NCBI RefSeq assembly: GCF_051622035.1
Contig: NC_135362.1
Span: 28,765,001-28,829,000 of the forward strand
Origin: Arctopsyche grandis
Taxonomy: Eukaryota > Arthropoda > Insecta > Trichoptera > Hydropsychidae
Direction: 5' to 3'
DNA length: 64,000 bases
The stretch's first letter is position 1; the number at the start of each line of letters is the position of its first letter. The position numbers were made by a program, and so were the translations under genes. The notes below the pieces were generated by a model. That model searched no databases and was not told the origin of the DNA. It was given only the letters and a program-made list of their open reading frames with translations. Shown one piece after another: positions 1 through 64,000 of the stretch.

Positions 1-449
1 TGGGATTTTTTTCTCTTAGAAAGGTCGAAAATGTTGTGCCCACTACTCTGTCCACACCCCTGAACGTATTAAGCTGAAAATTTATATTTATATCCTTTAT
101 GTAATAACTTAGAGCTGGTAGGGTTTTGGTCAGAATTCGTAAACCGGAAGTAGTATTTTTTTTTAAAACAATATTTCAATATTTTATTTTGACCTTTAAA
201 ATTATTTTTATTTTCTTGATATTTAATGAGTATGATACTGATAGTGATTTTTAGTAAAAAAAAAATTTGAACATAATCAGACAACCGGAAGTAGAACTTC
301 TGTTTTGTGCAAGTTTCCATACATTTGCGCTCAATTTGTATCGCTATCATATTCATCAGTTCAATATCGAATTTTGTTTTGTAACCTTCTTATATTCCTC
401 AAATACATAGATAAAGTCATGGGTTGGTCACACCCGAAATTTTTTTCAT
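1..449. other. A+T-rich, no gene recognised
   Basis: No coding, RNA or element boundary recognised. The motif ACCGGAAGTAG occurs twice (about 142-152 and 285-295), which may mark an old repeat, but I could not extend it. Confidence 0.3.
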
Positions 450-877
450 ACTAAACATTTAAATATAAATATTAAATTAAATATATTTAAAAAGTATTTG
501 AAAAAAATAATACCGATTGCGGATCGAACACGGGACTGAAATATTTCTAATTTTTATTTTTATTTAATACCTTAATATGCCATAACCCATGCGTTGATAT
601 TTCATCGGGTACAACCATAGATCTAGAATATACTAGATCCGCCCTCACGTGTTATACTTCCTCACGTGTTGTCTCCCTTTTGGCGCATGCAAAATACATG
701 GCGCATGCACAGTTTCTCTTAGTAGGTAGGTAGGTACCGCTGCATCGTAGGGAAAAAAACCCAACTTCCCCGGTAGTTAAACCCCCCGCACCCCTCAGTT
801 ACTGAAGACAAGATCTCCGACCAAAATAACACGTCTGGGCCCATCTAGTGTATTATACATCAATGGGTACAACACTA
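450..877 (+). mobile_element. Helitron-like element, 3' half (family 2)
   Basis: The segment matches the 3' halves at 15360-15535, 16840-16991 and 42455-42618: an AATTAAATTAAATATA block, a GCGGATCGAAC block, then a short hairpin GATGA..TCATC and the end GGGTACAACACTAG followed by T. A CTAG end just after a hairpin, with a T flank, is the Helitron 3' signature. The 5' half is missing here, and a MITE (616-865) interrupts the last 20 bases. Confidence 0.55.
616..865. mobile_element. MITE family 1 (CATTGATG ends)
   Basis: Reverse-orientation copy of the 249-bp element at 13474-13722: same internal blocks (GCATGCGCC, GGTAGGTAGGTACC, GGTCGGAGATCTTG). The right end is intact (TACATCAATG) and the left end is decayed. 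It sits in a Helitron end and is flanked by GGTACAAC on both sides, an 8-bp target duplication. Non-coding and presumably mobilised in trans. Confidence 0.7.
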
Positions 878-3302
878 GTGTAATATAATAGCATATTTAC
901 TGAAGTGAAGATGCGCCGTTAATTGAGATCATAACGTAAAATTTAATTGCGTCAAATATGTACTAATTAAAATTGTCCGTCAGAAATAACGGAATGTGAT
1001 TTTGTTAATTGTCTCTCTCATTTTCAACTAATTTTTTAGGCATTTATATTTTTTTTTCGTTTACTGCTCCTTTGTCTTTCATGCTTTTGAATATATTTAT
1101 AGACTGCTAAGATCAGATATAAGGCAAGACCGATAAGTATACATACCGTTTATAAACATGCATACACAGAAATAAATATGTATGCTGGAAAGTGAAATAA
1201 GATCAATTTAGTCACTATTGAGCTTTAAGACACCAGACAGGTAGACGTTGCACTTTGCATAATATGCTTACAGAGAAGAGAAAAGATAAGTAACTGAGCG
1301 AGTAATATTATTTATTTCTTATTTCAAGTTTTCATCCTCTTGTTATTCTCAACTTGTTTAAATAATATCGCTATGAAACATTTCAAACATGAATACTAAA
1401 TCCAATTCAGCCACTCGCAAAAATAAAGGCTTAAAAACCTTGCCAACGTTGCATTTTCATACGCATACCTATACATTTACTACATGGTTGAAGGAATCGG
1501 ATATAAAAGGAGGAGCGAACAGTTTTTATCTACCATTTCAGTTAATCTACATATGTATTTATCCAGTACATTTATCCAATTGGTCAGATAAGATGTTCTG
1601 AATCACATTTTTTGATTTCCACATATGAAAAAAAAAGTTTTGGTGGCCAAAACCGATTGTTTCTTCAATCTCATATTTACTTTTCAAAAATTCAAAAAAA
1701 GCCAGTTATCAATAGAATTTTTGTTATTAATCCACAAGAATAGTCGAAATATGATTTTTCTAAATAGAATTTTATTTAATTTTCATATGTAGACAATTTA
1801 ATATATTATTCCTATTAATTCAATTCAGATTCGTGTAAATACGAGTAAATAATAGTACGAGCTTTTATCTCGCAATTTTACCGATTTAAAATTCAGCACA
1901 CTTCTAATTAACATTTTAAACGAAAACAAAAAATAGTGTGGCCAGAACATTATCCCAATAAATATGCTTCAATAGAAAATACTCAATATAAAATAGTATT
2001 AATAGCGGGACAAAATCCCAAGTGAATATACGTACTTTTGACTTTTTATTTGAACTGGACGACTACTTAGAGAGATTTGAAAGCTGAAAAGTACTACAAA
2101 TGAAAGATAAACTACCCGAATATAGATTCCAATATTCATTTTGAACACGATATTGGCAGATTTTGAGACATCGACCGAACACCATCAATATATATGTAGA
2201 AAACTCACGCGATTTAAAAAACACATATATCTCCAAATCTCAAGTTAATCATCATTTTTTATTACCAGATTCGTGTTCACTGGGCATAGATCTATAAGAA
2301 AAGTCATATTTACGTCATTTGTCGAACAATGTTGTCCCATGTCCCAATACGTTGGGAAGAAAAGGTGATTTTACTAAAATCATTCAAGTTAGAGTTGCAG
2401 TCGATAAATTTTGATCCAACTTCACAGCCCTGGCCGTAATCATATGGCTTGTATATGTACTTAATTGAAATGAGATGCGATTTGAAACACAAATACGTAA
2501 AAGTGTGTTTTACATAACAGTTTATTATATAGCAATATCTTTGTCGAAAATTTAATCAAAGTTTTCTTTATCAATACTTCTATAGGAAGTAATAAATCAA
2601 AAGTTGAAATTAAAACAATATTATTTACGATTTTCGTTATGAAAAGTTAATGATTTATTGAACCAATTCATTACGCGAGCAAAATTACACTCACACAGTA
2701 CATCAAATCCTACGCATTTTTATTTTTAAACTGAATTAATCAATGCAAAACACATGTTTTAGATCTAACGCGTCGAGATTCTATCATATGCAAAATCTCA
2801 CGTAACATTATTACCTTATCTAAAACGAAATCTATTCAGACTGATATTAACTCTCCCTCACCGAAGTGTGGTATGCAAGTGCCCCAATTTTTACGTTTTT
2901 CGTAATAACTATGTGGTTTTCAAAGCTATACACCGTATATTTCTTGCATTCCTAGAATTAACTACAAGAAATTTATTTTAATAGATTTTGTATGATTTAG
3001 AAAAGGGGTACATCGTAAAAAAATACATTTATACATTTCTACGTTCCAAAGTATGATTTAAGGCGGTAGCGATAAGTAATGTTTTTGACTGCTCGCTTGC
3101 ATATTCTTGTTGATCGATGAATCAATACGCGAGAAAAAGACAGCTATACTTTCGTAATCTATTGTTTTCGTCGCTTTTGGCGCGTGGCTATTGAGTAATT
3201 CAGTCGCCTGTTGACCTTACCTATGTGCGTTTGCATGTTGATGGTTGTCGTTATTTTTTAATAAAAAAATAGTCAAAAACATGCTATAGGACTAAAACTT
3301 TT
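878..3302. other. Gene-free A+T-rich stretch
   Basis: No convincing coding exon, RNA gene or element was recognised on either strand. Short open frames here have no recognisable domain and follow the A+T bias. Confidence 0.4.
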
Positions 3303-3454
3303 TTATGTTGATTATAAAATGATTAATAAGATATATGTATATTGAACCCATTGGTATTGAGAAAAGCTGTATTTTGATTAAAAAATACTGGGGTCTTAAT
3401 TGACCCCGGTTCGGGACACTTTTTCGATCTCGACGCTCTGTCCTTCAAAGGTTA
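3303..3454. repeat. Dispersed repeat, copy 1 (GGGGTC/GACCCC hairpin)
   Basis: About 85% like 9261-9415. It holds an internal inverted repeat GGGGTC..GACCCC and ends TCCTTCAAAGGTTAA. Read on the minus strand it begins TTAA-CCTTTGAAGGAC, which resembles a piggyBac-type TTAA insertion end, but no second terminus was found, so the class is open. Confidence 0.45.
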
Positions 3455-3982
3455 ATACATCAGAATTTACATATGTACAACCACGCGAGTATACCAATTA
3501 CACAAAGTTTTTCCGAAAGAAACATACTTTTGAAATCGTATATGACTCAGTAAGTGAGGAATTGAAACAGAATTGATCTGCAACACAAAAGCAAGCTGTT
3601 CCATATGTAGGTAATATGGATTGATATATTATTATATATAAAAGGTAAGGGGGAAAGAAGGGGGATTTAGCGTTTCGCGCCGGCAAATAAGCGTCAACAA
3701 AATGAAGAAACGACGTGAAAATTTTCAATGAGAACGGTTGCCATTCTCCACGGAGATGGTAAGAGGATTGGGCAAGACCGTCTACTATCTTTTCTTTTCT
3801 TCACATTTCATCTTTTAGTCCTCACTCTCGCCCTCCCATCCCACCCCTTCCACCTCAGCCCTTAAGCTCTGAAGAAAGAAAAGAATTTCTATATTGCATA
3901 ATATGAAAATATGCCACGGACAGCAATTTGCCTAAAATATAAACGAAAAATTATAAATATATATGAATGTACCTATATATAT
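3455..3982. other. No feature recognised
   Basis: Mixed sequence with a pyrimidine-rich patch near 3785-3860 that could not be assigned. No exon or element ends seen. Confidence 0.3.
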
Positions 3983-4480
3983 TGTCACGTTCCAAGACGC
4001 AGTTTATGTATTTTTTAAATTACTTGGTTAACAAGCCAAGATTTCTTTATTATCATAAAAACGTTACATTTATGTTATTGGTAGATATATTCGAAAACTA
4101 CAGATTTAATTATGGAACGATGGTGAATTTAAAATGAGATACATAGAACTTTGTTTCACTAATTAACTTTGGTTCACTTTGTTCTGCTGCTACCACTCTC
4201 GGAGTCTCGGAGTCTATGTATATAAATGATTTTTATTCCTATCTCATGTGACTATTCTTTTACAGGTTGAGACGGGTGGTAACTGGCTGACTAATGTGAT
4301 CGAATCGTGATCTATATAAATGATTTTTATCTTTTGGGGTGGGCAAAGTTCGGCATTCCTGGGTTGGGCAAAGTCCGGCACTCCTGTCTTATATGACTAT
4401 CCCTTTACACGAATTAGAATGGACTTGTTACTCACGCATATGAATGTGAGAAAGTGAATTTGACTATTGTGGGAACTACA
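3983..4480 (-). mobile_element. Possible solo LTR
   Basis: On the minus strand the segment starts TGTAGTTCCCAC and ends GGAACGTGACA, with an AATAAAG poly(A)-like signal near the end (about 4045). TG..CA ends plus this signal fit an LTR. A TATATAAATGATTTTTAT block is duplicated inside it (4215-4235 and 4313-4331). No matching target duplication was found, so this stays tentative. Confidence 0.35.
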
Positions 4481-4561
4481 TTGATAAGCGAGGTACATAA
4501 CAATTATATGTAGGTATAATGTATTAAAATTTTAAAAAGCTTAATATGCTAACCACTAGTC

Positions 4562-4641
4562 CAAGAACGTGGACTATTGGTTAGCATATTATGCTTTCGA
4601 GCGGAGTGGTCACGATTCGATTCCCACTAGTAGCTGTTGGC

Positions 4642-4646
<5 letters not shown>
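4562..4646 (+). repeat. SINE head fragment
   Basis: tRNA-like head (..CGTGGACTATTGGTTAGCA.., then GATTCGATTCCCACTAG, a B-box-like block, then CTGTTGGCC) of the CCAGCAG SINE superfamily. The copy is cut off where an (AT)n array starts. Confidence 0.6.

Positions 4647-4711
<65 letters not shown>
4647..4711. repeat. (AT)n microsatellite
   Basis: About 32 AT units directly abutting a SINE head, followed by a short GTAT run. Confidence 0.95.
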
Positions 4712-4722
<11 letters not shown>

Positions 4723-4848
4723 GTACATATATATATGTAAATTTATTAATAGCATAATATGTTGTTATACAAAGGCCGCTCGAAGATGTTCGAGAGGCCC
4801 CCGAAAGCAAAGATCCTTTCTCGGAATTTCAATTCATTGAATTAATAT

Positions 4849-5005
<157 letters not shown>

Positions 5006-5853
5006 TGTATTTGCTCAGAGGAAACTCTATTAGGTCCTGTGAGCTTCTTCAACCCTTTCGTCGCCTTGACAACCTCTTTATCATACGCATACGATTCGCA
5101 TTTTCGAACGGGTTAAAATTGAACCAAATCCCGCGGGAAGAGCATTCAAATTACTATTGGACTGTCGAGTGGGACTTTAACGGTCGGAAATTGGATCAAA
5201 ATTCGAAATCTTGTGGGAATCATTTCTAATTTGGTTGTCAATGAAAATTCAACCATACATTTATTTACATATCATTAATACATGATCTTAGATTAAAAGT
5301 AAAATTCCATTAAGTATAATTATGGGAACTAATTTTTTTAACGATGACTTTCGATGGCGTTAAATTTATTTAAAAATTTATCACACATTAATTTTATGTT
5401 TTTATGACTGTATAAAAACGTAAAAAACATAAATCAATACCAGGGTAATAAATTAACAACCGGTTGTTCAAGATCCAGACCCCACATTGAAACCAGCAAA
5501 CATTAAAAAATTCTCCATTACCAAAAATTCAAAAAAATACTGCAGGCAAGCAAAAGTTTATTGAATTAAACCTGTTTATGAATCGTATAGTAAAATGCTT
5601 CAATGCGACTGAACGAATACAAATTTACAACGCTGAAACATTGCACGAAACTGAAGTGGGATGATCGCGAAAGCAACCTTTCCTCCCCTTTTAACCCTTC
5701 TTGAGAATCATCTTACAAAATTAACTTGTTTCACACATAGTGTGAAACAAGTTAAGTTTGTATACATACATTATTTTATATACATACATATATAAAATAA
5801 TGTATGTATATGTATATATGTATATGTATATGTATAGTGTATAATGTATGTAT
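5006..5853. other. No gene; two short palindromes
   Basis: Nothing coding recognised. A perfect palindrome lies at about 5719-5755 (arms TTAACTTGTTTCACAC and its complement around a 3-base centre), followed by an A+T palindrome at about 5765-5808 built on TACATACATTATTTTATA. Confidence 0.45.
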
Positions 5854-6195
5854 ATGTATATCAGTGGCGTATATTGGGTGTGTGCTAGGTGTGCGGCGCA
5901 CACCCGTGAAAACCAAAGACCACATAAAGTAGTATTTTAATACAAAATAATGTGTTGTTGTATAAACAGGCATTGATGTGTATGGTGTATTTACCGCGTG
6001 CGCTAAATGTATGGTGTATGGTGTGGTGTGCAGTCTGCAGCGTGTTGTGTGATGTGTGTATGTAGTTTGTGCGCCGCGACGAGAGAATACCTATGCCGTG
6101 CAGCAAATTGGTGGGTTTGGTTGGAGTGTGCAGGCGGATATTCGCTTGTATAGGTTTGTTCGCGATATTAAGACGTACGGTGTGCTACGACTTCA

Positions 6196-6246
6196 GAGCA
6201 CCGCGCACCGCACCGCACCGCACCGCACCGCACCGCACCGCACCAC
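6196..6246. repeat. CACCG pentanucleotide repeat
   Basis: About nine CACCG units in tandem in the 5' untranslated part of the hAT element. G+C-rich and out of character with the surroundings. It could be subterminal transposase-binding repeats or a simple expansion. Confidence 0.85.
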
Positions 6247-6345
6247 TCGGCAATTGACCGAATGCGATGCGACACGTGGTCTCGTACTTTTTCGCACATT
6301 CGTATTTTTATGGTCATATCTCAGTCATACCTCTAATAACTAATA

Positions 6346-8496
6346 ATGGCTAACAGTGTTCAAGACATTTTAACTATTCCGTTTTCAAATAGAAGTTTTG
6401 AGATAAAATTAAAAATAATTAAGGATGGGAAACCGTGTCCGTCTCTTCCAAATTTATCCAGTTTGCATAAAGAAAAAACAAAAGTTTACACTAGACATTT
6501 TTGCGTTTCAAATTATAAAAAATTCGAATGGATTACAGGCTGTGAAATTCGATCCAAACTTTTCTGCTGGCCATGTTTATTGTTCTCCAAAGATATTAAT
6601 GTGTGGAACAAAGAAGGATTTGCTGATCTCAACCATTTGACAGCAGCACTGAAGAAACACGAAGGATCGCAGGCACACGTACAATCATTTCTTTCCATAC
6701 AAATGTTTGGCAAACAACGAATCGACGTATTAATTGACAGTCAACGTAAAGCCGAAATAAGTCGACATAATGAACAAGTAAATAAAAATAGAGATGTTTT
6801 AAAACGAATTATTAACGCAATAATCTATCTAGGAAAACAAGAACTGTCCCTGCGAGGTCACGACGAGTCATGTAATTCCGTAAACAAAGGCAATTACATT
6901 GAATATCTAAATGCTCTTCGAGAATATGATTCTGTTTTAGATACTCATTTAAATACTGCTACTACCTTTCGTGGTACTTCTCCAAGTATACAAAATGACA
7001 TAATCGAAGCAATCGCTCATGTTATTAAAGTTCATATAAAAAATGAAGTAGAGTCAGCAAGTTTTGTTGCTATTATTCTCGATGAAACTTCAGATATAAT
7101 GACAAAATCACAGCTCTCAACAGTTTTACGTTTTGTATGTAAAGGCAATGTACATGAACGGTTTATTAGTTTTACAGACGTTAGTGCTGATAAAACATCT
7201 AATGGTCTATTCCGTCACGTGGTGAACATAGTTGAAGAATTTAAAATTCAAGACAAATTGGTTGGACAGACTTATGATGGAGCAAGTGTAATGAGTGGAC
7301 ACGTAAATGGTTTGCAATCCAAAGTCCTCAATGCTTATCCTTTTGCTCTTTTTACACACTGTTATGCTCATGTATTGAATTTAGTATTGCAGCAAGGTCT
7401 TTCTGATATTAAAGAAAGTAAATCATTTTTTCAAACTTTAAATGGATTGTCTACATACTTTTCAAAATCTTCCAAAAGAGTATTCGCTTTACAGGAATTT
7501 GTGACAAAAAGACTTCCCTCTGTAGCACCCACAAGGTGGAATTTTACATCTCGTTTAAGTAGCACAGTACAACAATACAGAAGTCAATTTACAGATTTTT
7601 TTCGACATGTTATAGAAAATTGTGAATTATGGGACACAGATACTGTTATAAAAGCACGAGGGTTTTTAGGCTTTTTAGAGGATTTTCAAACAATTAAACT
7701 TCTTCAAATTTTTTCAAAACTGTTTGGAATAACTGATGTTTTGTATAACATTCTTCAATCTAAATCTTCGGACGTTTTATATTGTTGTAAAAAAAATAAT
7801 GATGTTTTGCAGCAACTGAAATACGAAAGGGATAATAATTTTGAAATGTTATGGAATAATTATTTAAATGAAAAAAATGATGATCATGATCGTAGGCCAC
7901 AAAGATTAAAAAATTATTCAGAAGTAGAAGATAAAACTTCATTTCGTCAATTATATTTCAAAATAGTTGATAGCATAATCGCACAAGTCGAATGTAGATA
8001 TTCTTCACTTTCCAAATTAGAATATTTCCACCTTCTTTGTAATGATAAATATGTCGAATATAAAGAAAATTTTCCAAATGTTTTAATTAATAAATTAAAA
8101 GATTTTTATGGATCACTGTTTGATTATATTCGATTGAAAAACGAACTCATTGTGCTATATTCTAGCTCTGAATTTTCAGAGAAACCTGTTCATGAATTAA
8201 TACAATTCATGACAAAAAATAACCTCGAATCTGGTTTTAAAGAGGTGTTTAAGCTGGGAGAATTAATATTAACGATACCAAGCAGTACAGCTTCAGCAGA
8301 ACGTTCTTTTTCGGCGCTGAAAAGAATAAAAACTTGCTATAGAGGTACGCAAGGTCAAGATAGATTATGTGGCCTTAGCTTAATTTCAATAGAAAAAAAG
8401 TTATTGGTGGAATTAAAACAGAAAGACACATTCTATGCAGACGTGATTGAAAAGTTTATGTCTCAGAAACGTCGCATTGAACTTATGTATAAATAA
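6346..8496 (+). CDS. hAT transposase, ZMYM/TTF-finger type
   Basis: A 716-residue uninterrupted reading frame fills the element and starts 484 bases after its left end. A TTF-type zinc finger is seen at residues about 48-115 (C74/C77, H97, H105/H111), followed by a DUF4371-like region (about 150-265). The catalytic core shows an acidic block LDETSD (D246), then TYDGAS (D311), then HCYAHVLNLV (339-348) and a TRW motif (W398). The C-terminal hAT dimerisation domain begins near residue 637 with the hallmark SAERSFSALKRIKT. The protein would cut and paste the surrounding element using the CAGTGGCG ends. No stop or frameshift interrupts any of these parts. Length and domain order match ZMYM1-like hAT proteins in animal genomes. 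I infer, but cannot show, that it is still active. It is a transposon gene, not a host gene. Confidence 0.93.
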   Translation: MANSVQDILTIPFSNRSFEIKLKIIKDGKPCPSLPNLSSLHKEKTKVYTRHFCVSNYKKFEWITGCEIRSKLFCWPCLLFSKDINVWNKEGFADLNHLTAALKKHEGSQAHVQSFLSIQMFGKQRIDVLIDSQRKAEISRHNEQVNKNRDVLKRIINAIIYLGKQELSLRGHDESCNSVNKGNYIEYLNALREYDSVLDTHLNTATTFRGTSPSIQNDIIEAIAHVIKVHIKNEVESASFVAIILDETSDIMTKSQLSTVLRFVCKGNVHERFISFTDVSADKTSNGLFRHVVNIVEEFKIQDKLVGQTYDGASVMSGHVNGLQSKVLNAYPFALFTHCYAHVLNLVLQQGLSDIKESKSFFQTLNGLSTYFSKSSKRVFALQEFVTKRLPSVAPTRWNFTSRLSSTVQQYRSQFTDFFRHVIENCELWDTDTVIKARGFLGFLEDFQTIKLLQIFSKLFGITDVLYNILQSKSSDVLYCCKKNNDVLQQLKYERDNNFEMLWNNYLNEKNDDHDRRPQRLKNYSEVEDKTSFRQLYFKIVDSIIAQVECRYSSLSKLEYFHLLCNDKYVEYKENFPNVLINKLKDFYGSLFDYIRLKNELIVLYSSSEFSEKPVHELIQFMTKNNLESGFKEVFKLGELILTIPSSTASAERSFSALKRIKTCYRGTQGQDRLCGLSLISIEKKLLVELKQKDTFYADVIEKFMSQKRRIELMYK

Positions 8497-8631
8497 CTAA
8501 TAAATTAAACATTTTTGTAATGCAAAACGAGTATTTTTTTTTAATTGCTAATTTTATACCCTACGCCCTACGGCATACACAGCACACCCGGTATTAACAC
8601 CCACCGTCCGCCACTGATGTATATGTATATA

Positions 8632-9176
8632 GCCAGCAGTTTGGCTTAGTGGTAGCGTATATATTTAGCATCACTGAGGTCAAAGGTTCAAATCCTCGCC
8701 ACTGCTGGTTAGATTTGGGGGTTTTGTGACTCCAAATCGATCGTTTCTCTATCAGAGATTGCCAATTTTATCTGATCATTGCTGAAACGGTTCCTGAAAA
8801 TTGATATTAGATCTAATCCTGTTGTCACAAAAATCTGCCTGTGTATAATTTGTAATAATTATACACAGTAATCTGAAATCTATAGATATCTCTATCGACA
8901 TCTCTATAATTTCGTATTTATTGGATGTATAAAAATTGTATACAAAAAAAAATCTAAAAATAATCCATAGATGTCACTATGATTATTATTTCTGATTAAT
9001 TGTTATATGCTATATATTTTGATTGTATATGTATGTATTACTGTATTTCTGATTTCTGATTGTTTATGTATTCTGTATTTCGTTAACGTACACCCATCGC
9101 ATTGGAGCAAATCTGTAATGGCGAGTGTGTATTGATTTGTGACAATAAAAATAAAAATAAAATAAAATAAAAAAAG
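8632..9176 (+). repeat. SINE, full length (tail type A)
   Basis: The head GCCAGCAGTTTGGCTTAGTGG..GGTTCAAATCC..CACTGCTGG has pol III A-box- and B-box-like blocks, and its ends pair like an acceptor stem (CCAGCAGT/ACTGCTGG). It is followed by the superfamily core (GACTCC..CGATCGTTTCT, GCCAATTTTATCTGAT, GAAACGGTTCCT), a CATAGATGTC box, a 3' hairpin (about 9088-9130) and an (AATAA)n tail. It begins eight bases after the hAT target duplication. Confidence 0.85.
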
Positions 9177-9260
9177 AATTTTGCAGTCAATATTTTTACA
9201 ATGTCTGAACAAGTCTGGACATGTCAAAAACTGCCCGAACGGTTCGAGACAACAGCAGAT

Positions 9261-9415
9261 AATGTTGATGTATAAAATGATTAATAAGATATATTATATA
9301 TTGAACCCATTTGTATTGAGAAAAGCTGTATTTTGTTTTAAAAATACTGGGGTCTTACTCGACCCCGGTTCGGGACACTCGTCCAATCTCGAAACACTCC
9401 GTCCTTCAAAGGTTA
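9261..9415. repeat. Dispersed repeat, copy 2 (GGGGTC/GACCCC hairpin)
   Basis: Partner of 3303-3454, same orientation, ending TCCTTCAAAGGTTAA. The central GGGGTC..GACCCC stem is intact in both copies although its loop differs. Confidence 0.45.
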
Positions 9416-9942
9416 AAACACACATTTTTAACTGGACGCTTGGCGTCCAGCACAGTGGCTACCGGGTTTCGCAGCACAGTAAGGCAAGCGAGCTTATAAA
9501 AAACGTGACAAATCAGACTCAAATATACGGCTGCTGAATTAAGTAACTCAAATCGCATTTGGCAAAAACATCACAGAAGAACTCTCAATCTGCGTAATCG
9601 AACGCGCGTTCTAAAACCACCCCCTCCCCCCGGACTAAACTTCTCAAACTCGGGGACGCAACAACTTGGCCGTCTGTTTGTTTGATCTTTGGCGTTCGCC
9701 ATCTGAATTTGCAAACGTTTCCGCAAACTTTTCCGACATTGTGTTTCACGGTAGAAGCTACATACGTATAATACGTCGATATGAGGTCGTTCGCGGTGAG
9801 CTCGTTGCGGATTAGAACTAATGGCCGGAGCACCATGTGGCCTTTTGCTAAATTCGTGTGATCCATATAAACCGGCATGTGTGTGTATATACACATTATC
9901 TGGAACGCGACTGGATTATTATCGGCGAAAAAACAAATAAAC
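9416..9942. other. Unassigned, moderately G+C-rich
   Basis: Region about 9595-9850 is richer in G+C and CpG than its surroundings. Overlapping open frames on the minus strand (about 100 residues) show no domain I recognise. It could be part of an untranslated exon or an unknown element. Confidence 0.25.
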
Positions 9943-9944
9943 TC

Positions 9945-10033
<89 letters not shown>

Positions 10034-10506
10034 GAATGTCTGTTTATCTGTCTGTCTGTCTCGTATAGGCTCCTAACAACAACTCAACCGATTACGATGG
10101 AACTATTAGGATTTGTTGTATGCATGTCCGGGAAGCTTACTGTGAAAAAACCTCGTAATAATAATATTCGTAATTATGATTTTACCGACACGAAAGTTTG
10201 AAGCGCCATTGTGTAGTCACGGAAATGTGTTTGTTGGTAACCACGTTAGTGTTACCAAGTTTATGACGACGACCAGTTAGTTTATGACGACACGGCGTTG
10301 AAGAGACGTTAGTTAGCTCCAACCATCACTTGAATCGGGAACGGGAACGGGAATTGCATGCCTTATTCTGCATTGCAACGCATACAATGCATTGCAATTG
10401 CAATGCAATGCATTGCAATTGCATTGCATCTGCATTGCATTGCAATTGCATCTGCATTGCAATTGCATCTGCATTGCAATGCATTGCAATTGCATTGCAA
10501 CTGCAT
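9943..10506 (+). mobile_element. Helitron (family 1), 5' part
   Basis: Begins TCTATATATAC with an expanded (AT)n tract, then TGTCTGTCTGTCTCG, GGCTCCTAA and ACCGATTACGATGGAACT, all repeated in the shorter sister at 10950-11276. A C precedes the TC instead of the usual A. The recognisable 3' CTAG end is missing: the copy runs into a TGCATTGCAA array and then a SINE. Confidence 0.6.
10358..10506. repeat. TGCATTGCAATTGCA array
   Basis: About 145 bases made of GCATTGCAAT and TGCATCTGCA permutations. Because the unit is nearly self-complementary, both strands read alike and the array can fold many ways. It grew from the GCATTGCAACGCATGC block that stands near the 3' end of the sister Helitron. Confidence 0.8.
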
Positions 10507-10937
10507 AGCCAGCAGCATAGCTCGGACGCTAAGCTTCTGCTTACCGTCAAGAAGGTGCCGGGTTCTATCCCTGAATGAAAATGAATTTTTCAGAGTATGC
10601 TGTTGGTCAGACCTGGATTTGTGACTCCAGGTTGATCGTTTCCTATCAGAGTTTGCCAATTTTCTCTGATTTCATTGTAGAAACGGTTCCCGGAAAAAAA
10701 ATTGGCTAAAAATCCTTCCTACCTACTATGTCACCACTATTTGAAAAATTTGATTGATGTACAATAAAAATTTATGTACAATTCATAGATGTCTCGTTAA
10801 TTTGCGAGTTTTTTCAGTGTCTCGCAATTCAACGACTTGTAATAAAAATGCTGCATTTGTATTTGTAATTGGCCAGGAAGGCGCATTGGGATTTACCTGT
10901 AAGGCCTTCCTGGTATATATGTAAAAATAAAAATACC
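10507..10937 (+). repeat. SINE, full length (tail type B)
   Basis: Head AGCCAGCAGCATAGCTCGG, with GGTTCTATCC as B box, and TGCTGTTGG closing the acceptor-like stem. Then the common core and the tail hairpin CCAGGAAGGC..GCCTTCCTGG (10873-10913) with loop GCATTGGGATTTACCTGTAA, and an (AAAAT)n end. About 95% like the copy at 41708-42147. Confidence 0.85.
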
Positions 10938-10949
10938 GGGTTCAGATAG

Positions 10950-11276
10950 TCTATACATATGTATATATAAAAATTAATGTCTGTCTGTCTGTGTGTCTCG
11001 AATAGGCTCCTAAACCACAGAACCGATTACGATGGAACTTTCAGGATTTGTTGTATGCATGTCCATGAAGATTACTGTGAAAAAAAATCACCCAAAAACG
11101 GAAACGGGAATGAGTGTCATTGCAACGCAATAATTTCAAATGTGTTCGCTGCCTGCGTTTTTCCGACAAATGGGAACGGGAAAGGGAACGGGAACGGGAA
11201 CGCGAACGGTAACGAAAACGGGAATGGGAATTGCATGCGTTATTGTGGCATTGCAACGCATGCCAGGTGAAGCTAG
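10950..11276 (+). mobile_element. Short Helitron (family 1), complete
   Basis: Starts TCTATACATATG, has the TGTCTGTCTGTCTG and ACCGATTACGATGGAACT blocks, a GGGAACGGGAAC repeat tract (11170-11235), GCATTGCAACGCATGCC, and ends GAAGCTAG followed by T. Non-autonomous: no Rep/helicase frame. The base before the TC is G rather than the expected A. Confidence 0.65.
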
Positions 11277-12015
11277 TATTAAAAAAAAAACCAACGAAAA
11301 TAAAAATCCACGCGCACTGAGTGTGGAATACGTCAAAAAGTTCGATTCTTGCTATACTATGTACATACATTTGTATGAAAATACATATACATACATATAC
11401 CAGATCGTCTCTTCTTGTCATTCTTTCAAATGAGGTAGATAGCGGATTATAAATTATAAAAAATAGCGGAGAACGAACCAAAGATGATGGAGAGTATGGC
11501 AGAGTAGCACAAAATATATATTGAAAATGGTTTGTATATCAAAGTAGATTAATGATCTTCTGAAGAATATAATATTGTGAAAGTTGATCGTAATGACATT
11601 GTTCCGTTCTAGTGATTTTTCTTTTCCTTTAAATGGCTGGGCATTTGTTATAAAATACATATCAATATGCGTCAATTCAAAATAATGTAGTTATGAATTA
11701 GCTTTGAATTCTATACATGTGTACATATACATACATATATAAGAGCGTAAACAAACTTTTTTAAATCAGTTTGAAAATGTACGTATAAAATAAAAAAAAA
11801 CCACCATTCTCTCGAGTAAAAGTACAATTTTTGGTTGAGGTAAAAATATTTTAAAAATGTAAGTGTATAAAATTCATAATATCTTTATATGTACGTAAAA
11901 AAAATCAGCCTGATTTGTTGAGCGGTTTGGGAGATAATTTAATACAAATACAAAAAAATTTACGCCGTATCGATAAGAATGAAATAAAAAAAAAAAAACG
12001 GTTAAATCAGAAAAA
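11277..12015. other. A+T-rich, no feature recognised
   Basis: No coding exon or element boundary seen on either strand. Confidence 0.35.
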
Positions 12016-12175
12016 TTTGCAACTTCTGATAGGAAACGATTGACTTAGTTTTAACCAACAGCACTACAGAAATACTCGGAGTCAATTCTTTTCAATCGAG
12101 GTCAACCCAGGGACTGAACTCGGCAACCTCTTGGTGGTTAGCATTAACTCAACCACCGAGCTATACTGCTGGCTA
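12016..12175 (-). repeat. SINE head and core, tail lost
   Basis: Minus strand: TAGCCAGCAGTATAGCTCGG head with a B-box-like block, closing GCTGTTGG, then the start of the core (CGTTTCCTATCAG). The 3' part is missing. Confidence 0.6.
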
Positions 12176-13321
12176 AACTATCCAAAAAGCAAAGATTCAT
12201 CCCATTTTATCAAAATCATTCGGGTCAAGATACAATAACTTTTCGATCCGTAGTATAGAGCAGTAGCAATACATCCGTGGTACACGTGCCCAATTTTCTC
12301 AAAATACCGGGAAATTTTACTTAATAGTGAAATTTGAAACTTGAAATTTCACTTAAGCCTATGGATCCATGGGCCTGAAAATGCCGCTAGGCATTGTATT
12401 TTGAGCATGTACAAGTAAACAAGAATACTACCCGCTAATTCTTCCAGGTAAAATTGAAAATCCGTGTCATTCATTTGTCAATATTTATAAAGACTGGTTT
12501 ACACTGGAATTTCTGATTTTTCAATTGGTTGAAAGACATCTTAGCGCGAGACAACTGGGCGCAAGACATTTTAGCGCAATACAACTTGGCGCTAGCTAGC
12601 TAGACACCAGACAACTGGGCGAAAAATAAACCGTGAATATTTTTGAAAAAAAAAAACACACTCAATGACCATACTTTCTACAGACTCCGACTAAGACTGA
12701 AATTTTCGCACAATCCGGATCCAATGATTTTAAAAATGTAAAATTTAATATTTTCCCATTGGGTTGGCTTTCGAATATCTCTGGAGTACTAAATATACGA
12801 ATATATGTACATACATAGTATATGATCGAACTTTTAATTTAACTTTTTTTCTTTCAATATTTTATTTATTAATATGTACAAACTCAAAGTAATAAAATAT
12901 ACGCATTTGGCTCAATGAATTTGTCAACAAAAATCAGGCCTATCCTCAATTTAACCAAAACGTGAGAAAAAGACAAATATAGAAACACAATGACTTATGT
13001 AAATAGATCTACATTTGTACATACATTGGGCATTTATGACTTTTATTGAATCATTTTACATTATCGAGTAAAATAATACATGCGATTTACACGCGAAATT
13101 AGAGTTTTTGAAAACATTTTTAACGAATCTGACTCCAAAGCCCTACAAAAAAGTAATAAAATGCTTCAAAATATAATTATAGCTTAAACTAAAAGTTTCA
13201 ACTCAAACAAAGCAACAGAATACGAGCCGTTCTACGCAACGAATAAGCTTATCAAATTTCATTTTAGACTGTAATTTGGTTGTATGTATAAAAAAAGTAG
13301 GTACATATGCACCTACATATT
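12176..13321. other. No gene; short GCGC-AGAC repeats
   Basis: At 12533-12620 several imperfect units of the kind TTAGCGCGAGACAACTGGGC follow one another. Otherwise A+T-rich with nothing recognised. Confidence 0.4.
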
Positions 13322-14097
13322 AACCAGCAGCGTGATCTAGTGGTGAGTATTGAATTATTTCGTGCTTGATGTCACGGGTTCGATTCCCACTAAGAGTCTC
13401 GTTGTTGGCCAGACCTTGGTTTGTCGAGGTCGATCGTTTTTTATCAGAATTTGCCAATTTTTCTGATTTTCATCATTGATGTATAATACACTAGATGGGC
13501 CCTGACGTGTGATTTTGGTCGGAGATCTTGTCTTCACTAACTGAGGGGTGCGGGTGGTTTAACTAGCGGGGAAGTTGGGAGGAAAAAATGTTTTTTCCCT
13601 ACGACGCAGCGGTACCTACCTACCTACTAAGAGAAACTGTGCATGCGCCATGTATTTTGCATGCGCCAAAAGGGAGACCAGTATAAAGCGTGAGGGCGGA
13701 TCTAGTGTATTATACATCAATGGATTTTCATTGAAACGGTTCCTTTAAAATTAGCTTTTCCTTCCCAATTTTCTGCTGCAAACCTTGAGCTATTGTTATA
13801 TCATAGTTTGCATTCGATAAACAACCATAGATGTCTCTTTGGTTGTTTATCGAATGCAAAAATTCGTATTGTTACATGAAAAATGCTATTAATCGTATTT
13901 ATACGATGTTTGTAATATCTGACCATAGATGTCAGGTATTGTTTCGATTTACACATGTATGTATTGTAATAATTATGTATTTAGATGTCTCGTTAATTAT
14001 GGGTTTTCAATGTCTTGTAATAAATTAGACGTAGTGACGACCTGGAGCTAATGTGTAATGTCACTATGGCGAAATTGTAAAAAACAAATATAAAACC
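13322..14097 (+). repeat. SINE (tail type E) split by a MITE
   Basis: Head AACCAGCAGCGTGATCTAG, B box GGTTCGATTCCCACT, closing CGTTGTTGG. The core is interrupted after GATTTTCAT by MITE 13474-13722, and GATTTTCAT repeats on the far side. The tail hairpin TAGTGAC/GTCACTA lies at 14032-14066 with loop CCTGGAGC..TGTGTAAT. A self-complementary pair CGATAAACAACCATAGATG / GTTGTTTATCG sits at 13816-13855. Confidence 0.75.
13474..13722. mobile_element. MITE family 1, intact 249-bp copy
   Basis: Ends CATTGATGTATAATACACTA (with GAT following) and its exact complement form a 23-bp perfect terminal repeat. The 9-bp duplication GATTTTCAT lies at 13465-13473 and 13723-13731. The uninterrupted SINE sequence elsewhere confirms the empty site. 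Nine-base duplications fit Mutator-like elements, among others. No coding capacity. Confidence 0.85.
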
Positions 14098-14658
14098 TGA
14101 TTTACAGACTGTTTTGTTTATCTCAATCATATAAATTGAGGCATACAAAAAAACCCCGTCAAATAAGCGAGCCACCGCGTGCGTCATCCACTCTACCCCA
14201 CTTCACATTAAATAAAACCATATTTTCTTCGCCTTGACCCAGAACAATCTCCGGTTCAGGTGATGTCGACAACAATTTCCAAGATTGTGCTCCAAATTAA
14301 CGCTTCGATGAACCGCGTGAGACGAGTCGAGGCATAGCATCTGTATAGTAGCGGTGGCGGCGAATTACCGAAAACACACAAATGTACATGCATAATCTGA
14401 CAGTGACAAATAGTAGTTTTCACAGGCAATTTCACCGTCGGCCGGCAAATTCAACGAGAGACGCATCTTAATTCACTGACGCCGTAAGCCTGTCAATTTG
14501 TCTCGCCACCTAACTGAATATTCCCACACACTTAGACAGTTCAGATTATTAAGTTTGACGTTTGTGAGAATTTATTGAACATGAATAATAATTACGTATT
14601 CAGAAACCGTTATATGTATGTATTTACTTAATATACACAAAAAAAAATTACTTAAATA
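14098..14658. other. Unassigned, moderately G+C-rich
   Basis: Around 14215-14520 the sequence is of higher complexity than its surroundings (for example GGTGGCGGCGAATTACCG), but no reading frame with a known domain was found. It could be an untranslated exon or a regulatory stretch. Confidence 0.25.
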
Positions 14659-15535
14659 TCAAATATATGTATATAATATCGCTATTCTGTCTGTGTATAT
14701 TTGTATCTGCGATAACGCTCGCCCTACTATAATAATCGTTTCAATTCGACACACATACATATGTGCGTCACAACTAAAACACTGCCAACAAAATGGGTTT
14801 GGTGCAAACGATCGAAAAGAGCTAGACAGATTGAACCACAGATTGACTGGATGGCTGCTATAAACGCAATTCTCGACTTCACGAATGAAAAATTGCACAT
14901 CAGATGACGAGTAACCTTTCGATGTGCACGGATGCAATTATTAAAATGGTAACTATTAAAATTGAGTTGGATCTTTCTGGCGAGTTTTTGATAATTTAAT
15001 AAGGAAAAATTCGGAACTAAAGTATCAGAAGCACAGAACGTATACAGGGTAGGTATGTCGGGACTTCGGGTAGATTTCGCTTAGTGTAAGTGCGAGCAGT
15101 GTGCACGCATAAGGTACACGTGTCGTTAATCTGTGGTTCAGTCTGTCTGGCGCTTTTCGTTCGTTTGCACCGCATCGCAACAAAATATACGAATATAATA
15201 ACAAAAGAAAAAACTTCTATATATACTGTTTGCTACCAATGTTTCCTCTAGGGAAACAAGTCTCTGAGCATTTAGCGCCATCTATTGAAAATTTATTTAA
15301 TTAATTTATTTATTGGTGTTTTATATTGTTTATATGTAGGTAAGTATGTAGGTAGTTTTCAACATTTTTTTTTCATATGAAACAATTAAATTAAATATAT
15401 TTAAAATGTATTTGAAAAAAATACGACCACACGCGGATCAAACACAGGACCGACGCATTTCTTTTATTTATTTTTTAATTAATAGCTTAATATGCCATAG
15501 CCCTTGCGATGATATTACATCGGGCACAACACTAG
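14659..15535 (+). mobile_element. Helitron-like element (family 2), complete, with nested MITE
   Basis: Starts A|TCAAATATATG, then ATCGCTATTCTGTCTGTG, CGATAACGCTCGCC and the 3' blocks, with hairpin GATGATATTACATC and end GGGCACAACACTAG followed by T. The A|T flanks fit Helitron insertion. MITE 14801-15171 interrupts it. No protein-coding frame. Confidence 0.65.
14801..15171. mobile_element. MITE family 2 (GGTGCAAACGATCG ends), 371 bp
   Basis: Begins GGTGCAAACGATCGAAAAG and ends with the complement. The terminal repeat runs on through GCGCCAGACAGA and GAACCACAGATTAAC to about 47 bases. The copy at 44987-45357 has exactly the same length and only a handful of changes. No coding frame. Target duplication not resolved. 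Confidence 0.85.
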
Positions 15536-15554
15536 TACATACATACATATATAA

Positions 15555-15918
15555 AACCAGCAGCGTGGACTTAATGGTTAGTATATTATGCTTCGATTCG
15601 ATTCGATTCCCACTAGTGGCTGTTGGCCAGACCTTAGTTTATGACTCCAGATCGATCGTTTATTTTCAGAGTTTGCCAATTTTTCTGATTTTCATTGAAA
15701 GGGTTCCTGTAAATTGGAATTTTCTTTCAAATTTCTCATTCAAATCTCAAGTCCTGTAAAAATGTATCCATAGATGTCACTCTCGATGATGTTTGTATGA
15801 ATTCGCATTGTATAAAAATGCTTGTATTAATTGTATTGTATCTGTATTAGTACACTCATTGATTTGGAGCAAAGGCAAGTGTACATGTTCGATTGAAATA
15901 AAATAAAATAAAAAATAT
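15555..15918 (+). repeat. SINE, full length (tail type C)
   Basis: Head AACCAGCAGCGTGGACTTAA, B box GATTCGATTCCCACT, closing GCTGTTGG, then the core, a CATAGATGTCACT box and the tail stem TACACT/AGTGTA (15851-15882) with loop GATTTGGAGCAAAGG, followed by (AAAAT)n. The loop lacks the CTGTAA block found in the other tails. Confidence 0.8.
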
Positions 15919-16484
15919 CATATATATGTACAATAAAAAAATCAAAAAGGCACTAAAACGCATCAATCACAATCCCATTGTGTTCGTTCGAATGAATTTT
16001 TATTTCATACCGTGAGAAAATACTCGAACGTTTTTCTTCGGCTTGCTTTTTGCTCGTCTGGAAAATTATACGACTCTTCAAGAACAAAAGCTTTCTGTCT
16101 ACAATTGTATATGTAATATAATACACACCGTTTCTATTTCGAGTATTTTCTCACCCGTTTGGGTGTGTGTGTGTGTGAAGTGCTAAAATCCCTCTATAGA
16201 CACTATTTGAAGTGTGGCACTATAGCCTTTAAGCCGGGAAAAGTTCTCCAGTGTCCAAATGTATCAGCGGGTTAATACTCTGTTCAAACTGGAAAAAAAA
16301 GTCTCTATAAATAAAATGCGAAGTGTGTGGACATGGTATTGGCCAAATCGAAAAATTGCGAAGTTACTATTTCTCGTTTCGAAGTTTTCACATTTAATGT
16401 TTTCACTAAACATGTAAGTAAATCCGTACATACATATTTCTAAAAAAAAATCATTACATACATATTTATAATTACATATATGAG
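15919..16484. other. No feature recognised
   Basis: A+T-rich. A GTGTGTGTGTG run at about 16163-16178. No exon or element boundary seen. Confidence 0.35.
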
Positions 16485-16991
16485 ATAAGATAAAAAATGT
16501 AACTGTTATATAGCATGAGACTTTGTGTCTGTCTGTCTGTCTGAGATAACGCTCATCATACTATAATATTCGTTTCGATTTGACATATGTACATACATAT
16601 GTACGTCACAGCTGAACCACTGCCAAAACGTAGACCAATACAATACCAAAGAAAAAAACATCTATATATACTGTTTGCTACTAATTTTTTCACTTGGCAA
16701 ATAGACTGCGTTGTCTCTGAGCGTTTGCGGCATCCATTGAAATTTTATTTAATCAATTAATTAATTAATTAATTTTTCTATTGGTATTTTACATTGTTTA
16801 TATACATATGTTTAGGTAGGTAGGTCATTTTTACCACTTTTTTTCATATTTAACAATTAAATTAAATATATTTATATGGTATTTGAAAAAATTCGACCGC
16901 TTGCAGATCGAATACAGAACCGACACATTTTTTTTTTATGACTTAATATGCCAACACCCATGCGATGATATTTCAAAGGGTACAACACTAG
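16485..16991 (+). mobile_element. Helitron-like element (family 2)
   Basis: Carries TGTCTGTCTGTCTGTCTGAG, GATAACGCTCATC and the family-2 3' end (GATGATATTTCA.., GGGTACAACACTAG|T). The 5' terminus is unclear: the TC start could not be placed with certainty. Confidence 0.6.
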
Positions 16992-17483
16992 TATATTACA
17001 TATATTAATGGAAATTTTTATTTTTTATACTAAAGAAGTAATTGTTAACGTCATGTTATTGACAGCAAACCTTACAGTAATATTATTTAAGACCTTAAAT
17101 TGAATTATATTGTAATAATATTACATAGTTAAATAAGAAATAATTTAAAAATAATAAAGAAATGATTTTACGTCCTTACAATTTTACAACACATTGCACA
17201 AATGCGACAGCATACTCGGTTATCTTACGCTACATCGGATCGCCTATAACTGTTCAACTACACTATATAGCCTATGAAGTTAAGTAGGGGTGGTGAATAG
17301 GCGCTTCTGATAGCCAACTGTCATGTCGTCGATCTGACAGTCGATTTTGATTTTAATGATTAAATTCCTCAAGCGTTGTGTCAGAGACATTTAGTTACTT
17401 TAATTTGAGCTAACTCCCGTATGTCGGTAGTTCCAAAGCGATTGGAATAGTTAATAATAATAATAATAAGTTATTATTAATAA
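16992..17483. other. No gene recognised
   Basis: A+T-rich with TAA-rich runs near 17450-17480. No supported feature. Confidence 0.35.
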
Positions 17484-17679
17484 TGTAGAGTTCGAGATAT
17501 AGGGAGGATTGCAGGAGAGATAATCAAAGGCGATTTTGAGTCAAATGCACGTTTATTGTACATTAAAGTATATACACGCGTGCACTACTACCCACCTAGC
17601 CGGTGGCCATCCGGCCAGCGGCTCTACTACCAACTGTCAGTTGGCTTCACACTTCTGCCAACTCCCAAACAGTGTACAC

Positions 17680-18802
17680 CAGCGGTTTCCAAACTTTATG
17701 CTACTACGCCTCCCTAAAAAAAATTTTTTTTTCCGCGCCTCCCTACCTTTTATTTTTTAATAGTTATAATAATATAGACACGTTTTAAATAATAAACCTT
17801 TATTTAAAAAAAAATACTGAACACTACAATAACATAAATTTATACGAACATCTATATTTATTTTTATATTAAATTACTAATTAAACTACGTCTAACACAT
17901 CAAAATTTAGTGCGAAGGATGTTGTTGTTTATTGGCACAAATTTTATCAAATCTTGGGGGGCAATATGGAGAGTGCCACTCGTAACTCCTTTTCGACTAT
18001 TAACCTGGCTCGATATTTGGTTTTCATTGCAGCTAGTGCCGAAAAGCCCGTTTCGAATAAATAAGACGTTACAAACGGTAGAAGCACTTGCATTGCTTTG
18101 CAATACAAAGATTCATACTATCCACTAAGATTCATCCAAACTTTAATTATGGTTTAATTTTGAAACTTTTGTTTTAGTGAGCTATCGCATGATAATTCTA
18201 TCAATTTTTCTTTTTCGATGGTTGTCAGGTCGAATTCGTATTCTTCATTGTAGTTAAATGGATTCTGTATCCACAAAAATTTTGAGAAATCAAGGTCTTT
18301 GAAATAATTGGAAAAATGCAGCACTAAACCATCCAAGTGGTCAATAAAAAGATTTTTACTTGCTTCAATATTGACTGTGGCCCAAAAATCTTTGGAAAGT
18401 GAAAACATATCCAACTCATTCTTTTGTAAATTTGTTTTTCATAACTTCAACTTTTTAATGAAAGCTTTTACTTTGTCTTTTTGGATGTATTTGTGATCCC
18501 TGCATTGCTTTATTTAAACCGCTCAATTTTCCGAAAATTTCAACCAAATAGGCAAGTTCATGTCTCTTCATGTTGGTTTTCTTCGAGAAAGGTTGCTAAT
18601 TAAATGTGTATATAGAAATGAAAGAAAAATAAAAATAAACATTCATGCATTGAATTTGTATTGTTAAGCTACGATATGAAGTTTTATTTATTTGTAGATA
18701 TTATGGTATGAAAATAATTTTTTTATTAAAAAGTTTTGGCGCCTCCCTGGCAATAGTCCGCGCCTCCCCAGGGAGGCGCGCCTCCCAGTTTGGAAACCGC
18801 TG
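17680..18802 (-). mobile_element. Decayed hAT element (CAGCGGTTTCCAAACT ends)
   Basis: Perfect 16-bp terminal repeats CAGCGGTTTCCAAACT and its complement. The exact 8-bp duplication GTGTACAC lies at 17672-17679 and 18803-18810. GCGCCTCCC occurs several times just inside both ends, probably as transposase-binding repeats. The interior holds a broken transposase on the minus strand. Confidence 0.9.
17895..18600 (-). pseudogene. hAT transposase remnant, SCAND3/ZBED5-like
   Basis: Read from high to low coordinates, pieces in several frames match this transposase group: an LVEIFGKLS-like stretch (about 18525-18570), an uninterrupted 86-residue piece at 18154-18414 with FSKFLWIQNPF, and a C-terminal dimerisation motif around 17960-18070 in which TGFSALAAMKTKY-like residues are recognisable. 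Stops and frameshifts separate them, and the N-terminal half is absent. It cannot make a working enzyme. The group assignment comes from remembered family motifs. Confidence 0.75.
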
Positions 18803-18846
18803 GTGTACACTCATGTGTACCACTGTTTGTACATCACTCCTCAACA

Positions 18847-19431
18847 TTACTCATTACATAATTCACTCACATACATAAAATTCCACATTAATAAAAGTTT
18901 ATAATAATAATTAAATAAATTAAATAATAATTATTAATAATAAGTGGTTCACTTCGTTCATATATATAATATTTAAAAATTTTTCAGATGTTTGACTATG
19001 TAGACTAAATATAGATAAAAATGCCACTTTTAATAAAATGTTCTGACGTACATATATTTTTTTCGCCATTTTTACTACGGAGTACATCCCTGGCGAATAA
19101 TACCAAAGGTCAATATTTATGTAGAAGTGAGCACTAAGTTTTCATCGCGATCATCATTTCACCTGTTTTATTATAAGTAGTCTATTTCACGGCAAGTTAC
19201 GCACGAACAAAATACACCGAAAAATAGACCATAATGCCACATTCTCGATTGATGGCTCCCGGAATTTATTGCTTCCTATGACGGCGATAAATCATAAAAG
19301 CCGATACACGACGATAAAAATTGTTAAACATAATAAAACTTTCCACCACTCAAAGTTCATATAAAATTCAAACCGCATTGATATGTTCTTACTAGTTAGA
19401 CAAAAGAGTAATTTTTTTGATGTTGAATATG
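18847..19431. other. No gene recognised
   Basis: A+T-rich. No supported exon or element. Contains AATAATTATTAATAATAA runs near 18900-18945. Confidence 0.35.
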
Positions 19432-19580
19432 AACACATTTAATGCAAAATTGGAAAGCTTCTCCCCATTCATAATAATTGACAGCTCAGCCATAGGGCTT
19501 CCAGCTTCAGGAAGAAGATTTAATCAAATCTAGATTGGAACCCTCCCAGTCGCGAGGGTGGTTTTATTCGCGAATGTAGA
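19432..19580 (+). repeat. TGGAAAGCTTCTCC repeat, copy 1
   Basis: First of three like-oriented copies (others at 20272 and 22246). Shared blocks: TGGAAAGCTTCTCC, TTCCAGCTTCGGGAAGAAGA, TCTAGATTGGAACCC and AGTCACGAGGGTGGGTGTA. The ends are not sharply defined. I do not recognise the family. Confidence 0.6.
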
Positions 19581-19584
19581 AACT

Positions 19585-20100
19585 ACCATTCACCTCCATT
19601 TTACTTGATTACCATTCTCCTAATTTCGCCCTTCTTTCTACTCTTTTGCATTATCACGGGTACCATTCTAGCACTTCTTTTTATTTAATTTATACCAGGA
19701 AGGCCTAACACGTAACCCCAATGCACATTCCTGCCCAGAAATATTATACATACAAACATTACTATACAAAGTAAATATATATCAATTAACATCCACACAG
19801 ACATTTATGGTCAAATTTGTAACTTTGCAGCATTTAATACAATTCAGCGGAATTCCAAATTGTTGAAAACTTGAGATTTTGCGAGAAAATGGGCAAGGTT
19901 GCCAAATTGTTGGAACCATTTCAATGAAAATCAGATAAATTGGCAAACTGTGATAGGAAGACTTGGAGTCACAAATACAAGGTCTGTGGGATTTGAAACC
20001 GTGACCACTTTGTTCAAAGCATTATATGCTAACTAGTCTTTTCTTCTGGTTTTTCCCCACCTTTCGTCCACGTGGCCCACCCATTGCCATTTATATGTAA
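19585..20100 (-). mobile_element. RTE LINE 3' fragment split by a SINE
   Basis: Blocks CGGGTACCATTCTAGCACTT and CACCTTTCGTCC..CCCATTGCCATTT match the RTE-like fragment at 42150-42440, here separated by the minus-strand SINE 19690-20040. Antisense to the LINE. No open frame is left. Confidence 0.5.
19690..20040 (-). repeat. SINE, aged copy
   Basis: Minus strand: degenerate head with GGTTTCAAATCCC as B box, core (TGTGACTCCAAG, CTATCACAGTTTGCCAATTT, TTTCATTGAAATGGTTCC) and a tail resembling type B (CCAGGAAGGC.. at the low end). More diverged than the other copies. Confidence 0.6.
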
Positions 20101-20271
20101 ATAAATAAGTAAACTACTCGGAATTGTTTAAGTGGGTAAAAGTGAAGGAAAAGGGGAGGGGGAGAGAAGGGTAGTTGAAAAAATATGTAAGTTAGAGCAT
20201 ACTAATAGTATACCAAATTCAATGGAAATTAATTTAAAACTGTATATTGTATTAGAATAGTAAATTAATAA

Positions 20272-20478
20272 TATTGAAGACATTTGATGCAAGAAGTGGA
20301 AAGCTTCTCCCTACTACATCGATTTAATGTGATGGTTTCCAGCTTCGGGAAGGCGATTCAATCAAGTCTAGCTTGGAACCCAACCAGTCACGAGGGTGGG
20401 TGTAAAAACTTCTCCACCATTCAATAGTATTTTTGAACCATTCCGGCACAGACTTGCACTAACTTACACTAAGACTGA
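20272..20478 (+). repeat. TGGAAAGCTTCTCC repeat, copy 2
   Basis: Second copy of the repeat seen at 19432, with the same block order. It extends to CGGCACAGACTTGCACTAAC, a match to CAGCACGATCTTAATACTAAC in copy 3. Confidence 0.6.
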
Positions 20479-21244
20479 TCCAACAGTCGGTTTCACAGAC
20501 CACCGCGCATCGTCAAATTTATCCACAGACTCATTTCGAACGATTGTTTGAAAGCAACGGCGTTTCATAAAACGCTTGCGCTGAATATTTAACTCGGCTC
20601 AAAACGCTTTCGTTAAAATATTTAGACTCGTTAGCTTTCCATAACGAAATTTAGCCACTCTCGCGCATTATTCATCACTCCCCAGCATCCAGAATCCGCA
20701 CGCACGCGAAGCGCTAAATTGCGATTGTCGAAATTCACACTCAAACGAATCCTTTGAATTGAATTGCCTTGGGATGTAATAGCATGTCTCCCACAAGTAT
20801 TATGCTCGTACATTAGAATAACAACCACGTATGAGTAATATGCTATAATATATATGTATGTATGTATATTGCCTGTAACTAGTATTAAGCAAAAAACACA
20901 CGTTTCTCTCGAATAGATGAAAGGAATGCTGGGGAGTGAGCAGAGTATGAAGGGAGGGGGGATTCTTGTTGAATGTTTTTTTTTCAGGCCGGTGCTGAAA
21001 AGTAGCAGATGTTTTGCTTATCTCGTGCTTGTCGACGGTTCAATACGATAGTAAACACTGACAGTTGGGGGGGTAAACATTGGGCCATTATCGACAGATT
21101 AATTTTATATTTCTCGAATCGAATGTTTTATTCGCATAATATATGTACGTGTGTATTTTTAAAATAAAGCAAGAATATTCTTAATAAACGAAGTATGACG
21201 CAGAAATAGTGTAAAAGCGATTGGGCTGAAAGGATGAAAGGATA
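20479..21244. other. No gene recognised
   Basis: Region 20480-20830 has higher complexity, but no domain-bearing frame was found. A GGGGGGG run occurs at 21067. Unassigned. Confidence 0.3.
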
Positions 21245-21545
21245 ACCAGAAGATTAAACTAGTGGTATATAATGCTTTGAACAAAGTGGTCACAGGTTCG
21301 AGTCTCACTGGTTTCTGCAGGCCCGACCTTGGGTTTGTGACTCCAAGTAGATCGTTTCCTATCAGAGTTTGTAATTTATCTGGTTTCATTATTGAAACGG
21401 TTCCCCACTAAATTTCCAACCAACTTACCTACTATTTGTCACCACTATTTGAATATAATTTCAAATTTATAATCTATAAAATTTCAAATGTGGATTTCGC
21501 TTTGAGACAACCTATGTATTTACGTACATAATAATGGTACCGTGG
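21245..21545 (+). repeat. SINE, aged copy
   Basis: Head ACCAGAAGATTAAACTAGTGG, B box GGTTCGAGTCTCACT, core (TGACTCCAAGTAGATCGTTT, TATCAGAGTTTG, GAAACGGTTCC) and the CCTACTATTTGTCACCACTA block of type B. The tail hairpin is lost. Confidence 0.65.
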
Positions 21546-21739
21546 TAAAAATATAAATTAAAAAAAATTAAACAATGAATAATTAATATATTTTCTTTTT
21601 GCAAAAAAATAAATAATCGATATTTTTTAGGACTTCCTTTTCAAAAAATAAATGAAACTTTTATAAAGAAACCTAAACTTATTGAAAAACAAAATAAATA
21701 AATATAATATATCTGCAAAGTGAGGATCACTATAATATA

Positions 21740-22119
21740 TTTTATCTTATAAGATGGCTCCAATAAAACGAGTGCACTTATACAGATACAATACAATCAA
21801 TATACATACATACATAAGCATTTCATGGGAATTCATACAAACATCCACAACAGATAAATTTTTGCAGCATTTTATAATCAAATTGGCGAACCCCAAGACG
21901 ATGAATAACTTGAGATTAGCAAGAGAGATGGGAAAGGAGATGCCAATATTTACAGGAACCGTATCAATGAAAATCAGAAAAATTAGCAAACTCTGATAAG
22001 AAACGATCGACCTGGAGCATAAACCAAGGTTTGGCCAGCAGCGGGATTCTAGTGGGACTCGAACCCGTGACCACTCTGCTCGAAAGCATTATATGCTAAC
22101 CACTATTCCACGCCACTGG
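21740..22119 (-). repeat. SINE, full length (tail type C)
   Basis: Minus strand: head ACCAGTGGCGTGGAATAGTG, B box GGTTCGAGTCCCACTAG, core, then GAACCGTATCAATG complement blocks and the TGTATAAGTGCACTCG tail arm. Same lineage as 52685-53312 and 38763-39541. Confidence 0.75.
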
Positions 22120-22245
22120 TTTGTATATTTACAATTATTAAACATTTAAATATTAAATATTGAGTTAATTAGTTCATAAATCCATGCCTCTGGTTATGTA
22201 TAAATAAAAAAGTTAAAACTAACAGAATCATTGAATTTATAATTT

Positions 22246-22430
22246 TGAAGAAATTTGATGCAAAAAGTAGAAAGCTTCACCGTACTCAATGACGATTTAT
22301 TGTGAGGATTTCCAGCTTCGGGAAGAAGATTCAATCGAGTCTAGATTGGAACCCAACCAGTTACGAGGGTGGGTGTAGAAACTCAACTTTCAACCACTCC
22401 AGCACGATCTTAATACTAACACCATCTTCT
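22246..22430 (+). repeat. TGGAAAGCTTCTCC repeat, copy 3
   Basis: Third copy of the repeat seen at 19432 and 20272, with GTAGAAAGCTTCACC, TTCCAGCTTCGGGAAGAAGA and GTTACGAGGGTGGGTGTAGA. Confidence 0.6.
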
Positions 22431-23015
22431 GAACAAATCGAACCACCCACAATTCAGTCGACACATGTTAGCTTTATTTTATTATTTAATTTTTCAGACG
22501 GAAATTTTGATTATTCAACGAATTAATAATATTTAAACAGAAAAACGTTTGCCAAAACGCTATCGAAACTACACAAATGATGTAACATTAGATGAAAATG
22601 TAGAATCGAGCCGCAGATATGTATGTATATACGCAATAGATCAAAAATAAATATTATAAACACTTTCAACGACGTTTATATATAAAATATAAATAAAACA
22701 TTGGCATTGATTGAAACTTTTCAAATAAATGAAACGCACCGTAACGTAAACAGCCAAAAATCATACCGATAATCCATTAAAAGTCCATTTTGCATAAAAT
22801 ATACATACGTTGCGTTCAACAACCGTATAAAATTATACTGCTTTAAAATATTTATACGTTGAATGAAAAAACATTTACTCGAATTCGCGTGAAAGCGAAT
22901 CTACATATAATTACATTATAATATTTCTAGCTACTATATTATGAAAACACTACAATGGAAAAATCCGCATTGAAATCGATTCACCTATTTTCAACTTCAG
23001 AGACTTCAGGTACGG
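22431..23015. other. A+T-rich, no feature recognised
   Basis: No exon or element end seen. Confidence 0.35.
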
Positions 23016-23204
23016 ATATGCTTTATATTTTACAAAAAGCGATCTCGCGCATGTCACTGAAATCTCGATCAAGGAAAATCTGGCACCCAAAAACTCCATC
23101 AAGCGAAATATTGTACTAACGAGAATTCGAGTGCCAGATGTTCCGCGATCGAGATTTTGGTGACGTGCGCGAGATCGCTTTTTGCGGAATAATCTGTTTA
23201 CCAC
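23016..23204. mobile_element. MITE family 3, 5'-decayed copy
   Basis: Internal arms AAAAAGCGATCTCGCGCA..GTCAC and GTGACGTGCGCGAGATCGC pair with each other. The right end TGCGGAATAATCTGTTTACC matches the terminal repeat of the copies at 39976 and 50659. The left end is no longer recognisable. Confidence 0.7.
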
Positions 23205-23207
23205 TTT

Positions 23208-23665
23208 ATATTTTTTATTTTATTTTTACATATATACCAGGAAGGCCTTACAGGTAAACCCCAATGCGCCTTCCTGGCCAATAACAAATTTACAAATTAC
23301 AATTCAGCATTTTTTTTTATATAAATCACTGAATTACGAGACACTGTAAAACTCGCAAATCAATGAGACATCTATTAATTTGTACACAAACTTATTAATT
23401 ATACATTAATTAATAGCAAATTATAGGTGACATATCGTATAGGAGGGATTTTTAGCCAATTTTTTTTCCGGGAACCGTTTCAACAATGAAATCAGAGAAA
23501 ATTGGCAAACTCTGATAGGAAACGATCAACCTGAAGTCACAAATCCAGGTCTAACCAACAGCATACTTTCAAAATTCATTTCCATTCGAGGCTCGGGCCC
23601 AGGGATCGAACCCGCCGCCTCTCAACGCTAAGCAGAAGCTTAACGATTGAGCTATGCTGCTGGCT
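23208..23665 (-). repeat. SINE, full length (tail type B)
   Basis: Minus-strand copy of the type seen at 10507: head TAGCCAGCAGCATAGCTCAA, GGTTCGATCCC B box, core, and tail hairpin CCAGGAAGGC..GGCCTTCCTGG at the low end (about 23238-23279). A short core fragment of another copy follows at 23666-23710. Confidence 0.8.
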
Positions 23666-23734
23666 AGACCTGGATTTGTGACTTGATTGTTGATCGTTTC
23701 CTATCAGTACTGTACTTCATCCATAGATTGAGCT

Positions 23735-23990
23735 ATGTATTTTTTATTTTATTTCATAGAACGTGAACAATAGCCTTTACAGATCGCTCCAAAGCGAAGA
23801 GTGCACTTATAAGATACAATTAGCTGTTTCATCTGTAACATCATCCACAGTGACATCTATGGAGAATTTTTTCATATAAATTGGCGAACCTCAAGATGAT
23901 GAAATACTTGAGATTAGCAAGAGAGATAGGAAAGGAGATGCCAATTTTACAGGAACCATTTCAATGAAAATAAAAAAAATTATCTTTAGC
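23735..23990 (-). repeat. SINE 3' two thirds (tail type C)
   Basis: Minus strand: core end (TTTTCATTGAAATGGTTCCTG), ATCTCTCTTGCTAATCTCAA block, CATAGATGTCACTG box and a TGCACTC..tail arm with (AAAAT)n. The head is missing. Confidence 0.65.
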
Positions 23991-24019
23991 ACCAAGAAAT
24001 TATTGGGTTGGATCTCGGA

Positions 24020-24500
24020 CTAATTTTTAATACAGCTGGTCAAACTTGGATATTTGTGACTCCAAGTCGATCGTTTCTCATCAGAGTTTGCCAATTTTAT
24101 CTGTTCGCCTATTTTATCGCTTTATGTGTTCATGCGTTGTTGTTAATTTTGTACTTGGTTATGTACAGTGTGGTTTTTTTATTAGAACAGTAATGTGCGG
24201 TTGTTCTTGTGCGATATTCATGAACAACCGTCTCGTTCTCCGACGAAAGGGTCTCTTGGACTGTATTCGTCGGGGGGGGTGGTGGCCTCATGTTGAGGGC
24301 TTTAAGGGTCAAATCCCGTGACCTTTAAAGCGGGCTTAGAATTTTATCTGATCATTGTTGAAACGGTTCCTCAAAATTGGCAAAAAAAATCATCCTACCT
24401 GTTGTCATAAATCTTCTGTATTTAATATATGTACAATTTGTAAAAAAATATGTACACGTCTAAGTCCATAGATGTCTCAATGGATTGTCCCTGTGGGTCT
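24020..24500 (+). repeat. SINE core and body interrupted by a 236-bp insert
   Basis: Core TTGTGACTCCAAGTCGATCG..GCCAATTTTATCTG resumes after the insert as ATCATTGTTGAAACGGTTCC and continues to a CATAGATGTCTC box. The head before 24020 is not recognisable. Confidence 0.65.
24104..24339. mobile_element. Unclassified 236-bp insertion with 11-bp duplication
   Basis: AATTTTATCTG stands at 24093-24103 and again at 24340-24350, while uninterrupted SINEs have it once. The insert has no clear terminal repeats or A-tail. Its right end carries a GGGTCAAATCCCGTGACC block reminiscent of a pol III B box. A target duplication of 11 bases suggests a retrotransposed sequence. Confidence 0.7.
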
Positions 24501-24572
24501 CTAGTGGGATTCGAGCCCGTGACCACCCTGTGCGAAAGCATATTATGCTATCCACGCCACTGGTTCGATAGA
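24490..24572 (-). repeat. SINE head fragment
   Basis: Minus strand: ACCAGTGGCGTGGATAGCAT..GGGCTCGAATCCCACTAGAG. Only the tRNA-like head remains. Confidence 0.6.
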
Positions 24573-25012
24573 AATCTCTCGCATAGTTTTCCACGTGGAT
24601 TCTAGTTATATCATAAATAATTTATAGGTTGCAGCGCGGCGTGACAGCGTGGAAAATCGACGCCATTTTCCGTGTCGACACAATCTGTGCAGTTCGATTG
24701 CAAACCGGAAACAGGAAACTTCGCATCGTATCGTCGACCAGAGTATCGTATCATCGTATTGAAGTGTCCCAGATGTGTTGCAGACATCCTTTGCTCGATT
24801 CGATATCCACTACCTTTCCATATCAGCAAACATACGTTTACGCTTACATGTTCACAATACATCTTTGAATAAAGGAAGTTTGTTTTAAACTACCAGGCAT
24901 CGTGTGACAGAAAATATTTTGAGATTATCGAATGTGATAGTCCGAACAATCAATGTCAGCATTTAGAAAGCTTTATCACGATCTTCACTCAGCGATAAAT
25001 TTAACCATTTAA
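24573..25012. other. Unassigned
   Basis: Region 24630-24870 has mixed composition and short open frames on both strands with no recognised domain. No element ends seen. Confidence 0.3.
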
Positions 25013-25041
25013 TCATATATATATATATATAAATACGGTAA

Positions 25042-25074
<33 letters not shown>

Positions 25075-25223
25075 TAACTCTCGCCGAACATAATGAAAGA
25101 ATCGATAAAAATCGATAAATTAATTTTTCGACGAGACTACTTTGTCGCGACTCGAACCGATCACCCCAAATAGCCTGAATATGGGTCTAAATTGAGCTAA
25201 TGGTCACGTGCATCACGCCAAAT

Positions 25224-25608
25224 ATATATCCAATATTTAATCGCCATAGTTCTTTATCAACGCTAAATAAAATAAAATTATATCGCGCGCTCATATTACC
25301 ATTATTAACCTATGCTTCACCTGTATGGAATAACGCCTCGAATACTAACCATTCCAAGCTCCAAGTAATACAAAATAAATCCCTAAAAATAATTTATAAT
25401 ACACCCATATATACTAACCTGAAAAAACTGCATGCCAAATATAATATTCCGTTTGTTACAGACATTACTAACAAACTAACCAGTAGATTCTATGACAGAA
25501 TCACTAATAACCATACTAACATACTTGTGAAGAGTCTCGGTGATTACAACAAAATGTCTATACCCTTCAGGTATAAACACAGATTACCTAAACACAATCT
25601 GCTTTAGG
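25224..25608 (+). pseudogene. Jockey reverse transcriptase, C-terminal fragment
   Basis: About 127 codons without stops up to a TAG near 25606. Family traits visible: a thumb-like helix LNKIKLYRALILPLLTYASP, then VWNNAS and LQVIQNKSLKIIYN, as in the C-terminal part of Jockey and related polymerases. The catalytic FADD-type box and endonuclease are absent because the copy is 5'-truncated. It has no start of its own; the upstream ATG at 25200 belongs to the host Helitron. Confidence 0.8.
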
Positions 25609-25875
25609 TCATCGACTTTAGAGAGTCTTTAATTAATATTATGTATTAGATGTATTATGAACATTTATAACGATTGTAAATAGGTTTTTGAGCTCTTTTT
25701 CCTATTATGCTTTAGATTAACATTAGAATAATATAATACTGTGATTAATAACCAAATTAAATTAAATTGTAAAATAGAAAATGATCAGTAGATCAGTAGC
25801 TATTAAAATAGATATAAGATGTATTGTGAACATAATTTCGTAATAATAAAAAGCATTTAAAAATCAAAAATCAAA
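25224..25875 (+). mobile_element. Jockey-clade LINE, 5'-truncated
   Basis: The insertion is flanked by the exact 12-bp duplication ATCACGCCAAAT (25212-25223 and 25876-25887). Only the 3' end of the element was copied: the last part of the reverse transcriptase frame, a 3' untranslated region of about 270 bases and an A-rich AAAATC tail. Truncation with a target duplication is the hallmark of target-primed reverse transcription. Confidence 0.85.
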
Positions 25876-26348
25876 ATCACGCCAAATCAAATAAATTGGA
25901 ATAAAACAAAACTATTCAAATACATTGTTTACTATGAGATTGGCCATTTTTAAGCGGTTTATATTATAAATACCGTTTATATTACAAATACTGAGCGAAG
26001 CCGGGTAAAACAACTAGTATAAAATAAACAAAAGAAGTCTATTAATGAATGTATTTTTCCAAAACTAGTTCCATCTTCTTCATTGTTTTTAAAATGTAAT
26101 GCTCACAATCTAAATGCCAAGCCACAATCTAAAATACTCTGCTGTTAGGGATTTCCATCGGGAAATTCTGCTATGGTTATTAATTCAGAAATTCAGGTGT
26201 AAAGCAGGCTTTATAAACATTGACGCGGATTACACGACCCATGTTCAATGCTACCTGTTTGTTGATATATATATATTTACTAACTTAATTTACTTAATTA
26301 AGTTTAAATTTTTATTAGATTTACTTCTATTAAATCATACAAAATACT

Positions 26349-27172
26349 ATATTGTGCATACGTAAGAAGTATTGTTGAGTTTGCATCCCAAGTTTGGAAC
26401 CCAGAGTACTCTGGTGCAAGAGACAGATTGGAGCGCATTCAGAAGAGATTCTTGAGGTACATCAGTAGCCGTTTTGGATTATCCTATACTTCCTATGAAG
26501 ATGCTTGTAGGTGTCAGCATCTACTTCCACTTGTCAAAAGAAGGGAGATAGCTGACATCTCAACAATTTTGAACATCCTTAACGGCTCGATCGACTGTCC
26601 TCAATTATTGAAAAGACTATCATTGCGTGTGCCAAATAGAATGACTAGATGTAATGAGCTCCTTTACATACCTAATACTTTTTCTAATTATGGAAGAAGC
26701 CCATTCATCTGGCGTGCAAGCTCCACCGTCAACACACTAATTTTAACAATTTCTATGTTTGACTTATTTAATATTAATGCTATACAAGCTAGAGTGATTA
26801 TTGCAAATTTGTTTTTCGATGATTAATTTTATTGAAAATTTACGATTGTGATTATGAATTTTTATTTTGATGTATTTATTTTGTCTTTTTGTTTTTTGTT
26901 ATATATTATATTATTTCAAAATTTTTATCATATTATTATTCTTATTATTTGGATATTTTTATTATACTGTTATTTCTATTTTTTTTCTTTTTGTTTTCTC
27001 TAACTATATTACTCTATTATCATTTTTGTTTCTTATTTTAAATGTTTGAGCTTTTCTTTTTTTTACCTATATGTGAAAATTATTAATGGTTTACTTAACA
27101 TAATTATGTTTTTTTACTATCAATCTATGTAACTTAATAAACTGTAAATTTTCCAAATAAATAAATAAACAT
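26349..27172 (+). mobile_element. LINE 3' end (I/Jockey/CR1-like), 5'-truncated
   Basis: From about 26349 one frame encodes YCAYVRSIVEFASQVWNPEY, then LERIQKRFLRYISSRFG and a conserved LLPLVKRREIADISTILNIL, up to a stop at 26824-26826. These are C-terminal motifs of non-LTR reverse transcriptases. A U-rich 3' region and AATAAATAAATAAAC tail follow. The open stretch lacks the catalytic core. The clade is not certain, and no target duplication was identified. Confidence 0.75.
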
Positions 27173-28263
27173 TTTCCTACAACATTCCCACCTCACTGGC
27201 ATGCCACTGCACGATCCATACAATGGCAGACATCTTTCGACGTATCGACATGTGTAGACTCTGCACTATGCATTCTGCTTATATAATAGATACATATGTA
27301 TGTATATATACATATTATATTTCCGGACGAGCATTTGCGGAAAGCCATTTCAATCCCTAGATACAGATGCAATGCAGAAACTAGACCGACATTATTGTAT
27401 GTAATACATACTAGGAACGAACATTCTAACACACATACATAATTACGCATACAAACGGGAAACCTGAATACATTTCCCGTGATTTACGCTCTCGGCCTTA
27501 GCATTAGGAAAATTGAATTTTCTCACAATAACAAACAAAATCGGACGAAAATTTTTATTATCATAAGAAAATTAGCTCGACCCAAATTCCACTCCACCCT
27601 ACATCGGACTTGGCTCATTTTTGAACAAAATCACACGTGTATACATACATACATACATTATTATATTTCCACTCAACAATGTGAGACACGGTCCGTTTGT
27701 TTGCTCGAACGAATACGTTAGCTTGACAAACGAGCGAAATTATACAATGAGAATTCTAAATTCAGACCCCGGTCTCCAGTTTGGGTACATACATAATGCA
27801 TACAGACATTATAATATAATAATGTTACGTTGATAATTTTTCGTCGTGATATTACGCCGATACGCAATATTAAAACGTGTATTTGAGGAGAGGACGACTA
27901 AAAACGCCCAATCGATACACTCTGCGAGTCACACTATATTTGCATATTTTGTCAATAAAGCTGTGTGACTTAATGGCTGAATTTGTACCTACGTGTGTAT
28001 GCGTGTATTTATGTATATTACAGTTGGTGGAAAAAATAGGGGAAGGTTGCCAAGATGGAACGAAGGGTAAGACTGATTTGAATATGTACTGTATAAAAGC
28101 AGAAAGCAGTGACTTTACTGTAATTGAGTGTAATAAACCCTCTTATAATGCACTGGATAGGTTCAGAAAAAAAGGCGTCAAAAATTTAATAAAAGAAAAA
28201 AACCGTAAGAGGGTGCTATATCTCGCATCAAGTCGTCCTTCCATTTTAATTTTTTCATATACT
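27173..28263. other. Unassigned
   Basis: Short TATGTA-type repeats and an open frame at 27877-28311 without a recognised domain. Its last codons run into the terminal repeat of the Tigger element, so it is unlikely to be a gene. Confidence 0.3.
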
Positions 28264-28339
28264 TACAGTAGAACCTCGATTATCCGGATTGTTAAAAACT
28301 TAAATATTTAAATATTTATTTTTAATGTTACTGTAGCAT

Positions 28340-28640
28340 ATTTATTTATTTATATATTATCTTAGCTATCAAGCTTATTTAAAAATTTAAGTCTTAATTA
28401 CTTACATAACTCTAAAATTTATAATTAACTTATATGTACTGCCCCTCACAGAGGTGTCTCTTCGCAGTCTTAGCAGACCTGATGCACTCATGGAGAGCAT
28501 TATACATGAGCACACCCCTGTGAAAAACACCCCCAGCTGTCTTATTTTTTCTTACTCTACTTACAACTAGTTTGTCCTTATTTTTAGTATAAAAACTGTT
28601 TATCTCTATTCCTTATTATATATGTAATCATCAATAACTT
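28340..28640 (-). mobile_element. LINE 3' fragment
   Basis: Minus strand: a frame with KDKLVVSRVRKNKTAGGVFH and RGVLMYNALHECIR, which is like the C-terminal tail of several LINE polymerases, then an A-rich tail (TTTATTTATTTATATA on plus at about 28340). It is 5'-truncated and sits in the Tigger element. Confidence 0.55.
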
Positions 28641-28649
28641 ATAAACAAA

Positions 28650-29057
28650 AGACATGCTAAAAACAGCCGCCGTTATAATTGGTTTTCGAGTATTATCTCC
28701 AGGCTTAAGTGCAAGTCGGCTAACAATGGAAACCCCCCCCCCCCCCGAATTGACTATGTGGTCGGTAACGGCACTCGGTCGCTTCCCGCTAGAGTTCTCA
28801 GAATTGACAGCGCGAAAGCATGGGACTGAGTGCATTGGACCGTGAGACTGCATATACGTGTACGTGCCTAAACAATGGGGAAGTAAACGGACGTCTAAGA
28901 TGCAGTGAGCGACCTGCCCTTTAGTAGCAGGTACTTAGGCCATATGTAGGCATTCTGGGCGGAGCACTGGCTGTGCGTGTATCTCCTTAGTCATCCAATA
29001 AATGCTGTGAAGCGACTTTGGCCTTTTATTTGGATCCTCCACCCACCCTACGCAACA
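28650..29057 (+). mobile_element. Solo LTR, decayed copy (family GCCGCCGTTATAATTGG)
   Basis: About 80% like the solo LTR at 38792-39143. Shared blocks: GCCGCCGTTATAATTGG, GTCGGTAACGGCA, AGCAGGTACTTAGGCCATAT, CATCCAATAAATG and the end CCTACGCAACA. It holds a C14 run at 28731-28746. The left end is not sharp. Confidence 0.7.
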
Positions 29058-29089
29058 TTGCCTATATATATAGAAAAGAAAACAATAAG

Positions 29090-29642
29090 TAAACGTGTTG
29101 TATTATCATAAAAAGACAAATTAGATATAATCAATGCATTAAAATGCGGTGTCTCAGGATGTTTTTTGTCAAATAAATATGGAGTTGGAACGTCAACGAT
29201 CTGGGATGTAAAAATACAAAGTGAAACATTATGAAGTTTACTGATTCTTTAATGTCAGAAGATGAAAGGTCTGGTCAGCGTGAGGTTATGAAAAAATCGG
29301 GAAATTAAGAAATTGAAGAGTGAATTTTTTATGTGGTTCATTCAAAGACGATTGTCTAGACAGTCAAAATCTGGTCCATTACTGTGTGAAAAAGCAATAT
29401 TTTTAATACAAGATTAAATGGAGATTCTACCTTTAAATCAAGTTCGAGTTGGCTCAAATCAAGTTCGAGTTGGAAAATTCAAAGGGCGTCATAGTATCAG
29501 AGAACTAGAAATTCATGGGAAAAACTTTCTGTCGACATTGGGAAATCAAAATCTCCCAAGTGCTTTAAAAATATCAGAAGTCATCCGGTTGAATATGACA
29601 ATACTTTTAAGACAACTTGTGTGTTTTCAAAGCAACAGCTAA
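29090..29642 (+). pseudogene. Tigger/Jerky-type transposase remnant
   Basis: Frames broken by stops and shifts still show the N-terminal DNA-binding part of this transposase: a CGVSG..KYGVGTSTIWDVK-like helix-turn-helix (about 29140-29205), then FMWFIQRR..SGPLLCEKA (29330-29395), and FKGRHSIRELEIHGKNFLS (29480-29535) in the last open piece. The catalytic domain is missing. Not functional. Confidence 0.75.
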
Positions 29643-29870
29643 CTTTAAGCAAAAATCCATAATTGAATTTCTTAATAAGGAATAATTTAATTTTGATCTT
29701 CATGCTATTATATATGTAAATGTAGACAAATAAAAATTATTCATACTTAATGTACTCGTCTTTTCCTGTCAAATTTTGATTTTCTCGATTATCCGAATTT
29801 TTCATTATCCGGACTACCTTCATCCCCAATAAGTCCGTATAAAATAAATAAAAATAATCGAGGTTCTACT

Positions 29871-31567
29871 ATGTTCTACTACCAGTGGAGAGCTGTCATT
29901 GATCTATAAAGACTAGGCTAGTTTACTAAAATGTTTTACCTAAAATTTAAAAATATCAACAAGTCAATTATTATACAATCAATTCAAATCGTTATATATA
30001 TTTAATAATTCCCTGGGATTATTAAAGTTCAGAAACCGGAATTAGTCCTACCTGAGGTAGTGGTAGTGGTTTGCTATGGTATGGTCCGTCGCGTTGTTCG
30101 CTTGCACGGACCCGCCGTCTCAATTCTGTTCCTTTCGCGGTACTTGCGAATTGTTATGTATAGGCGTTCTGTCAAAGACAGGTCATTTTTTAATTTACCC
30201 GTCTCTTCAAATATTTATGGAATATTCTGATTTGTTTCTATCAGTTTTCTATTTGTTTATATCATTCGGAACATTTTTTTTTGTTAAAATAACACATACA
30301 TATTTACACAAAACTTCTTAAGTACAAATATGGCAAGGGACTTGTCTCACGAAACGATTCCCTAAAAAGAAATCAGTGCGGAGCGCGTAGAAACAAATAA
30401 CGAGGCCTTTGAATGTTGCATTCTCGATCGATTGATCGACAAATCGTTCAGAAGATTAAGTTTTGAAGACAAACAAGATGTTATTTAGGAAGTTAAGCTA
30501 CATAGGATATTTCTGTTAGCACATATGTAAATGAAAAAATATACTCATTACTTCAAGAAATTATAATTCAAAAATTAAAATATATTTTTTCTCTAACTAG
30601 CTCCCTGTTACATTAAAATTCATAAGAAGTATGGAGGCGAAAAGAATTAAATGACTTATTTTACTTTAGTATTTTAGTAAACGCGCTGTTTAATATGACG
30701 GGCGGGAAGGAAGTGAAATAGTAGCCACCAACATGGTCCAATTGATCTCAAATCACAGGATGGCGATCATACTAAAAAAATAAAAGTGGAGTTAAGTATT
30801 TCTTGCAGCAATTCGTTAATCTAATGATCAAATTCAAATGTTATTCGTGGAGAGACAAATCTGATAAGTTTTCCGGAATCGTTTCGTACTTACGAATTTA
30901 ATGCTTTACGCGTATTATAACGATTAAATCAAATCTCTTCAGACTTTAAAATTGATAAAACCGGAACCACCGACAAAGGGAAGAGATAATAAGGAAACTG
31001 GAAGCACTAATCTGAATGAAGTCCTTCAAGTAATTCTGCTGCGGATTATGCGGCGCTTTTCCGGTGTCTGGATTTGAACAATAAAGACGGACGAAAATAA
31101 TAAAAATTATCATTCAATCCCCCCCCCCCTTCTACTGTCTATAAATGTATTATATTATATATCAAACAAAACATTTAAAGTTCAGCACAAAATTAATTTA
31201 ATTAAACATAAAAGCTCTAATTTTCATCCGTCTATGGGAACAGACAGAGTTCTAACTAAAATCATTAATTGTTTTTCCAGAACATCTGATAATCTTATAC
31301 TTAAAATGAATGTTGGAATTTTAATATTTCCATATTTTACATCACAAAAAGTCGAAGTCTTTACACCCAAAGCAATGATTTACGCTTTTAATGCATTTTC
31401 AATAGAAAACTCTAACCAGCGTTGCTCGGGTGGATAAAAGTTGTTAAAAAACTATTCAAATGGCTTCGAAGTCTTCCAAAATCTATCTACATACAAAATC
31501 TACTACTACATACAAAATCTACTAAATTATGAATCAAATTTTATATTTATAATATAACGTATAGTAT
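29871..31567. other. No gene recognised
   Basis: About 1.7 kb without a supported feature. A patch at 30060-30180 is richer in G+C (GGTCCGTCGCGTTGTTCGC) and a C9 run lies at 31118-31128. Nothing assigned. Confidence 0.35.
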
Positions 31568-31882
31568 TGTGGCGTGGACGTGTAGAGAGGTTTCCAAGAT
31601 CGGAGTGAAAGGCGGAGCAGTAGAAGTAGAGGTAGTTTATTGTTCTTGATCCGTCGGCCTGCCAGTTCCGAATGAAGCACGGACCAAAACCACCTAATAT
31701 TTATACCCCCAACGCTTACACACAACACAGAGAGGTTATTGGTCGATGGGTTGCGAGACCTTATTTACTGTTGTATTCAGCTCGTTCATAATGTCAAAGG
31801 CTTTTTGACGCGAACGCGAGATCAGGTGATCTCAACGATAGTAAACAAGTGGTCGACAAGCACCAATCACCTGATCTCTACA
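31568..31882 (-). mobile_element. Probable solo LTR
   Basis: Minus strand begins TGTAGAGATCAGGTGATTGG and ends CGTCCACGCCACA. In order it has a CCAAT box (ATCGACCAATAACC), a TATA box (GGGGGTATAAATATTAGG) and AATAAACTACC, as expected for U3-R-U5. A flanking 4-5 bp duplication was not found. Confidence 0.55.
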
Positions 31883-32082
31883 TTACCGTATTTTTTTACG
31901 ATTTTCATTGTTATTATTTGTGTATTACATAAATACATAAGTATATTTGAAGGCAAACTCATTGCATGGTAAATGGCGTGGAGAGAGCAGAAGGAAGAAT
32001 AAAATCAAATAACTACTCACTTACAAATTATTCGATTACTTCATACATTTCTATATTTGATGACGTAATTTGAAATACATTG

Positions 32083-32180
32083 TTGGGTAGGGGTGGGTTC
32101 AGGATCCAAATGAAAGGCCAAAGTCGCTTCACAGCATTTATTCAACGATTCAAGAGGTCCACACGGATCAACCGCTCACT
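32083..32180 (-). mobile_element. LTR fragment (family GCCGCCGTTATAATTGG)
   Basis: Minus-strand match to the right end of the LTRs at 28650 and 38792: AAATGCTGTGAAGCGACTTT, GGCCTTTCATTTGGATCC, ACCCACCCCTACC..CAACA. The rest is lost. Confidence 0.65.
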
Positions 32181-32962
<782 letters not shown>

Positions 32963-32964
32963 TT

Positions 32965-33230
32965 ATTATAATAATACTGAACATTCAGAGGAAAGTGGAG
33001 TCAAGTCGAGTAGGTTTCAAATCTTTAATAGACGCTCTTCTGGTGGAAGCCGGGTTCCAATTGAATACTGAGGCCAACCCGCCAGCTTTTATACATGTTC
33101 GTAAGACGCGCGGGTTTGGTCGATGAGCCGAGCTCTTCGATTGGTCGATGATTCGGACTCTATGATTGGACAATGAGTGCCGCGCGCTGATTGGGCGGCG
33201 TGCACTGATAATCCCATTTTTATGCAACGT
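32965..33230 (-). promoter_or_regulatory. CCAAT/TATA promoter, probably of an LTR
   Basis: Reading minus: CCAAT boxes at about 33193, 33167 and 33142 (CGCCCAATCAGC, GTCCAATCATAG, GACCAATCGAAG), then TATAAAAGC at about 33084-33092, then an initiator-like TCAGTATTC about 25 bases on. ATCGACCAA is shared with the LTR at 31568-31882, which suggests a related LTR. A cellular promoter is the alternative. No open frame downstream is recognised. Confidence 0.45.
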
Positions 33231-33234
33231 ATTG

Positions 33235-33316
<82 letters not shown>
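33235..33316. repeat. (AT)n microsatellite
   Basis: About 41 AT units, then TGTGTAGGTGTGTATG-type sequence. Confidence 0.95.
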
Positions 33317-33322
<6 letters not shown>

Positions 33323-33430
33323 AGGTGTGTATGTATGTATATGTATATATGTGTATTTTTATATTTATGTATGAATGTACATATGTGTATTTGTGTATAT
33401 ATGGATGGTGTACATATATATTTATATAAT

Positions 33431-33515
33431 TGTCTTTGGCCAGGAAGGCGCATTGGGTTTACCTGTTAGGCCTTCTTGGTGTAAATTAAATAAAAAATAA
33501 AAAATAAATAAAATA
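33431..33515 (+). repeat. SINE tail fragment (type B)
   Basis: Only the 3' hairpin GGCCAGGAAGGC..GGCCTTCTTGG with loop GCATTGGGTTTACCTGTTAG and the (AAAAT)n end is present. A 5'-truncated copy. Confidence 0.7.
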
Positions 33516-33555
33516 TTGGATAACCTATGAAAAACACTGTCGTATATGTTTATTA

Positions 33556-33595
<40 letters not shown>

Positions 33596-34360
33596 TACAT
33601 ACATATATGAGAATTGGCAACACCAAATCATCACAACTTCCATCATTCCAGACTTACACACCCCCTTCAGTATCTTTTTAGCTGAATTTTAAGAAGCTGG
33701 AAGTTGACCATGAAAATAATTTTATTCTAAAAACTGTCAACTATATACATACATATAACTGAAGCTATTTCTCACAATTTGAACCGTTCAATACGAATGC
33801 CACTAGATTAAATCATAGAATTATTAATGAATGAAACGCCTGAATAATATACATACATAGTAGTATTACACTCACATTCGTCATAACTAAAGAACTCACA
33901 AGGAATATTAAACTCTTTCATTCGCCATTTTATTTTCGCCTATAAATGATATTACATCATGACGTTGCGTTCGGTTCGTTCTGACGGAACGGGGGGGGGG
34001 AGAAGAAGAAATGATTAATGACACGATTGACGGAGTCGTTCTTCAGAAGCATTCGACCGGCAAAGAGTCGATATAAGTTTTTCACAAACAAACAATATGT
34101 ATACAGTAGATGAGTGTAAAAACCAGACGGCTAGACAATGGAGGTAAACGTCAATTATGTCATTTTAATCGCTATCATTACGCGTTCTGTGCCAAAAATC
34201 GATACGACACAATTGAGGAGGTTTACGTCAAGGTTGGCTTGGCCTATCCTCTCCGGACAGGTTTCCCTCACACTCCCGTCAGGAATGACGTAACGTCAGA
34301 ATACAACGGATGTTTTAATCGCCGCTGAAGGTACGTAACCTTTGATGATTTATATTATTA
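33516..34360. other. No gene recognised
   Basis: Contains a poly(A)/(AT)n tract at 33557-33596 and a G10 run at 33992-34001. An open frame at 34110-34328 shows no domain and no splice context. Confidence 0.35.
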
Positions 34361-34560
34361 GCCAGCAGTATGGCTCGGTGGTTGCCGAGTTTATTTAGTA
34401 CCGAGAGATTACTGAGTTCGATCCCGTGCTAATCTTCAATACTGCTGGTTAGACTTGGATATTTGTACCTCCAAGTCGATCGTTTCTTATCACAGTTTTC
34501 CAATTTATCTAATTTTCATTGTTGAAACGGTTCCTTAAATTGGCAAAAATCATCGCACTC
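34361..34560 (+). repeat. SINE head and core
   Basis: Head AGCCAGCAGTATGGCTCGG, B box GTTCGATCCCG, closing ATACTGCTGG, core (CCTCCAAGTCGATCGTTTCT, GTTGAAACGGTTCCT). The tail is lost. Confidence 0.7.
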
Positions 34561-36258
34561 AAAACATTTTCACATTTGAGATTAAACAGGGTGGGCCAAA
34601 TGTCACTAGACCGTTTAAAATTCGAATAACTTAATACAATTAATTTTTACTTTATCTATGTAGGTACGTAGTAACAATAGATGAAGTTTTGTGATCATGC
34701 GAAAATTCGAACTTGAGATTTTGACTGATTCGAACTCAGAATCGATCACTGGTCACGTTTTCATGATCTGGAAAAAATGTGTGTGTGTGTGTGTGTATTT
34801 TGGAGATTTTTTGAACAACGTTAGTCCTATCGAACTGAAACCTTAGTATTGGTTACTGAAATTCTTATCGACACGACGTAAATTTTTTTCAAATTTTTAA
34901 CTTGACCGGAAATGGTACCTCCCCTTATAGGTGTCCCCTTTTTTTTAAGTTTTTCAATTCAATTATCACCCAAACCGCTAACTGAATCGAACTGAAAGTT
35001 TTTCACATGTTATAGAAATTATAAATTATATAACAAAATATTTTTATCTGAACCGTAAGTACTTTTACGGTTTTTTATATTTTCTCAGAAACCTTTTAGT
35101 TTATTGAACTGAAATTTCATATCTTTTATATTGCATTATTCAATTATAAAATTCTATAAATATGTATAAAGCTATGAACTCTTCATTTAAATAAAACACT
35201 AAAATACTTAAAAGAAATTACAAATTTCAAATGACATTAAATTAACTGATCACCTGTTGTCTGTCGACAAGCCGAGAAAAAAGTTTCCAAATATTCTTGG
35301 AATGCTTACTCGAGTGGACGAAGACGACGACGATGAGAATCCAGAGCACTCAAAAAAGGCTTTCAAAACTTACTTCCTCTTCTTTCTCCAATTTTTAATT
35401 CACAAGAGCCCATTAGAATCGCGATAAGAATAATAATACGAGAACCTCCACAATGTACATATGTATAATATAAAAAAAATTCAACTCTAATTTAAAAAGT
35501 ACACACGCAATGAATGGCCTCTAAATTTTTCACAATCAAAGTTTGCGCCCGTTTTACATAAATATATTGGATTTGATAGGGAAGATTAATTAAGACCCAG
35601 AACCGAACGAGCGTAGAGAAGAAGTTTAATTAAAATTCACCCAAAACGAGACACGATAAGATAAATAGAGGTACATAAGTCCAACCGACCGATCATTTAT
35701 CTTTTTTTAGACTGAAAAACCAACATACACACACACACAAAAAAATTAAACACAGCTCAATAAGATCAATACAAGACCGGAAATGAAACGGGTCTTTTGC
35801 GTTATGCGATTTCCGGTCGATTTGGTGCAAATTTTCCTCGAAATATACGATATGCATGATTCAATGCGCTTTATTGTTTCGAGAATTGTCTTTTATACCT
35901 ATGTATAATAATATTCGGGCATTGTCTACAATGTCCGATCGTTCGTAGCGTGAACCTGTACAAATAAATCTATGTCTAATAATAGCCGTTTGAGAGTTTT
36001 ACATCTATATATGTATATACGTATGTAATTATAGCCTGAAGATAGTGTGAATTATGGTTTCCAATGAGCCATTCGTCTGAAATTCTGAAAGTATGAAGTG
36101 GCTGAGTTATCCTTAAGAGCTGGCGCCGTCTAAAAATGGACCAATTATGTACATACATATGTATGTACATACGTGCATATGTGCGATAAAACTTAACAGA
36201 TGTGTGACCTATGATGTTTCAGTTCAAATACTACCATTTTCCTTCCAGACCAAATGGA
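34561..36258. other. Possible old Helitron remains; no gene
   Basis: 34600-35240 has blocks such as GAACTGAAACCTTAG, GACCGGAAATGG and a GT run (34781-34797) that recall Helitron interiors, but no ends were found. 35241-36258 shows no feature, apart from a TACATACATATGTATGTACA palindrome near 36150. Confidence 0.3.
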
Positions 36259-37670
36259 TTGAGAGGTGGTCCTGTACAAAATGAGTGCCCACTATACATA
36301 CATATGTCCTCCCCATCATTAAATTCTCCTTAAAAAGTTAGGCTTATTATTTCAATTAAGAAGTTTGATCTTGTAACCTCTGATGCTTCAGATCAAAAGA
36401 AATCAGAAAGGTCCTTTCGCAAAAAGTCACAATAATTTGTTCAATTTTATTGAAGATTTCAAACACAGATGCATTCCAATCCCCAACTTAGCCAATGGAA
36501 AGACTTAAAAAAAGATTGAGCCAATATTGAGAGGTGGTCCTGTACAAAATGAGTACCCATTATACATATGTTCTACCCTTAGTTTATTTTTCCTTAAAAA
36601 TTAGTCTTACTAATTCAATGAAGAAGTTTGATCTTGTAACCTATGATGCTTCAGATCAAAAGAGATCTAGCATTTTTCTTTTTGGTGTTCTTTTTATGAT
36701 CGAAACTGAAAGGGCCTTTCGCAAAAAGTTAAGATGATTTATTCAATTTCATTGGAGAGTTCAAATACATATGCATTCCAATACCCAACTTAGCCAATGG
36801 AAAGACTTAAAAAAAAGATTGAGCCAATATTGAGAGGTGGTCCTGTACAAAATGAGTACCCTTTATACATATGTCCTACCCTTACTTTATTTTTCCTTAA
36901 AAATTAGTCTTACTAATTCAATGAAGAAGTTTGATCTTGTAACCTATGATGCTTTAGATCAAAAGAGATCTATCATTTTTCTTTTGGGTGTTCTTATTAA
37001 GATCTAAACTGACAGGTGCTTTTGCAAAGAGTTAAAATGATTTATTCAATTTCATTGCAGATTCCAAATACATATGTATGTATTCTAATATTTACTTAAC
37101 TAAATTACTGGAATGATTTAAAAGAGATTGAGCCAGGATCGAGAGGTGACCCAATACAAAATGAGTGTCATCATCAAAGATTGGCACTAGAATCATCAGT
37201 TGGAAACTTCAAACAATCCCTAGCAAGTGTCAAATGTCCTGGCAACTTGTCCTACTAGTCTCATGGTGGAAGCGCTGCAGTAGCAGCATCGATCACACTA
37301 CCCAAGATCTTATGTAATATCAAATACCCACATACATCTGTATTCCAAAACTCTCAAATAAACCTAAGTAGCAATTCATTTATACCAGTGCAACCCTTTT
37401 TTGACTCGCGTACCCCTTAGCAGCCCATTTTCAAAACTTGTACCACTCAAATTAGAACATTTCATTATGAAAGCAGTCTTAAGCGGTTTATGGATGCTCT
37501 TCGCACAAAAAATGGTCCACTATTGACAACCATTCTTTGAAAACTAATGAAGTGGTCTACTGTTATTTGAAAAGCACCAAGCCAACGCTAAATGACTATA
37601 CATATGTCCTGCCCATTATTTAAGTTTTCTTAAAGAATTAGTCTGATTACTTCAATGAAATAGTTCGATC
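36259..37670 (+). repeat. Degenerate tandem repeat, unit about 270-310 bp
   Basis: GAGAGGTGGTCCTGTACAAA (or close variants) recurs at 36261, 36529, 36832 and 37141, giving spacings of 268, 303 and 309. Each unit continues with ATGAGTACCC, TACATATGTCCTACCC, AAGTTTGATCTTGTAACC and GATGCTTCAGATCAAAAG. A last partial unit (CATATGTCCTGCCC..) is at 37600-37670 after a diverged stretch. No coding function seen. Confidence 0.8.
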
Positions 37671-38762
37671 TATTTTCCTACTCCTTTTATATTTTCTTAT
37701 CCTTTTGGGTCTAATTTGTAATACATTTTAAACTGTCTTACACATCTACCACTTGTATTACATCTCAATAACATTTACGACCTTTTTAGTTATTTTTAGT
37801 GAATCTTCTGAATTCCTCAATACATATCCCAACCAAATCATTTCCAAGTTATCGATACATATCCATCTTGATCATTAAAACACTTCCTTTATTAAATAAA
37901 TAAAGTTTCCGTATGTTTCCTTTCTCTGCCTTCATAAAGCGCCTACTTTGCTAAAATACACAAATGCCACATTTCCTTTTTGGGTCAATTGGGTGCATAC
38001 AAACCACTGCGAACAAACTTTAACCTTTGACAAACATCTGCATCTTCAAAACCAGGAACGAAGCAAGCCACTTTCGTAATGAAAGCTGCACGATAGGTCA
38101 GTGCTAACAAAACTACTACATAAAACTTTGATTTTATCGATCATTCATACATTTGATCGAGCACACACTTGTATGTTACCTAAGCAACTGTCGTACAGTC
38201 GTTCTTTTCTGAATTGAACTGGTCTGGAAGTGTGTCCAGAAATATTCGCGGCGTGTGCTCGTTCGCATTGTGTAAGTCGATATGGTAGAGCAGAGCGATG
38301 GATCGAATATGTTTGAAATGTGTGCAGCACTTCTAAAAATACCTGAAGAAGCACACGAGAAATACTGATTGGCTTGGTCGATAAATAAAGTTATTTATTA
38401 CATTCCGTTCGTTATTGGCTCCCTTCTCCGATCCCCATAAATCCCGCAAATTCAATAAGCGGGTTTGTTCCCAGCTCAATTCAACACGCAAATGCGAAAG
38501 GTACGTATGTATGTATGTACATTAGAGTTGTATATTTATCTAGTATATGTACATACACATAGCTTTGGGATAATAGTTTAAGCTACATACACTCGAGAGT
38601 TTCATTTAGTACATTTTGAAAATTAGTCGAGAAACTGACGCCACGTGTTGCTCTTATAAGATATTCACATGTGGTATTGTTGTATAAACCAATAAACAAA
38701 CTCGATATGAAATCATTGTTTAAGCTAAAACGGAATATGTACATATATATGTACATACAAAT
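37671..38762. other. No gene recognised
   Basis: A+T-rich. Open frame at 38145-38354 (minus) has no recognised domain. Confidence 0.3.
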
Positions 38763-39541
38763 AAACAGCGGCGTGGACTAGTGGTTAGTATTGTAGCATA
38801 TGCTAAAAGGAGCCGCCGTTATAATTGGTTTTCTTAAGTGCTGTCGGCTAACAATGGAGACCTCTGAATGGACTTAGTCGTCGGTAACGGCAACAGCCAC
38901 TTCCCGCTGGAGTTCTCAGAACTGACAGCTCGAGACCGTGGGACTGCATATCTGGTAGGTAGGTAGACAAACGTGTCGAGGAAGATGCACTGAGCGACCT
39001 CCCCTTTATAAGCAGGTACTTAGGCCATATCAAGGCATTCTGGACGGAGCACTGACAGTGCGTGGATCTCCTTAATCATCCAATAAATGGTGTGAAGCGA
39101 CTATGGCCTTTTCTTTGGATCCTCCACCCACCCCTACGCAACAGTATATTATGTTTTCGAGCAGAGTGGTCACGGGTTCGAGTCCCACTAGAGTCCCGCT
39201 GTTGGCCAGACCTTGACTTGTGACTCCAGGACGATCGTTTCTTATCAGACTTTGGGAATTTTTTCATTGATACGGTTCCTGTAAATATTGGCATCTACTT
39301 TCCTATCTCTCTTGCTAATCTCAAGTTATTCATCGTCTTGGGGTTCGCCAATTTGATTATAAAATGCTGTGAGAATTTCTCCATATATGTCACTGTGGAT
39401 GTTCGTATGAAATCGCATTGTATAAAATGCTTTTGTATATTGATTGTATTGTATCTGTTTAAGTGCACTCGTCGCTTTGGAGCCATCTGTATAGGCAAGT
39501 GTTCATGTTCTATGAAAATAAAACATAATACGAAAAAAAAT
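38763..39541 (+). repeat. SINE (tail type C) split by a solo LTR
   Basis: The head AAACAGCGGCGTGGACTAGT..GGTTAGTAT is interrupted by LTR 38792-39143 and resumes GTATATTATGTTTTCGAGCA, GGTTCGAGTCCCACTAGAG, CCGCTGTTGGCC. The core and tail are complete, with the hairpin arm GTGCACTCGTCGCTTTGGAG near 39473. Confidence 0.85.
38792..39143 (+). mobile_element. Solo LTR, 352 bp
   Basis: Starts TGTAGCATATGCTAAAAG and ends CCCTACGCAACA. The 4-bp duplication GTAT lies at 38788-38791 and 39144-39147, and the SINE gives the empty site. Contains CATCCAATAAATG as a possible poly(A) signal. Left by recombination between two LTRs of a Ty3/Gypsy- or similar-class element whose body is not in the window. Confidence 0.85.
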
Positions 39542-39699
39542 AAGAGATTATTTATGTCTTTATGTACGAACTAAGGTAGTTACAGTGTGTAATTTACACG
39601 TTCGTGCAGGATGATTACATTCAATGTAATACAAAACAGGTTTAGTGCGAATCATTTCATTGAATTACAAAATGTATGTAAGGATTTTTCTTCTTTCTA

Positions 39700-39975
39700 A
39701 TAAATATATATTACTAGTGGTACTACTCGGCTTCGTTCGATTCCACTTTTGACGATCTTTTCCGTTTTAGCTCAGATATAATAAAAGTAACTTGAAATTG
39801 AAATGCAGTATAGTATTGAGAATACCGTCGAACCGTGGAAAAGTCTTAGAATAAAAAAAAATAATATTATTTAGCGACGGACCAATCACTCAGCCAATCA
39901 GAAACGATTTTGACGACAGCCAATCAGAAGCGAATATAATATATTGAAAAAAATCAGCAGAAGTTCTATTTATTC
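39700..39975 (-). mobile_element. Helitron 3' end
   Basis: Minus strand ends GAACGAAGCCGAGTAGTACC then ACTAG|T, like GCGAAGCCGGGTAAAACAAC in the Helitron at 25013. Inside lie three CCAATCA boxes on plus (39890-39930, CAGCCAATCAGAAACG type). The 5' end was not found. Confidence 0.5.
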
Positions 39976-40082
39976 GGTAAACGGATTATTCCGCAAAAAA
40001 CGATCTCGCGCAAGTCACTAAAATCTCGATCACGGAACAGTGACTTGCGCGAGATCGCTTTTTGCGGAATAATCACCGAACC
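39976..40082. mobile_element. MITE family 3, minimal palindromic copy
   Basis: 107 bases, almost wholly self-complementary: GGTAAACGGATTATTCCGCA.. pairs with ..TGCGGAATAATCACCGAACC, with inner arms GATCTCGCGCAAGTCAC / GTGACTTGCGCGAGATC. Flanks ATTTATTC and ATTTATTT make an 8-bp duplication with one change. Confidence 0.8.
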
Positions 40083-40475
40083 ATTTATTTCCTATGCGTT
40101 TGGAATCACGTAATTTTTCGAACTTTTGTTTGTAATGATAAAAATGCTAAAAAAAATCCTATAACCTGAAGAATTTCACATCAAAATTAATTCAACCATT
40201 TGAAGGCTTTAAGAGGATATATGTATGTATGTATGTACAGACTTTAATATATTTTTCGTACAAAGAAAAAGATAATATGAGTCATATAATAATTTAATAC
40301 TAGTTTTAAGTGCTCATATTTACCCGGGTAACAGTTATTACAAATCCGTATAAAATTCTCAACGATCGTATTGAGAAATAAATGAATAGTGTATTATTTT
40401 AAATAAAAAATAAAGCTCAATTTTCTATTACATACATATATGCTAACCCACGCCTGGGCAAACTTTTCAAATGAA
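40083..40475. other. A+T-rich, no feature recognised
   Basis: Nothing supported. Confidence 0.35.
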
Positions 40476-41388
<913 letters not shown>

Positions 41389-41537
41389 GAAAAAAACTTC
41401 TATATATACTATTTGCTACCTGATGCTATAATGTTTCCTCTTGGCAGAGAATTTACCGCCATATATTCAAAAAATATACCGCCATATATTAAAAAAAGGC
41501 AGTTTTTACCTTTTTTTAATATAAAACAATTAAATCA

Positions 41538-42455
41538 TCATCGTCTACAGCCATTCACCATCCACTGCTGGATGAAGGCCTCTCTAACACGCTTCCACTC
41601 AGCTCTGTTTTGCGCCACATTCATCCATCTTTCCCCACACATTTGTTGGTACGGGTCTGGTTGACCACCTGTATAACGCATACCTTCATGAATTGAATCT
41701 TTCATATAGCCAGCAGCATAGCTCGGACGTTAAGCTTCTGCTTACCGTCAAGAAGGTGCCGGGATCTATCCCTGAATGAAAATGAATTTTTCAGAGTATG
41801 CTGTTGGTCAGACCTGGATTTGTGACTCCAGGTTGATCGGTTCCTATTAGAGTTTGCCAATTTTCTCTGATTTCATTGTTGAAACGGTTCCCGGAAAAAA
41901 AATTGGCTAAAAATCCTTCCTACCTATGTACTATGTCACCACTATTTGAAATTTGATGGATGTATAATAAAAATGTATGTACAATTCATAGATGTCTCGT
42001 TAATTTGCGAGTTTTTTCAGTGTCTCGCAATTCAACGACTTATAATAAAAAAAAAATGCTGCATTTGTATTTGTAATCGGCCAGGAAGGCGCATTGGGAT
42101 TTACCTGTAAGGCCTTCCTGGTATATATGTAAAATAAAAATAAAATATGTCATCATCATCATCATCTACAACCATTCGCCATCCACTGCTAGATGAAGGC
42201 TTTTCCAACACGCTTCCATTCGTCTCTGTTTGTCGCAACTCTCATCCATCTCACTCCACCCATTTTCCTACTTTCTTCTAACTATCTTCCCTGCGGTCTT
42301 CCTTTTACCTTTTTTTTTCATTCTCTCGGGTACCATTCAAGCACTTCTTTTGTCCACCTTTCGTCCATTCTTCTAGCCGGTAGACCCGCCCATTGCCATT
42401 TCAATCTCTTAATTATATCTACATACTATAACAATAAAATAAAATAAAAAAAAAA
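41538..42455 (-). mobile_element. RTE-clade LINE 3' ends, two antisense units
   Basis: On the minus strand, frame pieces read CGERWMNVAQNRAEWKRVRE then AFIQQWMVNGC (41545-41650) and MRVATNRDEWKRVGKAF (42190-42250), the C-terminus of RTE-type polymerases, followed by a (GAT)n tail (ATCATCATCATC on plus). AAAACAATTAAAT flanks the whole block at about 41525-41537 and 42455-42467. A SINE (41708-42147) sits between the two units. Confidence 0.7.
41708..42147 (+). repeat. SINE, full length (tail type B)
   Basis: Near-identical to 10507-10937: same head, core and hairpin CCAGGAAGGC..GCCTTCCTGG, (AAAAT)n end. A recent pair. Confidence 0.85.
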
Positions 42456-42689
42456 ACAATTAAATTTAAATATTAAAATAAATATATTTTAAAAAGTTAT
42501 TTGAAAAAAATTCGACCGCGTGCGGATCGAATCGACACATTTCTTTTATTTATTTTTTTATTTAATAACTTAATGTGCCAACATTCATGCGATGATATGT
42601 CATCGGGTACAGCACTAGTGTATAAAATACTATCGAATATATATATATATATATATGAGTATAATAAGTAAATAAATACATACCAAAAT

Positions 42690-43310
42690 TCAAGCATCAC
42701 CCGTCGAGCCAACCACCTGAGGAACATTCCCTCGCAGCGGAATCGCGCTGGAAAATTCTCTCAGTTTTCGCACAACGCGAACATGTCACGTGTGGCATTT
42801 TCAACACGCACAAACAAACACACACAGAAGAACACACTCAGGAGGGAGACACACGTCGACCGGAAACGGCGAAATCAAACGAACGAACCCCGCCAAAACG
42901 CGTCGTTCTGCGGTCGATCGAGGACATCGCAAGCGGCGCTCGACCAGAGGCAGTCTCGCGCCTTTCACGATCTCCTGCCGCGTCTAGTTCTGAACCGGAA
43001 GGCCATGCTCGACGTGTGGGGGTGCACTTCCGGTCGTCGACATATGCTCGAAGCGTTTCCGGTCAGCGCGACTACACCCCCGCGCGCGTTTCGCGAAACT
43101 GACCCCGGCACACGTATCCTAGTAAAGCTACCAACCGCTCGACCCATTTTCACAATGCGCCCCCTACACGCTCTGTGCATTTTCAGTTGCGATTTCAGAT
43201 CAACTACCTATGTACATATAATACGTGTGTACGTCTCGATCCACAAGTGTCAGCGTATGTATCCGAACGTGTTAAAACACGTTGGTGCGTTTTGTAAAGA
43301 CAATTGAGAT
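42690..43310 (+). promoter_or_regulatory. CpG-rich island-like block with an unassigned frame
   Basis: From about 42715 to 43150 G+C and CpG content rise sharply (for example GGCGCTCGACC, CCGCGCGCGTTTCGCG). A plus frame at 42783-43307 (174 codons) and others overlap but show no domain. In A+T-rich insect DNA such a block may be a first exon or promoter. No partner exon was identified. Confidence 0.3.
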
Positions 43311-43421
43311 CGATAGATCGAACCTACACACTGTGATCCAAAAGACAGTAAATTGAAGTGAAATTATGAAGACTGATTATTTAAATATTTAAAATTAATC
43401 CTTATTAGGAGATATTATCAT

Positions 43422-43515
43422 AACCAGCAGCATAGATTAGTAGTTTGCATGTAATGCTGTCAGCTAAATGGTCACGAGTTCAATCCCTGCTCGGTGCTGC
43501 TAGCCAGACCTTAGA
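43422..43515 (+). repeat. SINE head fragment
   Basis: AACCAGCAGCATAGATTAGT, B-box-like GAGTTCAATCCCTGC, closing GTGCTGCTAGCC. It is cut after AGACCTTAGA by a second element in the opposite orientation. Confidence 0.6.
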
Positions 43516-43532
43516 TATTTTTATTTTTATTT

Positions 43533-43624
<92 letters not shown>

Positions 43625-43676
43625 TAGTTTTGGACCATTGTGACATTACAGGAAGAACCTAATGCGCCACAATGGC
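43516..43676 (-). repeat. SINE-type tail (type D) with (TTTA)n
   Basis: On minus: hairpin CCATTGTG..CACAATGG (43635-43675) with loop GCGCATTAGGTTCTTCCTGT then AATG, followed by a (TAAA)n tail of about 105 bases. The loop matches the other tail types while the stem is different. The body upstream (43677-43990 on plus) is A-rich and not recognised. Confidence 0.65.
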
Positions 43677-44004
43677 CTACATTTGAAAAAGATATAAAAA
43701 CATGATATAAAAACAAGTAAACTGTAAATAAAGGAAAAAAGCAAAAGCAGAAAACATGGTAAAATAAAATAATAAAAAAAAAGTAACAAAAGGAAAATAA
43801 TACATCATTCAGAGAGAAAAAAAAATAACAAAAGTGTAAAAATTAAAAATAAAATCCATAAATCCCATTCTTTGTTTACACTGAGCAAAATTAAAATAGT
43901 ATATAAAAATGTACAAAGGAGTATTTTTATTACAATCAATGTACACTCGTCATTACCATAAAAGTAGAAAGCATAGAGTGGTCATTGTTAACTAAAGTAT
44001 CGTC
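43677..44004. other. A-rich, unassigned
   Basis: May be the body of the element whose tail is at 43516-43676. It does not match the SINE core. Confidence 0.3.
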
Positions 44005-44945
44005 TAATGGTGCTTACGGACTAAACCAACGACGATTTTGGGCCGACTTTTTAACCAGCAGTAGCGTACAAAATATCTAAATAAAAATTAAATTTTAAAT
44101 TAAATATCAAAATCAAGCTAAAGAGCGAGATTGAGCTAAAATTAGATCATCGTTGATGTTTTGAATTACAACAATGTTTTGAATTACGACGATACGCATT
44201 TAAAACCAGAGAAATATTATAATTTCTCTTCTTACGAGCGAAAAAAAATATTGTTAAAGTCGTCACGAGATGTTACTGTATTTCCACGTGGATGATCGAT
44301 AAAAAAAACAATTCAAAAAAAAAACGCGGTGTTGGATGTCGGTGATTTGTCAAAGGGGTTTTTTTCTTTCGTCGAAATAAAATTAATAATCACACATTAT
44401 CCGATAAATTTTACCTCTGAAATGATTTGATTACTTGATTTATTTCGAAGAGAGAAACAATTGAAGAATAAAAAAATCCGTTTGATGTGACCGACAACAC
44501 CCCGGGTTAGCTTCCATCGTTGGATCACCCATACTAATACATGATATATTCTCAGTAACTGCGCATTACGGGGAAGTAAAAATAATAATTCTTTGATTTT
44601 TTTTCGATCTTAGTGCGTATCTTCGTAAGTCAAAACATCTTCGACAAACAAAAGTCGAGGATTACCTGTATGTGATTGTTGATGATCTAATTTTAGGTCA
44701 ATCTCGAAAATTTATTTAAATTGTGCATGTTCTGTTTAACTTTCAATATTTAATTTTAATTTTAATATAATGATTATAATTTTATTTTGATACTTGAATT
44801 TAATTTTAATATAAATAGTTTTAATTTTGATATTTAATTTCAATTTTTAAATTTAATTTTTATTTCGATATTTTGTACGCTACTGGTTTTAAAAGTTGGC
44901 CTGTGGGCCGTTCGTTGGCTTGGTGCGTACGCACCATAAAAGCGA
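44005..44945. mobile_element. Long-inverted-repeat (foldback) element
   Basis: Left ATGGTGCTTACGG..AACCAACGA, GGGCCGACTTTTTAACCAGC, AGTAGCGTACAAAATATC and CGAGATTGAGCTAAAATTAG.. all recur as complements on the right (44680-44945). Arms are about 150-260 bases with A+T expansions between blocks. No coding frame. Class and target duplication not determined. Confidence 0.7.
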
Positions 44946-44986
44946 GCCATCGTAGAGAGAGACGGAAAGTCAGACGAGAGGGGTTT

Positions 44987-45357
44987 GGTGCAAACGATCG
45001 AAAAGCGCCAGACAGATTGAACCACAGATTAACTGGATGCCTGCTTTAAACGAAATTCTCGACTTCACGAATGAAAAATTGCACATCAGATGACGAGTAA
45101 CCTTTCGATGTGCACGGATGCAATTATTAAAATGGTAATTATTTAAATTGAGTTGGATCTTTCTGGCGAGTTTTTAATAATTTAATAAGGAAAAATTCGG
45201 AACTAAAGTATCAGAAGCACAGAACGTATACAGGGTAGGTATGTCGGGACTTGGGGTAGATTTCGCTTAGTGTAAGTGCGAGCAGTGCGCACGCATAAGG
45301 TACACGTGTCGTTAATCTGTGGTTCAGTCTGTCTGGCGCTTTTCGATCGTTTGCACC
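44987..45357. mobile_element. MITE family 2 (GGTGCAAACGATCG ends), 371 bp
   Basis: Second copy of 14801-15171, same length, with terminal repeats of about 47 bases (GGTGCAAACGATCGAAAAGC..). It starts about 40 bases after the foldback element. Confidence 0.85.
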
Positions 45358-45496
45358 GCATTGAGACGAGATACAAGAGAGAGAGAGACGAAGTTTAGTA
45401 AACAATGAGCAAACAATGAACAAACTATGCCGCGCAGAGTTTTTGTAGCAACATTTTTGGAGGCTGAGAGCGATTCTATGCATTCTACTTATATGG

Positions 45497-45842
45497 TCGT
45501 TACAGATCGCTCCAATGCGACGAGTGTACGAGAACGGTCAGACAACGTATACAACGAATTCAATAAACATCGAATACAATAATTAATCAAGTACAGAAAT
45601 AATAATCATAGATACATCTATGGATTATTTTTAGATTTTGTGCACAATTATTATTACAATTTTTATACACAGGAAATGATCTATTACCAATTTTAAGGGA
45701 TCGTTTCAACAATGATCAGATAAAATTGGCAAACTCTGATAGAGAAACGATCGATTTGGAGTCACAAAACCCCCAAATCTAACCAGCAGTTTGGCGAGTC
45801 GATATAAATATATACGCTACCATTAAGCCAAACTGCTGGCTG
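45497..45842 (-). repeat. SINE, full length (tail type A)
   Basis: Minus strand: CAGCCAGCAGTTTGGCTTAA head, B-box region altered, closing CTGCTGG, core and a tail arm with GTACACTCGTCGCATTGGAG..CTGTAA. Confidence 0.75.
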
Positions 45843-46200
45843 TGACCAAATATTGTTTGTATGAAATTGTATGAGACATAACGCACTGCGCGACAGCCGC
45901 ATGACGTAGAACGACACCGTGCGACAAGGTTGAAGTTCGCAACGTGACTCAGTGCCGTTGAGTGGGAATTGCCTTGCGACAATAATTCTCCTTCTTCATA
46001 TCGTGACTTTGAAATAGCATGAAGCCATAATCTTTTGGTTTTTCTCGACTGTCCGTTTCGTCCATCTTGCTCCGAGGTACCGAACGAATGATTGACATAA
46101 TTTACTGCGTAGTGTAGCATCGCTGTCGTTCAAGTGCGGTTTACCTAATATTGTCGCACACTGCCGTGAAATGTCGTATCGTTCGATTGACGCATAGTGC
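45843..46200 (-). mobile_element. Possible PIF/Harbinger fragment
   Basis: On minus a frame (46120-45779) starts with KRLWLHAISKSRYEEGELLS, which resembles the N-terminal WxxxxIxxxRxxxGEf motif of Harbinger nucleases. Both edges carry GCACT..GCG blocks (TGACCGCACTATGCGTCAA and ATAACGCACTGCGCGACA) that may be remains of terminal repeats. The catalytic part is absent. Confidence 0.4.
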
Positions 46201-46384
46201 GGTCAGACCTTAAACCTGTTGATAAGAAGCTACTTTATAAAAATGTTTTATTTAAAAGAACGGACATTTGGCCCTTTTGTGTATCGAAATTACTCAAACA
46301 TTAATTTCAGTGTAACATCGATAATCTGCAAATACTTCAATATGATGCTGATAATTTCATTTATATGTGGACTATCTGTTTAAG

Positions 46385-46761
46385 GGACCGAAAGTGAAAA
46401 GATCGAAAAAGCAAATATCGGAAGGCAAAGATCGAAAATCGAATGATCTTAAGTCGAAAGATCAAAAAAAAAATGGTGCATGGTAAACGGTACTATGTAT
46501 ATATAATATATATATCAGTGGCATGTGGTGAAATTATCTCTCTTTTGGCCATACAGCCTTGTTTAATGTGCGCGCGCAGGATACGGGAGGAAAAGCCTAT
46601 TCCTTTTGTTCCTGTTGTATCCTGCTCGCGCAAATTAAGTGAGGATGTACGACGGGGGGGAGAGAGTTTTACCGCACGCCACTGATATAACCATTTTTCA
46701 TATGCATGCATGATAAACGAATATTTTCGCCTTTTTCGCTTCAACTTTTTCACGGTCACCC
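46385..46761. mobile_element. MITE family 4, composite with inner hAT MITE
   Basis: Ends GGACCGAAAGTGAAAAG and CTTTTTCACGGTCACCC. Flanked by CTGTTTAAG at 46376-46384 and 46762-46770, a 9-bp duplication. The interior has tandem GATCGAAAATCGA-like blocks and encloses a second MITE (46516-46684). Related copies at 50083 and 55369. Confidence 0.8.
46516..46684. mobile_element. Inner hAT-type MITE (CAGTGGC ends)
   Basis: CAGTGGCATGTGGTGAAA and its complement-like end TTTTACCGCACGCCACTG. The interior holds arms around GCAGGATACGGGAGGAAAAG and GTTGTATCCTGCTCGCGC. The same nested pair recurs at 55496-55669. Confidence 0.7.
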
Positions 46762-46770
46762 CTGTTTAAG

Positions 46771-47478
46771 ATATTGGACTATCTGTTTAAGATGTACATA
46801 TATGGAGATAAAAATGACGAAGAGGACCACGGGATGGTTTATAAAGCATACGTTCAATTACTTTCGTATTAATATTACATTATTTGAGCATGTATGGGTC
46901 GCTTTATACGTTTCTAACTTCATAGGGCGCATGCGCGAAGGTCGCTCGAAACAAATGACTCGATTAAATTTGAAAAAAGCTGTTAGAATGAATGCAAATG
47001 TTTATGAAATATAAACGTGGAATGTTTCGCAATTATGTACTTACATACATACGAATTTTCACATTGCTACAACTCTGTATAAAACTTCAGTGTAGTACAT
47101 AAATAATTATAATAATAAGTATGACCTAATTATTTAATTACGTAACATAAAATGAGGTTAACAATGTTACTCTTCGTGCTCACGGGGATAAACTAATTAT
47201 AGAGCAAAACTTTCTACAAAATATGCAACACTATTATATTATTCATTGTACAATATGTATGAATCTATGTCTAAAAGTATAATTAAAAATGGATTATACA
47301 AGTATTATGCATACAAATGAAACAATTTCAATTTCAAAAATATATTATAATTCCCAGAAATGCAATCACAATTTTGTATAATAAATAAACGATAAAAAAT
47401 AGTAACACACATATAACGATATGAAGTCCATACATACATACATACATATTATGAAATTGGTAAAATAAAAATATTGAT
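46771..47478. other. Downstream flank of HPF1, no feature
   Basis: Contains the 3' untranslated region of HPF1 at its right part. A TTTATT (AATAAA on minus) lies near 47383. Otherwise nothing recognised. Confidence 0.35.
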
Positions 47479-49522
47479 TCAAGGTAAATTAGCAATACTG
47501 AGATCAAATCCTTTTCTTCGATTTGCAATGTGAGCCTGTAACAATAACAAAAAAGGAATTTAAAATGCTTTACTACAGTTAGCGTCACTGAAATCCGTCT
47601 CAATCTGTCTATAAGGCATTGAGACATGGATATTGAAGGCAGCAGATAGAAGAATAATTAAGATGTGGTGATGGAGGCGGATGTTGAGAGTATAGTGTTC
47701 CGACATGCATACAAATGTGTCTATTCTTGAAGATATCAAGAACAAAGACACACTTTCTACCATCTGTTTGAGATGCATTCTCCAGTTCTTCGGTCACATT
47801 GCATGAAGAGGATAGGAGAGTCTGTAAAAGCTGGTTGTAGTCAGTGGTATGGAGGGAAGAGGGGGAAGAGGAAGATTCCTGATACGCTGGATTGACCAAA
47901 TACGAGCACTTCTAAAGTGGCAGCTCTCCGTTTGGCCGAATCCAAGAATAATTGGAAATAGCCTATCAGTCACGATATTCAGGAATGAGGCACACGACTA
48001 TACACTACTTTTTATTGAATATACATATTGTGTATATATTACCGTGATAATATCATCGAAAGCGTATCTATCCAACATCTGATATGCGATCGAAAGAAGA
48101 CTTTTGGCCGAATTGTGCAATGAAGAATGACCGTAGCAAAACAGGTCTATTCCGAGTTCCAATCCGGTGCCAAAATCGCATTCGTCCGTTGCTATATTAG
48201 CCATGGTGATGATAGGCTGCAGTGAAGCTCTCGCTGCATCTTTCAACTCGTTACAATCAGCTTCGGTCAACTTTTTCAAAATCGCTTTGATAGTAGCTAA
48301 ACAGAAAACAACACGTTATGTATGCAAGGTTTAGAATTCAGTTCAAATTGAATCATGGACTGAAACTTACAGTCGTTTTCAATGAGCGGTCTATAGCCGA
48401 CTGAAGTTTTCTTATCGACTGGTACTACGATACCGGCACGGTGATATGTCATCGCCACGGTGTTTTTCTGACGTTTGCTCATTTGTGCGGTTTTAGAGTC
48501 TAAAGAAAATTTGTGTGCCGTCGCCCACTCTTTAATTTTACTGACGAATTCTTTAAATTCCGTTTTTGGTGCAAAGCTGAATGAATTGGACTCGTTGGAT
48601 TTTGCATATGAACTGAAATTTAAAAATATTATTCACATGATTTTAGTTTATTTACTGTGGAAGTAATTGAAATGTATTAAAAATATCTTTACAATAGAGC
48701 GGCAAATAAGTTTTCTCCCATAGGCACAATTTTGCATTCGTCACCATCATTATTCGCTACAAAACACGGTAACTCAGATGGACAATCTCTGTAATATCCG
48801 ATGTGGAAACCGTTCTTATTTGATGCTACAACAGTCTGAAACAAATACAAAAATTAATAAATGTATATTTCATATATATTATACTACATATAAGCTTCTT
48901 AATATACCTGAAATTCTGGAGGATCATAATAGTAACGCCAATGTAATAAATAATCCTTATCATTGTCTCGTACAGGTAGTTGTCGGAGAAGTACATCAAA
49001 CGGGCCTACTAATTTCAGATGTATAGATTTCATAAACGATCTGACTAAATCTGAACTTTTATACAACTCATAAAAGCTGTAGAAATCTTCCGGCATTGTG
49101 ACTTGAAATTTTTCTTGTATAAACTCTGGAATGTTTTCGGGTATCGGATGAAATTCTACTTTATCTTCCTTTTGATTATTTTTAACTTTGGGCAGAATTT
49201 TTTCTGGTGTTTTAGTTTTCTTAGGAGACATCGATTTCCTTTCAGTAATAGGTGCATCATCTTCATTTTTCGTTTCCATCTCGGATCGAATCGGTGTACC
49301 GATTTCCGTTTCGTTCTGTTCAACTTTCGGTTTAAGCTCTTCGGTTTTTTTGGGTGAGTCACTTAATTTTGGACGTTTGGCCTTCGGTTGCATGTCGAAT
49401 ATTTTGAAGAGCTTTGCAGGTGGATGCTTAAATTTTTTCGTATGATCTTGATTTTTTTGGTAACATTTTGAGCCATATTTACACTCTGGTCGCGGATCGT
49501 CTTTGAATTTCTGATCAGCCAT
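47479..49522 (-). CDS. HPF1: Histone PARylation factor 1, five exons
   Basis: HPF1 binds PARP1/2, completes their active site and switches ADP-ribosylation to serine, including on histones, at DNA breaks in the nucleus. Exons on minus: 49522-48908, 48835-48693, 48612-48371, 48296-48043 and 47535-47479, all with GT-AG junctions. They join in frame to 436 residues. A PBZ zinc finger sits at the N-terminus (C14, C20, H27, H33), then a Lys/Pro/Glu-rich linker, then the conserved fold from about residue 130 (PENIPEFIQEKFQVTMPEDF). The catalytic pair is in TDECDFGTGLELG (D371/E372). The start chosen is MADQKF; the open frame runs 30 codons further up but that part looks like leader. The last exon encodes AHIANRRKGFDLSIANLP and restores the family C-terminus; reading through its donor site would give an unrelated tail. 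Divergent from Rep. The human protein is shorter (346) and lacks the finger. Identification rests on family motifs recalled, not on a search. Confidence 0.9.
47590..48005 (+). mobile_element. RTE LINE remnant in HPF1 intron 4
   Basis: Plus-strand pieces in shifting frames read HTNVSILEDIK, TLSTICLRCILQFFGHIA and RWIDQIR, the C-terminal region of insect RTE-type polymerases. It is antisense to HPF1 and broken by several stops and shifts. It lies between exons 4 and 5. Confidence 0.75.
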
Positions 49523-50082
49523 GTCAGAATTTAGTACTGAACGATTTAGAATGCGTAACCTCAAACGGCGCGCCAAATTCAATCTAAACGTCAAACTTTG
49601 ACAGATGACCAAACAATCTTTATTACGACCATTTTATACATCTCTTCTTATCTTGTTTTATTATAAATTTTTATTTGGGAGAAACACCATAGTTGTTGGG
49701 TAGTTGGATTAAAATAATTCATCAGTGGGTAAAGGCAACTTTTAGCATTCAAAATTTTTAGGTTGCAGCATTTACACTTGCATACACACACACATGAATT
49801 TACAGTTTGACGAATACCACGCACACACAAGGCAAAGGTATCAAAGAATCAATAACATTAATATAAATGGTCAACGACCATCGTATGGTTAATGTGACCA
49901 TTTTTTTTATTTAAAACCAGGACATTTAAAACAATTCAACCAGTTTAAAAAAACATCTGATAAAAAGTTAATACATATTGCGAGAATACTATGTACATAT
50001 ATGTATTGTTACTTGTCGGACGTGGTTAGGAGGGTGGCATTTTCGCCTCTTTCTAGGTTTATCCATATCAAGAATCGGTCTC
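49523..50082. promoter_or_regulatory. Divergent 5' flank of HPF1
   Basis: Short G+C-richer patch next to the HPF1 start (GGCGCGCCAAATTC, 49568-49581 as read on plus), likely near its transcription start. No TATA box is obvious. The rest is A+T-rich with a CA run at 49783-49793. Confidence 0.35.
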
Positions 50083-50452
50083 CGTGACGAGACAGAATGT
50101 TAAATTACAGAAAACGCAAATATCGGAAGGCAAAGATCTAAAATCGAAAGATCAAAAAAAAATGGTGCATGGTAAACGGTACATACTCACTTAATTTGAG
50201 CGAGCAGGAAACAACAGGAACAAGAGGAACAGGCTTTTCCTCCCGTATTAATGTGCGCGCGCAGAATACGGGAGGAAAAGCATGTTCCTCTTGTTCCTGT
50301 TGTATCCTGCTCGCGCAAATTAAGTGAGTATGTACCGTTTACCATGCACCATTTTTTTTTTTTTTTGATCTTTCGACTTAAGATCTTTCGATTTTCGATC
50401 TTTGCCTTCCGATATTTGTGTTTTCTGTAATTTAACATTTTGTCTCGTTACG
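50083..50452. repeat. 370-bp palindrome from MITE family 4
   Basis: Arms of about 165-175 bases run from CGTGACGAGACAGAATGTTA outward-in to GGAGGAAAAG.. with a spacer TAATGTGCGCGCGCAG near 50259. The right arm has 14 extra bases (TTAAGTCGAAAGAT type) and otherwise differs at few sites. The right arm matches the right half of MITE 46385-46761, so the left arm is an inverted copy of it. Lies between HPF1 and Rep. Confidence 0.85.
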
Positions 50453-50658
50453 TAGATCCATCAGGAATATATGTACATGTCATTTGATGAAATATTTTAA
50501 ATCTTAATCTAATCGATTATTTGTTACTAGAAGATTAGATCAACAGAAAATGTAATAAATTCGGGATTTCGGTCAGACGTTCCTAAAAATAAAGGTTGGT
50601 TAACTTTTGCCCCCCCCCCTCCCCCATTCTTGAAAAAAACTGAAATGATATATTTGGC

Positions 50659-50871
50659 GGTAAACGGATTATTTCCCACATTGTGATCGCGCATACGACA
50701 ATAGTTGCTCCGAAAATCGCGAATACGAAATATCTGACACTCGAGTTCTCGCTAGTTCGATAATTCGCATGCGTAACTCTCTGTTGATAAAATACGGGTG
50801 TTAGATATTCCGTGATCGAGATTTTAGTGACTTGCGTGAGATCACTTTTTTTGCGGAATAATCACCGAACC
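50659..50871. mobile_element. MITE family 3, longer copy
   Basis: GGTAAACGGATTATT start and AATAATCACCGAACC end. Inner GTGATCGCGCATACGAC and GATTTTAGTGACTTGCGTGA arms. No matching flank duplication seen. Confidence 0.75.
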
Positions 50872-51108
50872 GTCTATAGTATGAACAACGTTTGTTATAT
50901 GTTTGTGTTTTTTCACATGAAAATTTCTCAATAAAAATGGAAATTGTTATTAGCAATATAAAAACTGATAAATCTGACAAATCGTACCATATTAGTAATG
51001 GTCATTATTTTGTCTCTTAAAATCCTCAGGCCAATTCAGTCGCAGTTGACAGATGACAGCTGGTAGCCGATACTTTGGCGCTGATCATTGACAGTTTGGA
51101 TTTTCACG

Positions 51109-54100
51109 ATGAGTGATGATGACGAATTACCAACTAACTATGACGTCATCGTCTATGGGACAGGTTCTTGTTTTCAATTCCATTAATTCACATTTAAATA
51201 GTATATAATTTAGAAACAGTTGCTCCCATATTGTCACCTGGTAAATTTTCTTTGTTCAAACATTTACCCTTCAAAGTCGCATACACTTGAGAAATATCAT
51301 CGTAATAGAGTATAATTCATATGCATCAAAGAAAAATCATAAAACGTTCCCCTTTTATTTCTGAAAACAAATAAGTCATCAAATTTTAAACCCACAAAAA
51401 TTAAAATACATATTCGATTTATTTTAATACTGGAATAATATTTTTTGGGTATATATTTTATACTTTTAGTACTACTATTACTTATAATTTTAGTATAACG
51501 TTTTAAATCACGTTCTCTAATAGTATTGTTAAGATTTTGTAGGTATTTTGTATCCATATCTTATTTCTTAATTCAATCAATATATTTAATTTTATAATAT
51601 TTGCAATAAATTTCTGCCTAATTTATAACAAAAAAATTAAATATTTTTATTACTACTTTTCATGTGAAAATAATCATGGACTCACAAATTCGTCGATATG
51701 CTTTTAGGAATGACAGAGTCAATAGTCGCAGCAGCATGCAGTAGGATTGGCAAAAAAGTGCTACATTTTGATTCAGACGACTTTTATGGTGGAATTTGGG
51801 CCTCGTTCAATTTAGAAGCTCTCTTGAAAATCGCTGAAGACGACCAAGAAGACGAAAATTATAATGATATCGGACTCTACAATATCACCAGTCAATGGTA
51901 CATCAAAAAGTTAGTATCAGATGTGTTACGTGTGTAAAATTGTACAATAGGTATATTATTACTTTTCCTGAATGTTTTTAGAGCTGTACCTAAACCACCT
52001 GTTATCGAAACACCAGATGAAGAAAAAACAGATACGAACCCTTCGGTCACAAAAACAGAAAGTGATTCGCCAAAGAATATATTGCCCGAAGATGACATCA
52101 GGGACGAGATACATTATGATCATGTTAAACATAGAACATTATGGACACAAGATTCTGTCAGGAAAGAATATCGTCGATTCAATCTTGATTTAGTACCAAA
52201 GGTATTTAAAATACATCAATATAGAATTATTCAAAATCAAATCCGTCCTGAGAATATTTGCGAAATATTGTGTACATGTCATATAGCGAGTTGAATTTTT
52301 TACTACTATAAAAACCGTTAGAAAGAACTGTTAGACACGCCGTCACGCTAGACTTGATGATTTGGTTCAAAGATTTTGCTCAGATAATAATATCAAGATT
52401 CCATATCCTTGTAGCCGGTATTCTGTAACATAAGTCGCATTGAATACCCATAAATATGTGCGGAAGCTTTCAAGTCTAATTTACAGCAGTAAAACAAAAT
52501 AGACTTTATAGGATGGGAAGTTGTGTTGACGAGTGTCCCAGCCTATAGAAACTTGGTTAGTTAAACTTGGACCTTTTATTTGTTCAGTATACATACAAGG
52601 TTTATTGCATGTATGGCATAGTAGCTAATTGCTTTTTTTCGGAGGAGTGGGCAGGCTGAACTCCAGAGGCTCCACTGACTTCTAAGCGGCGTGGACTAGT
52701 AGTTAGTATATTATACTTTGAGCAGAGTGGTTACGGTTTTGAGTCCCACTACAGTCCCGCTGCTGACCAGACCTTGGTTTATGACTCCAGGTCGATCGTT
52801 TCTTATCAGAGTTTGCCAATTTTTCTAATTTTCATTGAAACGGTTCCTGTGAAATTAGCATCTCCTTTCCTATCTCTTTTGCTAATCTCAAGCTATTCAG
52901 CGTCTTGAGGTTCGCCAACTTGATTATAAAATGCTGCAAAAATTTCTCCATAGATGTCACTGTGGATGTTTGTATGGATTCGCATTGTATAAAATGCTTA
53001 CGTATATTGATTGTATTGTATCTGTGGTTCGGTGATTATTGGTCACAAAGCGCTCGCCCAAAAGTCACCAAAATCTCTATAACGGAACATTTGGCAGCCG
53101 AAAAGTCCATCATACTAACGATAACTATCATACCAACGAGAACTCGAGTGCCAAATATTTCATACTCGCTATTTTCATGGCAAAAATCGTCTTTTGGGCG
53201 ATCGTGATGTGACTAATAATCCAATTACCGTATCTGTATAAGTACACTCGTCGCTTTGGAGCGATCTGTTAAGGCGAGTGTATATGTTCTATGAAATAAA
53301 ATAAAATATCCTAGTCATCATGCCTTAAAAGATTGTTTGGTGCAGAGCTGTATGATGAGATCATGCTCTCGGATTCCAAAGAGCTTGGGTTCGTTTATTT
53401 GGAACTAGTCGAATCTGTGCCCTGGAGAAGTGAATGAGATCTTTGTATGTATGTTTTTTTGTGTTTTACTTTCAGCTACTGTTTGCTCGTGGAGAATTGG
53501 TCGATCTATTGATAACTTCGAACATTGCACGATACGCCGAGTTTCGATGTGTCAATCGCGTCCTGACATGGCTTAACGGTATGCTGGAACCGGTGCCGTG
53601 CTCTCGGGCCGATGTCTTCGCGACCAAACACGTCTCCGTTGTAGAAAAGAGAATGTTGATGAAGCTGTTAACTTCCCTGATGGAGTATGGTGAAAAGGAA
53701 TCGTTAGAAATTCCCGGTGATTATTGTTAATCGTTTGGAATGAACGTTTATATGAATATTGTATGTAATATCTATTTCGAATTTTCAGATATTGAGAATA
53801 AAACCTTCTTAGAGTATTTGAAAAGTAAAAAGCTGACGTCTAATCTGATTCATTACGTTTTGTATGCTATTGCCGGTGGCACTGAATCAATGTCGTGCTC
53901 TGCCGGTATTAAAAAATGCAAAATGTTCCTCACCAGTTTGGGCAAGTACGGCAATACGCCGTTTCTATGGTCGATGTACGGTTGTGGAGAATTGCCGCAG
54001 TGCTTCTGTCGGTAAGGATTTATTACTGTCGAATGTATTCATGTAATTGTCTGTGTTTGAATGTCGCATTGTTATAATGGTAATGCAATTTCCGTGTGTA

Positions 54101-56672
54101 GATTGTGCGCTGTATATGGCGGCGTTTATTGTTTGAAACGCGAACTGCAAGGAATTGAAATGATGGAGGATTGCCCCAAGTCGTGTAGAGGCATCAGACT
54201 TAAAAGCGAAGGGAAATATTTGAAGTGTGAATACTTAGTGATGAGCATCAATAAAATTCCCGTTACTTTTTACACTGGGGAAGTTTCCGAGGTTGGAATA
54301 TCTAGGGCAATATTCATAACGAACAAAAGCATACTGGAATCTGAGAAGGAGCCTTTGACCCTTTTGCAATTTCCTCCCCTGGAAGGGAAGAAATATCCGG
54401 TCACTATAATTGAATTGGGCCCGTCGACGTTCTCGTGTCCGAAAGGCTTATGTTAGTACTGCATATTATAATATGGTCCCTAAACGTTGAATAGAATTAG
54501 TATTATATACGTTTCTATGTTTTAGATGTATTGCACATGACGTGCAAAGAGACTGAGAATGCAAAAGCAGACCTGATTGAATATGCTGAGAAATTATTAA
54601 ACCTAGAAGAGATCGATTCAGTCTTTTCGGAACAACCTAAAAATTCAAGTCATAAAAAACCACAAGTATTTTCAATTGTATACAGGGCTGTGGAGTCGCT
54701 TCGAAATTTACCGACTCTGACTTTGACATTACCTTATGCTTCGACTGCGACTCCAACTTGAACGATTTTAGTAGAAAATACTATTCGAGCAAACGTATAA
54801 AATTGTTAGTGATAAAGATATAGTGATTTTCAAAATATGAAAAATTAAAGGAATTAGAAAATTCATTAATAAACGTTACCGTCTTTAAACGCAAATTTAA
54901 AAGTGTTTATTTCGATTATTTTTCACCATCGAAGTGTAAAACTCGATTGAAATTTCCATTGTTGATCAAACCGCGCAAAATGGCAAAGTTTTAAAACGAT
55001 CGGATGCAGTTAAATTTTTTTTAAATATATTTAATTTAAATATTTATATTTAATTTTTTAATATGAAAAAAAATGGTAAAAACTGCATACCTACCTACAT
55101 ATGTATAAACAATACAAAACACCGATATAAAAATTAATTAATTAATTAATAGAGACTTAGCGCCGTCTATTTGCCTAGTGGAGACATTGGTAGCAAACAG
55201 TATATATAGAAGTTTTTTTTCTTTTGTTATTCTATTTGTACGTTTTGTTGGCATACATATGTATGTATGTCGAATCGAAACGACTATAAGGGCGAAATCA
55301 TACGGCGTGGGATATGGGATGTGGGACGTGGTTTTTTTTAGATAGTTTTAAACTGGTCTACCTCACGAGACCGAAAGTGAAAAGGTCGAAAAAGCAAATA
55401 TCGGAAGGCAAAGATTGAAAATCGAAAGATCTTAAGTCGAAAGATCAAAAAAAAAGGGTGTATGGTAACCGGTACTATGTATATATAATATATATCAGTG
55501 GCATGCGGTGAAATTGTCTCTTTTTTTTTTTGTCATACAGCCTTGTTCAATGTGCGCGCGCAGGATACGAGAGGAAAAGCCTGTTCTTCTTGTTCCTGTT
55601 GTATCCTGCTCGCGCAAATTAAATGCGGATGTATGACGGGGGGAGAAAGAGTTTAACCGCACGCCACTGATATATATATATATACTAACCGTTTTTCATA
55701 TGTATGCATGGTAAACGAACATTTTCGACTTTTTTACGGTCATCCATTATATATATGATTATTAAATATCAATTTACTGGTGGATTTACTTCAATATAAT
55801 TGGAGACTCAAATTGACAAAAACCATAATACCATTAATTAAAGAAAATAATAAAAAAAAGCAGTCAGGGTCGGTTGATTTTTATGTACGACTCGGACTCG
55901 GATTCTGCGACTAAGACTCCACAGCCCTGATTTTTTTATAGTAATTCAATATGAACAGTTCAAATTGTGATACACGTGTGCATATTTAAGGTTATTTGGA
56001 GTATGTTCTTCAATATGAAAGATACCAGCAAACAAGAAGTGAAAATGCCTTCACCGAATGTATTTGTCTGCACCGGACCTGATACAGAACTCGATTTTGA
56101 TAATGCAGTTCAACAAGTATGTGCTTTTTTTATATGGTTATTTGATTACAAGGTTGTTTTTTCACATTGTTGTGTTTCAGGCTAAGAAAATATTTTCAAA
56201 TATATCCAATGGGGTGTTTTTACCGCGTGCTCCGGATCCTGATGAGATCGTTTTCGACGGTGAAGATGCTGCTGTCGGTCCTATTTTCGAGAAGGACTAC
56301 AAAAAAAGCTCTGAAAGTGATAGTCATAGTAATTTGGATGGCGAAGAATCCGCAGTAACAGATTTAGATTCCTCTGGGGAAAAAGAACCGTTGATTAAAA
56401 GTAGTAGTAGTAACGTCAGCGAAGATTCTATTAAAAATAATATCAATGAAAACGATAGTAAATCGTCTAAAGAGGAAGATGCTAGTTTAAAAGAAGTTGG
56501 GAATGATGTAGATAATATGGAAGGCGTTGAAAATGATATGAATAAAATGTCCGTGCAGGATGAAAGTAGTAGTTTAGAAAAAGTCGTCGATGATATCACC
56601 AAAAATGACATTGAACATGTCGATAAAGATATCAGTGAAACACGTTCCAATGATAATATCGTAGAGAAATAA
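51109..56672 (+). CDS. Rep: Rab escort protein (geranylgeranyl transferase component A), nine exons
   Basis: Rep presents newly made Rab GTPases to Rab geranylgeranyl transferase and then delivers them to membranes. Exons: 51109-51163, 51708-51909, 51982-52201, 53476-53716, 53789-54011, 54102-54451, 54526-54665, 55991-56116 and 56181-56672, joining in frame to 683 codons with GT-AG borders. Family signatures in order: YDVIVYGTGMTESIVAAACS and VLHFDSDDFYGG (residues about 11-50, the GDI-like dinucleotide fold), DLVPKLLFARGELVDLLITS (about 153-172), SNIARYAEFR, the Rab-binding FATKHVSVVEKR, then LWSMYGCGELPQCFCRLCAV and YGGVYCLKR (about 300-325). The tail PSPNVFVCTGPD..DFDNAVQQAKKIF is also typical. 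The last exon adds about 130 residues rich in Ser, Asp, Glu and Asn that look disordered. Introns 3 and 7 are full of mobile elements. The start ATGAGTGATGATG has an acceptable context, and no upstream coding exon was seen. Assignment is firm at family level. Confidence 0.93.
52685..53312 (+). repeat. SINE (tail type C) in Rep intron 3, split by a MITE
   Basis: Head AGCGGCGTGGACTAGTAGTT, B box GTTTTGAGTCCCACTA, core, then MITE 53026-53229, then the tail stem TACACTCG/CGAGTGTA (53243-53284) with loop TCGCTTTGGAGCGATCTGTT and (AAAAT)n. Confidence 0.85.
53026..53229. mobile_element. MITE family 3 copy with exact 8-bp duplication
   Basis: Starts GGTTCGGTGATTATTGG and ends TAATAATCCAATTACC. GTATCTGT stands at 53018-53025 and 53230-53237, and other SINEs give the empty site. 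Eight-base duplications with GG..CC ends. Confidence 0.85.
55016..55290 (-). mobile_element. Helitron remnant (family 2)
   Basis: Minus strand: GACGTACATACATATG-like, AACAAAAGAAAAAAAACTTC, TATATATACTGTTTGCTACC and AGCGCCGTCTA.. blocks in family-2 order, truncated at both ends. Confidence 0.55.
55369..55746. mobile_element. MITE family 4, composite copy in Rep intron 7
   Basis: GACCGAAAGTGAAAAGGTCG start and CGACTTTTTTACGGTCATCC end, enclosing the CAGTGGC MITE at 55496-55669. Same nested layout as 46385-46761, so the composite moved as one unit. No flank duplication seen. Confidence 0.75.
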
Positions 56673-57228
56673 TGTTTCGTAATATTTTTCATACGTTTAC
56701 AAATTTTTATATTGATATTTCTTATTCAATTTCAATACTCAATCGGTGTATACTATATCTTCTGCGTATCAAAATAATATAATTTAAAATAAAATGTACG
56801 GTCATTTTAATATACTGATGTGGAAATAAATGGACCTTTTGCAAAAAAAATCATAATCAAATTTACACGCAATATGCAATAAATTTATGCTTTTAAAAAT
56901 GTAATACGATATCAATAGTATTATATTAAAAACAAAAAAAAAAAACTGCCTTAGTGTGAAATTGAACATATTAATATTCTTTCACAATACATATGTATAT
57001 GATTTAATATTGTATAGTCCATTTGCAAGACACTCAGTCCTACAGCTGATGGATTATAGTTGGATTTTGCTATCGCTTAAGGGTTGATTGTGTTATAATT
57101 AGGGTTCTCAATCGGTTATTCATTTATACTATTTCGAATGGAATTTAAAAAATATCTTGCAAAGAAATAAATTTTACATTTGAGCAATCATAGAAATCTT
57201 GTCATTTTTTTCTTTGAATATACCCAAG
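56673..57228. other. 3' flank of Rep
   Basis: Likely 3' untranslated region: AATAAAATG near 56788-56796 and AATAAATGG near 56825. Beyond, A+T-rich with no feature. Confidence 0.45.
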
Positions 57229-57868
57229 CAGGCCCGGCACGAGGGTATATAGCGCCCCTAGGCAGATTGGTTTCAACCCCCCCCCCCCCCCCCTCCTTTA
57301 AATTTCTAATCAATAAATTTTATGAAAGTTCTTGAAATTATATGTTGAAGAAAAATATATTAAGACAAAAACAAAAAAAAAATTATTGACAACAGTCGCG
57401 TTTTATGTATAAAAATGAATAAAATAAAATAAAATACGGATAACTATGAATATATTCGGTAATGAAGACATTAATTTATATTTAACAATGAATTGGAACA
57501 ATTTTATAGAGTGACATTTCTTCTTTCGCATATGATTGGTTAATATATTTAATTTCGTGAAGCAAATCCATCCCTGATACATATGTTTCAGCGGTATTTT
57601 ATATAAAATACAATTCCAAATTACCATTCGCACCGATGACGGGTTGTCGTGCGTTGATATTTGACAGTCAACTTCCTGCGTTCTTAGCAAATTATAATAT
57701 TTTACAATCAGTATTGTTACTTCGAGTAGAACAGTTCAATACAGATTGTTTTATAAGTTCAAAGAAAGCCAAATTTATTTTTTCCAATTTAATAATAAAA
57801 AAAAAATGGGGGCGCCTCGCAGCGCCCTGGGCACGTGCTTGGTCTGCTGCACCTTTGAGCCGGCCCTG
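57229..57868. mobile_element. hAT-type MITE (CAGGCCCGGC ends)
   Basis: Starts CAGGCCCGGCACGAGG and ends CCTTTGAGCCGGCCCTG. Flanks TACCCAAG and TACCCGAG are an 8-bp duplication with one change. Just inside lie GGCGCC(C/T)C blocks at both ends and a C17 run at 57276-57292. A minus frame of 95 codons (57690-57403) inside may be transposase-derived but was not assigned. Confidence 0.8.
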
Positions 57869-59393
57869 TACCCGAGCGACCGTGCCCAATAATACTGTTC
57901 CAACAATCCACGGTCCTTTTCCATTGTTTCCCCACCTTGAATAATTAAATTTATTATAATTATTTTAATTTAATAATAATATACAGACAATTTGTTGATT
58001 ATTTGCACTAATTGTTAAATCAATACTGTTGAAAGTTCAGATCCCTAGTTATAATGCAAAATTCAAATGGTTTTACGAATTGTATGATAGAATTATAGTA
58101 TATTTGTGTCTATGTTATTTATTATCAAATTTTTCAAACCATACATATATAATTATAATACAATACATTCTATTCTATACAATCTTTTTTACTACCCTAC
58201 ATACGTACAAATGTCCTTATCCTTTTCAAATGTTCATTAGTGTCGAGGAATGTGAGGTTTTTACGGAATCAAACAATCGATGGTATTTTTTTTAGGTATT
58301 TATTATTTTTAAGTACTGGAACATGAAAATCCTTTCTAAACAATAGGAACATTTTCCTGTATAAAAATGTATACCTTATATTTAATAACACAATAGCATT
58401 ATAAATCACATTGAAAAGATTCGAGCGATAAACTGGTTCTGTTTTTTTACTCGAATGTTTTTTTTTATTTTTTGTTTTTTATTACAAAACGTACTGCTAA
58501 TATATATACGTATATATATTTTGCCACATTCGTTTCTTATTCGGTAATATAATATATATCATAAAACTCGCATTCTGTTTATACTGTTTTATTTTAATGC
58601 CTTTAAAAACAATCATTTTTAACATTCATTTTACAATATAATCTATATATAAAAGTATTATATATATACATACATATTTACGATCTCTGAAATCGGGTTG
58701 AAAATATTCACGGTAGTAAAAAAAAATCCGAGGAATATATTATATGCTTTTAAGAAAAAAGTATATTTTTAAAAAATCCAGTACTTTTTTTGTTTAATTT
58801 GGCAGTTTTTTTTTTTCAGTAAATGAGACTTGTACAAAAATACAATTATTGTAAATATAAAATAATGTTTATTTATTTTTTGGTTTTTGAACACGTGCAC
58901 ATTGTACTTTCTAGAACACGTCGAGTCGTAATATGAATGTATAAAAATTAAAGATCATATTAATACATTTCAGTATGCTATTTGATATGCATAATGAAAG
59001 TAATTTGACTTGAATCTTCTTACACCTATAAATTTTTAATTAAAACAAAAAAAATTGCACATTTATTGCAAGAAAAGAAGTGTCGGTTTAATCGTGCTGA
59101 GAAATTCATACGTAACAATAATATTGCATTAAAAAAAAAACAAGACTAAATTAGTGCATTCAAAACAAAAAAATATATCAATAATTAAGATATATATATA
59201 AATATACATAGATTTCAGGCTCGTATCTCATCACTAAAGTAGTATCAGTTTTCGTATATCGATGCTAATACTATATATATACTTTCAGAAAATGTGTATA
59301 AATAGTATTAATTAAAAAAAAAAAGCAACACAAATCATAATACGAAAATACTTAATATTAAGTCTCGCATAATGCTGGAAGTGAGATATTTTA
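57869..59393. other. A+T-rich intergenic stretch
   Basis: 1.5 kb of strongly A+T-biased sequence with T and A runs. No exon, RNA gene or element end recognised. Confidence 0.4.
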
Positions 59394-59506
59394 TGAAGGG
59401 CTCGGGGCAAGATAGTGTCAACCATCATTTTGGTCCAAATTTTCCAAGATTCAGGAGAATTTGGACCAAAATGATGGTTGACACTTATCTTGCCCCGAGC
59501 CCTTCA
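59394..59506. repeat. Near-perfect hairpin, 49-bp arms
   Basis: TGAAGGGCTCGGGGCAAGAT.. on the left pairs with ..ATCTTGCCCCGAGCCCTTCA on the right, with one extra base (GATAG against GATAAG) and a loop of about 15 bases near 59443-59457. The middle of each arm reads GTGTCAACCATCATTTTGG. TA pairs flank it, so it may be a tiny TA-inserting element. Confidence 0.85.
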
Positions 59507-60550
59507 TATATGCGAAACGTTTAAAAGTGCATGTACGAATCCTTGAGCGCGGCAAACAATAAATAAAGAAATAAGTGTAAAAACATGCCGTTTAGTGTGA
59601 TCAGATTAGAGACGCGCGTGGTATGAGAGAAACCATAAAATGTAAAGTAGAAATACGGTTTCTTCAGTCTGTGGTCCCTTCGAGATAATAAGTTTATGTA
59701 CTCTGCTGGCTAATTCAATATTCAATACATATAATAACAATAGTAAAAAACGAAAACTAGGACAGGTTACATCATATTTGTAAACGTAGATCGAAAAGAA
59801 CAATTTCAAACCGGTTTGAAACGTCGTATTCCGGAGATTTTCACTAATGTTTAAGATTGTCATGGTTTCTTCATTGTTTTTTGAAAAAAATACATAGTTG
59901 AAGGAAACGTTATAAATGTTCCAAACTTTCTATAATTGTCGGAACCTACAAGAAGTGTCCCAACTCAAATGCTAAAGTTACTTTTTGCCGATTGGTCTGA
60001 TAATTTTCTTTTAAAAGTCTTTCTGAGTTGTCGTCTTCTTCGCACGGTTCCAAGAGCTCTGCAATCAAAACCGATATGCAAAAAGGACTTTCCATTCCGT
60101 GGTTTTACACACTCGTGTATGTAACTCAAAGTTTGCATACAAATTTCTATTCGAAAAAAAATAAAACAATAAATATTATACATTTAAAAAGGCGTCGTAG
60201 AATTTTAGTACATATTTTGCATATCAATTTCGATTGTAATCATATTGTAAACTATGAAATCTTTAAACATGACTAGGGAGATTCAATTTAGTACTTCATA
60301 CATCCGACAAAATCATTACAAGTCGATACCGTACTCGATTTCACCAACGAAGCCTCTACGGAGATTCACACCGTCTCTTGAAAGCTGTGCTGAATGAAGA
60401 TCTCCGTAATACCTCGGTGAATGAAACCGAGTATAAAGCGATCTCCTCTCTATAACATACATATATGTATATATATATATATATATACTACGACTATAAA
60501 AATGGAATATACCGAGTGGAATTTCACTCAAATTAGTACAATACATCGGT
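59507..60550 (-). other. Downstream flank of IMPDH
   Basis: The part next to the stop (60316-60550) is of higher complexity than the rest and is probably 3' untranslated sequence. An (AT)n run lies at 60467-60487. No second gene seen. Confidence 0.35.
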
Positions 60551-62104
60551 TTAATAGAGCCTCTTCTCGTACGAGAACAGGCCGTGAACGTTGCCTTCGA
60601 TCTGTGCCGAGTGCGTCCTGCGCATGAATCTCAACTCGCCCGAATACGTCATCTTCTGCAGGTCGGTGACGGATTTCGCCCCTATGTCCTGGCAACTGTG
60701 CTGTATGCCCGACTTGAGATACGGCAGGAACCTCAAAACGGAGCCCTTATCGACGATGCTGCCGCTGACGCCTTGAGCCACCCGGTGTTTGTCCGACTCG
60801 TTGTGGAAGTAGCGGCTCATCGCAGAACCTTTACCGTCTTTGTGCTCCATCGCTTCCAAGCTGCCCATGCCTCGGTACTTCTTCAAGCGGACGCCGTCCG
60901 AGAAGAAGTACTCTCCGGGCGCTTCGGAAGTCCCGGCCAAAAGCGAGCCCATCATTACGGTGGAGGCGCCGAGTGCCAGACTCTTGACGATGTGTCCCAC
61001 GGATTGTATCCCCCCGTCGGCGATGACGGGAATGTCGAATTGCCGAGCATACGAAGCGACTTGGTATACGGCGGTGGCTTGAGGACAGCCGCAAGCCATG
61101 ACCTCTTGCGTTATGCAGATGGAACCGCTGCCCATTCCGACTCTCAGAGCGTCGACGCCGGCGTCTATCAAATTCTTAGCCTGTCGTCTGGTCACGACGT
61201 TGCCACCGATGACATCAACATTGGGATAGTTCTTCTTGATGTATTTGATCATGTCGACTTGGAAGACGGAATTGCCCTGCGACGAGTCTATGATTATGAC
61301 GTCGACTCCGCTGTCGACGAGCATTTTCAATCTGAGCTTGTCCTCGATTCTAGTGCCGATTGCGGCGCCGACTAGCAGCTGTTTGTTGAGATCTTTGGAG
61401 GCGTCCGGGTAGCTGCGGGCTTTCTTCAAGTCGGTGCGGGCGATGAGAGCGACCAGTTCGCCGGCCTCGTTGACGATGGGCAGTTTGCCCTTCTTGCTCT
61501 TCTCGAGGATGGAGTTGGCCTGCTCGAGAGTGATGCCCGACTTGGCCGTGATCATGGTGTGGACGGGGGTCATGACGTTGTCGAGGGTCAGCTCGGGGCT
61601 CTTCTCGCGGAAGTCGATGTCCCTGGAGGTGACGATGCCGAGCAGCTTCTCGCCGAGCTTTCCTCGCTCCGTGACGGGGTAGCCCGTGAAGCCGTTCTTC
61701 TTCTTGGCCGCGAGCACGTCGGCCACCGTGTCCTGGGGACCCATGCACACCGGGTCGCGGATGAAGCCGTGCTTGTACTTCTTCACCTTGAGCACCTCGT
61801 TGGCCTGGTAGTCGGGCGTGCAGTTGTGGTGGATGATGCCGATGCCGCCGCACAGCGCCATCGCCACGGCCATGTCTGCCTCCGTCACGGTGTCCATCGG
61901 CGTGGAAACGAGCGGCGCTTTGATGGAGAGTCGACGCGTCAGACGAGACGACAGCCCCACGGCCTCGGCCTCGAAGTCGATGTAACCCGGCAGCAGCAGG
62001 AAGTCGTTGTAGGTGAGGCCTTCCGTGCGGGCGAACAGCTCCATCGCCGATAGCCCGTCCTGCAGCTCCTCAGCGAGGGTCGCCACGGAGCCGGAGCCGT
62101 TCAT
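60551..62104 (-). CDS. IMPDH: Inosine-5'-monophosphate dehydrogenase, single exon
   Basis: Oxidises IMP to XMP with NAD+, the committed step of guanine nucleotide synthesis in the cytosol, as a tetramer. The 517-residue frame is collinear with animal IMPDH (human IMPDH2 has 514). N-terminal [20 protein letters not shown] and [12 protein letters not shown] start the barrel. Two CBS domains are inserted at about 113-232. The catalytic loop is [13 protein letters not shown] with C330. IMP-binding GGIQSVGH (365-371), [19 protein letters not shown] and the flap RYF (431-433) are present, and it ends SYEKRLY. No residue looks lost. The frame has no intron and is clearly G+C-rich, unlike all its surroundings. 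On minus the leader CTCCCGTCCACTCATCAG just before CGCGAAATG could be a splice acceptor, so a non-coding first exon upstream is possible. Known as raspberry in Drosophila. Confidence 0.96.
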
Positions 62105-62359
62105 TTCGCGCTGATGAGTGGACGGGAGGAAACGGAAGAGGTGGTTCGCGGGTGCCGGCAGCCCGCGGTGTGTCGTCCGCGCAGCACGTGGCGCCCCACA
62201 ACAATACTACGCCGCTCCCTCACACCGCGCTCTGCAATCGCACGTTCCTTGTGCAATTCACTTTTCCAATTGGAATTTTTGACGTTTCTTCTAAATGTAA
62301 AATGAAAAAAAACTATCCTCTTGTTTACTTTGTAGCAATTTAGCACATCTTGTACACAA
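62105..62359 (-). promoter_or_regulatory. 5' flank of IMPDH
   Basis: The first 130 bases above the ATG are G+C-rich (GCGTGGCGCCCC-type on plus, about 62185-62200), then composition falls back. A CCAAT (TCCAATTGG, 62265-62273) is present. No clear TATA box. Confidence 0.4.
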
Positions 62360-63878
62360 GCCAGCAGTTTGGCTTAGTGATAGCGTATATATTTAGCATC
62401 ACTGAGGTCATAGGTTCGTGTCCTTGCCACTGCTGGTTAGATTTCGGGGGTTTTGTGACTCCAAACCGATCGTTTCTCTATCAGAGTTTGCCAATTTTAT
62501 CTGATCATTGCTGAAACGGTTCCTGAAAATTGGTATTAAAAAATCTAATCCTGTTGTCACAAAAATCTGCCTGTGTATAATTTGTATTAATTATACACAA
62601 GTAATCTGAAATCCATAGATGTCACTATGATTATTATTTCTGATTAATTGTTATATTCTATATATTCTGATTCTATATGTATGTATTACTGTATTTCTGA
62701 TTTCTGATTGTTTATGTTGTGGCGGCTCGCTTATACGACGGTCGAGTTTGGTTGCCTTCCTGCGAGTGGGGACCAACCCGGCTGAGTTCGGAGAGCTGCT
62801 ACTCACTCTGTCTTCAGCTGTCATATAATAAACACGTGCATTAACATGCCAGTCGTCTCATTCGTTCATCCTCCATACTGGTGACCCCCAACATCGAGCC
62901 ACGCAGCCTCGATCAATTTCAACATGCCGCTCATCCCTGCCTCGCCGAGCCAGGCGGGGAAGCAACCCGCCGCGCCCCCATCGCCATCAACACGCGTCGC
63001 GGCCCGCGGGTGACAATAAACGAGCAGACACGGCTACCTACCTACCTACCGACGTCCAGCCACAACGTCGATGACAGGTGCTTACAAAAATGGGGGAGCG
63101 AATGAGACGACGATCGTGACAGCTGGATGTGGAGTCATGCGCGATCCACTACACATAGAACGGTTATCCAGCACCACAAGATTCATCACACACCACCTCA
63201 GCACCATCATCATCATCATCAAGGCCCCGTCCGTCCCCACGAGCGTCGTCACGCCGAGACGGGCGGTAGCGCTACAACACCTCCACGAGCCACAACGACT
63301 CACAGTCCAGCTCGGAGTATCATCAACCACATCGATGCCCCTGCCGCCCCCGCCGCCCCACCAACCGACATCAGCCTCGGAAGAGCGGCGCCGCCGCAGC
63401 ATCGCATCGCGCGACCATCGGACCAGCCACCGTCCTGCTCGCGACGTCACCGCCCTCGAATCTACCGACCATTCAGGGCGGTACACCTATGTACACAGCG
63501 GATGACCCACGTCAACAATTTTTTTCTCCCCACGTAATAATTTTTTCTCTTTGTGTAACAATAATTTTTTTCTTTTGGTAAAATTTGTTTCTTTGTAATT
63601 TTGGTATCGCTGATGCTGGGGGGGAGTGATGTGGCGGCTCGCTTATACGACGGTCGAGTTTGGTTGCCTTCCTGCGAGTGGGGACCAACCCGGCTGGGTT
63701 CGGAGAGCTGCTACTCACTCTGTCTTCAGCTGTCATATAATAAACACGTGCATTAACAAGCCAGTCGTCTCATTCGTTCATCCTCCATAATGTATTTCAT
63801 TAACGTACACCCGTCGCATTGGAGCAAATCTGTAATAGCGAGTGTGTATTGATTGTGACAATAAAATAAAATAAAATA
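62360..63878 (+). repeat. SINE (tail type A) split by an LTR element
   Basis: Head GCCAGCAGTTTGGCTTAGTG, B-box region GGTTCGTGTCC, closing CACTGCTGG, core and body up to GATTGTTTATGT. It resumes after the LTR element as ATGTATTTCATTAACGTACA, then the hairpin loop GTCGCATTGGAGCAAATCTG and an (AAAAT)n tail. Sister of 8632-9176. Confidence 0.85.
62718..63789 (+). mobile_element. Short non-autonomous LTR retrotransposon (TRIM-like)
   Basis: Two 160-bp LTRs, 62718-62877 and 63630-63789, both TGTGGCGGCTCGC..CATCCTCCATA, differing at about two sites. A primer-binding-like CTGGTGACCCCCAACATC follows the left LTR and a purine run GCTGGGGGGGAGTGA precedes the right. The 4-bp duplication ATGT is at 62714-62717 and 63790-63793. 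Each LTR has ATAATAAACACGTGC as poly(A) signal. The 752-bp interior is G+C- and CAC-rich with overlapping frames but no protease, polymerase or integrase, so it must be moved in trans. Similar to Ty3/Gypsy in layout; class inferred. Confidence 0.88.
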
Positions 63879-64000
63879 TCAAGATCGGTGAGGTATGTTT
63901 AACGTCTTTCCTGTTGAAAGAAAATTTCGCCAACATTTCCAACTAGAATTATTTCGAAATCCAATACTAAGCTAGGGCTGCCATAAGTGTCGGAGCACCG
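63879..64000. other. Right edge, no feature
   Basis: 122 bases after the SINE tail with nothing recognised. Confidence 0.4.

Follow-up and report, generated by a model that had tools for sequence, protein, structure and literature searches.

Loop-specific, stem-tolerant recognition of 3' tails and compensatory change in SINE and LINE tails are already published, as far as the available text of two sources goes (PMC4176376, PMC3747384). In that text, the ZfL2-1 LINE retrotransposes at about half the wild-type rate when given the stem of a foreign LINE, and its retrotransposition falls dramatically with a foreign loop (PMC4176376); in plant L1 and SINE tails the stems show compensatory changes and the loop is conserved (PMC3747384).

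Here we focused on repeated tails in a 64-kb window (the whole stretch of DNA that was analysed), in which different stems close around a similar loop. With a probability of roughly three in four, they belong to tRNA-derived SINEs that form one superfamily via a shared core, and their conserved sense-RNA hairpin would, we infer, give the reverse transcriptase of a partner LINE a handle. The hairpin at the 3' end of the sense SINE RNA would hold the template for the enzyme, which, being of the stringent type, may be specific for the internal loop, the upper stem and the tip but need no more than a helix in the lower stem, leaving the latter free to drift or be swapped while it stays paired.

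Tail hairpins and their stem classes

A covariance model of 43 positions was built from 13 window tails. At E < 0.001 it matched 14 places in the window (E 7e-4 to 5e-14), namely the 13 training tails plus the 5' half of one further tail (T1c). The common shape of the 13 tails is an 11-bp lower stem, an internal loop GCAU/UAAN, a 4-bp upper stem UGGR/YCUG and a tip of 4-5 nt, with an A-rich run directly 3' of the hairpin. The tails and associated features are listed below, with lower-stem pairs as fractions of 11 and single-tail folding z where calculated.

9088..9130, plus strand: T1a hairpin, class I; 52.1 bits; 9/11; z -2.19
8632..9165, plus strand: full SINE of T1a, with tRNA-like head (8632-8712), core (~8720-8800), ATAGATGTC block (8967-8975), hairpin and A-rich tail
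63805..63847, plus strand: T1b hairpin, class I; 9/11; its SINE (62360-63878) is interrupted by a 1.08-kb LTR-flanked element
45491..45529, minus strand: 5' half of T1c hairpin, class I; 3' arm at 43951-43941 (minus); arms pair 11/11
43956-45496: element with terminal inverted repeats that splits the T1c arms
53242..53283, plus strand: T2a hairpin, class I; 11/11; z -3.89
23765..23806, minus strand: T2b hairpin, class I, decayed; 7/11
39463..39504, plus strand: T2c hairpin, class I; 9/11; SINE 39143-39520 with truncated head
15850..15886, plus strand: T2d hairpin, class I; 9/11; upper stem lost by deletion; SINE 15557-15910
10872..10914, plus strand: T3a hairpin, class II; 11/11; SINE 10506-10932
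42080..42122, plus strand: T3b hairpin, class II; 11/11; letters identical to T3a; SINE 41707-42142
23236..23278, minus strand: T3c hairpin, class II; 11/11; z -4.64; SINE 23666-23210 (minus)
33439..33480, plus strand: T3d hairpin, class II; 11/11; tail alone, neither head nor core immediately upstream
19694..19735, minus strand: T3e hairpin, class II; 9/11; SINE 20049-19675 with T2-type head
43634..43676, minus strand: T4 hairpin, class III; 11/11; z -6.04; long (AAAT)n run on its 3' side; ~250 T-rich bases upstream
14028..14070, plus strand: T5 hairpin, class III; 10/11; z -2.35; SINE 13320-14090 with a 250-base insert (~13474-13723)
52794..52823, plus strand: copy of the shared core that matches the search string exactly
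8967..8975, plus strand: ATAGATGTC, a second conserved block, which lies between core and hairpin; SINEs of each of the three stem classes carry it

The sequence-only reading had distinguished five tail types. Each of its five stem and five loop strings occurs in the sequence, but the stems fall into only three classes, since those at 53243 (T2) and 9088 (T1) are the same (11/11 pairs between the T2a 5' arm and the T1a 3' arm) and those at 43635 (T4) and 14032 (T5) are related (10 and 9 of 11 cross pairs). Between the T4 and T5 stems there is one double change, U-A to A-U (columns 6/38), along with three pair-keeping one-sided changes and one broken pair. The loops had been listed in another order than the stems; correctly assigned, GCATTGGAGC..ATCTGTAA is the loop of the tail at 9088, GCTTTGGAGCGATCTGT of that at 53243, GCATTGGGATTTACCTGTAA of that at 10873, GCATTAGG..TTCCTGTAA of that at 43635 (minus strand) and CCTGGAGC..TGTGTAAT of that at 14032.

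The arms of classes I and II are unrelated (3-6 cross pairs of 11), which would fit three classes descended from the tails of three unrelated LINE families with hairpins of their own, under no present selection and with loops alike partly by chance. Such an origin is most improbable, as the internal loop, upper stem and tip occupy the same positions across all stem classes in the alignment, the arms of classes II and III cross-pair at 5-8 of 11, and loops matched by chance lack the full stem. In this last control, two loose class II/III loop patterns found 6 and 25 stretches in prokaryote and viral DNA, and these 31 occurrences (24 distinct) had 2-7 of 11 lower-stem pairs.

Relatives were sought in DNA collections of prokaryotes, viruses, phages and plasmids. 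Viral contigs gave no match to the class I loop and stem, the core (two forms), or the class II and class III strings; the class I string had none in prokaryote genome contigs, and the T3b SINE had none among plasmids and phages. Rfam, which contains the UnaL2 LINE 3' element, gave no match over the window at gathering score, none of 50 lax matches lay on a tail hairpin, and T3a alone had three weak unrelated lax matches. A literature search with sequence strings returned a single paper, which was unrelated.

Pairing and strand preference

Pairing counts and shuffles served as the covariation test on the 13 tails of three stem classes. The degenerate copy T2e (minus strand, 21789-21746) was omitted, its 3' arm having no clear position; the alignment has few gaps. 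In the 12 distinct tails, which were cut by hand within the frame of the structure and are thus biased towards it, 90.3% of 176 cells were paired versus 66.5% in shuffles, with 0 of 500 shuffles as high. Sliding the arms by 1-3 columns lowered pairing to 34.5-52.3%, and the covariation score was 0.676 versus 0.244 when shuffled. The tail hairpins are real. Both sides had changed in 8 of the 11 pairs of the lower stem and in 1 of the 4 of the upper stem (A-U to G-C); neither the number of such pairs (9 versus 8.2 in shuffles, reached by 185 of 500) nor the pair types (reached by 42 of 500) are clearly above chance, and independent events are few because there are only three stem classes.

RNAalifold predicted 10 lower pairs and not the upper stem. 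When five tails were folded singly, T2a and T3c gave the exact model fold, T4 came near it, and T1a and T5 deviated. An alternative fold with CATT/AATG paired and GU bulged has 85.6% of 201 cells paired, compared with 90.3% of 176 for the model fold; in it, T1 and T2 are set apart by a change from A-U to U-A, and its double-change pairs are not above shuffles (143/500). The two folds may coexist.

The pairing depends on the strand. Because 44 of the 176 cells are G.U, the opposite strand would pair at only 65.3%, and in the upper stem U.G stands in 11/11 and G.U in 10/11 lettered rows. The sense strand folds better than the antisense in 12 of 13 tails (the exception is T2b), and class II tails matched the model on the reverse strand with 10.4 bits versus 57-59. 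The G.U pairs favour sense RNA as the strand that bears the hairpin. Selection on RNA shape, as the sequence-only reading had claimed, is supported by the double-sided changes, the conserved loop and this sense-strand preference.

Lower-stem pairs range from 7 to 11 of 11, with 11/11 in six of the 13 tails and also in T1c, whose arms were absent from every alignment and model. These full stems, and the small number of independent ones, are also what mutation could leave if reverse transcription repaired imperfect palindromes through template switching or fold-back, so that protein binding need not have been selected. Such repair yields Watson-Crick palindromes, however, and is decidedly unlikely in view of the frequent G.U cells, the nearly invariant U.G and G.U of the upper stem, and the internal-loop and CTGT letters, which are largely conserved too.

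SINE bodies and tail exchange

The shared core was found at 16 places in the window within 9 mismatches of 30. Uninterrupted SINE units of ~350-530 bases are short, dispersed, multi-copy and without a protein of their own. The earlier proposal of one head and core held for the core; there are three head types, and the copy at 43635 (T4) is preceded on its strand by 600 bases with neither head nor core.

T1a carries TGGCTTAGTGG and GGTTCAAATCC, and T2c carries GGGTTCGAGTCCC, which we take, from the box consensus, to be an internal Pol III promoter (A and B boxes). Among four heads folded, those of T1a and n34k pair CCAGCAG with CTGCTGG in an acceptor-like stem and that of T2e does so partly; for the fourth, of T3c, the folded sequence lacked the 3' part. 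ARAGORN found no tRNA. Target-site duplications were not convincing in 12 copies, the candidates being a 6-mer at T1b, a 9-mer of core sequence at T2b and an AT-rich 8-mer at T2d. All 11 copies checked have T-runs of 4-8 between start and hairpin, some of them in inserts or the head, and such runs could stop Pol III ahead of the tail.

A second hairpin at the ATAGATGTC block had been suspected from a long stem in T5 and from T1, T2 and T3 copies, some of which fold well. In 13 copies its pairing was 72.5% versus 70.2% shuffled, 82 of 500 shuffles reached its covariation score, and a consensus fold was absent; we retained it as a conserved sequence block only.

In the T3e SINE, a head of the T2 type is combined with a class II hairpin. 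Head identities are 73, 81, 78 and 69% in comparisons with the four T2 heads, versus 52, 52 and 58% with the three T3 heads. This one clear chimera supports the earlier claim that tails have been exchanged.

The proposed partner LINE and known systems

The window yielded no LINE that carries the hairpin. Two presumed LINE pieces (25191-25607 and 26308-26826) were picked by eye, and Pfam names neither; the covariance model had no match at their 3' ends, and the piece at 26308 had no relative in the prokaryote and viral DNA collections searched. T4 is a tentative candidate for a LINE 3' end. Its alignment to the stretch after 26308-26826 scored 53, within shuffles (mean 48.5, 95% 61), and 467 translated bases show stops in all three frames. 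T content is 58% in the T4 body (145/249) and similar in the stretch after the piece at 26308-26826 (189/324).

The lack of a hairpin-bearing LINE in the window would suit a hairpin that serves the SINE RNA itself, by keeping it stable, protecting its 3' end or binding a host protein, instead of a LINE reverse transcriptase. This is unlikely: T3d and T4 are tails with no SINE head or core upstream, and the hairpin adjoins an A-rich end, like the LINE and SINE tails in the available text of PMC3747384. The hairpin lies near the 3' end and is followed by a short A-rich repeat in 11 SINE copies and in T3d, T4 and T1c. As a tentative extension of the LINE-handle reading, one LINE lineage, or a few sharing a loop-reading domain, might serve several SINE lineages by a single RNA code (fixed internal loop, upper stem and tip, free lower stem), mixing three stem sequences and three head kinds; the ATAGATGTC block might add another element to the handle.

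Three stem classes with one conserved loop are a natural counterpart of the published stem-swap experiment. The 43-position model picks such tails from raw sequence (14 places, 13 of them used in building it), and a genome-wide scan with it could reveal the partner LINE from its shape when stem sequence is of no more help, and show how SINEs acquire other tails. If that LINE were found, loop reading by the protein would be testable beyond fish L2 elements.

The loop of UnaL2 is GGAUA; the window tails differ from UnaL2/ZfL2 in loop sequence, and their partner LINE was not seen in the window. As here, the stringent-type UnaL2/ZfL2 LINEs and SINEs (L2 clade, fish) have a stem-loop in the 3' tail, theirs being loop-specific with an exchangeable stem in the available text (PMC4176376). 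The lepidopteran HaSE1/2 and PxSE1-3 resemble the window SINEs in their tRNA-derived heads, common central domain and differing 3' parts, and several of HaSE1/2, PxSE1-3, Metulj and ZenoSINE have LINE-like tails; compared by description only, they differ in that a covarying tail hairpin is not among the features given in the available text, and the head of ZenoSINE is of unknown origin according to its source (PMC3272025, PMC8010984, PMC6685494). The monocot L1 and plant SINE tails of Ohshima share with those described here a variable, compensatory stem and conserved loop letters, which there are common to LINEs and SINEs; in the available text they differ in belonging to the plant L1 clade, with loop UCU, flank CGAG and a known LINE (PMC3747384).

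A common hairpin at the SINE tails

The 30-letter core common to the SINE copies was found at 16 places in the window (≤9 mismatches), preceded by tRNA-like heads and, in many copies, followed downstream by a hairpin. Thirteen tails (individual copies of the T1 to T5 series) were positioned by hand, a placement biased towards structure, and then aligned. They share one frame, in which an 11-bp lower stem, an internal loop (GCAT versus TAAN, unpaired or partly paired) and an upper stem (TGGR/YCTG) lead to a tip of 4-5 bases; the tip varies by one base, and T2d is without eight columns. Of 176 cells (one base-pair position in one tail) from the 12 distinct tails, 159 were paired (90.3%), compared with 66.5% for shuffled partners and 34.5-52.3% for partners slid by 1-3 columns. 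Two-sided changes occurred in 8/11 lower-stem pairs and 1/4 upper-stem pairs, and we counted 47 double-change cells against 19.5 in the shuffles. Because there are few stem classes (lower-stem sequence groups), neither the bare count of pairs with a double change (185/500) nor the number of pair types (42/500) was clearly above shuffles. RNAalifold recovered 10/11 lower-stem pairs and no upper stem.

The model was built from the 13 tails, and a model search serves as a check on the hand placement only for T1c. This copy is on the minus strand, and its hairpin is split by the following element.
43956-45496, element with terminal inverted repeats of ~26 bases, 4 mismatches (CCATANAAGTAGAANGCATAGA)
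The T1c arms, which lie on either side of it, pair 11/11; neither had entered any alignment or model.

As a control, we used 31 bacterial/viral DNA stretches (24 distinct) matching the class II/III loop pattern by chance. They formed 2-7 of the 11 lower-stem pairs. Among the 13 window tails, six formed all 11, five formed 9, and one each formed 10 and 7. At hairpin spacing, 10 or 11 pairs were available at 63 of 63,957 plus-strand window positions; therefore the stem alone is not rare, and it is the stem together with the loop that is rare.

G.U pairs fill 44/176 cells, including 21 of the 44 upper-stem cells, and pairing would drop to 65.3% on the opposite strand. The sense energy was below the antisense energy in 12/13 tails, the exception being T2b. 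Against dinucleotide shuffles, z was -2.19 (T1a), -3.89 (T2a), -4.64 (T3c), -6.04 (T4) and -2.35 (T5); folded singly, T2a and T3c reproduced the model fold exactly, T4 nearly, and T1a and T5 did not.

Between core and tail, a ATAGATGTC block is present in T1a (8967-8975) and 12 further copies, exact in 10 of these 13 aligned copies and with a single change in T1c, T2c and T3e; T2e is without it. Its flanks are able to pair in several copies, with covariation no higher than shuffles across the 13.

Stem classes and exchanged tails

The sequence-only reading had distinguished five tail types; cross-pairing each 5' arm against each 3' arm reduced these to three stem classes, namely I (T1 and T2), II (the five T3 tails) and III (T4 and T5, whose arms form 10 and 9 cross pairs). 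Cross-pairing reached 5-8 of 11 for class II versus III and 3-6 for class I versus II. Comparison of T4 with T5 shows a single U-A to A-U double change, three pair-keeping one-sided changes and one broken pair, the best sign of stepwise compensation.

The single head and core proposed earlier held for the core only, as the heads form three groups, found with T1, T2 and T3. T3e joins a T2-group head (73, 81, 78 and 69% identity to four T2 heads; 52, 52 and 58% to three T3 heads) to a class II hairpin, and T5 joins a T2-like head (67-74%) to a class III hairpin. At least one exchange of tails on a common core thus took place, as had been suggested. T3d and T4 carry hairpin tails with neither head nor core upstream and may be SINE truncations or LINE ends.

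Other elements in the window

We take the window for animal DNA, probably from an insect. Pfam searches gave the following features.
62206-60551, minus strand, IMP dehydrogenase, intronless, in a single open frame (551 codons)
in the window, a piece of histone PARylation factor 1
6343-8493, hAT-type transposase
A 1.08-kb element (62715-63792) with a GC-rich interior sits inside SINE copy T1b, with ATGT at either side; its 166-base terminal direct repeats are 98% alike, a TGGTGACCCC stretch stands behind the first, and the whole resembles a short, non-autonomous LTR element. A 250-base element has two copies on opposite strands (13474-13723, within T5, and 615-865; 87% alike). At 40474-41384 lies a tandem pair of nearly identical ~450-base stretches (98-100% over the parts compared).

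Possible recognition by a LINE protein

An A-rich run lies within ~20 bases 3' of the hairpin in the 11 copies checked together and likewise in T3d, T4 and T1c. By analogy, we put at roughly three in four the chance that the tails are recognized by a LINE-type protein, as the sequence-only reading had proposed; this protein would be specific for the loop and accept the stem in a general way, and the hairpin pattern would be the expected trace. Against this mechanism count the T-runs within the SINE, at which Pol III may terminate in some copies, and the lack of convincing target-site duplications at the 12 SINE copies searched. It also counts against it that no LINE with the hairpin was found in the window, where the ends of two stretches taken for LINE pieces gave no model match up to E 10.

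The ZfL2 LINE protein is described as loop-specific in its recognition, with a general reading of the stem, which would leave a pattern like that of the window tails (PMC4176376). Plant L1-SINE tails likewise have compensatory stems around a conserved loop (PMC3747384). Shared central domains with LINE-like tails are described for lepidopteran and other SINEs (PMC3272025, PMC8010984, PMC6685494), and the sections surveyed do not describe the window hairpin. Hairpin-tailed SINEs are a known kind, of which the window SINEs, judged by published descriptions, are an apparently new and unusually clear case.
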